From Odiellus spinosus (lineage: Eukaryota; Arthropoda; Arachnida; Opiliones; Phalangiidae), in assembly GCA_963920705.1 (NCBI GenBank), contig OY987234.1:2046001-2110000 (forward strand): DNA of 64,000 nucleotides, read 5' to 3'. How positions within the stretch are numbered: the stretch's first letter is position 1; every line of letters starts with the position of its first letter. Below are positions 1 through 64,000 of the stretch, piece after piece. The position numbers and the translations under genes were made by a program. Below the pieces are notes generated by a model. The model saw only the letters and a program-made list of their open reading frames with translations. It did no database searches and had not been told where the DNA came from.

Positions 1-184
1 GATCTACACTTGGGAAATTTGTGGATCTACACTTGGGAAATTTGTGGATCTACACTTGGGAAATTTGTGGATCTACACTTGGGAAATTTGTGGATCTACA
101 CTTGGGAAATTTGTGGATCTACACTTGGGAAATTTGTGGATCTACACTTGGGAAATTTGTGGATCTACACTTGGGAAATTTGTG
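1..184. repeat. Run of eight consensus monomers
   Basis: Eight consecutive monomers are identical to the consensus with A at position 6. A ninth (185-207) differs only near its end, where GTG becomes GAG. The window edge truncates the run, so its true length is unknown. Such runs are candidates for recent local expansion or for sites of homogenisation. Confidence 0.9.
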
Positions 185-1517
185 GATCTACACTTGGGAA
201 ATTTGAGGATCTGCACTTGGGAAATTTTTGGATCTGCACTTGGGAAATTTGTGGATCTGCACTTGGGAAATTTGTGGTTCTACACATGGGAAATTTGTGG
301 ATCTACATTTGGGAAATTTGTGGATCTACACTTGGGAAATTTGTGGATCTACACTTGGGAAATTTGTGGATCTACACTTGGGAAATTTGTGGATCTACAC
401 TTGGGAAATTTGTGGATCTACATTTGGGAAATTTGTGGATCGACACTTGGGAAATTTGTGGATCGACACTTGGGAAATTTGTGGATCTATACTTCTGAAA
501 TTTGTGGATCTACACTTAGGAATTTTGTGGATCTACACTTGGGAAATAGGAGGATCTGCACTTGGGAAATTTGTGGATCTGCACTTGGGAAATTTGTGGA
601 TCTACACTTGGGAAATTTGTGGATCTGCACTTGGGAAATTTGTGGATCTGCACTTGGGAAATTTGTGGATCTGCACTTGGGAAATTTGTGGATCTGCACT
701 TGGGAAATTTGTGGATCTGCTCTTGGGAAATTTGTGGATATGCACTTGGGAAATTTGTGGATCTGCACTTGGGAAATTTTTGGATCTGCACTTGTGAAAT
801 TTGTGGATCTGCACTTGGGAAATTTGTGGTTCTGCACATGGGAAATTTGTGGTTCTACAATTGGGAAATTTGTGGACCTACATTTTGGAAATTTGTGGAT
901 CTACACTTGGGAAATTTGTGGATCTACACTTGGGAAATTTGTGATCTGCACTTGGGAATTTTGTGGATCTGCACTTGTGAAATTTGTGGATCTGCACTTG
1001 GGAAATTTGTGGATCTGCACTTGGAAAATTTGTGGATCTGCACTTGGGAAATTTGTGGATCTGAACTTGGGAAATTTGTGGATCCATACTTCTGAAATTT
1101 GTGGATCTACACTTAGGAAATTTGTGGATCTACACTTGGGAAATTTGTGGATCCATACTTCTGAAATTTGTGGATCTACACTTAGGAAATTTGTGGATCT
1201 ACACTTGGGAAATTTGAGGATCTGCACTTGGGAAATTTTTGGATCTGCACTTGGGAAATTTGTGGATCTGAACTTGGGAAATTTGTGGATCTGCACTTGG
1301 GAAATTTGTGGATCTCCACTTGGGAAATTTGTGGATCTGCACTTGGGAAATTTGTGGATCTACACTTGGGAAATTTGTGGATCTATACTTGGGAAATTTG
1401 TGGATCTACACTTGGGAAATTTGTGGATCTACACTTGGGAAATTTGTGGATCTACACTTGGGAAATTTGTGGATCTACATTTGGGAAATTTGTGGATCTA
1501 CACTTGGGAAATTTGTG
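185..1517. repeat. HOR block, first copy (about 58 monomers)
   Basis: This block is repeated immediately downstream at 1518-2735. The offset is 1333 bp at its left end, 1310 bp across the cassette (875 and 2185) and 1287 bp further right; each step of 23 bp is one monomer gained or lost in one copy. It contains the AAATAGGAGG monomer near 545, the CTGCTCTTGGG and ATATGCAC monomers near 717-760, the GACC-start monomer at 875 and the first 22-bp monomer at 921. Near 1080-1200 the CCATACTTCTG plus CACTTAGG pair is itself doubled. Confidence 0.85.
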
Positions 1518-2735
1518 GATCTACACTTGGGAAATTTGAGGATCTGCACTTGGGAAATTTTTGGATCTGCACTTGGGAAATTTGTGGATCTGCACTTGGG
1601 AAATTTGTGGTTCTACACATGGGAAATTTGTGGATCTACTTTTGGGAAATTTGTGGATCTACACTTGGGAAATTTGTGGATCTACACTTGGGAAATTTGT
1701 GGATCTACACTTGGGAAATTTGTGGATCTACACTTGGGAAATTTGTGGATCTACATTTGGGAAATTTGTGGATCGACACTTGGGAAATTTGTGGATCTAT
1801 ACTTCTGAAATTTGTGGATCTACACTTAGGAATTTTGTGGATCTACACTTGGGAAATAGGAGGATCTGCACTTGGGAAATTTGTGGATCTGCACTTGGGA
1901 AATTTGTGGATCTACACTTGGGAAATTTGTGGATCTGCACTTGGGAAATTTGTGGATCTGCACTTGGGAAATTTGTGGATCTGCACTTGGGAAATTTGTG
2001 GATCTGCACTTGGGAAATTTGTGGATCTGCTCTTGGGAAATTTTTGGATATGCACTTGGGAAATTTGTGGATCTGCACTAGGGAAATTTTTGGATCTGCA
2101 CTTGTGAAATTTGTGGATCTGCACTTGGGAAATTTGTGGTTCTGCACATGGGAAATTTGTGGTTCTACAATTGGGAAATTTGTGGACCTACATTTTGGAA
2201 ATTTGTGGATCTACACTTGGGAAATTTGTGGATCTACATTTGGGAAATTTGTGATCTGCACTTGGGAATTTTGTGGATCTGCACTTGTGAAATTTGTGGA
2301 TCTGCACTTGGGAAATTTGTGGATCTGCACTTGGAAAATTTGTGGATCTGCACTTGGGAAATTTGTGGATCTGAACTTGGAAAATTTGTTTATCTGCACT
2401 TGGGAAATTTGTGGATCTACACTTGGGAAATTTGTGGATCCATACTTCTGAAATTTGTGGATCTACACTTAGGAAATTTGTGGATCTACACTTGGGAAAT
2501 TTGAGGATCTGCACTTCGGAAATTTTTGGATCTGCACTTGGGAAATTTGTGGATCTGAACTTGGGAAATTTGTGGATCTGCACTTGGGAAATTTGTGGAT
2601 CTGCACTTGGGAAATTTGTGGATCTGCACTTGGGAAATTTGTGGATCTACACTTGGGAAATTTGTGGATCTATACTTGGGAAATTTGTGGATCTACACTT
2701 GGGAAATTTGTGGATCTACACTTGGGAAATTTGTG
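1518..2735. repeat. HOR block, second tandem copy
   Basis: Downstream copy of 185-1517. It differs at scattered sites, for example CACTAGGG near 2088 and AAAATTTGTTTATC near 2383. Its part 1541-2451 matches 5358-6268 at an offset of 3817 bp (166 monomers less one base for the intervening 22-bp monomer), sharing even the rare CACTAGGG variant, so these two regions are closer relatives than the tandem neighbour is. Confidence 0.82.
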
Positions 2736-4230
2736 GATCTACACTTGGGAAATTTGTGGATCTATACTTCTGAAATTTGTGGATCTACACTTAGGAAATT
2801 TGTGGATCTACACTTGGGAAATTTTTGGATCTACACTTAGGAAATTTGCGGATCTATACTTCTGAAATTTGTGGATCTACACTTAGGAAATTTGTTTATC
2901 TACACTTGGGAAATTTGAGTATCTGCACTTGGGAAATTTTTGGATCTGCACTTGGGAAATTTGTGGATCTACACTTGGGAAATTTGTGGATCTGCACTTG
3001 GGAAATTTGTGGATCTGCACTTGGGAAATTTGTGGATCTGCACTTGGGAAATTTGTGGATCTGCTCTTGGGAAATTTGTGGATATGCACTTGGGAAATTT
3101 GTGGATCTGCACTTGTGAAATTTGTGGATCTGCACTTGGGAAATTTGTGGTTCTGCACATGGGAAATTTGTGGTTCTACAATTGGGAAATTTGTGGACCT
3201 ACATTTTGGAAATTTGTGGATCTACACTTGGGAAATTTGTGGATCTACACTTGGGAAATTTGAGGATCTGCACTTGGGAAATTTTTGGATCTGCACTTGG
3301 GAAATTTGTGGTTCTACACATGGGAAATTTGTGGATCTACTTTTGGGAAATTTGTGGATCTACACTTGGGAAATTTGTGGATCTACACTTGGGAAATTTG
3401 TGGATCTACACTTGGGAAATTTGTGGATCTACATTTGGGAAATTTGTGGATCTACATTTGGGAAATTTGTGGATCGACACTTGGGAAATTTGTGGATCTA
3501 TACTTCTGAAATTTGTGGATCTACACTTAGGAATTTTGTGGATCTACACTTGGGAAATAGGAGGATCTGCACTTGGGAAATTTTTGGATCTGCACTTGGG
3601 AAATTTGTGGATCTGAACTTGGGAAATTTGTGGATCTGCACTTGGGAAATTTGTGGATCTGCACTTGGGAAATTTGTGGATCTGCACTTGGGAAATTTGT
3701 GGATCTACACTTGGGAAATTTGTGGATCTATACTTGGGAAATTTGTGGATCTACACTTGGGAAATTTGTGGATCTACACTTGGGAAATTTGTGGATCTAC
3801 ACTTGGGAAATTTGTGGATCTATACTTCTGAAATTTGTGGATCTACACTTAGGAAATTTGTGGATCTACACTTGGGAAATTTTTGGATCTACACTTGGGA
3901 AATTTGTGGATCTATACTTCTGAAATTTGTGGATCTACACTTAGGAAATTTGTGGATCTACACTTGGGAAATTTGAGGATCTGCACTTGGGAAATTTTTG
4001 GATCTGCACTTGGGAAATTTGTGGATCTACACTTGGGAAATTTGTGGATCTACACTTGGGAAATTTGTGGATCTATACTTCTGAAATTTGTGGATCTACA
4101 CTTAGGAAATTTGTGGATCTACACTTGGGAAATTTTTGGATCTACACTTAGGAAATTTGTGGATCTATACTTCTGAAATTTGTGGATCTACACTTAGGAA
4201 ATTTGTTTATCTACACTTGGGAAATTTGAG
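2736..4230. repeat. HOR segment with one cassette, no 22-bp monomer
   Basis: Contains the GACC-start monomer at 3196 but lacks the 22-bp monomer that normally follows it; a GAGGATCTGC monomer follows instead. Pairs of CTATACTTCTG and CACTTAGG monomers recur near 2757, 2847, 3500, 3823, 3910, 4075 and 4165. The cassette at 3196 relates to that at 4530 at 1334 bp, exactly 58 monomers. Near 2845 a rare GCGGATC junction creates a CpG. Confidence 0.75.
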
Positions 4231-4598
4231 TATCTGCACTTGGGAAATTTTTGGATCTGCACTTGGGAAATTTGTGGATCTACACTTGGGAAATTTGTGG
4301 ATCTGCACTTGGGAAATTTGTGGATCTGCACTTGGGAAATTTGTGGATCTGCACTTGGGAAATTTGTAGATCTGCACTTGGGAAATTTGTGGATCTGCTC
4401 TTGGGAAATTTGTGGATATGCACTTGGGAAATTTGTGGATCTGCACTTGTGAAATTTGTGGATCTGCACTTGGGAAATTTGTGGTTCTGCACATGGGAAA
4501 TTTGTGGTTCTACAATTGGTAAATTTGTGGACCTACATTTTGGAAATTTGTGGATCTACACTTGGGAAATTTGTGGATCTACACTTGGGAAATTTGAG
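4231..4598. repeat. 368-bp tandem unit, copy 1 (16 monomers)
   Basis: The 16 monomers here repeat directly at 4599-4966. Each copy carries CTGCTCTTGGG, ATATGCAC, the CACATGGG and CAATTGG monomers and a GACC-start monomer (4530 and 4898, exactly 368 bp apart). Differences seen: TATC instead of GATC at the start of copy 1, GTAGATC near 4368 and CAATTGGTAAA near 4515 in copy 1 only. Confidence 0.88.
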
Positions 4599-4966
4599 GA
4601 TCTGCACTTGGGAAATTTTTGGATCTGCACTTGGGAAATTTGTGGATCTACACTTGGGAAATTTGTGGATCTGCACTTGGGAAATTTGTGGATCTGCACT
4701 TGGGAAATTTGTGGATCTGCACTTGGGAAATTTGTGGATCTGCACTTGGGAAATTTGTGGATCTGCTCTTGGGAAATTTGTGGATATGCACTTGGGAAAT
4801 TTGTGGATCTGCACTTGTGAAATTTGTGGATCTGCACTTGGGAAATTTGTGGTTCTGCACATGGGAAATTTGTGGTTCTACAATTGGGAAATTTGTGGAC
4901 CTACATTTTGGAAATTTGTGGATCTACACTTGGGAAATTTGTGGATCTACACTTGGGAAATTTGAG
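4599..4966. repeat. 368-bp tandem unit, copy 2
   Basis: Second copy of 4231-4598, closer to the general consensus than copy 1. It is the shortest cassette-to-cassette interval in the left domain. Confidence 0.88.
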
Positions 4967-5357
4967 GATCTGCACTTGGGAAATTTTTGGATCTGCACTT
5001 GGGAAATTTGTGGATCTGCACTTGGGAAATTTGTGGTTCTACACATGGGAAATTTGTGGATCTACTTTTGGGAAATTTGTGGATCTACACTTGGGAAATT
5101 TGTGGATCTACACTTGGGAAATTTGTGGATCTACACTTGGGAAATTTGTGGATCTACACTTGGGAAATTTGTGGATCTACATTTGGGAAATTTGTGGATC
5201 GACACTTGGGAAATTTGTGGATCTATACTTCTGAAATTTGTGGATCTACACTTAGGAATTTTGTGGATCTACACTTGGGAAATAGGAGGATCTGCACTTG
5301 GGAAATTTGTGGATCTGCACTTGGGAAATTTGTGGATCTACACTTGGGAAATTTGAG
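4967..5357. repeat. 391-bp tandem unit, copy 1 (17 monomers)
   Basis: Seventeen monomers repeated directly at 5358-5748. Shared markers in order are TACACATGGG, CTACTTTTGGG, GATCGACAC, CTATACTTCTG, CACTTAGGAATTTTG and AAATAGGAGG. The GATCGACAC monomer contributes one of the few CpG sites in the window. Confidence 0.86.
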
Positions 5358-5748
5358 GATCTGCACTTGGGAAATTTTTGGATCTGCACTTGGGAAATTT
5401 GTGGATCTGCACTTGGGAAATTTGTGGTTCTACACATGGGAAATTTGTGGATCTACTTTTGGGAAATTTGTGGATCTACACTTGGGAAATTTGTGGATCT
5501 ACACTTGGGAAATTTGTGGATCTACACTTGGGAAATTTGTGGATCTACACTTGGGAAATTTGTGGATCTACATTTGGGAAATTTGTGGATCGACACTTGG
5601 GAAATTTGTGGATCTATACTTCTGAAATTTGTGGATCTACACTTAGGAATTTTGTGGATCTACACTTGGGAAATAGGAGGATCTGCACTTGGGAAATTTG
5701 TGGATCTGCACTTGGGAAATTTGTGGATCTACACTTGGGAAATTTGTG
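5358..5748. repeat. 391-bp tandem unit, copy 2
   Basis: Second copy of 4967-5357, continuing to the right into sequence that matches 1541-2451 at offset 3817. The 391-bp duplication therefore probably happened after the 3.8-kb relationship was set up, by adding one extra unit on the left. Confidence 0.82.
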
Positions 5749-7796
5749 GATCTGCACTTGGGAAATTTGTGGATCTGCACTTGGGAAATTTGTGGATCTG
5801 CACTTGGGAAATTTGTGGATCTGCACTTGGGAAATTTGTGGATCTGCTCTTGGGAAATTTGTGGATATGCACTTGGGAAATTTGTGGATCTGCACTAGGG
5901 AAAGTTTTGGATCTGCACTTGTGAAATTTGTGGATCTGCACTTGGGAAATTTTTGGTTCTGCACATGGGAAATTTGTGGTTCTACAATTGGGAAATTTGT
6001 GGACCTACATTTTGGAAATTTGTGGATCTACACTTGGGAAATTTGTGGATCTACATTTGGGAAATTTGTGATCTGCACTTATGAATTTTGTGGATCTGCA
6101 CTTGTGAAATTTGTGGATCTGCACTTGGGAAATTTGTGGATCTGCACTTGGAAAATTTGTGGATCTGCACTTGGGAAATTTGTGGATCTGAACTTGGGAA
6201 ATTTGTTTATCTGCACTTGGGAAATTTGTGGATCTACACTTGGGAAATTTGTGGATCCATACTTCTGAAATTTGTGGATCTACACTTAGGAAATTTGTGG
6301 ATCTATACTTGGGAAATTTGAGGATCTGCACTTGGGAAATTTTTGGATCTGCACTTGGGAAATTTGTGGATCTGAACTTGGGAAATTTGTGGATCAGCAC
6401 TTGGGAAATTTGTGGATCTGCACTTGGGAAATTTGTGGATCTGCACTTGGGAAATTTGTGGATCTACACTTCGGAAATTTGTGGATCTATACTTGGGAAA
6501 TTTGTGGATCTACACTTGGGAAATTTGTGGATCTACACTTGGGAAATTTGTGGATCTACACTTGGGAAATTTGTGGATCTATACTTCTGAAATTTGTGGA
6601 TCTACACTTAGGAAATTTGTGGATCTACACTTGGGAAATTTTTGGATCTACACTTGGGAAATTTGTGGATCTATACTTCTGAAATTTGTGGATCTACACT
6701 TAGGAAATTTGTGGATCTACACTTGGGAAATTTGAGGATCTGCACTTGGGAAATTTTTGGATCTGCACTTGGGAAATTTGTGGATCTACACTTGGGAAAT
6801 TTGTGGATCTGCACTTGGGAAATTTGTGGATCTGCACTTGGGAAATTTGTGGATCTGCACTTGGGAAATTTGTGGATCTGCACTTGGGAAATTTGTGGAT
6901 CTGCTCTTGGGAAATTTGTGGATATGCACTTGGGAAATTTGTGGATCTGCACTTGTGAAATTTGTGGATCTGCACTTGGGAAATTTGTGGTTCTGCACAT
7001 GGGAAATTTGTGGTTCTACAATTGGGAAATTTGTGGACCTACATTTTGGAAATTTGTGGATCTACACTTGGGAAATTTGTGGATCTACACTTGGGAAATT
7101 TGTGATCTGCACTTGGGAATTTTGTGGATCTGCACTTGTGAAATTTGTGGATCTGCACTTGGGAAATTTGTGGATCTGCACTTGGAAAATTTGTGGATCT
7201 GCACTTGGGAAATTTGTGGATCTGAACTTGGGAAATTTGTTTATCTGCACTTGGGAAATTTGTGGATCTACACTTGGGAAATTTTTGGATCCATACTTCT
7301 GAAATTTGTGGATCTACACTTAGGAAATTTGTGGATCTACACTTGGGAAATTTGAGGATCTGCACTTGGGAAATTTTTGGATCTGCACTTGGGAAATTTG
7401 TGGATCTGAACTTGGGAAATTTGTGGATCTGCACTTGGGAAATTTGTGGATCTGCACTTGGGAAATTTGTGGATCTGCACTTGGGAAATTTGTGGATCTA
7501 CACTTGGGAAATTTGTGGATCTATACTTCAGAAATTTGTGGATCTACACTTGGGAAATTTGTGGATCTACACTTGGGAAATTTGTGGATCTACACTTGGG
7601 AAATTTGTTGATCTATACTTCTGAAATTTGTGGATCTACACTTAGGAAATTTGTGGATCTACACTTGGGAAATTTTTGGATCTACACTTGGGAAATTTGT
7701 GGATCTATACTTCTGAAATTTGTGGATCTACACTTAGAAAATTTGTGGATCTACACTTGGGAAATTTGAGGATCTGCACTTGGGAAATTTTGGGAT
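5749..7796. repeat. HOR segment with cassettes at 6002 and 7036
   Basis: Two cassettes, 1034 bp apart (45 monomers less one base), each followed by a 22-bp monomer (6048 and 7082). The part 6005-6400 matches 7039-7434 at this same offset. Near 6080 an isolated CTTATGAATTTTG monomer resembles a marker otherwise typical of the right domain. The segment 7500-7800 has CTTCAGAAA, GTTGATC and CTTAGAAAA variants. Confidence 0.72.
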
Positions 7797-9538
7797 CTGC
7801 ACTTGGGAAATTTGTGGATCTACACTTGGGAAATTTGTGGATCTATACTTCTGAAATTTGTGGATCTACACTTAGGAAATTTGTGGATCTACACTTGGGA
7901 AATTTGTGGTTCTACACTTGGGAAATTTGTGGATCTGAACTTGGGAAATTTGTTTATCTGCACTTGGGAAATTTGTGGATCTACACTTGGGAAATTTGTG
8001 GATCCATACTTCTGAAATTTGTGGATCTACACTTGGGAAATTTGTGGATCTGCACTTGGGAAATTTGTGGATCTGCACTTGGGAAATTTGTGGATCTGCT
8101 CTTGGGAAATTTGTGGATATGCACTTGGGAAATTTGTGGATCTGCACTTGGGAAATTTTTGGATCTGCACTTGTGAAATTTGTGGATCTGCACTTGGGAA
8201 ATTTGTGGTTCTGCACATGGGAAATTTGTGGTTCTACAATTGGGAAATTTGTGGACCTACATTTTGGAAATTTGTGGATCTACACTTGGGAAATTTGTGG
8301 ATCTACACTTGGGAAATTTGTGATCTGCACTTGGGAAATTTGTGGATCTGCACTTGTGAAATTTGTGGATCTGCACTTGGGAAATTTGTGGATCTGCACT
8401 TGGGAAATTTGTGGATCTGCACTTGGGAAATTTGTGGATCTGAACTTGGGAAATTTGTTTATCTGCACTTGGGAAATTTGTGGATCTACACTTGGGAAAT
8501 TTGTGGATCCATACTTCTGAAATTTGTGGATCTACACTTAGGAAATTTGTGGATCTACACTTGGGAAATTTTTGGATCTGCACTGGGGAAATTTGTGGAT
8601 CTGAACTTGGGAAATTTTTGGATCTGCACTTGTGAAATTTGTGGATCTGCACTTGGGAAATTTGTGGTTCTGCACATGGGAAATTTGTGGTTCTACAATT
8701 GGGAAATTTGTGGACCTACATTTTGGAAATTTGTGGATCTACACTTGGGAAATTTGTGGATCTACACTTGGGAAATTTGTGATCTGCACTTGGGAAATTT
8801 GTGGATCTGCACTTGGGAAATTTGGGGATCTGCACTTGGGAAATTTGTGGATCTACACTTGGGAAATTTGTGGATCTACACTTGGGAAATTTGTGATCTG
8901 CACTTGGGAAATTTGTGGATCTGCACTTGTGAAATTTGTGGATCTGCACTTGGGAAATTTGTGGATCTGCACTTGGGAAATTTGTGGATCTGCACTTGGG
9001 AAATTTGTGGATCTGAACTTGGGAAATTTGTTTATCTGTACTTGGGAAATTTGTGGATCTACACTTGGGAAATTTGTGGATCTACACTTGGGAAATTTGT
9101 GGATCTACACTTGGGAAATTTGTGGATCTATACTTCTGAAATTTGTGGATCTACACTTAGGAAATTTTTGGATCTACACTTGGGAAATTTGAGGATCTGC
9201 ACTTGGGAAATTTTTGGATCTGCACTTGGGAAATTTGTGGATCTGCACTTGGGAAATTTGTGGTTCTACACTTGGGAAATTTTTGGATCTACATTTGGGA
9301 AATTTGTGGATCTACACTTGGGAAATTTGTGGATCTACACTTGGGAAATTTGTGGATCTACACTTGGGAAATTTGTGGATCTACACTTGGGAAATTTGTG
9401 GATCTACAATTGGGAAATTTGTGGATCTACACTTGGGAAATTTGTGGATCTACACTTGGGAAATTTGTGGATCTACACTTGGGAAATTTGTGGATCTACA
9501 CTTGGGAAATTTGAGGATCGGCACTTGGGAAATTTGTG
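7797..9538. repeat. 1.8-kb HOR, copy 1, with doubled cassette
   Basis: This unit is repeated at 9611-11375 at an offset of 1837 bp (80 monomers less three for the three 22-bp monomers), or 1814 bp left of about 8040 where one monomer differs. Each copy carries two cassettes 459 bp apart (8254 and 8713; 10091 and 10550) and three 22-bp monomers (8300, 8759 and 8873 here). A GGGGATC junction near 8825 and CACTGGGG near 8582 are shared rare variants. Confidence 0.87.
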
Positions 9539-9610
9539 GTTCTACACATGGGAAATTTGTGGATCTGCATTTGGGAAATTTGTGGATCTGCACTTGGGAA
9601 ATTTGTGGAT

Positions 9611-11375
9611 CTGCACTTGGGAAATTTGTGGATCTACACTTGGGAAATTTGTGGATCTATACTTCTGAAATTTGTGGATCTACACTTAGGAAATTTGTGG
9701 ATCTACACTTTTGAAATTTGTGGTTCTACACTTGGGAAATTTGTGGATCTGAATTTGGGAAATTTGTTTATCTGCACTTGGGAAATTTGTGGATCTACAC
9801 TTGGGAAATTTGTGGATCCATACTTCTGAAATTTGTGGATCTACACTTGGGAAATTTGTGGATCTGCACTTGGGAAATTTGTGGATCTGCACTTGGGAAA
9901 TTTGTGGATCTGCACTTGGGAAATTTGTGGATCTGCTCTTGGGAAATTTGTGGATATGCACTTGGGAAATTTGTGGATCTGCACTTGGGAAATTTTTGGA
10001 TCTGCACTTGTGAAATTTGTGGATCTGCACTTGGGAAATTTGTGGTTCTGCACATGGGAAATTTGTGGTTCTACAATTGGGAAATTTGTGGACCTACATT
10101 TTGGAAATTTGTGGATCTACACTTGGGAAATTTGTGGATCTACACTTGGGAAATTTGTGATCTGCACTTGGGAAATTTGTGGATCTGCACTTGTGAAATT
10201 TGTGGATCTGCACTTGGGAAATTTGTGGATCTGTACTTGGGAAATTTGTGGATCTGCACTTGGGAAATTTGTGGATCTGAACTTGGGAAATTTGTTTATC
10301 TGCACTTGGGAAATTTGTGGATCTACACTTGGGAAATTTGTGGATCCATACTTCTGAAATTTGTGGATCTACACTTAGGAAATTTGTGGATCTACACTTG
10401 GGAAATTTTTGGATCTGCACTGGGGAAATTTGTGGATCTGAACTTGGGAAATTTTTGGATCTGCACTTGTGAAATTTGTGGATCTGCACTTGGGAAATTT
10501 GTGGTTCTGCACATGGGAAATTTGTGGTTCTACAATTGGGAAATTTGTGGACCTACATTTTGGAAATTTGTGGATCTACACTTGGGAAATTTGTGGATCT
10601 ACACTTGGGAAATTTGTGATCTGCACTTGGGAAATTTGTGGATCTGCACTTGGGAAATTTGGGGATCTGCACTTGGGAAATTTGTGGATCTACACTTGGG
10701 AAATTTGTGGATCTACACTTGGGAAATTTGTGATCTGCACTTGGGAAATTTGTGGATCTGCACTTGTGAAATTTGTGGATCTGCACTTGGGAAATTTGTG
10801 GATCTGCACTTGGGAAATTTGTGGATCTGCACTTGGGAAATTTGTGGATCTGAACTTGGGAAATTTGTTTATCTGCACTTGGGAAATTTGTGGATCTACA
10901 CTTGGGAAATTTGTGGATCTACACTTGGGAAATTTGTGGATCTACACTTGGGAAATTTGTGGATCTATACTTCTGAAATTTGTGGATCTACACTTAGGAA
11001 ATTTTTGGATCTACACTTGGGAAATTTGAGGATCTGCACTTGGGAAATTTTTGGATCTGCACTTGGGAAATTTGTGGATCTGCACTTGGGAAATTTGTGG
11101 TTCTACACTTGGGAAATTTTTGGATCTACATTTGGGAAATTTGTGGATCTACACTTGGGAAATTTGTGGATCTACACTTGGGAAATTTGTGGATCTACAC
11201 TTGGGAAATTTGTGGATCTACACTTGGGAAATTTGTGGATCTACACTTGGGAAATTTGTGGATCTACACTTGGGAAATTTGTGGATCTACACTTGGGAAA
11301 TTTGTGGATCTACACTTGGGAAATTTGTGGATCTACACTTGGGAAATTTGTGGATCTACACTTGGGAAATTTGAG
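9611..11375. repeat. 1.8-kb HOR, copy 2
   Basis: Second copy of 7797-9538. The intervening 9539-9610 holds a few monomers without a clear partner. Copy 2 has a longer run of perfect monomers near its right end, whereas copy 1 has a CTACAATTGGG variant near 9405 at the matching place. Confidence 0.87.
11146..11352. repeat. Run of nine consensus monomers
   Basis: Nine consecutive monomers match the consensus exactly, followed by one ending GAG. The corresponding stretch of the previous 1.8-kb copy (from about 9309) has one interrupting variant, so the run was either homogenised here or mutated there. Confidence 0.85.
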
Positions 11376-11467
11376 GATCTGCACTTGGGAAATTTTTGGA
11401 TCTGCACTTTCGAAATTTGTGGATCTGCACTTGGGAAATTTGTGGTTCTACACATGGGAAATTTGTG

Positions 11468-11490
11468 GGTCTGCTGTTGGGAAATTTGTG
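11468..11490. repeat. Unique variant monomer (GGTCTGCTGTTGGG)
   Basis: A single monomer starting GGTC and with CTGCTGTTGGG. I saw no second copy of this combination in the window. It lies at a place where the 1.8-kb HOR is interrupted and the third partial copy begins, so it may mark a private junction. Confidence 0.7.
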
Positions 11491-12590
11491 GATCTGCACT
11501 TGGGAAATTTGTGGATCTGAACTTGGGAAATTTGTTTATCTGCACTTGGGAAATTTGTGGATCTACACTTGGGAAATTTGTGGATCCATACTTCTGAAAT
11601 TTGTGGATCTACACTTAGGAAATTTGTGGATCTACACTTGGGAAATTTTTGGATCTGCACTTGGGAAATTTGTGGATCTGAACTTGGGAAATTTTTGGAT
11701 CTGCACTTGTGAAATTTGTGGATCTGCACTTGGGAAATTTGTGGTTCTGCACATGGGAAATTTGTGGTTCTACAATTGGGAAATTTGTGGACCTACATTT
11801 TGGAAATTTGTGGATCTACACTTGGGAAATTTGTGGATCTACACTTGGGAAATTTGTGATCTGCACTTGGGAAATTTGTGGATCTGCACTTGGGAAATTT
11901 GGGGATCTGCACTTGGGAAATTTGTGGATCTACACTTGGGAAATTTGTGGATCTACACTTGGGAAATTTGTGATCTGCACTTGGGAAATTTGTGGATCTG
12001 CACTTGTGAAATTTGTGGATCTGCACTTGGGAAATTTGTGGATCTGCACTTGGGAAATTTGTGGATCTGCACTTGGGAAATTTGTGGATCTGAACTTGGG
12101 AAATTTGTTTATCTGCACTTGGGAAATTTGTGGATCTACACTTGGGAAATTTGTGGATCTACACTTGGGAAATTTGTGGATCTACACTTGGGAAATTTGT
12201 GGATCTATACTTCTGAAATTTGTGGATCTACACTTAGGAAATTTTTGGATCTACACTTGGGAAATTTGAGGATCTGCACTTGGGAAATTTTTGGATCTGC
12301 ACTTGGGAAATTTGTGGATCTGCACTTGGGAAATTTGTGGTTCTACACTTGGGAAATTTTTGGATCTACATTTGGGAAATTTGTGGATCTACACTTGGGA
12401 AATTTGTGGATCTACACTTGGGAAATTAGTGGATCTACACTTGGGAAATTTGTGGATCTACACTTGGGAAATTTGTGGATCTACACTTGGGAAATTTGTG
12501 GATCTACACTTGGGAAATTTGTGGATCTACACTTGGGAAATTTGTGGATCTACACTTGGGAAATTTGTGGATCTACACTTGGGAAATTTG
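11480..12590. repeat. 1.8-kb HOR, third partial copy
   Basis: Matches about 10240-11375 at an offset of 1240 bp (54 monomers less two). It contains one cassette (11790) and 22-bp monomers at 11836 and 11950. The copy ends where a CACTTTGGAAA monomer (near 12600) starts unrelated order. Confidence 0.84.
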
Positions 12591-12733
12591 AGGATCTGCA
12601 CTTTGGAAATTTGTGGATCTACACTTGGGAAATTTGTGGATCTAAACTTGGGAAATTTGTGGATCTACACTTGGGAAATTTGTGGATCTACATTTGGCAA
12701 ATTTGTGGATCGACACTTGGGAAATTTGTGGAT

Positions 12734-13698
12734 CTATACTTCTGAAATTTGTGGATCTACACTTAGGAATTTTGTGGATCTACACTTGGGAAATAGGAGG
12801 ATCTGCACTTGGGAAATTTGTGGATCTGCACTTGGGAAATTTGTGGATCTACACTTGGGAAATTTGTGGATCTGCACTTGGGAAATTTGTGGATCTGCAC
12901 TTGGTAAATTTGTGGATCTGCACTTGGGAAATTTGTGGATCTGCACTTGGGAAATTTGTGGATCTGCTCTTGGGAAATTTGTGGATATGCACTTGGGAAA
13001 TTTGTGGATCTGATCTTGGGAAATTTTTGGATCTGCACTTGTGAAATTTGTGGATCTGCACTTGGGAAATTTGTGGTTCTGCACATGGGAAATTTGTGGT
13101 TCTACAATTGGGAAATTTGTGGACCTACATTTTGGAAATTTGTGGATCTACACTTGGGAAATTTGTGGATCTACACTTGGGAAATTTGTGATCTGCACTT
13201 GGGAATTTTGTGGATCTGCACTTGTGAAATTTGTGGATCTGCACTTGGGAAATTTGTGGATCTGCACTTGGAAAATTTGTGGATCTGCACTTGGGAAATT
13301 TTTGGATCTGAACTTGGGAAATTTGTTTATCTGCACTTGGGAAATTTGTGGATCTACACTTGGGAAATTTGTGGATCCATACTTCTGAAATTTGTGTATC
13401 TACACTTAGGAAATTTGTGGATCTACACTTGGGAAATTTGAGGATCTGCACTTGGGAAATTTTTGGATCTGCACTTGGGAAATTTGTGGATCTGAACTTG
13501 GGAAATTTGTGGATCTGCACTTGGGAAATTTGTGGATCTGCACTTGGGAAATTTGTGGATCTGCACTTGGGAAATTTGTGGATCTACACTTGGGAAATTT
13601 GTGGATCTATACTTGGGAATTTTGTGGATCTACACTTGGGAAATTTGTGGATCTACACTTGGGAAATTTGTGGATCTACACTTGGGAAATTTGTGGAT
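12734..13698. repeat. 965-bp tandem HOR, copy 1 (42 monomers)
   Basis: Repeats directly at 13699-14663, offset 965 bp, which is 42 monomers less one base for the 22-bp monomer at 13168. The left part also resembles 1797-2147 and 5614-5964, including AAATAGGAGG near 12790. Copy 1 alone has a CTGATCTTGGG monomer near 13010. Confidence 0.85.
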
Positions 13699-14663
13699 CT
13701 ATACTTCTGAAATTTGTGGATCTACACTTAGGAAATTTGTGGATCTACACTTGGGAAATTTGAGGATCTGCACTTGGGAAATTTTTGGATCTGCACTTGG
13801 GAAATTTGTGGATCTACACTTGGGAAATTTGTGGATCTGCACTTGGGAAATTTGTGGATCTGCACTTGGGAAATTTGTGGATCTGCCCTTGGGAAATTTG
13901 TGGATCTGCACTTGGGAAATTTGTGGATCTGCTCTTGGGAAATTTGTGGATATGCACTTGGGAAATTTGTGGACCTGCACTTGGGAAATTTTTGGATCTG
14001 CACTTGTGAAATTTGTGGATCTGCACTTGGGAAATTTGTGGTTCTGCACATGGGAAATTTGTGGTTCTACAATTGGGAAATTTGTGGACCTACATTTTGG
14101 AAATTTGTGGATCTACACTTGGGAAATTTGTGGATCTACACTTGGGAAATTTGTGATCTGCACTTGGGAATTTTTTGGATCTGCACTTGTGAAATTTGTG
14201 GATCTGCACTTGGGAAATTTGTGGATCTGCACTTGGAAAATTTGTGGATCTGCACTTGGAAAATTTGTGGATCTGAACTTGGGAAATTTGTTTATCTGCA
14301 CTTGGGAAATTTGTGGATCTACACTTGGGAAATTTGTGGATCCATACTTCTGAAATTTGTGGATCTACACTTAGGAAATTTGTGGATCTACACTTGGGAA
14401 ATTTGAGGATCTGCACTTGGGAAATTTTTGGATCTGCACTTGGGAAATTTGTGGATCTGAACTTGGGAAATTTGTGGATCTGCACTTGGGAAATTTGTGG
14501 ATCTGCACTTGGGAAATTTGTGGATCTGCACTTGGGAAATTTGTGGATCTACACTTGGGAAATTTGTGGATCTATACTTGGGAAATTTGTGGATCTACAC
14601 TTGGGAAATTTGTGGATCTACACTTGGGAAATTTGTGGATCTACACTTGGGAAATTTGTTGAT
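13699..14663. repeat. 965-bp tandem HOR, copy 2
   Basis: Second copy of 12734-13698. It carries GAGG where copy 1 has the AAATAGGAGG variant, a CTGCCCTTGGG monomer near 13886 and a GGACCTGCAC monomer near 13970. Its cassette is at 14087 and its 22-bp monomer at 14133. Confidence 0.84.
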
Positions 14664-15440
14664 CTATACTTCTGAAATTTGTGGATCTACACTTAGGAAA
14701 TTTGTGGATCTACACTTGGGAAATTTGTGGATCTACACTTGGGAAATTTTTGGATCTACACTTGGGAAATTTGTGGATCTATACTTCTGAAATTTGTGGA
14801 TCTACACTTAGGAAATTTGTGGATCTACACTTGGGAAATTTGAGGATCTGCACTTGGGAAATTTTGGGATCTGCACTTGGGAAATTTGTGGATCTGCACT
14901 TGGGAAATTTGTGGTTCTACACTTGGGAAATTTGTGGATCTGAACTTGGGAAATTTGTTTATCTGCACTTGGGAAATTTGTGGATCTACACTTGGGAAAT
15001 TTGTGGATCCATACTTCTGAAATTTGTGGATCTACACTTGGGAAATTTGTGGATCTGCACTTGGGAAATTTGTGGATCTGCACTTGGGAAATTTGTGGAT
15101 CTGCACTTGGGAAATTTGTGGATCTGCTCTTGGGAAATTTGTGGATATGCACTTGGGAAATTTGTGGATCTGCACTTGGGAAATTTTTGGATCTGCACTT
15201 GTGAAATTTGTGGATCTGCACTTGGGAAATTTGTGGTTCTGCACATGGGAAATTTGTGGTTCTACAATTGGGAAATTTGTGGACCTACATTTTGGAAATT
15301 TGTGGATCTACACTTGGGAAATTTGTGGATCTACACTTGGGAAATTTGTGATCTGCACTTGGGAAATTTGTGGATCTGCACTTGTGAAATTTGTGGATCT
15401 GCACTTGGGAAATTTGTGGATCTGCACTTGGGAAATTTGT
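14125..15440. repeat. 1.5-kb HOR, copy 1
   Basis: Matches 15663-16956 at offset 1539 bp, falling to 1516 bp right of about 14700 where copy 1 has one extra monomer. Shared rare markers are GGGAATTTTTTGG near 14169, GTTGATC near 14659 and TTTTGGGATC near 14867. The unit overlaps the end of the 965-bp tandem, showing that different duplications use different boundaries. Confidence 0.84.
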
Positions 15441-15662
15441 GGATCTGAACTTGGGAAATTTGTGGATCTACACTTGGGAAATTTGTGGATCCATACTTCT
15501 GAAATTTGTGGATCTACACTTGGGAAATTTGAGGATCTGCACTTGGGAAATTTTTGGATCTGCACTTGGGAAATTTGTGGATCTGAACTTGGGAAATTTG
15601 TGGATCTGCACTTGGGAAATTTGTGGATCTGCACTTGGGAAATTTGTGGATCTGCACTTGGG

Positions 15663-16956
15663 AAATTTGTGGATCTACACTTGGGAAATTTGTGATCTGC
15701 ACTTGGGAATTTTTTGGATCTGCACTTGTGAAATTTGTGGATCTGCACTTGGGAAATTTGTGGATCTGCACTTGGAAAATTTGTGGATCTGCACTTGGAA
15801 AATTTGTGGATCTGAACTTGGGAAATTTGTTTATCTGCACTTGGGAAATTTGTGGATCTACACTTGGGAAATTTGTGGATCCATACTTCTGAAATTTGTG
15901 GATCTACACTTAGGAAATTTGTGGATCTACACTTGGGAAATTTGAGGATCTGCACTTGGGAAATTTTTGGATCTGCACTTGGGAAATTTGTGGATCTGAA
16001 CTTGGGAAATTTGTGGATCTGCACTTGGGAAATTTGTGGATCTGCACTTGGGAAATTTGTGGATCTGCACTTGGGAAATTTGTGGATCTACACTTGGGAA
16101 ATTTGTGGATCTATACTTGGGAAATTTGTGGATCTACACTTGGGAAATTTGTGGATCTACACTTGGGAAATTTGTGGATCTACACTTGGGAAATTTGTTG
16201 ATCTATACTTCTGAAATTTGTGGATCTACACTTAGGAAATTTGTGGATCTACACTTGGGAAATTTTTGGATCTACACTTGGGAAATTTGTGGATCTATAC
16301 TTCTGAAATTTGTGGATCTACACTTAGGAAATTTGTGGATCTACACTTGGGAAATTTGAGGATCTGCACTTGGGAAATTTTGGGATCTGCACTTGGGAAA
16401 TTTGTGGATCTGCACTTGGGAAATTTGTGGTTCTACACTTGGGAAATTTGTGGATCTGAACTTGGGAAATTTGTTTATCTGCACTTGGGAAATTTGTGGA
16501 TCTACACTTGGGAAATTTGTGGATCCATACTTCTGAAATTTGTGGATCTACACTTGGGAAATTTGTGGATCTGCACTTGGGAAATTTGTGGATCTGCACT
16601 TGGGAAATTTGTGGATCTGCACTTGGGAAATTTGTGGATCTGCTCTTGGGAAATTTGTGGATATGCACTTGGGAAATTTGTGGATCTGCACTTGGGAAAT
16701 TTTTGGATCTGCACTTGTGAAATTTGTGGATCTGCACTTGGGAAATTTGTGGTTCTGCACATGGGAAATTTGTGGTTCTACAATTGGGAAATTTGTGGAC
16801 CTACATTTTGGAAATTTGTGGATCTACACTTGGGAAATTTGTGGATCTACACTTGGGAAATTTGTGATCTGCACTTGGGAAATTTGTGGATCTGCACTTG
16901 TGAAATTTGTGGATCTGCACTTGGGAAATTTGTGGATCTGCACTTGGGAAATTTGT
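15663..16956. repeat. 1.5-kb HOR, copy 2
   Basis: Second copy of 14125-15440, beginning with the 22-bp monomer at 15672, which here is not preceded by the cassette. It ends at a CACTTAGG monomer near 16970 where copy 1 has gone on to other monomers. Confidence 0.84.
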
Positions 16957-17849
16957 GGATCTGCACTTAGGAAATTTGTGGATCTGAACTTGGGAAATTT
17001 GTTTATCTGCACTTGGGAAATTTGTGGATCTACACTTGGGAAATTTGTGGATCCATACTTCTGAAATTTGTGGATCTACACTTAGGAAATTTGTGGATCT
17101 ACACTTAGGAAATTTGTGGATCTACACTTGGGAAATTTGAGGATCGGCACTTGGGAAATTTTTGGATCTGCACTTGGTAAATTTGTGGATCTGAACTTGG
17201 GAAATTTGTGGATCTGCACTTGGGAAATTTGTGGATCTGCACTTGGGAAATTTGTGGATCTGCACTTGGGAAATTTGTTGATCTATACTTCTGAAATTTG
17301 TGGATCTACACTTAGGAAATTTGTGGATCTACACTTGGGAAATTTTTGGATCTACACTTGGGAAATTTGTGGATCTATACTTCTGAAATTTGTGGATCTA
17401 CACTTAGGAAATTTGTGGATCTACACTTGGGAAATTTGAGGATCTGCACTTGGGAAATTTTGGGATCTGCACTTGGGAAATTTTTGGATCTGCACTTGGG
17501 AAATTTGTGGATCTACACTTGGGAAATTTGTGGATCTGCACTTGGGAAATTTGTGGATCTGCACTTGGGAAATTTGTGGATCTGCACTTGGGAAATTTGT
17601 GGATCTGCACTTGGGAAATTTGTGGATCTGCTCTTGGGAAATTTGTGGATATGCACTTGGGAAATTTGTGGATCTGCACTTGGGAAATTTTTGGATCTGC
17701 ACTTGTGAAATTTGTGGATCTGCACTTGGGAAATTTGTGGTTCTGCACATGGGAAATTTGTGGTTCTACAATTGGGAAATTTGTGGACCTACATTTTGGA
17801 AATTTGTGGATCTACACTTGGGAAATTTGTGGATCTACACTTGGGAAAT

Positions 17850-19570
17850 TTGTGATCTGCACTTGGGAATTTTGTGGATCTGCACTTGTGAAATTTGTGG
17901 ATCTGCACTTGGGAAATTTGTGGATCTGCACTTGGAAAATTTGTGCATCTGCACTTGGGAAATTTGTTTATCTGCACTTGGGAAATTTGTGGATCTACAC
18001 TTGGGAAATTTGTGGATCCATACTTCTGAAATTTGTGGATCTACACTTAGGAAATTTGTGGATCTACACTTGGGAAATTTGAGGATCTGCACTTGGGAAA
18101 TTTTTGGATCTGCACTTGGGAAATTTGTGGATCTGAACTTGGGAAATTTGTGGATCTGCACTTGGGAAATTTGTGGATCTGCACTTGGGAAATTTGTGGA
18201 TCTGCACTTGGGAAATTTGTGGATCTACACTTGGGAAATTTGTGGATCTATAGTTGGGAAATTTGTGGATCTACACTTGGGAAATTTGTGGATCTACACT
18301 TGGGAAATTTGTGGATCTACACTTGGGAAATTTGTTGATCTATACTTCTGAAATTTGTGGATCTACACTTAGGAAATTTGTGGATCTACACTTGGGAAAT
18401 TTTTGGATCTACACTTGGGAAATTTGTGGATCTATACTTCTGAAATTTGTGGATCTACACTTGGGAAATTTGAGGATCTGCACTTGGGAAATTTTGGGAT
18501 CTGCACTTGGGAAATTTGTGGATCTGCACTTGGGAAATTTGTGGTTCTACACTTGGGAAATTTGTGGATCTGAACTTGGGAAATTTGTTTATCTGCACTT
18601 GGGAAATTTGTGGATCTACACTTGGGAAATTTGTGGATCCATACTTCTGAAATTTGTGGATCTACACTTGGGAAATTTGTGGATCTGCACTTGGGAAATT
18701 TGTGGATCTGCACTTGGGAAATTTGTGGATCTGCACTTGGGAAATTTGTGGATCTGCTCTTGGGAAATTTGTGGATATGCACTTGGGAAATTTGTGGATC
18801 TGCACTTGGGAAATTTTTGGATCTGCACTTGTGAAATTTGTGGATCTGCACTTGGGAAATTTGTGGTTCTGCACATGGGAAATTTGTGGTTCTACAATTG
18901 GGAAATTTGTGGACCTACATTTTGGAAATTTGTGGATCTACACTTGGGAAATTTGTGGATCTACACTTGGGAAATTTGTGATCTGCACTTGGGAAATTTG
19001 TGGATCTGCACTTGTGAAATTTGTGGATCTGCACTTGGGAAATTTGTGGATCTGCACTTGGGAAATTTGTGGATCTGCACTTGGGAAATTTGTGGATCTG
19101 AACTTGGGAAATTTGTTTATCTGCACTTGGGAAATTTGTGGATCTACACTTGGGAAATTTGTGGATCCATACTTCTGAAATTTGTGGATCTACACTTAGG
19201 AAATTTGTGGATCTACACTTAGGAAATTTGTGGATCTACACTTGGGAAATTTGAGGATCGGCACTTGGGAAATTTTTGGATCTGCACTTGGTAAATTTGT
19301 GGATCTGAACTTGGGAAATTTGTGGATCTGCACTTGGGAAATTTGTGGATCTGCACTTGGGAAATTTGTGGATCTGCACTTGGGAAATTTGTTGATCTAT
19401 ACTTCTGAAATTTGTGGATCTACACTTAGGAAATTTGTGGATCTACACTTGGGAAATTTTTGGATCTACACTTGGGAAATTTGTGGATCTATACTTCTGA
19501 AATTTGTGGATCTACACTTAGGAAATTTGTGGATCTACACTTGGGAAATTTGAGGATCTGCACTTGGGAA
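17850..19570. repeat. 2.1-kb-offset copy of 15.7-17.5 kb
   Basis: Matches about 15700-17460 at offset 2137 bp in its left part and 2114 bp from about 18450 on, where this copy lacks one CACTTAGG monomer. The offset of 2114 is 92 monomers less two for the 22-bp monomers at 16844 and 17832. Shared rare variants include GATCGGCAC (17142 and 19256) and CACTTGGTAAA just after it. Confidence 0.84.
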
Positions 19571-20864
19571 ATTTTGGGATCTGCACTTGGGAAATTTGTG
19601 GATCTGCACTTGGGAAATTTGTGGTTCTACACTTGGGAAATTTGTGGATCTGAACTTGGGAAATTTGTTTATCTGCACTTGGGAAATTTGTGGATCTACA
19701 CTTGGGAAATTTGTGGATCCATACTTCTGAAATTTGTGGATCTACACTTAGGAAATTTGTGGATCTACACTTGGGAAATTTGAGGATCGGCACTTGGGAA
19801 ATTTTTGGATCTGCACTTGGTAAATTTGTGGATCTGAACTTGGGAAATTTGTGGATCTGCACTTGGGAAATTTGTGGATCTACACTTGGGAAATTTGTGG
19901 ATCTATACTTGGGAAATTTGTGGATCTACACTTGGGAAATTTGTGGATCTGCACTTGGGAAATTTTTGGATCTACACTTGGGAAATTTGTGGATCTATAC
20001 TTGGGAAATTTGTGGATCTACACTTGGGAAATTTGTGGATCCATACTTCTGAAATTTGTGGATCTACACTAAGGAAATTTGTGGATCTACACTTGGGAAA
20101 TTTGAGGATCTGCACTTGGGAAATTTTTGGATCTGCACTTGGGAAATTTGTGGATCTGAACTTGGGAAATTTGTGGATCTGCACTTGGGAAATTTGTGGA
20201 TCTGCACTTGGGAAATTTGTGGATCTGCACTTGGGAAATTTGTGGATCTATACTTGGGAAATTTGTGGATCTACACTTGGGAAATTTGTGGATCTACACT
20301 TGGGAAATTTGTGGATTTATACTTGGGAAATTTGTGGATCTATACTTCTGAAATTTGTGGATCTACACTTAGGAAATTTGTGGATCTACACTTGGGAAAT
20401 TTGTGGATCTACACTTGGGAAATTTGTGGATCTATACTTCTGAAATTTGTGGATCTACACTTAGGAAATTTGTGGATCTACACTTGGGAAATTTGAGGAT
20501 CTGCACTTGGGAAATTTTTGGATCTGCACTTGGGAAATTTGTGGATCTGCACTTGGGAAATTTGTGGTTCTACACTTGGGAAATTTTTGGATCTACATTT
20601 GGGAAATTTGTGGATCTACACTTGTGAAATTTGTGGATCTACACTTGGGAAATTTGTGGATCTACACTTGGGAAATTTGTGGATCTACACTTGGGAAATT
20701 TGTGGATCTACACTTGGGAAATTTGTGGATCTACACTTGGGAAATTTGTGGATCTTTACTTGGGAAATTTGAGGATCTGCACTTGGGAAATTTTTGGATC
20801 TGCACTTGGGAAATTTGTGGATCTGCACTTGGGAAATTTGTGGTTCTACACTTGGGAAATTTGT
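19571..20864. repeat. Transition zone between array domains
   Basis: The last left-type CTGAAC, GTTTATC, CCATACTTCTG order occurs near 19650-19740 and again in shortened form near 20040. CACTAAGG near 20070 and GATTTATAC near 20325 are single variants. From about 20500 the order becomes TTTTTGGATCTACATTTGGG followed by CACTTGTG and a run of near-consensus monomers, an arrangement repeated at 25.8, 27.1, 30.9, 56.8 and 57.8 kb. The part 20.4-21.1 kb matches 25.7-26.45 kb at offset 5311 (231 monomers less two). Confidence 0.72.
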
Positions 20865-21347
20865 GGATCTACACTTGGGAAATTTGTGGATCTACACTTG
20901 GGAAATTTGTGGATCTACACTTGGGAAATTTGTGGATCTGCACTTGGGAAATTTGTGGATCTACACTTGGGAAATTTGTGGATCTACATTTGGGAAATTT
21001 GTGGATCTACACTTGGGAAATTTGTGGATCTACTCTTGGGAAATTTGTGGATCTGCACTTTAGAAATTTGTGGATCTACACTTGGGAAATTTGTGGATCT
21101 GGACTTATGAAATTTGTGGTTCTACACTTGGGAAATTTGTGGATCTACATTTGGGAAATTTGTAGATCTACACTTGGGAAATTTGTGGATCTACACTTGG
21201 GAAATTTGTGGGTCTACACTTGGGAAATTTGTGGATCTACACTTGGGAAATTTGTGGATTTACACTTGGGAAATTTGTGGATCTACACTTGGGAAATTTT
21301 TGGATCTACACTTGGGAAATTTGGTGATCTACACTTGGGAAATTTGT
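20865..21347. repeat. 483-bp tandem unit, copy 1 (21 monomers)
   Basis: Twenty-one monomers repeated at 21348-21830. Shared order: CTACATTTGGG, CTACTCTTGGG, CACTTTAGAAA, CTTATGAAA, GTTC start, GGTC start (21211 and 21694, exactly 483 bp), GATTTAC and the TTTGGTGATC swap. These are the first copies of the right-domain marker set. Confidence 0.87.
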
Positions 21348-21830
21348 GGATCTACACTTGGGAAATTTGTGGATCTACACTTGGGAAATTTGTGGATCTA
21401 CACTTGGGAAATTTGTGGATCTGCACTTGGGAAATTTGTGGATCTACACTTGGGAAATTTGTGGATCTACATTTGGGAAATTTGTGGATCTACACTTGGG
21501 AAATTTGTGGATCTACTCTTGGGAAATTTGTGGATCTGCACTTTAGAAATTTGTAGATCTACACTTGGGAAATTTGTGGATCTGCACTTATGAAATTTGT
21601 GGTTCTACACTTGGGAAATTTGTGGATCTACATTTTGGAAATTTGTGGATCTACACTTGGGAAATTTGTGGATCTACACTTGGGAAATTTGTGGGTCTAC
21701 ACTTGGGAAATTTGTGGATCTACACTTGGGAAATTTGTGGATTTACACTTGGGAAATTTGTGGATCTACACTTGGGAAATTTTTGGATCTACACTTGGGA
21801 AATTTGGTGATCTACACTTGGGAAATTTGT
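21348..21830. repeat. 483-bp tandem unit, copy 2
   Basis: Second copy of 20865-21347. After it the order continues into CTTGGAAAA, CTATACTTCTG, CTATACTTAGGAATTTT and AAATAAGAGG (21961), the extended right-domain order seen in many later blocks. Confidence 0.86.
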
Positions 21831-23923
21831 GGATCTACACTTGGGAAATTTGTGGATCTACACTTGGGAAATTTGTGGATCTACACTTGGAAAATTTGTG
21901 GATCTATACTTCTGAAATTTGTGGATCTATACTTAGGAATTTTGTGGATCTACACTTGGGAAATAAGAGGATCTGCACTTGGGAAATTTGTGGATCTGCA
22001 CTTATGAAATTTGTGGATCTGCACTTATGAAATTTGTGGATCTGCACTTGGGAAATTTGTGGATCTGCACTTGGGAAATTTGTGGATCTGCACTTGGGAA
22101 ATTTGTGGATCTGAACTTGGGAAATTTGTGGATCAGCACTTGGGAAATTTGTGGATCTACATTTGGGAAATTTGTGGATCTACACTTGGGAAATTTGTGG
22201 ATCTACACTTGGGAAATTTGTGGATCTGCACTTGGGAAATTTGTGGATCTGCACTTGGGAAATTTGTGGATCTACATTTGGGAAATTTGTGGATCTACAC
22301 TTGGGAAATTTGAGGATCTACACTTGGGAAATTTGTGGATCTGCACTTGGTAAATTTTTGGATCTGCACTTGGGAAATTTGTGGATCTGCACTTGGGAAA
22401 TTTGTGGTTCTACACTTGGGAAATTTGTGGATCTACATTTGGGAAATTTGTGGGTCTACACTTGGGAAATTTGTGGATTTACACTTGGGAAATTTGTGGA
22501 TCTATACTTGGGAAATTTTTGGTTCTACACTTGGGAAATTTGGTGCTCTACACCTGGGAAATTTGTGGATCTACACTTGGGAAATTTGTGGATCTACACT
22601 TGGGAAATTTGTGGATCTACACTTGGGAAATTTGTGGATCTATACTTCTGAAATTTGTGGATCTATACTTAGGAATTTTGTGGATCTACACTTGGGAAAT
22701 AGGAGGATCTGCACTTGGGAAATTTGTGGATCTGCACTTATGAAATTTGTGGATCTGCACTTGGGAAATTTGAGGATCTGCACTTGGGAAATTTGTGATC
22801 TGCACTTGGGAAATTTGTGGATCTGCACTTGTGAAATTTGTGGATCTGCACTTGGGAAATTTGTGGATCTGCACTTGGGAAATTTGTGGATCTGCACTTG
22901 GGAAATTTGTGGATCTGAACTTGGGAAATTTGTTTATCTGCACTTGGGAAATTTGTGGATCTACACTTGGGAAATTTGTGGATCCATACTTCTGAAATTT
23001 GTGGATCTACACTTAGGAAATTTGTGGATCTACACTTGGGAAATTTGAGGATCTGCACTTGGGAAATTTTTGGATCTGCACTTGGGAAATTTGTGGATCT
23101 GAACTTGGGAAATTTGTGGATCTGCACTTGGGAAATTTGTGGATCTGCACTTGGGAAATTTGTGGATCTGCACTTGGGAAATTTGTGGATCTACACTTGG
23201 GAAATTTGTGGATCTATACTTGGGAAATTTGTGGATCTACACTTGGGAAATTTTTGGATCTACACTTGGGAAATTTGGTGATCTACACTTGGGAAATTTG
23301 TGGATCTACACTTGGGAAATTTGTGGATCTACACTTGGGAAATTTGTGGATCTACACTTGGAAAATTTGTGGATCTATACTTCTGAAATTTGTGGATCTA
23401 TACTTAGGAATTTTGTGGATCTACACTTGGGAAATAAGAGGATCTGCACTTGGGAAATTTGTGGATCTGCACTTATGAAATTTGTGGATCTGCACTTATG
23501 AAATTTGTGGATCTGCACTTGGGAAATTTGTGGATCTGCACTTGGGAAATTTGTGGATCTGCACTTGGGAAATTTGTGGATCTGCACTTTTGAAATTTGT
23601 GGATCTACACTTGGGAAATTTGTGGATATGCACTTGGGAAATTTGTGGATCTGCACTTGGGAAATTTTTGGATCTGCACTTGGGAAATTCGTGGATCTGC
23701 ACTTGGGAAATTTGTGGATCTGCACATGGGATATTTGTGGATCTACAATTGGGAAATTTGTGGACCTACATTTGGGAAATTTGTGGATCTACACTTGGGA
23801 AATTTGTGGATCTACACTTGGGAAATTTGTGGATCTGCACTTGGGAAATTTGTGGATCTACACTTGGGAAATTTTTGGATCTGCACTTGGGAAATTTGTG
23901 GATCTGCACTTGGGAAATTTGAG
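21831..23923. repeat. Right-type HORs around an embedded cassette remnant
   Basis: AAATAAGAGG monomers at 21961 and 23432 lie 1471 bp apart (64 monomers less one base for the 22-bp monomer at 22775). Between them an AAATAGGAGG copy (22699) leads directly into a 22-bp monomer and the CTGAAC, GTTTATC, CCATACTTCTG order, without the preceding cassette. GTGCTCTACACC near 22550 and AAATTCGTGG near 23688 are unique variants; the latter creates a CpG. A cassette of the TTTGGG subtype is at 23763. Confidence 0.72.
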
Positions 23924-25299
23924 GATCTGCACTTGGGAAATTTTGGGATCTGCACTTGGGAAATTTGTGGATCTGCACTTGGGAAATTTGTGGTTCTACA
24001 CTTGGGAAATTTGTGGATCTGAACTTGGGAAATTTGTTTATCTGCACTTGGGAAATTTGTGGATCTACACTTGGGAAATTTGTGGATCCATACTTCTGAA
24101 ATTTGTGGATCTACACTTTGGAAATTTGTGGATCTGCACTTGGGAAATTTGTGGATCTGCACTTGGGAAATTTGTGGATCTGCACTTGGGAAATTTGTGG
24201 ATCTGCTCTTGGGAAATTTGTGGATATGCACTTGGGAAATTTGTGGATCTGCACTTGGGAAATTTTTGGATCTGCACTTGTGAAATTTGTGGATCTGCAC
24301 TTGGGAAATTTGTGGTTCTGCACATGGGAAATTTGTGGTTCTACAATTGGGAAATTTGTGGACCTACATTTTGGAAATTTGTGGATCTACACTTCGGAAA
24401 TTTGTGGATCTACACTTGGGAAATTTGTGATCTGCACTTGGGAAATTTGTGGATCTGCACTTGTGAAATTTGTGGATCTGCACTTGGGAAATTTGTGGAT
24501 CTGCACTTGGGAAATTTGTGGATCTGCACTTGGGAAATTTGTGGATCTGAACTTGGGAAATTTGTTTATCTGCACTTGGGAAATTTGTGGATCTACACTT
24601 GGGAAATTTGTGGATCCATACTTCTGAAATTTGTGGATCTACACTTAGGAAATTTGTGGATCTACACTTGGGAAATTTGAGGATCGGCACTTGGGAAATT
24701 TTTGGATCTGCACTTGGTAAATTTGTGGATCTGAACTTGGGAAATTTGTGGATCTGCACTTGGGAAATTTGTGGATCTGCACTTGGGAAATTTGTGGATC
24801 TGCACTTGGGAAATTTGTTGATCTATACTTCTGAAATTTGTGGATCTACACTTAGGAAATTTGTGGATCTACACTTGGGAAATTTTTGGATCTACACTTG
24901 GGAAATTTGTGGATCTATACTTCTGAAATTTGTGGATCTACACTTAGGAAATTTGTGGATCTACACTTGGGAAATTTGAGGATCTGCACTTGGGAAATTT
25001 TGGGATCTGCACTTGGGAAATTTGTGGATCTGCACTTGGGAAATTTGTGGTTCTACACTTGGGAAATTTGTGGATCTGAACTTGGGAAATTTGTTTATCT
25101 GCACTTGGGAAATTTGTGGATCTACACTTGGGAAATTTGTGGATCCATACTTCTGAAATTTGTGGATCTACACGTAGGAAATTTGTGGATCTACACTTGG
25201 GAAATTTGAGGATCGGCACTTGGGAAATTTTTGGATCTGCACTTGGTAAATTTGTGGATCTGAACTTGGGAAATTTGTGGATCTGCACTTGGGAAATTT
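23924..25299. repeat. Displaced copy of left-domain block (18.5-19.9 kb)
   Basis: Matches 18475-19874 at offset 5449 bp (237 monomers less two), changing to 5426 bp after about 19170/24600 through loss of one monomer. It includes TTTTGGGATC, the CTGCTCTTGGG and ATATGCAC cassette with GACC start at 24361, the 22-bp monomer at 24407, GATCGGCAC and CACTTGGTAAA. Private changes here are CACTTTGG near 24117, CACTTCGG near 24394 and CACGTAGG near 25173. It is flanked on both sides by right-domain sequence. Confidence 0.84.
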
Positions 25300-26518
25300 G
25301 TGGATCTGCACTTGGGAAATTTGTGGATCTGCACTTGGGAAATATGTGGATCTACACTTGGGAAATTTGTGGATCTATACTTGGGAAATTTGTGGATCTA
25401 CACTTGGGAAATTTGTGGATCCATACTTCTGAAATTTGTGGATCTACACTTAGGAAATTTGTGGATCTACACTTGGGAAATTTGAGGATCTGCACTTGGG
25501 AAATTTTTGGATCTGCACTTGGGAAATTTGTGGATCTGAACTTGGGAAATTTGTGGATCTGCACTTGGGAAATTTGTGGATCTGCACTTGGGAAATTTGT
25601 GGATCTGCACTTGGGAAATTTGTGGATCTGCACTTGGGAAATTTGTGGATCTATACTTGGGAAATTTGTGGATCTACACTTGGGAAATTTGTGGATCTAC
25701 ACTTGGGAAATTTGTGGATCTACACTTGTTAAATTTGTGGATCTATACTTCTGAAATTTGTGGATCTACACTTAGGAAATTTGTGGATCTACACTTGGGA
25801 AATTTGAGGATCTGCACTTGGGAAATTTTTGGATCTGCACTTGGGAAATTTGTGGATCTGCACTTGGGAAATTTGTGGTTCTACACTTGGGAAATTTTTG
25901 GATCTACATTTGGGAAATTTGTGGATCTACACTTGTGAAATTTGTGGATCTACACTTGGGAAATTTGTGGATCTACACTTGGGAAATTTGTGGATCTACA
26001 CTTGGGAAATTTGTGGATCTACACTTGGGAAATTTGTGGATCTACACTTGGGAAATTTGTGGATCTACACTTGGGAAATTTGTGGATCTTTACTTGGGAA
26101 ATTTGAGGATCTGCACTTGGGAAATTTTTGGATCTGCACTTGGGAAATTTGTGGATCTGCACTTGGGAAATTTGTGGTTCTACACTTGGGAAATTTGTGG
26201 ATCTACACTTGGGAAATTTGTGGATCTACACTTGGGAAATTTGTGGATCTACACTTGGGAAATTTGTGGATCTGCACTTGGGAAATTTGTGGATCTACAC
26301 TTGGGAAATTTGTGGATCTACATTTGGGAAATTTGTGGATCTACACTTGGAAAATTTGTGGATCTACTCTTGGGAAATTTGTGGATCTGCACTTTAGAAA
26401 TTTGTGGATCTACACCTGGGAAATTTGTGGATCTGCACTTATGAAATTTGTGGTTCTACACTTGGGAAATTTGTGGATCTACATTTGGGAAATTTGTGGA
26501 TCTACACTTGGGAAATTT
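25300..26518. repeat. 1219-bp tandem HOR, copy 1 (53 monomers)
   Basis: Exactly 53 monomers, repeated without a gap at 26519-27737. A rare GGGAAATATGTGG variant (25342 and 26561) and GATCTTTAC (26086 and 27305) are shared. The only mismatch I noticed is near 25730, where CTTGTTAAA stands against CTTGGTAAA in copy 2. This is the cleanest two-copy tandem in the window. Confidence 0.92.
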
Positions 26519-27737
26519 GTGGATCTGCACTTGGGAAATTTGTGGATCTGCACTTGGGAAATATGTGGATCTACACTTGGGAAATTTGTGGATCTATACT
26601 TGGGAAATTTGTGGATCTACACTTGGGAAATTTGTGGATCCATACTTCTGAAATTTGTGGATCTACACTTAGGAAATTTGTGGATCTACACTTGGGAAAT
26701 TTGAGGATCTGCACTTGGGAAATTTTTGGATCTGCACTTGGGAAATTTGTGGATCTGAACTTGGGAAATTTGTGGATCTGCACTTGGGAAATTTGTGGAT
26801 CTGCACTTGGGAAATTTGTGGATCTGCACTTGGGAAATTTGTGGATCTGCACTTGGGAAATTTGTGGATCTATACTTGGGAAATTTGTGGATCTACACTT
26901 GGGAAATTTGTGGATCTACACTTGGGAAATTTGTGGATCTACACTTGGTAAATTTGTGGATCTATACTTCTGAAATTTGTGGATCTACACTTAGGAAATT
27001 TGTGGATCTACACTTGGGAAATTTGAGGATCTGCACTTGGGAAATTTTTGGATCTGCACTTGGGAAATTTGTGGATCTGCACTTGGGAAATTTGTGGTTC
27101 TACACTTGGGAAATTTTTGGATCTACATTTGGGAAATTTGTGGATCTACACTTGTGAAATTTGTGGATCTACACTTGGGAAATTTGTGGATCTACACTTG
27201 GGAAATTTGTGGATCTACACTTGGGAAATTTGTGGATCTACACTTGGGAAATTTGTGGATCTACACTTGGGAAATTTGTGGATCTACACTTGGGAAATTT
27301 GTGGATCTTTACTTGGGAAATTTGAGGATCTGCACTTGGGAAATTTTTGGATCTGCACTTGGGAAATTTGTGGATCTGCACTTGGGAAATTTGTGGTTCT
27401 ACACTTGGGAAATTTGTGGATCTACACTTGGGAAATTTGTGGATCTACACTTGGGAAATTTGTGGATCTACACTTGGGAAATTTGTGGATCTGCACTTGG
27501 GAAATTTGTGGATCTACACTTGGGAAATTTGTGGATCTACATTTGGGAAATTTGTGGATCTACACTTGGAAAATTTGTGGATCTACTCTTGGGAAATTTG
27601 TGGATCTGCACTTTAGAAATTTGTGGATCTACACCTGGGAAATTTGTGGATCTGCACTTATGAAATTTGTGGTTCTACACTTGGGAAATTTGTGGATCTA
27701 CATTTGGGAAATTTGTGGATCTACACTTGGGAAATTT
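26519..27737. repeat. 1219-bp tandem HOR, copy 2
   Basis: Second copy of 25300-26518, nearly identical by eye. It includes CTGCACTTTAGAAA near 27610 and CTACACCTGGG near 27635. Its right part and the sequence beyond, about 26900-28250, are copied again at 30809-32159. Confidence 0.92.
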
Positions 27738-28759
27738 GTGGATCTACACTTGGGAAATTTGTGGGTCTACACTTGGGAAATTTGTGGATCTACACTTGGG
27801 AAATTTGTGGATTTACACTTGGGAAATTTGTGGATCTACACTTGGGAAATTTTTGGATCTACACTTGGGAAATTTGGTGATCTACACTTGGGAAATTTGT
27901 GGATCTACACTTGGGAAATTTGTGGATCTACACTTGGGAAATTTGTGGATCTACACTTGGAAAATTTGTGGATCTATACTTCTGAAATTTGTGGATCTAT
28001 ACTTAGGAATTTTGTGGATCTACACTTGGGAAATAAGAGGATCTGCACTTGGGAAATTTGTGGATCTGCACTTGGGAAATTTGTGGATCTGCACTTGGGA
28101 AATTTGTGGTTCTACACTTGGGAAATTTTTGGATCTACATTTGGGAAATTTGTGGATCTACACTTGTGAAATTTGTGGATCTACACTTGGGAAATTTGTG
28201 GATCTACACTTGGGAAATTTGTGGATCTACACTTGGGAAATTTGTGGATCTACACTTGGGAAATTTGTGGATCTACACTTGGGAAATAAGAGGATCTGCA
28301 CTTGGGAAATTTGTGGATCTGCACTTATGAAATTTGTGGATCTGCACTTGGGAAATTTTTGGATCTGCACTTGAGAAATTTGTGGATCTGCACTTGGGAA
28401 ATTTGTGGTTCTACACTTGGGAAATTTGTGGATCTACACTTGGGAAATTTGTGGATCTACACTTGGGAAATTTGTGGATCTGCACTTGGGAAATTTGTGG
28501 ATCTACACTTGGGAAATTTGTGGATCTACATTTGGGAAATTTGTGGATCTACACTTGGAAAATTTGTGGATCTACTCTTGGGAAATTTGTGGATCTGCAC
28601 TTTAGAAATTTGTGGATCTACACCTGGGAAATTTGTGGATCTGCACTTATGAAATTTGTGGTTCTGCACTTGGGAAATTTGTGGATCTACATTTGGGAAA
28701 TTTGTGGATCTACACTTGGGAAATTTGTGGATCTACACTTGGGAAATTTGTGGGTCTAC
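27738..28759. repeat. Right-type segment with two AAATAAGAGG sites
   Basis: AAATAAGAGG occurs at about 28031 and 28286, an unusually short spacing, with a stretch of the TTTTTGGATCTACATTTGGG type between them. From about 28405 a shortened form of 27347-27880 follows, at offset 989 bp (43 monomers). Two recombined HOR fragments fit this arrangement. Confidence 0.72.
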
Positions 28760-30300
28760 ACTTGGGAAATTTGTGGATCTACACTTGGGAAATTTGTGGA
28801 TTTACACTTGGGAAATTTGTGGATCTACACTTGGGAAATTTTTGGATCTACACTTGGGAAATTTGGTGATCTACACTTGGGAAATTTGTGGATCTACACT
28901 TGGGAAATTTGTGGATCTACACTTGGGAAATTTGTGGATCTACACTTGGAAAATTTGTGGATCTATACTTCTGAAATTTGTGGATCTATACTTAGGAATT
29001 TTGTGGATCTACACTTGGGAAATAAGAGGATCTGCACTTGGGAAATTTGTGGATCTGCACTTATGAAATTTGTGGATCTGCACTTATGAAATTTGTGGAT
29101 CTGCACTTGGGAAATTTGTGGATCTGCACTTGGGAAATTTGTGGATCTGCACTTGGGAAATTTGTGGATCTGAACTTGGGAAATTTGTGGATCAGCACTT
29201 GGGAAATTTGTGGATCTACATTTGGGAAATTTGTGGATCTACACTTGGGAAATTTGTGGATCTACACTTGGGAAATTTGTGGATCTGCACTTGGGAAATT
29301 TGTGGATCTGCACTTGGGAAATTTGTGGATCTACATTTGGGAAATTTGTGGATCTACACTTGGGAAATTTGAGGATCTACACTTGGGAAATTTGTGGATC
29401 TGCACTTGGTAAATTTTTGGATCTGCACTTGGGAAATTTGTGGATCTGCACTTGGGAAATTTGTGGTTCTACACTTGGGAAATTTGTGGATCTACATTTG
29501 GGAAATTTGTGGGACTACACTTGGGAAATTTGTGGATCTACACTTGGGAAATTTGTGGATTTACACTTGGGAAATTTGTGGATCTATACTTGGGAAATTT
29601 TTGGTTCTACACTTGGGAAATTTGGTGATCTACACTTGGGAAATTTGTGGATCTACACTTGGGAAATTTGTGGATCTACACTTGGGAAATTTGTGGATCT
29701 ACACTTGGGAAATTTGTGGATCTATACTTCTGAAATTTGTGGATCTATACTTAGGAATTTTGTGGATCTACACTTGGGAAATAGGAGGATCTGCACTTGG
29801 GAAATTTGTGGATCTGCACTTATGAAATTTGTGGATCTGCACTTATGAAATTTGTGGATCTGCACTTGGGAAATTTGTGGATCTGCTCTTGGGAAATTTG
29901 TGGATCTGCACTTGGGAAATTTGTGGATCTGAACTTGGGAAATTTGTGGATCAGCACTTGGGAAATTTGTGGATCTGCACATGGGAAATTTGTGGTTCTA
30001 CAATTGGGAAATTTGTGGACCTACATTTTGAAAATTTGTGGATCTACACTTGGGAAATTTGTGGATCTACACTTGGGAAATTTGTGATCTGCACTTGGGA
30101 AATTTGTGGATCTGCACTTGTGAAATTTGTGGATCTGCACTTGGGAAATTTGTGGATCTGCACTTGGGAAATTTGTGGATCTGCACTTGGGAAATTTGTG
30201 GATCTGAACTTGGGAAATTTGTTTATCTGCACTTGGGAAATTTGTGGATCTACACTTGGGAAATTTGTGGATCCATACTTCTGAAATTTGTGGATCTACA
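28760..30300. repeat. Right HOR family R, copy 1
   Basis: Copied at 32692-34216 (offset 3932) and from there at 34485-36010 (offset 1793), with further copies near 37.3-38.2, 42.9-43.7 and 49.8-50.7 kb. Order: GGTC or GGAC start, GATTTAC, TTTGGTGATC, AATAAGAGG with doubled CTTATGAAA, CTGAAC, GATCAGCAC, then CTACATTTGGG, CACTTGGTAAATTTTT and a second GGTC/GATTTAC series ending in AAATAGGAGG, and finally the TTTTGAAAA cassette (30018) and 22-bp monomer (30064). This copy alone has GGGACTACAC near 29512 and CTGCTCTTGGG near 29886. Confidence 0.86.
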
Positions 30301-30808
30301 CTTGGGAAATTTGAGGATCTGCACTTGGGAAATTTTTGGATCTGCACTTGGGAAATTTGTGGATCTGAACTTGGGAAATTTGTGGATCTGCACTTGGGAA
30401 ATTTGTGGATCTGCACTTGGGAAATTTGTGGATCTGCACTTGGGAAATTTGTGGATCTACACTTGGGAAATTTGTGGATCTATACTTGGGAAATTTGTGG
30501 ATCTACACTTGGGAAATTTTTGGATCTACACTTGGGAAATTTGTGGATCTACACTTGTGAAATTTGTGGATCTACACTTGGGAAATTTGTGGATCTACAC
30601 TTGGGAAATTTGTGGATCTACACTTGGGAAATTTGTGGATCTACACTTGGGAAATTTGTGGATCTACACTTGGGAAATTTGTGGATCTTTACTTGGGAAA
30701 TTTGAGGATCTGCACTTGGGAAATTTGTGGATCTGCACTTGGGAAATTTGTGGATCTGCACTTGGGAAATTTGTGGATCTATACTTGGGAAATTTGTGGA
30801 TCTACACT
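30301..30808. repeat. Linker monomers between right HOR blocks
   Basis: About 22 monomers joining the first R copy to the copy of 26.9-28.25 kb. It contains the CTGAAC series, a CACTTGTGAAA monomer near 30555 and GATCTTTAC near 30685, the last also found in the 1219-bp unit. It looks like a patchwork of the two neighbouring HOR types. Confidence 0.65.
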
Positions 30809-32159
30809 TGGGAAATTTGTGGATCTACACTTGGGAAATTTGTGGATCTACACTTGGGAAATTTGTGGATCTATACTTCTGAAATTTGTGGATCTACACT
30901 TAGGAAATTTGTGGATCTACACTTGGGAAATTTGAGGATCTGCACTTGGGAAATTTTTGGATCTGCACTTGGGAAATTTGTGGATCTGCACTTGGGAAAT
31001 TTGTGGTTCTACACTTGGGAAATTTTTGGATCTACATTTGGGAAATTTGTGGATCTACACTTGTGAAATTTGTGGATCTACACTTGGGAAATTTGTGGAT
31101 CTACACTTGGGAAATTTGTGGATCTACACTTGGGAAATTTGTGGATCTACACTTGGGAAATTTGTGGATCTACACTTGGTAAATTTGTGGATCTACACTT
31201 GGGAAATTTGTGGATCTTTACTTGGGAAATTTGAGGATCTGCACTTGGGAAATTTTTGGATCTGCACTTGGGAAATTTGTGGATCTGCACTTGGGAAATT
31301 TGTGGTTCTACACTTGGGAAATTTGTGGATCTACACTTGGGAAATTTGTGGATCTACACTTGGGAAATTTGTGGATCTACACTTGGGAAATTTGTGGATC
31401 TGCACTTGGGAAATTTGTGGATCTACACTTGGGAAATTTGTGGATCTACATTTGGGAAATTTGTGGATCTACACTTGGAAAATTTGTGGATCTACTCTTG
31501 GGAAATTTGTGGATCTGCACTTTAGAAATTTGTGGATCTACACCTGGGAAATTTGTGGATCTGCACTTATGAAATTTGTGGTTCTACACTTGGGAAATTT
31601 GTGGATCTACATTTGGGAAATTTGTGGATCTACACTTGGGAAATTTGTGGATCTACACTTGGGAAATTTGTGGGTCTACACTTGGGAAATTTGTGGATCT
31701 ACACTTGGGAAATTTGTGGATTTACACTTGGGAAATTTGTGGATCTACACTTGGGAAATTTTTGGATCTACACTTGGGAAATTTGGTGATCTACACTTGG
31801 GAAATTTGTGGATCTACACTTGGGAAAATTATGGATCTACACTTGGGAAATTTGTGGATCTACACTTGGAAAATTTGTGGATCTATACTTCTGAAATTTG
31901 TGGATCTATACTTAGGAATTTTGTGGATCTACACTTGGGAAATAAGAGGATCTGCACTTGGGAAATTTGTGGATCTGCACTTGGGAAATTTGTGGATCTG
32001 CACTTGGGAAATTTGTGGTTCTACACTTGGGAAATTTTTGGATCTACATTTGGGAAATTTGTGGATCTACACTTGTGAAATTTGTGGATCTACACTTGGG
32101 AAATTTGTGGATCTACACTTGGGAAATTTGTGGAACTACACTTGGGAAATTTGTGGATC
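30809..32159. repeat. Copy of 26.9-28.25 kb at offset 3909
   Basis: Offset 3909 is 170 monomers less one base for the 22-bp monomer at 30064. A cluster of changes giving AAAATTATGGATC near 31820 is private to this copy; it keeps the 23-bp length. The match breaks near 32150, just after a GGAACTACAC variant near 32135. Confidence 0.84.
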
Positions 32160-32221
32160 TACACTTGGGAAATTTGTGGATCTACACTTGGGAAATTTGT
32201 GGATCTACACTTTTGAAATTT
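31210..32221. repeat. 1012-bp tandem unit, copy 1 (44 monomers)
   Basis: Repeated from 32222 at exactly 44 monomers (31256 against 32268, 31532 against 32544). It overlaps the right part of the 3909-offset copy, so the 1012-bp duplication probably followed it. Confidence 0.82.
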
Positions 32222-33000
32222 GTGGATCTTTACTTGGGAAATTTGAGGATCTGCACTTGGGAAATTTTTGGATCTGCACTTGGGAAATTTGTGGATCTGC
32301 ACTTGGGAAATTTGTGGTTCTACACTTGGGAAATTTGTGGATCTACACTTGGGAAATTTGTGGATCTACACTTGGGAAATTTGTGGATCTACACTTGGGA
32401 AATTTGTGGATCTGCACTTGGGAAATTTGTGGATCTACACTTGGGAAATTTGTGGATCTACATTTGGGAAATTTGTGGATCTACACTTGGAAAATTTGTG
32501 GATCTACTCTTGGGAAATTTGTGGATCTGCACTTTAGAAATTTGTGGATCTACACCTGGGAAATTTGTGGATTTGCACTTATGAAATTTGTGGTTCTACA
32601 CTTGGGAAATTTGTGGATCTACATTTGGGAAATTTGTGGATCTACACTTGGGAAATTTGTGGATCTACACTTGGGAAATTTGTGGGTCTACACTTGGGAA
32701 ATTTGTGGATCTACACTTGGGAAATTTGTGGATTTACACTTGGGAAATTTGTGGATCTACACTTGGGAAATTTTTGGATCTACACTTGGGAAATTTGGTG
32801 ATCTACACTTGGGAAATTTGTGGATCTACACTTGGGAAATTTGTGGATCTACACTTGGGAAATTTGTGGATCTACACTTGGAAAATTTGTGGATCTATAC
32901 TTCCGAAATTTGTGGATCTATACTTAGGAATTTTGTGGATCTACACTTGGGAAATAAGAGGATCTGCACTTGGGAAATTTGTGGATCTGCACTTATGAAA
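32222..33000. repeat. 1012-bp tandem unit, copy 2 (partial)
   Basis: Second copy of 31210-32221, starting with GATCTTTAC near 32227. GATTTGCAC near 32570 and CTTCCGAAA near 32903 (a new CpG) are private to it. It runs into the second R copy. Confidence 0.8.
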
Positions 33001-34216
33001 TTTGTGGATCTGCACTTATGAAATTTGTGGATCTGCACTTGGGAAATTTGTGGATCTGCACTTGGGAAATTTGTGGATCTGCACTTGGGAAATTTGTGGA
33101 TCTGAACTTGGGAAATTTGTGGATCAGCACTTGGGAAATTTGTGGATCTACATTTGGGAAATTTGTGGATCTACACTTGGGAAATTTGTGGATCTACACT
33201 TGGGAAATTTGTGGATCTGCACTTGGGAAATTTGTGGATCTGCACTTGGGAAATTTGTGGATCTACATTTGGGAAATTTGTGGATCTACACTTGGGAAAT
33301 TTGAGGATCTACACTTGGGAAATTTGTGGATCTGCACTTGGTAAATTTTTGGATCTGCACTTGGGAAATTTGTGGATCTGCACTTGGGAAATTTGTGGTT
33401 CTACACTTGGGAAATTTGTGGATCTACATTTGGGAAATTTGTGGGTCTACACTTGGGAAATTTGTGGATCTACACTTGGGAAATTTGTGGATTTACACTT
33501 GGGAAATTTGTGGATCTATACTTGGGAAATTTTTGGTTCTACACTTGGGAAATTTGGTGATCTACACTTGGGAAATTTGTGGATCTACACTTGGGAAATT
33601 TGTGGATCTACACTTGGGAAATTTGTGGATCTACACTTGGGAAATTTGTGGATCTATACTTCTGAAATTTGTGGATCTATACTTAGGAATTTTGTGGATC
33701 TACACTTGGGAAATAGGAGGATCTGCACTTGGGAAATTTGTGGATCTGCACTTATGAAATTTGTGGATCTGCACTTATGAAATTTGTGGATCTGCACTTG
33801 GGAAATTTGTGGATCTGCACTTGGGAAATTTGTGGATCTGCACTTGGGAAATTTGTGGATCTGAACTTGGGAAATTTGTGGATCAGCACTTGGGAAATTT
33901 GTGGATCTGCACATGGGAAATTTGTGGTTCTACAATTGGGAAATTTGTGGACCTACATTTTGAAAATTTGTGGATCTACACTTGGGAAATTTGTGGATCT
34001 ACACTTGGGAAATTTGTGATCTGCACTTGGGAAATTTGTGGATCTGCACTTGTGAAATTTGTGGATCTGCACTTGGGAAATTTGTGGATCTGCACTTGGG
34101 AAATTTGTGGATCTGCACTTGGGAAATTTGTGGATCTGAACTTGGGAAATTTGTTTATTTGCACTTGGGAAATTTGTGGATCTACACTTGGGAAATTTGT
34201 GGATCCATACTTCTGA
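32692..34216. repeat. Right HOR family R, copy 2
   Basis: Copy of 28760-30300 at offset 3932 (171 monomers less one base). GGTC replaces GGAC near 33445. GTTTATTTGCAC near 34153 is shared with copy 3 (near 35945) but not with copy 1, which groups copies 2 and 3. Confidence 0.86.
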
Positions 34217-34484
34217 AATTTGTGGATCTACACTTGGGAAATTTGAGGATCTGCACTTGGGAAATTTGTGGATCTGCACTTGGGAAATTTGTGGATCTGC
34301 ACTTGGGAAATTTGTGGATCTGCACTTGGGAAATTTGTGGATCTACACTTGGGAAATTTGTGGATCTATACTTGGGAAATTTGTGGATCTACACTTGGGA
34401 AATTTTTGGATCTACACTTGGGAAATTTGGTGATCTACACTTGGGAAATTTGTGGATCTACACTTGGGAAATTTGTGGGTCTAC
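34217..34484. repeat. Linker between R copies 2 and 3
   Basis: About 12 monomers with CTATACTTGGG near 34365 and a TTTGGTGATC swap near 34430, then a second GGTC start at about 34487. It appears to be a truncated version of the region that follows R copies elsewhere (36.0-36.3 and 38.1-38.4 kb). Confidence 0.65.
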
Positions 34485-36010
34485 ACTTGGGAAATTTGTG
34501 GATCTACACTTGGGAAATTTGTGGATTTACACTTGGGAAATTTGTGGATCTACACTTGGGAAATTTTTGGATCTACACTTGGGAAATTTGGTGATCTACA
34601 CTTGGGAAATTTGTGGATCTACACTTGGGAAATTTGTGGATCTACACTTGGGAAATTTGTGGATCTACACTTGGAAAATTTGTGGATCTATACTTCTGAA
34701 ATTTGTGGATCTATACTTAGGAATTTTGTGGATCTACACTTGGGAAATAAGAGGATCTGCACTTGGGAAATTTGTGGATCTGCACTTATGAAATTTGTGG
34801 ATCTGCACTTATGAAATTTGTGGATCTGCACTTGGGAAATTTGTGGATCTGCACTTGGGAAATTTGTGGATCTGCACTTGGGAAATTTGTGGATCTGAAC
34901 TTGGGAAATTTGTGGATCAGCACTTGGGAAATTTGTGGATCTACATTTGGGAAATTTGTGGATCTACACTTGGGAAATTTGTGGATCTACACTTGGGAAA
35001 TTTGTGGATCTGCACTTGGGAAATTTGTGGATCTGCACTTGGGAAATTTGTGGATCTACATTTGGGAAATTTGTGGATCTACACTTGGGAAATTTGAGGA
35101 TCTACACTTGGGAAATTTGTGGATCTGCACTTGGTAAATTTTTGGATCTGCACTTGGGAAATTTGTGGATCTGCACTTGGGAAATTTGTGGTTCTACACT
35201 TGGGAAATTTGTGGATCTACATTTGGGAAATTTGTGGGTCTACACTTGGGAAATTTGTGGATCTACACTTGGGAAATTTGTGGATTTACACTTGGGAAAT
35301 TTGTGGATCTATACTTGGGAAATTTTTGGTTCTACACTTGGGAAATTTGGTGATCTACACTTGGGAAATTTGTGGATCTACACTTGGGAAATTTGTGGAT
35401 CTACACTTGGGAAATTTGTGGATCTACACTTGGGAAATTTGTGGATCTATACTTCTGAAATTTGTGGATCTATACTTAGGAATTTTGTGGATCTACACTT
35501 GGGAAATAGGAGGATCTGCACTTGGGAAATTTGTGGATCTGCACTTATGAAATTTGTGGATCTGCACTTATGAAATTTGTGGATCTGCACTTGGGAAATT
35601 TGTGGATCTGCACTTGGGAAATTTGTGGATCTGCACTTGGGAAATTTGTGGATCTGAACTTGGGAAATTTGTGGATCAGCACTTGGGAAATTTGTGGATC
35701 TGCACATGGGAAATTTGTGGTTCTACAATTGGGAAATTTGTGGACCTACATTTTGAAAATTTGTGGATCTACACTTGGGAAATTTGTGGATCTACACTTG
35801 GGAAATTTGTGATCTGCACTTGGGAAATTTGTGGATCTGCACTTGTGAAATTTGTGGATCTGCACTTGGGAAATTTGTGGATCTGCACTTGGGAAATTTG
35901 TGGATCTGCACTTGGGAAATTTGTGGATCTGAACTTGGGAAATTTGTTTATTTGCACTTGGGAAATTTGTGGATCTACACTTGGGAAATTTGTGGATCCA
36001 TACTTCTGAA
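34485..36010. repeat. Right HOR family R, copy 3
   Basis: Copy of 32692-34216 at offset 1793 (78 monomers less one base). It contains the GACC-start monomer at 35743 and 22-bp monomer at 35789. A GATTTACACTTAGG monomer near 36020 is private. The part from about 35.4 kb onward is related to 37.5 kb at offset 2092. Confidence 0.86.
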
Positions 36011-36359
36011 ATTTGTGGATTTACACTTAGGAAATTTGTGGATCTACACTTGGGAAATTTGAGGATCTGCACTTGGGAAATTTTTGGATCTGCACTTGGG
36101 AAATTTGTGGATCTGAACTTGGGAAATTTGTGGATCTGCACTTGGGAAATTTGTGGATCTGCACTTGGGAAATTTGTGGATCTGCACTTGGGAAATTTGT
36201 GGATCTACACTTGGGAAATTTGTGGATCTATACTTGGGAAATTTGTGGATCTACACTTGGGAAATTTTTGGATCTACACTTGGGAAATTTGGTGATCTAC
36301 ACTTGGGAAATTTGTGGATCTACACTTGGGAAATTTGTGGATCTACACTTGTGAAATTT

Positions 36360-39300
36360 GTGGATCTACACTTGGGAAATTTGTGGATCTACACTTGGGA
36401 AATTTGTGGATCTACACTTGGGAAAGTTGTGGATCTACACTTGGGAAATTTGTGGATCTACACTTGGGAAATTTGTGGATCTACACTTGGGAAATTTGTG
36501 GATCTTTACTTGGGAAATTTGAGGATCTGCACTTGGGAAATTTTTGGATCTGCACTTGGGAAATTTGTGGATCTGCACTTGGGAAATTTGTGGTTCTACA
36601 CTTGGGAAATTTGTGGATCTACACTTGGGAAATTTGTGGATCTACACTTGGGAAATTTGTGGATCTACACTTGGGAAATTTGTGGATCTGCACTTGGGAA
36701 ATTTGTGGATCTACACTTGGGAAATTTGTGGATCTACATTTGGGAAATTTGTGGATCTACACTTGGAAAATTTGTGGATCTACTCTTGGGAAATTTGTGG
36801 ATCTGCAATTTAGAAATTTGTGGATCTACACCTGGGAAATTTGTGGATCTGCACTTATGAAATTTGTGGTTCTACACTTGGGAAATTTGTGGATCTACAT
36901 TTGGGAAATTTGTGGATCTACACTAGGGAAATTTGTGGATCTACACTTGGGAAATTTGTGGGTCTACACTTGGGAAATTTGTGGATCTACACTTGGGAAA
37001 TTTGTGGATTTACACTTGGGAAATTTGTGGATCTACACTTGGGAAATTTTTGGATCTACACTTGGGAAATTTGGTGATCTACACTTGGGGAATTTGTGGA
37101 TCTACACTTGGGAAATTTGTGGATCTACACTTGGGAAATTTGTGGATCTACATTTGGGAAATTTGTGGATCTACACTTGGGAAATTTGAGGATCTACACT
37201 TGGGAAATTTGTGGATCTGCACTTGGTAAATTTTTGGATCTGCACTTGGGAAATTTGTGGATCTGCACTTGGGAAATTTGTGGTTCTACACTTGGGAAAT
37301 TTGTGGATCTACATTTGGGAAATTTGTGGGTCTACACTTGGGAAATTTGTGGATCTACACTTGGGAAATTTGTGGATTTACACTTGGGGAATTTGTGGAT
37401 CTATACTTGGGAAATTTTTGGTTCTACACTTGGGAAATTTGGTGATCTACACTTGGGAAATTTGTGGATCTACACTTGGGAAATTTGTGGATCTACACTT
37501 GGGAAATTTGTGGATCTACACTTGGGAAATTTGTGGATCTATACTTCTGAAATTTGTGGATCTATACTTAGGAATTTTGTGGATCTACACTTGGGAAATA
37601 GGAGGATCTGCACTTGGGAAATTTGTGGATCTGTACTTATGAAATTTGTGGATCTGCACTTATGAAATTTGTGGATCTGCACTTGGGAAATTTGTGGATC
37701 TGCACTTGGGAAATTTGTGGATCTGCACTTGGGAAATTTGTGGATCTGAACTTGGGAAATTTGTGGATCAGCACTTGGGAAATTTGTGGATCTGCACATG
37801 GGAAATTTGTGGTTCTACAATTGGGAAATTTGTGGACCTACATTTTGAAAATTTGTGGATCTACACTTGGGAAATTTGTGGATCTACACTTGGGAAATTT
37901 GTGATCTGCACTTGGGAAATTTGTGGATCTGCACTTGTGAAATTTGTGGATCTGCACTTGGGAAATTTGTGGATCTGCACTTGGGAAATTTGTGGATCTG
38001 CACTTGGGAAATTTGTGGATCTGAACTTGGGAAATTTGTTTATCTGCACTTGGGAAATTTGTGGATCTACACTTGGGAAATTTGTGGATCCATACTTCTG
38101 AAATTTGTGGATCTACACTTAGGAAATTTGTGGATCTACACTTGGGAAATTTGAGGATCTGCACTTGGGAAATTTTTGGATCTGCACTTGGGAAATTTGT
38201 GGATCTGAACTTGGGAAATTTGTGGATCTGCACTTGGGAAATTTGTGGATCTGCACTTGGGAAATTTGTGGATCTGCACTTGGGAAATTTGTGGATCTAC
38301 ACTTGGGAAATTTGTGGATCTATACTTGGGAAATTTGTGGATCTACACTTGGGAAATTTTTGGATCTACACTTGGGAAATTTGGTGATCTACACTTGGGA
38401 AATTTGTGGATCTACACTTGGGAAATTTGTGGATCTACACTTGGGAAATTTGTGGATCTACACTTGGAAAATTTGTGGATCTATACTTCTGAAATTTGTG
38501 GATCTATACTTAGGAATTTTGTGGATCTACACTTGGGAAATAAGAGGATCTGCACTTGGGAAATTTGTGGATCTGCACTTATGAAATTTGTGGATCTGCA
38601 CTTATGAAATTTGTGGATCTGCACTTGGGAAATTTGTGGATCTGCACTTGGGAAATTTGTGGATCTGCACTTGGGAAATTTGTGGATCTGCACTTTTGAA
38701 ATTTGTGGATCTACACTTGGGAAATTTGTGGATATGCACTTGGGAAATTTGTGGATCTGCACTTGGGAAATTTTTGGATCTGCACTTGGGAAATTTGTGG
38801 ATCTGCACTTGGGAAATTTGTGGATCTGCACATGGGATATTTGTGGATCTACAATTGGGAAATTTGTGGACCTACATTTGGGAAATTTGTGGATCTACAC
38901 TTGGGAAATTTGTGGATCTGCACTTGGGAAATTTGTGGATCTACACTTGGGAAATTTTTGGATCTGCACTTGGGAAATTTGTGGATCTGCACTTGGGAAA
39001 TTTGTGGTTCTACACTTGGGAAATTTGTGGATCTGAACTTGGGAAATTTGTTTATCTGCACTTGGGAAATTTGTGGATCTACACTTGGGAAATTTGTGGA
39101 TCCATACTTCTGAAATTTGTGGATCTACACTTGGGAATTTTGTGGATCTACACTTGGGAAATAAGAGGATCTGCACTTGGGAAATTTGTGGATCTGCACT
39201 TATGAAATTTGTGGATCTGCACTTATGAAATTTGTGGATCTGCACTTGGGAAATTTGTGGATCTGCACTTGGGAAATTTGTGGATCTGCACTTGGGAAAT

Positions 39301-39660
39301 TTGTGGATCTGCACTTTTGAAATTTGTGGATCTACATTTGGGAAATTTGTGGATCTACACTTGGGAAATTTGTGGATCTACACTTGGGAAATTTGTGGAT
39401 CTGCACTTGGGAAATTAGTGGATCTATACTTGGGAAATTTGTGGATCTACATTTGGGAAATTTGTGGATCTACACTTGGGAAATTTGAGGATCTACACTT
39501 GGGAAATTTGTGGATCTGCACTTGGGAAATTTTTGGATCTGCACTTGGGAAATTTGTGGATCTGCACTTGGGAAATTTGTGGTTCTACACTTGGGAAATT
39601 TGTGGATCTACATTTGGGAAATTTGTGGATCTACACTTGGGAAATTTGTGGATCTACACT
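36360..39660. repeat. 3.3-kb block, copy 1 (offset 5555 to next)
   Basis: Copied at 41915-45215 at offset 5555 bp, which is 242 monomers less 11 bases: one for each of the 22-bp monomers at 37881 and 40387 and nine for the deletion near 41904. A CTGCAATTTAGAAA variant (near 36805, 42360 and 49333), CACTTGGGGAATTTG and CTGTACTTATG (near 37632, 43187 and 50160) define this lineage. Private changes in copy 1 include GGGAAAGTTGTGG near 36425 and CACTAGGG near 36923. The left part includes an R-family HOR. Confidence 0.87.
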
Positions 39661-41194
39661 TGGGAAATTTGTGGATTTACACTTGGGAAATTTGTGGATC
39701 TATACTTGGGAAATTTTTGGATCTACACTTGGGAAATTTGGTGATCTACACTTGGGAAATTTGTGGATCTACACTTGGGAAATTTGTGGATCTACACTTG
39801 GGAAATTTGTGGATCTACACTTGGGAAATTTGTGGATCTACACTTGGGAAATTTGTGGATCTACACTTGGGAAATTTGTGGATCTACACTTGGGAAATTT
39901 ATGGATCTATACTTAGGAATTTTGTGGATCTACACTTGGGAAATAGGAGGATCTGCACTTAGGAAATTTGTGGATCTGCACTTATGAAATTTGTGGATCT
40001 GCACTTATGAAATTTGTGGATCTGCACTTGGGAAATTTGTGGATCTGCACTTGGGAAATTTGTGGATCTGCACTTGGGAAATTTGTGGATCTGAACTTGG
40101 GAAATTTGTGGATCAGCACTTGGGAAATTTGTGGATCTGCACATGGGAAATTTGTGGTTCTACAATTGGGAAATTTGTGGACCTACATTTTGGATATTTG
40201 TGGATCTACATTTGGGAAATTTGTGGATCTACACTTGGGAAATTTGTGGATCTGAACTTGGGAAATTTGTGGATCAGCACTTGGGAAATTTGTGGATCTG
40301 CACATGGGAAATTTGTGGTTCTACAATTGGGAAATTTGTGGACCTACATTTTGGATATTTGTGGATCTACACTTGGGAAATTTGTGGATCTACACTTGGG
40401 AAATTTGTGATCTGCACTTGGGAAATTTGTGGATCTGCACTTGGGAAATTTGTGGATCTGCACTTGGGAAATTTGTGGATCTGCACTTGGGAAATTTGGG
40501 GATCTGCACTTGGGAAATTTGTGGATCTGAACTTGGGAAATTTGTTTATCTGCACTTGGGAAATTTGTGGATCTACACTTGGGAAATTTGTGGATCCATA
40601 CTTCTGAAATTTGTGGATCTACACTTAGGAAATTTGTGAATCTACACTTGGGAAATTTGAGGATCTGCACTTGGGAAATTTTTGGATCTGCACTTGGGAA
40701 ATTTGTGGATCTGAACTTGGGAAATTTGTGGATCTGCACTTGGGAAATTTGTGGATCTGCACTTGGGAAATTTGTGGATCTGCACTTGGGAAATTTGTGG
40801 ATCTACACTTGGGAAATTTGTGGATCTATACTTGGGAAATTTGTGGATCTACACTTGGGAAATTTGTGGATCTACATTTGGGAAATTTGTGGATCTACAC
40901 TTGGGAAATTTGTGGATCTATACTTCTGAAATTTGTGGATCTACACTTAGGAAATTTGTGGATCTACACTTGGGAAATTTGTGGATCTACACTTGGGAAA
41001 TTTGTGGATCTGCACTTGGGAAATTTGTGGATCTACACTTGGGAAATTTTTGGATCTGCACTTGGGAAATTTGTGGATCTGCACTTGGGAAATTTGTGGT
41101 TCTACACTTGGGAAATTTGTGGATCTGAACTTGGGAAATTTGTTTATCTGCACTTGGGAAATTTGTGGATCTACACTTGGGAAATTTGTGGATC
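39103..41194. repeat. 2092-bp HOR, copy 1 (91 monomers)
   Basis: Begins with a CCATACTTCTG monomer followed by CACTTGGGAATTTTG. The next copy starts at 41195; further copies are 52712-54803 and 54804-56680. The length is 91 monomers less one base for the 22-bp monomer at 40387. It carries a doubled TTTTGGATA cassette (40180 and 40341). GGGAAATTAGTGG near 39413 is private. Confidence 0.88.
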
Positions 41195-41903
41195 CATACT
41201 TCTGAAATTTGTGGATCTACACTTGGGAATTTTGTGGATCTACACTTGGGAAATAAGAGGATCTGCACTTGGGAAATTTGTGGATCTGCACTTATGAAAT
41301 TTGTGGATCTGCACTTATGAAATTTGTGGATCTGCACTTGGGAAATTTGTGGATCTGCACTTGGGAAATTTGTGGATCTGCACTTGGGAAATTTGTGGAT
41401 CTGCACTTTTGAAATTTGTGGATCTACATTTGGGAAATTTGTGGATCTACACTTGGGAAATTTGTGGATCTACACTTGGGAAATTTGTGGATCTGCACTT
41501 GGGAAATTTGTGGATCTATACTTGGGAAATTTGTGGATCTACATTTGGGAAATTTGTGGATCTACACTTGGGAAATTTGAGGATCTACACTTGGGAAATT
41601 TGTGGATCTGCACTTGGGAAATTTTTGGATCTGCACTTGGGAAATTTGTGGATCTGCACTTGGGAAATTTGTGGTTCTACACTTGGGAAATTTGTGGATC
41701 TACATTTGGGAAATTTGTGGATCTACACTTGGGAAATTTGTGGATCTACACTTGGGAAATTTGTGGATTTACACTTGGGAAATTTGTGGATCTATACTTG
41801 GGAAATTTTTGGATCTACACTTGGGAAATTTGGTGATCTACACTTGGGAAATTTGTGGATCTACACTTGGGAAATTTGTGGATCTACACTTGGGAAATTT
41901 GTG
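41195..41903. repeat. 2092-bp HOR, truncated second copy
   Basis: First third of the 2092-bp unit, ending at the 9-bp deletion monomer at 41904 where the sequence switches to the 3-kb block. The junction and the deletion coincide. Confidence 0.85.
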
Positions 41904-41917
41904 GATCTACACTTGGG
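41904..41917. repeat. 9-bp deletion monomer 1
   Basis: The monomer is 14 bp: GGGAA runs straight into TCTACAC. Because 9 is a multiple of 3, the deletion keeps all three + strand frames in register. It sits exactly at a HOR switch point. Confidence 0.95.
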
Positions 41918-44900
41918 AATCTACACTTGGGAAATTTGTGGATCTACACTTGGGAAATTTGTGGATCTACACTTGGGAAATTTGTGGATCTACACTTGGG
42001 AAATTTGTGGATCTACACTTGGGAAATTTGTGGATCTACACTTGGGAAATTTGTGGATCTTTACTTGGGAAATTTGAGGATCTGCACTTGGGAAATTTTT
42101 GGATCTGCACTTGGGATATTTGTGGATCTGCACTTGGGAAATTTGTGGTTCTACACTTGGGAAATTTGTGGATCTACACTTGGGAAATTTGTGGATCTAC
42201 ACTTGGGAAATTTGTGGATCTACACTTGGGAAATTTGTGGATCTGCACTTGGGAAATTTGTGGATCTACACTTGGGAAATTTGTGGATCTACATTTGGGA
42301 AATTTGTGGATCTACACTTGGAAAATTTGTGGATCTACTCTTGGGAAATTTGTGGATCTGCAATTTAGAAATTTGTGGATCTACACCTGGGAAATTTGTG
42401 GATCTGCACTTATGAAATTTGTGGTTCTACACTTGGGAAATTTGTGGATCTACATTTGGGAAATTTGTGGATCTACACTTGGGAAATTTGTGGATCTACA
42501 CTTGGGAAATTTGTGGGTCTACACTTGGGAAATTTGTGGATCTACACTTGGGAAATTTGTGGATTTACACTTGGGAAATTTGTGGATCTACACTTGGGAA
42601 ATTTTTGGATCTACACTTGGGAAATTTGGTGATCTACACTTGGGGAATTTGTGGATCTACACTTGGGAAATTTGTGGATCTACACTTGGGAAATTTGTGG
42701 ATCTACATTTGGGAAATTTGTGGATCTACACTTGGGAAATTTGAGGATCTACACTTGGGAAATTTGTGGATCTGCACTTGGTAAATTTTTGGATCTGCAC
42801 TTGGGAAATTTGTGGATCTGCACTTGGGAAATTTGTGGTTCTACACTTGGGAAATTTGTGGATCTACATTTGGGAAATTTGTGGGTCTACACTTGGGAAA
42901 TTTGTGGATCTACACTTGGGAAATTTGTGGATTTACACTTGGGGAATTTGTGGATCTATACTTGGGAAATTTTTGGTTCTACACTTGGGAAATTTGGTGA
43001 TCTACACTTGGGAAATTTGTGGATCTACACTTGGGAAATTTGTGGATCTACACTTGGGAAATTTGTGGATCTACACTTGGGAAATTTGTGGATCTATACT
43101 TCTGAAATTTGTGGATCTATACTTAGGAATTTTGTGGATCTACACTTGGGAAATAGGAGGATCTGCACTTGGGAAATTTGTGGATCTGTACTTATGAAAT
43201 TTGTGGATCTGCACTTATGAAATTTGTGGATCTGCACTTGGGAAATTTGTGGATCTGCACTTGGGAAATTTGTGGATCTGCACTTGGGAAATTTGTGGAT
43301 CTGAACTTGGGAAATTTGTGGATCAGCACTTGGGAAATTTGTGGATCTGCACATGGGAAATTTGTGGTTCTACAATTGGGAAATTTGTGGACCTACATTT
43401 TGAAAATTTGTGGATCTACACTTGGGAAATTTGTGGATCTACACTTGGGAAATTTGTGATCTGCACTTGGGAAATTTGTGGATCTGCACTTGTGAAATTT
43501 GTGGATCTGCACTTGGGAAATTTGTGGATCTGCACTTGGGAAATTTGTGGATCTGCACTTGGGAAATTTGTGGATCTGAACTTGGGAAATTTGTTTATCT
43601 GCACTTGGGAAATTTGTGGATCTACACTTGGGAAATTTGTGGATCCATACTTCTGAAATTTGTGGATCTACACTTAGGAAATTTGTGGATCTACACTTGG
43701 GAAATTTGAGGATCTGCACTTGGGAAATTTTTGGATCTGCACTTGGGAAATTTGTGGATCTGAACTTGGGAAATTTGTGGATCTGCACTTGGGAAATTTG
43801 TGGATCTGCACTTGGGAAATTTGTGGATCTGCACTTGGGAAATTTGTGGATCTACACTTGGGAAATTTGTGGATCTATACTTGGGAAATTTGTGGATCTA
43901 CACTTGGGAAATTTTTGGATCTACACTTGGGAAATTTGGTGATCTACACTTGGGAAATTTGTGGATCTACACTTGGGAAATTTGTGGATCTACACTTGGG
44001 AAATTTGTGGATCTACACTTGGAAAATTTGTGGATCTATACTTCTGAAATTTGTGGATCTATACTTAGGAATTTTGTGGATCTACACTTGGGAAATAAGA
44101 GGATCTGCACTTGGGAAATTTGTGGATCTGCACTTATGAAATTTGTGGATCTGCACTTATGAAATTTGTGGATCTGCACTTGGGAAATTTGTGGATCTGC
44201 ACTTGGGAAATTTGTGGATCTGCACTTGGGAAATTTGTGGATCTGCACTTTTGAAATTTGTGGATCTACACTTGGGAAATTTGTGGATATGCACTTGGGA
44301 AATTTGTGGATCTGCACTTGGGAAATTTTTGGATCTGCACTTGGGAAATTTGTGGATCTGCACTTGGGAAATTTGTGGATCTGCACATGGGATATTTGTG
44401 GATCTACAATTGGGAAATTTGTGGACCTACATTTGGGAAATTTGTGGATCTACACTTGGGAAATTTGTGGATCTGCACTTGGGAAATTTGTGGATCTACA
44501 CTTGGGAAATTTTTGGATCTGCACTTGGGAAATTTGTGGATCTGCACTTGGGAAATTTGTGGTTCTACACTTGGGAAATTTGTGGATCTGAACTTGGGAA
44601 ATTTGTTTATCTGCACTTGGGAAATTTGTGGATCTACACTTGGGAAATTTGTGGATCCATACTTCTGAAATTTGTGGATCTACACTTGGGAATTTTGTGG
44701 ATCTACACTTGGGAAATAAGAGGATCTGCACTTGGGAAATTTGTGGATCTGCACTTATGAAATTTGTGGATCTGCACTTATGAAATTTGTGGATCTGCAC
44801 TTGGGAAATTTGTGGATCTGCACTTGGGAAATTTGTGGATCTGCACTTGGGAAATTTGTGGATCTGCACTTTTGAAATTTGTGGATCTACATTTGGGAAA

Positions 44901-45215
44901 TTTGTGGATCTACACTTGGGAAATTTGTGGATCTACACTTGGGAAATTTGTGGATCTGCACTTGGGAAATTTGTGGATCTATACTTGGGAAATTTGTGGA
45001 TCTACATTTGGGAAATTTGTGGATCTACACTTGGGAAATTTGAGGATCTACACTTGGGAAATTTGTGGATCTGCACTTGGGAAATTTTTGGATCTGCACT
45101 TGGGAAATTTGTGGATCTGCACTTGGGAAATTTGTGGTTCTACACTTGGGAAATTTGTGGATCTACATTTGGGAAATTTGTGGATCTACACTTGGGAAAT
45201 TTGTGGATCTACACT
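41915..45215. repeat. 3.3-kb block, copy 2
   Basis: Second copy of 36360-39660, beginning directly at the 9-bp deletion monomer. GGGATATTTG near 42115 is private. The left 3.0 kb, from about 41780, is copied again at 48753-51790. Confidence 0.87.
44490..45085. repeat. 713-bp-period duplication, copy 1
   Basis: Repeats at 45203-45798 with an offset of exactly 31 monomers. The same pair appears at 47425-48020 and 48138-48733, so the 713-bp event came before the 2935-bp one. Markers are CTGAAC, GTTTATC, CCATACTTCTG, CACTTGGGAATTTTG, AAATAAGAGG and CACTTTTGAAA. Confidence 0.86.
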
Positions 45216-45798
45216 TGGGAAATTTTTGGATCTGCACTTGGGAAATTTGTGGATCTGCACTTGGGAAATTTGTGGTTCTACACTTGGGAAATTTGTGGAT
45301 CTGAACTTGGGAAATTTGTTTATCTGCACTTGGGAAATTTGTGGATCTACACTTGGGAAATTTGTGGATCCATACTTCTGAAATTTGTGGATCTACACTT
45401 GGGAATTTTGTGGATCTACACTTGGGAAATAAGAGGATCTGCACTTGGGAAATTTGTGGATCTGCACTTATGAAATTTGTGGATCTGCACTTATGAAATT
45501 TGTGGATCTGCACTTGGGAAATTTGTGGATCTGCACTTGGGAAATTTGTGGATCTGCACTTGGGAAATTTGTGGATCTGCACTTTTGAAATTTGTGGATC
45601 TACATTTGGGAAATTTGTGGATCTACACTTGGGAAATTTGTGGATCTACACTTGGGAAATTTGTGGATCTGCACTTGGGAAATTTGTGGATCTATACTTG
45701 GGAAATTTGTGGATCTACATTTGGGAAATTTGTGGATCTACACTTGGGAAATTTGAGGATCTACACTTGGGAAATTTGTGGATCTGCACTTGGGAAAT
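45203..45798. repeat. 713-bp-period duplication, copy 2
   Basis: Second copy of 44490-45085. It ends where GATTTAC (near 45800) replaces the TTTTTGG monomer of copy 1. Confidence 0.86.
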
Positions 45799-45941
45799 TT
45801 GTGGATTTACACTTGGGAAATTTGTGGATCTATACTTGGGAAATTTTTGGATCTACACTTGGGAAATTTGGTGATCTACACTTGGGAAATTTGTGGATCT
45901 ACACTTGGGAAATTTGTGGATCTACACTTGGGAAATTTGTG

Positions 45942-45955
45942 GATCTACACTTGGG
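45942..45955. repeat. 9-bp deletion monomer 2
   Basis: Same junction as at 41904, 4038 bp downstream (176 monomers less 10 bases). The surrounding order, with TTTGGTGATC and consensus monomers before it and consensus monomers after it, is the same. Confidence 0.95.
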
Positions 45956-46080
45956 AATCTACACTTGGGAAATTTGTGGATCTACACTTGGGAAATTTGT
46001 GGATCTACACTTGGGAAATTTGTGGATCTACACTTGGGAAATTTGTGGATCTACACTTGGGAAATTTGTGGATCTACACT

Positions 46081-46624
46081 TGGGAACTTTGTGGATCTAC
46101 ACTTGGGAAATTTGTGGATCTACACTTGGGAAATTTGTGGATCTACACTTGGGAAATTTGTGGGTCTGAACTTGGGAAATTTGTGGATCTGCACTTGGGA
46201 AATTTGTGGATCTGCACTTGGGAAATTTGTGGATCTGCACTTGGGAAATTTGTGGATCTACACTTGGGAAATTTGTGGATCTATACTTGGGAAATTTGTG
46301 GATCTACACTTGGGAAATTTTTGGATCTACACTTGGGAAATTTGGTGATCTACACTTGGGAAATTTGTGGATCTACACTTGGGAAATTTGTGGATCTACA
46401 CTTGGGAAATTTGTGGATCTACACTTGGAAAATTTGTGGATCTATACTTCTGAAATTTGTGGATCTATACTTAGGAATTTTGTGGATCTGCACTTGGGAA
46501 ATTTGTGGATCTGAACTTGGGAAATTTGTTTATCTGCACTTGGGAAATTTGTGGATCTACACTTGGGAAATTTGTGGATCTACACTTGGGAAATTTGTGG
46601 ATCTACACTTGGGAACTTTGTGGA
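46081..46624. repeat. Patchwork segment with GGGAACTTTG markers
   Basis: GGGAACTTTG occurs near 46083 and 46613, and a GGTCTGAAC start near 46163. Between them lie the CTATACTTGGG, TTTGGTGATC, CTTGGAAAA, CTATACTTCTG series and a GTTTATC monomer near 46528. The two GGGAACTTTG sites at its ends suggest a short private duplication. Confidence 0.68.
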
Positions 46625-49015
46625 TCTACACTTGGGAAATTTGAGGATCTGCACTTGGGAAATTTTTGGATCTGCACTTGGGAAATTTGTGGATCTGAAC
46701 TTGGGAAATTTGTGGATCTGCACTTGGGAAATTTGTGGATCTGCACTTGGGAAATTTGTGGATCTGCACTTGGGAAATTTGTGGATCTACACTTGGGAAA
46801 TTTGTGGATCTATACTTGGGAAATTTGTGGATCTACACTTGGGAAATTTTTGGATCTACACTTGGGAAATTTGGTGATCTACACTTGGGAAATTTGTGGA
46901 TCTACACTTGGGAAATTTGTGGATCTACACTTGGGAAATTTGTGGATCTACACTTGGAAAATTTGTGGATCTATACTTCTGAAATTTGTGGATCTATACT
47001 TAGGAATTTTGTGGATCTACACTTGGGAAATAAGAGGATCTGCACTTGGGAAATTTGTGGATCTGCACTTATGAAATTTGTGGATCTGCACTTATGAAAT
47101 TTGTGGATCTGCACTTGGGAAATTTGTGGATCTGCACTTGGGAAATTTGTGGATCTGCACTTGGGAAATTTGTGGATCTGCACTTTTGAAATTTGTGGAT
47201 CTACACTTGGGAAATTTGTGGATATGCACTTGGGAAATTTGTGGATCTGCACTTGGGAAATTTTTGGATCTGCACTTGGGAAATTTGTGGATCTGCACTT
47301 GGGAAATTTGTGGATCTGCACATGGGATATTTGTGGATCTACAATTGGGAAATTTGTGGACCTACATTTGGGAAATTTGTGGATCTACACTTGGGAAATT
47401 TGTGGATCTGCACTTGGGAAATTTGTGGATCTACACTTGGGAAATTTTTGGATCTGCACTTGGGAAATTTGTGGATCTGCACTTGGGAAATTTGTGGTTC
47501 TACACTTGGGAAATTTGTGGATCTGAACTTGGGAAATTTGTTTATCTGCACTTGGGAAATTTGTGGATCTACACTTGGGAAATTTGTGGATCCATACTTC
47601 TGAAATTTGTGGATCTACACTTGGGAATTTTGTGGATCTACACTTGGGAAATAAGAGGATCTGCACTTGGGAAATTTGTGGATCTGCACTTATGAAATTT
47701 GTGGATCTGCACTTATGAAATTTGTGGATCTGCACTTGGGAAATTTGTGGATCTGCACTTGGGAAATTTGTGGATCTGCACTTGGGAAATTTGTGGATCT
47801 GCACTTTTGAAATTTGTGGATCTACATTTGGGAAATTTGTGGATCTACACTTGGGAAATTTGTGGATCTACACTTGGGAAATTTGTGGATCTGCACTTGG
47901 GAAATTTGTGGATCTATACTTGGGAAATTTGTGGATCTACATTTGGGAAATTTGTGGATCTACACTTGGGAAATTTGAGGATCTACACTTGGGAAATTTG
48001 TGGATCTGCACTTGGGAAATTTTTGGATCTGCACTTGGGAAATTTGTGGATCTGCACTTGGGAAATTTGTGGTTCTACACTTGGGAAATTTGTGGATCTA
48101 CATTTGGGAAATTTGTGGATCTACACTTGGGAAATTTGTGGATCTACACTTGGGAAATTTTTGGATCTGCACTTGGGAAATTTGTGGATCTGCACTTGGG
48201 AAATTTGTGGTTCTACACTTGGGAAATTTGTGGATCTGAACTTGGGAAATTTGTTTATCTGCACTTGGGAAATTTGTGGATCTACACTTGGGAAATTTGT
48301 GGATCCATACTTCTGAAATTTGTGGATCTACACTTGGGAATTTTGTGGATCTACACTTGGGAAATAAGAGGATCTGCACTTGGGAAATTTGTGGATCTGC
48401 ACTTATGAAATTTGTGGATCTGCACTTATGAAATTTGTGGATCTGCACTTGGGAAATTTGTGGATCTGCACTTGGGAAATTTGTGGATCTGCACTTGGGA
48501 AATTTGTGGATCTGCACTTTTGAAATTTGTGGATCTACATTTGGGAAATTTGTGGATCTACACTTGGGAAATTTGTGGATCTACACTTGGGAAATTTGTG
48601 GATCTGCACTTGGGAAATTTGTGGATCTATACTTGGGAAATTTGTGGATCTACATTTGGGAAATTTGTGGATCTACACTTGGGAAATTTGAGGATCTACA
48701 CTTGGGAAATTTGTGGATCTGCACTTGGGAAATTTGTGGATTTACACTTGGGAAATTTGTGGATCTATACTTGGGAAATTTTTGGATCTACACTTGGGAA
48801 ATTTGGTGATCTACACTTGGGAAATTTGTGGATCTACACTTGGGAAATTTGTGGATCTACACTTGGGAAATTTGTGGATCTACACTTGGGAATCTACACT
48901 TGGGAAATTTGTGGATCTACACTTGGGAAATTTGTGGATCTACACTTGGGAAATTTGTGGATCTACACTTGGGAAATTTGTGGATCTACACTTGGGAAAT
49001 TTGTGGATCTACACT
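46625..49015. repeat. 2.4-kb block, copy 2
   Basis: Second copy of 43690-46080 at offset 2935. Beyond 49015 it continues as the 3-kb block (GATCTTTAC near 49030), whereas copy 1 continues into the patchwork segment. Confidence 0.86.
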
Positions 49016-51790
49016 TGGGAAATTTGTGGATCTTTACTTGGGAAATTTGAGGATCTGCACTTGGGAAATTTTTGGATCTGCACTTGGGAAATTTGTGGAT
49101 CTGCACTTGGGAAATTTGTGGTTCTACACTTGGGAAATTTGTGGATCTACACTTGGGAAATTTGTGGATCTACACTTGGGAAATTTGTGGATCTACACTT
49201 GGGAAATTTGTGGATCTGCACTTGGGAAATTTGTGGATCTACACTTGGGAAATTTGTGGATCTACATTTGGGAAATTTGTGGATCTACACTTGGAAAATT
49301 TGTGGATCTACTCTTGGGAAATTTGTGGATCTGCAATTTAGAAATTTGTGGATCTACACCTGGGAAATTTGTGGATCTGCACTTATGAAATTTGTGGTTC
49401 TACACTTGGGAAATTTGTGGATCTACATTTGGGAAATTTGTGGATCTACACTTGGGAAATTTGTGGATCTACACTTGGGAAATTTGTGGGTCTACACTTG
49501 GGAAATTTGTGGATCTACACTTGGGAAATTTGTGGATTTACACTTGGGAAATTTGTGGATCTACACTTGGGAAATTTTTGGATCTACACTTGGGAAATTT
49601 GGTGATCTACACTTGGGGAATTTGTGGATCTACACTTGGGAAATTTGTGGATCTACACTTGGGAAATTTGTGGATCTACATTTGGGAAATTTGTGGATCT
49701 ACACTTGGGAAATTTGAGGATCTACACTTGGGAAATTTGTGGATCTGCACTTGGTAAATTTTTGGATCTGCACTTGGGAAATTTGTGGATCTGCACTTGG
49801 GAAATTTGTGGTTCTACACTTGGGAAATTTGTGGATCTACATTTGGGAAATTTGTGGGTCTACACTTGGGAAATTTGTGGATCTACACTTGGGAAATTTG
49901 TGGATTTACACTTGGGGAATTTGTGGATCTATACTTGGGAAATTTTTGGTTCTACACTTGGGAAATTTGGTGATCTACACTTGGGAAATTTGTGGATCTA
50001 CACTTGGGAAATTTGTGGATCTACACTTGGGAAATTTGTGGATCTACACTTGGGAAATTTGTGGATCTATACTTCTGAAATTTGTGGATCTATACTTAGG
50101 AATTTTGTGGATCTACACTTGGGAAATAGGAGGATCTGCACTTGGGAAATTTGTGGATCTGTACTTATGAAATTTGTGGATCTGCACTTATGAAATTTGT
50201 GGATCTGCACTTGGGAAATTTGTGGATCTGCACTTGGGAAATTTGTGGATCTGCACTTGGGAAATTTGTGGATCTGAACTTGGGAAATTTGTGGATCAGC
50301 ACTTGGGAAATTTGTGGATCTGCACATGGGAAATTTGTGGTTCTACAATTGGGAAATTTGTGGACCTACATTTTGAAAATTTGTGGATCTACACTTGGGA
50401 AATTTGTGGATCTACACTTGGGAAATTTGTGATCTGCACTTGGGAAATTTGTGGATCTGCACTTGTGAAATTTGTGGATCTGCACTTGGGAAATTTGTGG
50501 ATCTGCACTTGGGAAATTTGTGGATCTGCACTTGGGAAATTTGTGGATCTGAACTTGGGAAATTTGTTTATCTGCACTTGGGAAATTTGTGGATCTACAC
50601 TTGGGAAATTTGTGGATCCATACTTCTGAAATTTGTGGATCTACACTTAGGAAATTTGTGGATCTACACTTGGGAAATTTGAGGATCTGCACTTGGGAAA
50701 TTTTTGGATCTGCACTTGGGAAATTTGTGGATCTGAACTTGGGAAATTTGTGGATCTGCACTTGGGAAATTTGTGGATCTGCACTTGGGAAATTTGTGGA
50801 TCTGCACTTGGGAAATTTGTGGATCTACACTTGGGAAATTTGTGGATCTATACTTGGGAAATTTGTGGATCTACACTTGGGAAATTTTTGGATCTACACT
50901 TGGGAAATTTGGTGATCTACACTTGGGAAATTTGTGGATCTACACTTGGGAAATTTGTGGATCTACACTTGGGAAATTTGTGGATCTACACTTGGAAAAT
51001 TTGTGGATCTATACTTCTGAAATTTGTGGATCTATACTTCTGAAATTTGTGGATCTACACTTGGGAAATAAGAGGATCTGCACTTGGGAAATTTGTGGAT
51101 CTGCACTTATGAAATTTGTGGATCTGCACTTATGAAATTTGTGGATCTGCACTTGGGAAATTTGTGGATCTGCACTTGGGAAATTTGTGGATCTGCACTT
51201 GGGAAATTTGTGGATCTGCACTTTTGAAATTTGTGGATCTACACTTGGGAAATTTGTGGATATGCACTTGGGAAATTTGTGGATCTGCACTTGGGAAATT
51301 TTTGGATCTGCACTTGGGAAATTTGTGGATCTGCACTTGGGAAATTTGTGGATCTGCACATGGGATATTTGTGGATCTACAATTGGGAAATTTGTGGACC
51401 TACATTTGGGAAATTTGTGGATCTACACTTGGGAAATTTGTGGATCTGCACTTGGGAAATTTGTGGATCTACACTTGGGAAATTTTTGGATCTGCACTTG
51501 GGAAATTTGTGGATCTGCACTTGGGAAATTTGTGGTTCTACACTTGGGAAATTTGTGGATCTGAACTTGGGAAATTTGTTTATCTGCACTTGGGAAATTT
51601 GTGGATCTACACTTGGGAAATTTGTGGATCCATACTTCTGAAATTTGTGGATCTACACTTGGGAATTTTGTGGATCTACACTTGGGAAATAAGAGGATCT
51701 GCACTTGGGAAATTTGTGGATCTGCACTTATGAAATTTGTGGATCTGCACTTATGAAATTTGTGGATCTGCACTTGGGAAATTTGTGGAT
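48753..51790. repeat. 3.0-kb block, copy 3 (offset 6973)
   Basis: Copy of 41780-44815 at offset 6973 (304 monomers less 19 bases: two 9-bp deletions and one 22-bp monomer). It includes its own 9-bp deletion monomer at 48877. Near 51040 it carries a CTTCTGAAA monomer where the other copies have CTTAGGAATTTT, a replacement that matches the monomer immediately before it. Confidence 0.87.
48877..48890. repeat. 9-bp deletion monomer 3
   Basis: Same junction again, 2935 bp after monomer 2 (128 monomers less 9 bases). The three deletions are best read as one event copied twice. Confidence 0.95.
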
Positions 51791-51860
51791 CTGCACTTGG
51801 GAAATTTGTGGATCTGCACTTGGGAAATTTGTGGATCTGCACTTGGGAAATTTGTGGATC
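50780..51860. repeat. 1081-bp tandem HOR, copy 1 (47 monomers)
   Basis: Exactly 47 monomers, repeated without gap from 51861. It contains CTATACTTGGG, TTTGGTGATC, CTTGGAAAA, the replaced CTTCTGAAA monomer near 51040, AAATAAGAGG near 51066 and 51688, and a TTTGGG-subtype cassette at 51397. Confidence 0.87.
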
Positions 51861-52911
51861 TACACTTGGGAAATTTGTGGATCTATACTTGGGAAATTTG
51901 TGGATCTACACTTGGGAAATTTGTGGATCTATACTTGGGAAATTTGTGGATCTACACTTGGGAAATTTTTGGATCTACACTTGGGAAATTTGGTGATCTA
52001 CACTTGGGAAATTTGTGGATCTACACTTGGGAAATTTGTGGATCTACACTTGGGAAATTTGTGGATCTACACTTGGAAAATTTGTGGATCTATACTTCTG
52101 AAATTTGTGGATCTATACTTAGGAATTTTGTGGATCTACACTTGGGAAATAAGAGGATCTGCACTTGGGAAATTTGTGGATCTGCACTTATGAAATTTGT
52201 GGATCTGCACTTATGAAATTTGTGGATCTGCACTTGGGAAATTTGTGGATCTGCACTTGGGAAATTTGTGGATCTGCACTTGGGAAATTTGTGGATCTGC
52301 ACTTTTGAAATTTGTGGATCTACACTTGGGAAATTTGTGGATATGCACTTGGGAAATTTGTGGATCTGCACTTGGGAAATTTTTGGATCTGCACTTGGGA
52401 AATTTGTGGATCTGCACTTGGGAAATTTGTGGATCTGCACATGGGATATTTGTGGATCTACAATTGGGAAATTTGTGGACCTACATTTGGGAAATTTGTG
52501 GATCTACACTTGGGAAATTTGTGGATCTGCACTTGGGAAATTTGTGGATCTACACTTGGGAAATTTTTGGATCTGCACTTGGGAAATTTGTGGATCTGCA
52601 CTTGGGAAATTTGTGGTTCTACACTTGGGAAATTTGTGGATCTGAACTTGGGAAATTTGTTTATCTGCACTTGGGAAATTTGTGGATCTACACTTGGGAA
52701 ATTTGTGGATCCATACTTCTGAAATTTGTGGATCTACACTTGGGAATTTTGTGGATCTACACTTGGGAAATAAGAGGATCTGCACTTGGGAAATTTGTGG
52801 ATCTGCACTTATGAAATTTGTGGATCTGCACTTATGAAATTTGTGGATCTGCACTTGGGAAATTTGTGGATCTGCACTTGGGAAATTTGTGGATCTGCAC
52901 TTGGGAAATTT
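51861..52911. repeat. 1081-bp tandem HOR, copy 2
   Basis: Second copy of 50780-51860. At the site matching 51040 it has the usual CTTAGGAATTTT, so the replacement in copy 1 happened after the duplication or was repaired here. It runs into the 2092-bp units. Confidence 0.86.
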
Positions 52912-55526
52912 GTGGATCTGCACTTTTGAAATTTGTGGATCTACATTTGGGAAATTTGTGGATCTACACTTGGGAAATTTGTGGATCTACACTTGGGAAA
53001 TTTGTGGATCTGCACTTGGGAAATTTGTGGATCTATACTTGGGAAATTTGTGGATCTACATTTGGGAAATTTGTGGATCTACACTTGGGAAATTTGAGGA
53101 TCTACACTTGGGAAATTTGTGGATCTGCACTTGGGAAATTTTTGGATCTGCACTTGGGAAATTTGTGGATCTGCACTTGGGAAATTTGTGGTTCTACACT
53201 TGGGAAATTTGTGGATCTACATTTGGGAAATTTGTGGATCTACACTTGGGAAATTTGTGGATCTACACTTGGGAAATTTGTGGATTTACACTTGGGAAAT
53301 TTGTGGATCTATACTTGGGAAATTTTTGGATCTACACTTGGGAAATTTGGTGATCTACACTTGGGAAATTTGTGGATCTACACTTGGGAAATTTGTGGAT
53401 CTACACTTGGGAAATTTGTGGATCTACACTTGGGAAATTTGTGGATCTACACTTGGGAAATTTGTGGATCTACACTTGGGAAATTTGTGGATCTACACTT
53501 GGGAAATTTATGGATCTATACTTAGGAATTTTGTGGATCTACACTTGGGAAATAGGAGGATCTGCACTTAGGAAATTTGTGGATCTGCACTTATGAAATT
53601 TGTGGATCTGCACTTATGAAATTTGTGGATCTGCACTTGGGAAATTTGTGGATCTGCACTTGGGAAATTTGTGGATCTGCACTTGGGAAATTTGTGGATC
53701 TGAACTTGGGAAATTTGTGGATCTGAACTTGGGAAATTTGTGGATCTGCACATGGGAAATTTGTGGTTCTACAATTGGGAAATTTGTGGACCTACATTTT
53801 GGATATTTGTGGATCTACATTTGGGAAATTTGTGGATCTACACTTGGGAAATTTGTGGATCTGAACTTGGGAAATTTGTGGATCAGCACTTGGGAAATTT
53901 GTGGATCTGCACATGGGAAATTTGTGGTTCTACAATTGGGAAATTTGTGGACCTACATTTTGGATATTTGTGGATCTACACTTGGGAAATTTGTGGATCT
54001 ACACTTGGGAAATTTGTGATCTGCACTTGGGAAATTTGTGGATCTGCACTTGGGAAATTTGTGGATCTGCACTTGGGAAATTTGTGGATCTGCACTTGGG
54101 AAATTTGGGGATCTGCACTTGGGAAATTTGTGGATCTGAACTTGGGAAATTTGTTTATCTGCACTTGGGAAATTTGTGGATCTACACTTGGGAAATTTGT
54201 GGATCCATACTTCTGAAATTTGTGGATCTACACTTAGGAAATTTGTGGATCTACACTTGGGAAATTTGAGGATCTGCACTTGGGAAATTTTTGGATCTGC
54301 ACTTGGGAAATTTGTGGATCTGAACTTGGGAAATTTGTGGATCTGCACTTGGGAAATTTGTGGATCTGCACTTGGGAAATTTGTGGATCTGCACTTGGGA
54401 AATTTGTGGATCTACACTTGGGAAATTTGTGGATCTATACTTGGGAAATTTGTGGATCTACACTTGGGAAATTTGTGGATCTACATTTGGGAAATTTGTG
54501 GATCTACACTTGGGAAATTTGTGGATCTATACTTCTGAAATTTGTGGATCTACACTTAGGAAATTTGTGGATCTACACTTGGGAAATTTGTGGATCTACA
54601 CTTGGGAAATTTGTGGATCTGCACTTGGGAAATTTGTGGATCTACACTTGGGAAATTTTTGGATCTGCACTTGGGAAATTTGTGGATCTGCACTTGGGAA
54701 ATTTGTGGTTCTACACTTGGGAAATTTGTGGATCTGAACTTGGGAAATTTGTTTATCTGCACTTGGGAAATTTGTGGATCTACACTTGGGAAATTTGTGG
54801 ATCCATACTTCTGAAATTTGTGGATCTACACTTGGGAATTTTGTGGATCTACACTTGGGAAATAAGAGGATCTGCACTTGGGAAATTTGTGGATCTGCAC
54901 TTATGAAATTTGTGGATCTGCACTTATGAAATTTGTGGATCTGCACTTGGGAAATTTGTGGATCTGCACTTGGGAAATTTGTGGATCTGCACTTGGGAAA
55001 TTTGTGGATCTGCACTTTTGAAATTTGTGGATCTACATTTGGGAAATTTGTGGATCTACACTTGGGAAATTTGTGGATCTACACTTGGGAAATTTGTGGA
55101 TCTGCACTTGGGAAATTTGTGGATCTATACTTGGGAAATTTGTGGATCTACATTTGGGAAATTTGTGGATCTACACTTGGGAAATTTGAGGATCTACACT
55201 TGGGAAATTTGTGGATCTGCACTTGGGAAATTTTTGGATCTGCACTTGGGAAATTTGTGGATCTGCACTTGGGAAATTTGTGGTTCTACACTTGGGAAAT
55301 TTGTGGATCTACATTTGGGAAATTTGTGGATCTACACTTGGGAAATTTGTGGATCTACACTTGGGAAATTTGTGGATTTACACTTGGGAAATTTGTGGAT
55401 CTATACTTGGGAAATTTTTGGATCTACACTTGGGAAATTTGGTGATCTACACTTGGGAAATTTGTGGATCTACACTTGGGAAATTTGTGGATCTACACTT
55501 GGGAAATTTGTGGATCTACACTTGGG
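51939..55526. repeat. 3.6-kb segment, distal copy
   Basis: Partner of 38330-41917. It differs at a few points, for example CTGAAC replaces GATCAGCAC near 53718 and the private GGGAAATTAGTGG of the proximal copy is consensus here. It continues to the right without the 9-bp deletion, so it may preserve the state before that deletion. Confidence 0.84.
52712..54803. repeat. 2092-bp HOR, copy 3
   Basis: Full-length copy of 39103-41194 at offset 13,609. Cassettes are at 53789 and 53950 and the 22-bp monomer at 53996. GGGGATC near 54109 is shared with 40500 and 56201. Confidence 0.88.
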
Positions 55527-56680
55527 AAATTTGTGGATCTACACTTGGGAAATTTGTGGATCTACACTTGGGAAATTTGTGGATCTACACTTGGGAAATT
55601 TATGGATCTATACTTAGGAATTTTGTGGATCTACACTTGGGAAATAGGAGGATCTGCACTTAGGAAATTTGTGGATCTGCACTTATGAAATTTGTGGATC
55701 TGCACTTATGAAATTTGTGGATCTGCACTTGGGAAATTTGTGGATCTGCACTTGGGAAATTTGTGGATCTGCACTTGGGAAATTTGTGGATCTGAACTTG
55801 GGAAATTTGTGGATCAGCACTTGGGAAATTTGTGGATCTGCACATGGGAAATTTGTGGTTCTACAATTGGGAAATTTGTGGACCTACATTTTGGATATTT
55901 GTGGATCTACATTTGGGAAATTTGTGGATCTACACTTGGGAAATTTGTGGATCTGAACTTGGGAAATTTGTGGATCAGCACTTGGGAAATTTGTGGATCT
56001 GCACATGGGAAATTTGTGGTTCTACAATTGGGAAATTTGTGGACCTACATTTTGGATATTTGTGGATCTACACTTGGGAAATTTGTGGATCTACACTTGG
56101 GAAATTTGTGATCTGCACTTGGGAAATTTGTGGATCTGCACTTGGGAAATTTGTGGATCTGCACTTGGGAAATTTGTGGATCTGCACTTGGGAAATTTGG
56201 GGATCTGCACTTGGGAAATTTGTGGATCTGAACTTGGGAAATTTGTTTATCTGCACTTGGGAAATTTGTGGATCTACACTTGGGAAATTTGTGGATCCAT
56301 ACTTCTGAAATTTGTGGATCTACACTTAGGAAATTTGTGGATCTACACTTGGGAAATTTGAGGATCTGCACTTGGGAAATTTTTGGATCTGCACTTGGGA
56401 AATTTGTGGATCTGAACTTGGGAAATTTGTGGATCTGCACTTGGGAAATTTGTGGATCTGCACTTGGGAAATTTGTGGATCTGCACTTGGGAAATTTGTG
56501 GATCTACACTTGGGAAATTTGTGGATCTATACTTGGGAAATTTGTGGATCTACACTTGGGAAATTTGTGGATCTACATTTGGGAAATTTGTGGATCTACA
56601 CTTGGGAAATTTGTGGATCTATACTTCTGAAATTTGTGGATCTACACTTAGGAAATTTGTGGATCTACACTTGGGAAATT
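54804..56680. repeat. 2092-bp HOR, copy 4 (partial)
   Basis: Direct tandem copy of 52712-54803, matching until about 56680, where the order changes to the CTATACTTCTG type. Cassettes at 55881 and 56042 and the 22-bp monomer at 56088 are the last of their kinds in the window. Confidence 0.87.
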
Positions 56681-58129
56681 TGTGGATCTACACTTGGGAA
56701 ATTTGTGGATCTATACTTCTGAAATTTGTGGATCTACACTTAGGAAATTTGTGGATCTACACTTGGGAAATTTGAGGATCTGCACTTGGGAAATTTTTGG
56801 ATATGCACTTGGGAAATTTGTGGATCTGCACTTGGGAAATTTGTGGTTCTACACTTGGGAAATTTTTGGATCTACATTTGGGAAATTTGTGGATATACTC
56901 TTGGGAAATTTGTGGATCTACACTTGGGAAATTTGTGGATCTACACTTGGGAAATTTGTGGATCTACACTTGGGAAATTTGTGGATCTACACTTGGGAAA
57001 TTTGTGGATCTACACTTGGGAAATTTGTGGATCTACACTTGGGAAATTTGTGGATCTGCACTTGGGAAATTTGTGGATCTACACTTGGGAAATTTGTGGA
57101 TCTACATTTGGGAAATTTGTGGATCTACACTTGGGAAATTTGTGGATCTACTCTTGGGAAATTTGTGGATCTGCACTTTAGAAATTTGTGGATCTACACT
57201 TGGGAAATTTGTGGATCTGCACTTATGAAATTTGTGGTTCTACACTTGGGAAATTTGTGTATCTACATTTGGGAAATTTGTGGATCTACACTTGGGAAAT
57301 TTGTGGATCTACACTTGGGAAATTTGTGGATCCATACTTCTGAAATTTGTGGATCTACACTTAGGAAATTTGTGGATCTACACTTGGGAAATTTGAGGAT
57401 CTGCACTTGGGAAATTTGTGGATCTGCACTTGGGAAATTTGTGGATCTGCACTTGGGAAATTTGTGGATCTGCACTTGGGAAATTTGTGGATCTACACTT
57501 GGGAAATTTGTGGATCTATACTTGGGAAATTTGTGGATCTACACTTGGGAAATTTGTGGATCTACACTTGGGAAATTTGTGGATCTATACTTCTGATATT
57601 TGTGGATCTACACTTAGGAAATTTGTGGATCTACACTTGGGAAATTTGTGGATCTACACTTGGGAAATTTGTGGATCTATACTTCTGAAATTTGTGGATC
57701 TACACTTAGGAAATTTGTGGATCTACACTTGGGAAATTTGAGGATCTGCACTTGGGAAATTTTTGGATCTGCACTTGGGAAATTTGTGGATCTGCACTTG
57801 GGAAATTTGTGGTTCTACACTTGGGAAATTTTTGGATCTACATTTGGGAAATTTGTGGATCTACACTTGGGAAATTTGTGGATCTACACTTGGGAAATTT
57901 GTGGATCTACACTTGGGAAATTTGTGGATCTACACTTGGGAAATTTGTGGATCTACACTTGGGAAATTTGAGGATCTGCACTTGGGAAATTTTTGGATCT
58001 GCACTTGGGAAATTTGTGGATCTGCACTTGGGAAATTTGTGGTTCTACACTTGGGAAATTTTTGGATCTACATTTGGGAAATTTGTGGATCTACACTTGG
58101 GAAATTTGTGGATCTACACTTGGGAAATT
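56681..58129. repeat. Cassette-free right-type segment
   Basis: Resembles the 20.4-21.1 and 25.8-26.4 kb order (TTTTTGGATCTACATTTGGG, then near-consensus monomers, CTACTCTTGGG, CACTTTAGAAA, CTTATGAAA). Private variants are TTGGATATGCAC near 56800, GGATATACTC near 56892, GTGTATC near 57258 and CTTCTGATATTTG near 57593. From 57760 a 230-bp (10-monomer) unit is repeated from 57990. Confidence 0.74.
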
Positions 58130-58566
58130 TGTGGATCTACACTTGAGAAATTTGTGGATCTACACTTGGGAAATTTGTGGATCTACACTTGGGAAATTTG
58201 TGGATCTACACTTGGGAAATTTGTGGATCTACACTTGGGAAATTTGTGGATCTACACTTGGGAAATTTGTGGATCTACACTTGGGAAATTTGTGGATCTA
58301 CACTTGGGAAATTTGAGGATCTGCACTTGGGAAATTTTTGGATCTGCACTTGGGAAATTTGTGGATCTGCACTTGGGAAATTTATGGTTCTACACTTGGG
58401 AAATTTGTGGATCTACACTTGGGAAATTTGTGGATCTACACTTGGGAAATTTGTGGATCTACACTTGAGAAATTTGTGGATCTGCACTTGGGAAATTTGT
58501 GGATCTACACTTGGGAAATTTGTGGATCTACATTTGGGAAATTTGTGGATCTACACTTGGGAAATT
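58130..58566. repeat. 437-bp tandem unit, copy 1 (19 monomers)
   Basis: Repeated at 58567-58990. Shared rare markers are TTTATGGTTC (58384 and 58821) and CACTTGAGAAA (58466 and 58903), each exactly 437 bp apart. A further CACTTGAG monomer lies near 58143. Runs of seven or eight near-perfect consensus monomers precede each marker set. Confidence 0.87.
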
Positions 58567-58990
58567 TTTGGATCTACATTTGGGAAATTTGTGGATCTAC
58601 ACTTGGGAAATTTGTGGATCTACACTTGGGAAATTTGTGGATCTACACTTGGGAAATTTGTGGATCTACACTTGGGAAATTTGTGGATCTACACTTGGGA
58701 AATTTGTGGATCTACACTTGGGAAATTTGTGGATCTACACTTGGGAAATTTGAGGATCTGCACTTGGGAAATTTTTGGATCTGCACTTGGGAAATTTGTG
58801 GATCTGCACTTGGGAAATTTATGGTTCTACACTTGGGAAATTTGTGGATCTACACTTGGGAAATTTGTGGATCTACACTTGGGAAATTTGTGGATCTACA
58901 CTTGAGAAATTTGTGGATCTGCACTTGGGAAATTTGTGGATCTACACTTGGGAAATTTGTGGATCTACATTTGGGAAATTTGTGGATCTA
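58567..58990. repeat. 437-bp tandem unit, copy 2
   Basis: Second copy of 58130-58566, switching into the CTACTCTTGGG series near 59000, where copy 1 instead has a TTTTTGG monomer. Confidence 0.86.
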
Positions 58991-59925
58991 CACTTGGGAA
59001 ATTTGTGGATCTACTCTTGGGAAATTTGTGGATCTGCACTTTAGAAATTTGTGGATCTACACTTGGGAAATTTGTGGATCTGCACTTATGAAATTTGTGG
59101 TTCTACACTTGGGAAATTTGTGGATCTACATTTGGGAAATTTGTGGATCTACACTTGGGGAATTTGTGGATCTACACTTGGGAAATTTGTGGGTCTACAC
59201 TTGGGAAATTTGTGGATCTACACTTGGGAAATTTGTGGATTTACACTTGGGAAATTTGTGGATCTACACTTGGGAAATTTTTGGATCTACACTTGGGAAA
59301 TTTGGTGATCTACACTTGGGAAATTTGTGGATCTACACTTGGGAAATTTGTGGATCTACACTTGGGAAATTTGTGGATCTACACTTGGAAAATTTGTGGA
59401 TCTATACTTCTGAAATTTGTGGATCTATACTTAGGAATTTTGTGGATCTACACTTGGGAAATAAGAGGATCTGCACTTGGGAAATTTGTGGATCTGCACT
59501 TATGAAATTTGTGGATCTGCACTTATGAAATTTGTGGATCTGCACTTGGGAAATTTGTGGATCTGCACTTGGGAAATTTGTGGATCTGCACTTGGGAAAT
59601 TTGTGGATCTGAACTTGGGAAATTTGTGGATCAGCACTTGGGAAATTTGTGGATCTACATTTGGGAAATTTGTGGATCTACACTTGGGAAATTTGTGGAT
59701 CTACACTTGGGAAATTTGTGGATCTGCACTTGGGAAATTTGTGGATCTACACTTGGGAAATTTGTGGATCTACATTTGGGAAATTTGTGGATCTACACTT
59801 GGGAAATTTGAGGATCTACACTTGGGAAATTTGTGGATCTGCACTTGGGAAATTTTTGGATCTGCACTTGGGAAATTTGTGGATCTGCACTTGGGAAATT
59901 TGTGGTTCTACACTTGGGAAATTTG
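58966..59925. repeat. 1472-bp-offset HOR, copy 1
   Basis: Matches about 60438-61395 at offset 1472 (64 monomers), or 1470 after the 2-bp deletion monomer of the second copy. Includes CACTTTAGAAA, CTTATGAAA, GGTC start (59188), GATTTAC, TTTGGTGATC, CTTGGAAAA and AAATAAGAGG (59460). It ends with a doubled GTTCTACAC monomer near 59905-59950. Confidence 0.86.
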
Positions 59926-60437
59926 TGGTTCTACACTTGGGAAATTTGTGGATCTACACTTGGGAAATTTGTGGATCCATACTTCTGAAATTTGTGGATC
60001 TACACTTAGGAAATTTGTGGATCTACACTTTTGAAATTTGAGGATCTGCACTTGGGAAATTTTTGGATCTGCACTTGGGAAATTTGTGGATCTGAACTTG
60101 GGAAATTTGTGGATCTGCACTTGGGAAATTTGTGGATCTGCACTTGGGAAATTTGTGGATCTGCACTTGGGAAATTTGTGGATCTACACTTGGGAAATTT
60201 GTGGATCTATACTTGGGAAATTTGTGGATCTACACTTGGGAAATTTGTGGATCTACACTTGGGAAATTTGTGGATCTATACTTCTGAAATTTGTGGATCT
60301 ACACTTAGGAAATTTGTAGATCTACACTTGGGAAATTTGAGGATCTGCACTTGGGAAATTTTTGGATCTGCACTTGGGAAATTTGTGGATCTGCACTTGG
60401 GAAATTTTTGGTTCTACACTTGGGAAATTTGTGGATC
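59926..60437. repeat. Linker with left-type CCATACTTCTG order
   Basis: About 22 monomers in the left-domain order CCATACTTCTG, CACTTAGG, CACTTTTG, GAGG, CTGAAC, without the cassette. A GTAGATC junction lies near 60317. Confidence 0.68.
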
Positions 60438-60870
60438 TACATTTGGGAAATTTGTGGATCTACACTTGGGAAATTTGTGGATCTACTCTTGGGAAATTTG
60501 TGGATCTGCACTTTAGAAATTTGTGGATCTACACTTGGGAAATTTGTGGATCTGCACTTATGAAATTTGTGGTTCTACACTTGGGAAATTTGTGGATCTA
60601 CATTTGGGAAATTTGTGGATCTACACTTGGGAAATTTGTGGATCTACACTTGGGAAATTTGTGGGTCTACACTTGGGAAATTTGTGGATCTACACTTGGG
60701 AAATTTGTGGATTTACACTTGGGAAATTTGTGGATCTACACTTGGGAAATTTTTGGATCTACACTTGGGAAATTTGGTGATCTACACTTGGGAAATTTGT
60801 GGATCTACACTTGGGAAATTTGTGGATCTACACTTGGGAAATTTGTGGATCTACACTTGGAAAATTTGTG

Positions 60871-60891
60871 GATCTATACTTCTGAAATTTG
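60871..60891. repeat. 21-bp monomer (2-bp deletion) 1
   Basis: A CTATACTTCTG monomer whose end reads AAATTTGGATC instead of AAATTTGTGGATC. It shifts the local phase by two bases. The same variant is at 63055. Confidence 0.95.
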
Positions 60892-61397
60892 GATCTATAC
60901 TTAGGAATTTTGTGGATCTACACTTGGGAAATAAGAGGATCTGCACTTGGGAAATTTGTGGATCTGCACTTATGAAATTTGTGGATCTGCACTTATGAAA
61001 TTTGTGGATCTGCACTTGGGAAATTTGTGGATCTGCACTTGGGAAATTTGTGGATCTGCACTTGGGAAATTTGTGGATCTGAACTTGGGAAATTTGTGGA
61101 TCAGCACTTGGGAAATTTGTGGATCTACATTTGGGAAATTTGTGGATCTACACTTGGGAAATTTGTGGATCTACACTTGGGAAATTTGTGGATCTGCACT
61201 TGGGAAATTTGTGGATCTACACTTGGGAAATTTGTGGATCTACATTTGGGAAATTTGTGGATCTACACTTGGGAAATTTGAGGATCTACACTTGGGAAAT
61301 TTGTGGATCTGCACTTGGGAAATTTTTGGATCTGCACTTGGGAAATTTGTGGATCTGCACTTGGGAAATTTGTGGTTCTACACTTGGGAAATTTGTG

Positions 61398-61421
61398 GAT
61401 CTACATTTGGGAAATTTGTTG
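61398..61421. repeat. 24-bp monomer (1-bp insertion) 1
   Basis: A CTACATTTGGG monomer ending GTTG instead of GTG, followed by a monomer starting GTTCAACAC. It is the only insertion type found; its partner is at 63582. Confidence 0.93.
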
Positions 61422-61815
61422 GTTCAACACTTGGGAAATTTGTGGATCTACACTTGGGAAATTTGTGGATTTACACTTGGGAAATTTGTGGATCTATACC
61501 TGGGAAATTTTTGGATCTACACTTGGGAAATTTGGTGATCTACACTTGGGAAATTTGTGGATCTACACTTGGGAAATTTGTGGATCTACACTTGGGAAAT
61601 TTGTGGATCTACACTTGGGAAATTTGTGGATCTACACTTGGGAAATTTGTGGATCTATACTTCTGAAATTTGTGGATCTATACTTAGGAATTTTGTGGAT
61701 CTACACTTGGGAAATAGGAGGATCTGCACTTGGGAAATTTGTGGATCTGCACTTATGAAATTTGTGGATCTGCACTTGGGAAATTTGTGCATCTGCACTT
61801 GGGAAATTTGTGGAT

Positions 61816-62750
61816 CTGCACTTGGGAAATTTGTGGATCTGAACTTGGGAAAGTTGTGGATCAGCACTTGGGAAATTTGTGGATCTACACTTGGGAAATT
61901 TGTGGATCCATACTTCTGAAATTTGTGGATCTACACTTAGGAAATTTGTGGATCTACACTTGGGAAATTTGAGGATCTGCATTTGGGAAATTTTTGGATC
62001 TGCACTTGGGAAATTTGTGGATCTGAACTTGGGAAATTTGTGGATCTGCACTTGGGAAATTTGTGGATCTGCACTTGGGAAATTTGTGGATCTGCACTTG
62101 GGAAATTTGTGGATCTGCACTTGGGAAATTTGTGGATCTACACTTGGGAAATTTGTGGATCTATACTTGGGAAATTTGTGGATCTACACTTGGGAAATTT
62201 GTGGATCTACACTTGGGAAATTTGTGGATCTACACTTGGAAAATTTGTGGATCTATACTTCTGAAATTTGTGGATCTATACTTAGGAATTTTGTGGATCT
62301 ACACTTGGGAAATAAGAGGATCTGCACTTGGGAAATTTGTGGATCTGCACTTATGAAATTTGTAGATCTGCACTTGGGAAATTTGTGGATCTGCACTTGG
62401 GAAATTTGTGGATCTGCACTTGGGAAATTTGTGGATCTGCACTTGGGAAATTTGTGGATCTGAACTTGGGAAATTTGTGGATCAGCACTTGGGAAATTTG
62501 TGGATCTACATTTGGGAAATTTGTGGATCTACACTTGGGAAATTTGTGGATCTACACTTGGGAAATTTGTGGATCTGCACTTGGGAAATTTGTGGATCTA
62601 CACTTGGGAAATTTGTGGATCTACATTTGGGAAATTTGTGGATCTACACTTGGGAAATTTGAGGATCTACACTTGGGAAATTTGTGGATCTGCACTTGGG
62701 AAATTTTTGGATCTGCACTTGGGAAATTTGTGGATCTGCACTTGGGAAAT
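61816..62750. repeat. Spacer part of the 2184-bp HOR
   Basis: Contains CCATACTTCTG near 61905, GAGG and CTGAAC series, CTATACTTGGG near 62160, CTTGGAAAA, AAATAAGAGG near 62311 and GATCAGCAC near 62484. The part 62.28-62.75 kb resembles 60.9-61.4 kb. GGGAAAGTTGTGG near 61850 is a rare variant. Confidence 0.72.
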
Positions 62751-63054
62751 TTGTGGTTCTACACTTGGGAAATTTGTGGATCTACATTTGGGAAATTTGT
62801 GGATCTACACTTGGGAAATTTGTGGATCTACACTTGGGAAATTTGTGGGTCTACACTTGGGAAATTTGTGGATCTACACTTGGGAAATTTGTGGATTTAC
62901 ACTTGGGAAATTTGTGGATCTACACTTGGGAAATTTTTGGATCTACACTTGGGAAATTTGGTGATCTACACTTGGGAAATTTGTGGATCTACACTTGGGA
63001 AATTTGTGGATCTACACTTGGGAAATTTGTGGATCTACACTTGGAAAATTTGTG

Positions 63055-63075
63055 GATCTATACTTCTGAAATTTG
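63055..63075. repeat. 21-bp monomer (2-bp deletion) 2
   Basis: Same deletion as at 60871, exactly 2184 bp downstream. These are the only two in the window. Confidence 0.95.
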
Positions 63076-63581
63076 GATCTATACTTAGGAATTTTGTGGA
63101 TCTACACTTGGGAAATAAGAGGATCTGCACTTGGGAAATTTGTGGATCTGCACTTATGAAATTTGTGGATCTGCACTTATGAAATTTGTGGATCTGCACT
63201 TGGGAAATTTGTGGATCTGCACTTGGGAAATTTGTGGATCTGCACTTGGGAAATTTGTGGATCTGAACTTGGGAAATTTGTGGATCAGCACTTGGGAAAT
63301 TTGTGGATCTACATTTGGGAAATTTGTGGATCTACACTTGGGAAATTTGTGGATCTACACTTGGGAAATTTGTGGATCTGCACTTGGGAAATTTGTGGAT
63401 CTACACTTGGGAAATTTGTGGATCTACATTTGGGAAATTTGTGGATCTACACTTGGGAAATTTGAGGATCTACACTTGGGAAATTTGTGGATCTGCACTT
63501 GGGAAATTTTTGGATCTGCACTTGGGAAATTTGTGGATCTGCACTTGGGAAATTTGTGGTTCTACACTTGGGAAATTTGTA

Positions 63582-63605
63582 GATCTACATTTGGGAAATT
63601 TGTTG
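63582..63605. repeat. 24-bp monomer (1-bp insertion) 2
   Basis: Same insertion as at 61398, exactly 2184 bp downstream, confirming that the whole 2184-bp unit was copied. Confidence 0.93.
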
Positions 63606-64000
63606 GTTCAACACTTGGGAAATTTGTGGATCTACACTTGGGAAATTTGTGGATTTACACTTGGGAAATTTGTGGATCTATACCTGGGAAATTTTTGGAT
63701 CTACACTTGGGAAATTTGGTGATCTACACTTGGGAAATTTGTGGATCTACACTTGGGAAATTTGTGGATCTACACTTGGGAAATTTGTGGATCTACACTT
63801 GGGAAATTTGTGGATCTACACTTGGGAAATTTGTGGATCTATACTTCTGAAATTTGTGGATCTATACTTAGGAATTTTGTGGATCTACACTTGGGAAATA
63901 GGAGGATCTGCACTTATGAAATTTGTGGATCTGCACTTGGGAAATTTGTGCATCTGCACTTGGGAAATTTGTGGATCTGCACTTGGGAAATTTGTGGATC

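What the first reader, a model, noticed from the sequence alone, without database searches (positions are those of the whole stretch)
1..64000. A complete 64-kb window of a possibly undescribed 23-bp satellite
The sequence is one monomer family from end to end, in one orientation, with no interruption by transposons or unique DNA. Hand counting gives 2,785 monomer steps, and all phase shifts are explained by 37 indel monomers in four types. I do not recognise the monomer. Large pure arrays of this kind are typical of centromeric, pericentromeric or subtelomeric heterochromatin, which is an inference here.
Basis: partly seen in the sequence, partly recalled or inferred. Interest (0 to 1): 0.7.

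Follow-up and report, generated by a model that had tools for sequence, protein, structure and literature searches.

The report
23-bp satellite on harvestman chromosome 10
The window is pure, 23-base tandem-repeat (satellite) DNA from a roughly 3-million-base array on chromosome 10 of the harvestman Odiellus spinosus; it is a real and apparently unpublished family of an ordinary kind of DNA, whose role in chromosome structure is plausible but untested.

Summary
The window is 2,785 complete monomers plus 4 bases of consensus GATCTACACTTGGGAAATTTGTG, all on one strand, with no N and no foreign DNA, and 37 indel events of four kinds. The source is Odiellus spinosus chromosome 10 (OY987234.1), matched by scaffold lengths. 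The genome note does not mention repeats, and six strings of the monomer were in no paper of the library. Around the window the array runs from scaffold base 1 to about 3.08 Mb, changes strand at least four times, carries one 14.9-kb transposon-like insert, and ends at a 200-base scaffold gap. Related variants form blocks on at least five other chromosomes. Inside the window 82% of monomers lie in exact strings of ten or more monomers repeated elsewhere in the window (shuffles 0%), so it is a patchwork of higher-order copies with a chromosome-specific word. Most likely it is pericentromeric or centromeric heterochromatin kept alike by unequal exchange. The location is inferred, and the exact forms searched were not listed on chromosomes 1 and 3-7. 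A new member of a known kind.

The parts
1..64000 (+). Uninterrupted head-to-tail array of the 23-bp monomer GATCTACACTTGGGAAATTTGTG: 2,785 complete monomers plus 4 bases
36926..39416 (+). Longest exact higher-order copy in the window (2,491 bp, includes a run of 107 identical monomers), copy 1
42481..44971 (+). Longest exact higher-order copy (2,491 bp), copy 2, 5,555 bp downstream
43682..46086 (+). Second longest exact higher-order copy (2,405 bp, includes a run of 104 identical monomers), copy 1
46617..49021 (+). Second longest exact higher-order copy (2,405 bp), copy 2, 2,935 bp downstream
41905..41933 (+). Place of a 9-bp loss (14-bp unit doubled)
45943..45971 (+). Place of the same 9-bp loss
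48878..48906 (+). Place of the same 9-bp loss
1080..1127 (+). One example of the 48-base marker word beginning GGATCCATACTTCTG, found 54 times in the assembly (26 in the window), only at chromosome 10 positions 2.030-2.110 and 2.566-2.621 Mb
   Evidence: C12:2047080-2047127

Best explanation
The window is the interior of a roughly 3.08-Mb array of a 23-bp satellite family on Odiellus spinosus chromosome 10. Shown: the array, its extent in the assembly by samples and cut boundaries, its strand switches, its patchwork of exactly repeated multi-monomer strings, and related blocks on other chromosomes. Inferred: the array grows and stays alike by unequal crossing-over, conversion or replication-linked copying of blocks of tens to about 100 monomers. 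Inferred: it works as packaging DNA, heterochromatin next to or at the centromere of several chromosomes, and codes for nothing.
For: Array purity and counts. 82% of monomers lie in exact strings of at least 10 monomers that recur in the window, against 0.0% in 20 shuffles and at most 6.6% in 20 first-order Markov controls; 31% for strings of at least 50, controls 0.0%. Exact copies reach 2,491 bp while neighbouring monomers are about 91% alike. A marker word occurs 54 times, all on chromosome 10, in two places about 0.5 Mb apart. The exact dimer occurs 22,385 + 4,180 times in the assembly, 0 times for the pattern read backwards. Satellite was found on chromosomes 2, 8, 9, 10, 13 and 14 and at the start of 1 of 20 unplaced contigs sampled, 7 of which read N there. 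On chromosome 2 the block is internal (about 27.09-27.80 of 34.49 Mb). The genome has a CENP-A-like histone exon (C8:14,476,886-14,477,110; the label is mine). Harvestmen usually have biarmed monocentric chromosomes, and heteropycnotic blocks at the centromere of some chromosomes are reported for South African Phalangiidae (PMC5904373, passages). The longest window stretch repeated without gaps at 50 mismatches or fewer is 4.0 kb, below the 12-20 kb shear size of the HiFi library, so the local assembly is believable.
Against: No chromatin or FISH data exist here. The exact forms searched are not listed on chromosomes 1 and 3-7 (chromosome 1), so it is not shown at every centromere; diverged forms could have been missed. 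On chromosomes 8, 9, 10, 13 and 14 the block is at one end of the scaffold, which would also fit a subtelomeric or short-arm block. The array joins the rest of chromosome 10 only across a 200-base scaffold gap.
Confidence: 0.66

Rival explanations
1. Subtelomeric or short-arm (acrocentric-type) heterochromatin rather than centromeric DNA: the block caps one end of the chromosomes that carry it.
For: On chromosomes 8, 9, 10, 13 and 14 the block lies at the start of the scaffold, and on 9, 10 and 13 the other end is a TTAGG telomere.
Against: The chromosome 2 block lies 6.7 Mb from the telomeric end of its scaffold. Scaffolds may start in the array because assembly stopped there. The last 400 bases of 12 of 18 contig ends are TTAGG-type repeat with no satellite, but the telomere fills the sampled stretch, so this says little.
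Confidence: 0.25
2. It is the functional centromere: CENP-A nucleosomes sit on this 23-bp repeat (a special case of the best explanation).
For: Mb-scale tandem arrays with chromosome-specific higher-order copies resemble human alpha-satellite organisation; a CENP-A-like exon is present.
Against: The exact forms searched are not listed on six of the 16 chromosomes, 1 and 3-7. No CENP-B box in the window (motif recalled; 0 on either strand). The 12-base near-palindrome in the monomer is not beyond chance (590 of 5,000 shuffled monomers do as well).
Confidence: 0.2
3. The array is an assembly artefact or a wrongly expanded stretch.
For: The array meets unique chromosome 10 DNA only across a 200-base gap, and the scaffold starts inside it.
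Against: No N in the window. No ungapped internal near-copy longer than about 4 kb at 50 mismatches or fewer, against 12-20 kb HiFi fragments. Related but different variants occur on other chromosomes.
Confidence: 0.03
4. It codes for a repetitive protein.
For: The + strand consensus has no stop codon in any frame, and 3 open frames of 549, 600 and 687 codons exist.
Against: 23 is not a multiple of 3, so all three frames are open by the same accident; only 3 frames of at least 500 codons exist in 64 kb. The chance that a 23-base circle lacks stops is about one third (own arithmetic).
Confidence: 0.01

Closest known systems
Human alpha-satellite higher-order repeats
   Same: Multi-monomer strings are near-identical copies while neighbouring monomers differ more, and strings can be chromosome-specific (here; alpha satellite from PMC8122249, passages).
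   Different: Monomer 23 bp rather than about 171 bp (171 recalled); no constant higher-order period here; neighbours about 91% alike here against about 70% there; CENP-A binding not known; no CENP-B box in the window.
Short-unit pericentromeric satellites (human satellite I, 17/25 bp; mouse TRPC-21A, 21 bp)
   Same: Unit of about 20 bp in tandem arrays (unit lengths from PMC8122249 Table 2, passage).
   Different: A harvestman, and pericentromeric position not shown here. The sequences were not compared.
Drosophila simple centromeric satellites (mostly 5-10 bp units)
   Same: Short-unit arthropod satellites (PMC8122249, passage).
   Different: Unit length differs; no chromatin data here.

Membership tests
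Satellite DNA | Long head-to-tail tandem array of one unit | tested here: met
   about 3.08 Mb by sampled points and cut boundaries
Satellite DNA | High copy number at several loci of the genome | tested here: met
   26,565 exact dimers and 65,562 exact 35-base matches of the TATA variant in the assembly; found on chromosomes 2, 8, 9, 10, 13, 14
Satellite DNA | Non-coding | tested here: inconclusive
   Only accidental open frames; no Rfam family at gathering score; transcripts not examined
Satellite DNA | Heterochromatic | not testable with these tools
   needs H3K9me3 profiling, or C-banding with FISH
Centromeric satellite | CENP-A occupancy | not testable with these tools
   a CENP-A-like exon exists, but there are no ChIP data
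Centromeric satellite | A block on every chromosome | tested here: inconclusive
   found on 6 of 16 chromosomes; exact forms searched not listed on chromosomes 1 and 3-7; chromosomes 11, 12, 15, 16 sampled only at their two ends, one of which read N
Centromeric satellite | CENP-B box (in those families that have it; motif recalled) | tested here: not met
   0 matches on either strand of the window; many centromeric satellites lack it (recalled)
Subtelomeric satellite | Directly next to telomere repeats | tested here: inconclusive
   none of 12 telomeric contig ends shows it in the last 400 bases, but these are all or nearly all telomere-type repeat

The most novel reading that the evidence does not exclude
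A 23-bp satellite with alpha-satellite-like, chromosome-specific but aperiodic higher-order copying is the functional centromere DNA of a group of harvestman chromosomes, others using different short repeats, and its unit descends from a 23-bp subterminal repeat of a large terminal-inverted-repeat transposon still found inside the array.
Probability: 0.07. Interest if true: 0.55.

Novelty: new member of a known kind. Interest (0 to 1): 0.3.

Why it matters
I found no earlier sequence-level description of a harvestman satellite in the searches listed (four of these were capped listings). The array is a HiFi-assembled short-unit satellite of about 3 Mb in which block copying and strand switches can be read directly. 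It gives a ready FISH or CUT&RUN probe for harvestman chromosomes. It does not by itself change any general view of satellites.

Tried and rejected
DNA folding: the dinucleotide-shuffle z-score of -5.89 looked striking, but against tandem arrays of shuffled monomers 154 of 500 fold as well, and the 12-base near-palindrome is matched by 590 of 5,000 shuffled monomers. Rejected as a special feature.

A fixed higher-order period: lags of 91, 593, 242 and 304 monomers stand out only weakly, so copies are a patchwork, not a regular higher-order repeat.

Coding: rejected. Structured RNA: no Rfam family at gathering score. Microbial origin: no exact match of one pattern each in genome contigs and viral contigs, and no match of the first 1,500 bases in plasmids.

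Origin from the inserted element's 23-bp subterminal repeat: same period and a weak alignment, but 127 of 3,000 shuffled units score as high, and I had already seen several other repeats of that element. Two other places with that end show a 23-bp period too, and no satellite at 6 mismatches or fewer. Kept only as a lead.

Total family size: densities are too uneven for a firm number (5.4 dimers per kb on chr10; 1.2 to 11.3 TATA-variant matches per kb on chromosomes 14, 2, 8 and the unplaced contig, from samples of 0.3-1.8 kb). Spans between satellite-positive samples add up to about 10-11 Mb if continuous.

Naming the species from the mitochondrial protein was tried from memory and did not settle it; an assembly-size search found nothing; a search for harvestman genome notes and the scaffold lengths settled it.
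Full report
WHAT IS THERE. The window is a single tandem array of GATCTACACTTGGGAAATTTGTG. A cyclic alignment gives 2,786 pieces: 2,785 complete monomers and 4 last bases. 2,745 are exactly 23 bp; of these, 641 equal the consensus and none differs from it at more than 4 places. There are 37 indel events of four kinds. Tandem Repeats Finder agrees: 1-64000, period 23, 2,783.2 copies. Base composition is even along the window (GC about 0.39, GC skew about +0.35), as one strand of one repeat would give. The main variable site is monomer position 6 (A 57%, G 43%).

SOURCE. The window is C12:2046001-2110000 of an assembly of 443,074,358 bases in 286 contigs. (TTAGG)n fills the last bases of 12 of 18 contig ends and its complement 2 contig starts. 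Mitochondrial genes read under code 5 in the order ND2-COI-COII-ATP8-ATP6 (COI by Pfam, the other names by recall). The genome note for the harvestman Odiellus spinosus (PMC11503004; I read parts 1 and 2 of 4 and made one term search) gives a longest scaffold of 35,433,943 bp, exactly the length of C1, and 16 chromosome lengths that match C1-C8 and C11-C18. C12 is therefore chromosome 10, OY987234.1, 23.73 Mb.

THE ARRAY AROUND THE WINDOW. Samples were cut at chosen points of C12. Satellite was present at base 1 and at every sampled point to 3.07 Mb except 1.395 and 1.40 Mb, and absent in all 12 samples between 3.08 and 5.0 Mb. The strand is + at 0-0.1 Mb, - at 0.3-1.1, + at 1.2-1.955, - from 1,955,868 to about 2,000,336, and + at all sampled points from there to 3.08 Mb. 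The switch at 1,955,867 has no spacer: it reads CTTGGGAAATTTCCCAAG, a perfect palindrome through the AAATTT of the monomer. The one at about 2,000,336 reads CCACAAATAGTGG, another small fold-back. Only these two switch points were read. The gap between 1,386,735 and 1,401,632 is a 14,898-bp insert. The array ends at about 3,079,633, next to 200 N at 3,079,651-3,079,850, so its join to unique DNA is a scaffold gap.

OTHER CHROMOSOMES. The exact dimer occurs 22,385 + 4,180 times and a 35-base TATA variant 49,380 + 16,182 times; the patterns read backwards give 0. By place samples the family is on chromosomes 2 (internal, first exact hit at 27.09 Mb, also at 27.50 and 27.80; not 27.0 or 28.5), 8 (0, 0.2, 1.0, 2.0 Mb; not 4.0), 9 (from about 2.2 kb; 0.2, 1.0; not 2.0 or 4.0), 10, 13 (0, 0.2, 1.0, 2.0; not 4.0) and 14 (the same points; not 4.0). 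It was at the start of 1 of 20 unplaced contigs, of which 7 read N, and of none of 3 more, of which 1 read N. The listings hold only the first 100 places and appear to run in contig order. They show the exact dimer on chromosome 2 (11 places) and then chromosome 9, so none on 1 and 3-8, and the exact 60-base TATA string on 2 (1 place) and then 8, so none on 1 and 3-7. Variants differ between chromosomes in the small samples counted: TATA type on 8, the unplaced contig and mostly 2, canonical type on 9, 10 and 13, both on 14.

HOW IT EVOLVES. The 2,786 pieces use only 156 different sequences. 82% of monomers lie in exact strings of at least 10 monomers that recur in the window; 20 shuffles give 0.0% and 20 first-order Markov series at most 6.6%. 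For at least 50 monomers the figure is 31% against 0.0%. At 5 monomers the Markov control reaches 82% against 93%, so only the longer strings speak. The longest exact copies are 2,491 and 2,405 bp. No single period explains them. A marker word has 54 exact copies in the assembly, 26 of them in the window, all on chromosome 10, in two regions about 0.5 Mb apart. This is what repeated copying of blocks of tens to about 100 monomers would leave, with homogenisation inside a chromosome and even inside a region. That mechanism is inference from pattern.

FUNCTION. The best reading is structural heterochromatin at or beside the centromeres of several chromosomes. For it: Mb size, the internal block on chromosome 2, harvestmen's usually biarmed monocentric chromosomes and the heteropycnotic centromere blocks reported for some chromosomes of South African Phalangiidae (PMC5904373, passages only; Odiellus is not mentioned there), and a CENP-A-like histone exon (the label is mine, from its loop difference to H3 as I recall CENP-A). 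Against: absence of the exact forms from the listings for chromosomes 1 and 3-7, and the end-of-scaffold position on five chromosomes. Nothing here measures chromatin.

NULL RESULTS. No CENP-B box. Fold and dyad symmetry are within the range of shuffled monomers. No Rfam match at gathering score. No match in the microbial, viral or plasmid collections searched, none expected.

LITERATURE. Nine paper searches were run. Six monomer strings: 0 papers. Two 23-bp satellite searches: 0 papers each. Wider satellite and harvestman searches gave capped listings of titles and abstract starts, none in the listed part about a harvestman satellite. Melters and others 2013 (PMC4053949; listing and passages) has no '23 bp', 'arthropod' or 'spider'. 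The review PMC8122249 (abstract and passages) says most units are nucleosomal or 5-10 bp, and lists units of 17, 21 and 25 bp, so 23 bp is uncommon but not unique.

VERDICT. Real, cleanly measured, apparently undescribed, and of a known kind.

Noticed in passing
L195-L197 (chromosome 10: 1,386,735-1,401,632): A 14.9-kb element inside the satellite array with inverted ends (ACCCTTACGAAAAT / ATTTTCGTAAGGGT), internal 33-, 41- and 23-bp repeats and a 631-aa open frame without a Pfam hit over cut-off or a PHROGs match; that frame has 71 matching rows in the assembly, itself included, one other near-identical.
   Followed up: partly
L195 about 6700-7100: The element's subterminal 23-bp repeat TGGATCCAAACCAGATCAAATTT has the same period as the satellite and a weak resemblance (127 of 3,000 shuffled units score as high).
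   Followed up: partly
L069 (C11:1-1800, chromosome 9 start, about 0.4 kb before its satellite): Several open frames on the minus strand; one has a sub-threshold match to an adenovirus core-protein model (E 7e-4, 19.9 bits against a cut-off of 25), and by eye a nucleotide-binding-like frame lies next to it. Possibly a Polinton- or adintovirus-like remnant (recalled, not tested).
   Followed up: partly
C17 (chromosome 15), 1.1-4.4 Mb: 9 of 13 COX1 matches lie on chromosome 15, probably nuclear copies of mitochondrial DNA.
   Followed up: no
L087 (C8:14,476,886-14,477,110): Histone exon that looks like CENP-A.
   Followed up: partly
L074, L075, L101, L106, L133, L135, L153: Other short tandem repeats at contig ends or near the chromosome 2 block: units of 14, 18 and 22 bp (14 bp computed for L135 and L153; the others counted by eye). 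Different chromosomes may carry different short satellites.
   Followed up: no
L168 (chromosome 10, 3.15 Mb): A non-satellite sample just beyond the array has its own weak 23-bp period (0.66 self-identity).
   Followed up: no
C9 and C10: Two contigs of 2.33 and 1.41 Mb follow chromosome 8 in the record order and are probably its unlocalised pieces (length order; inference).
   Followed up: no
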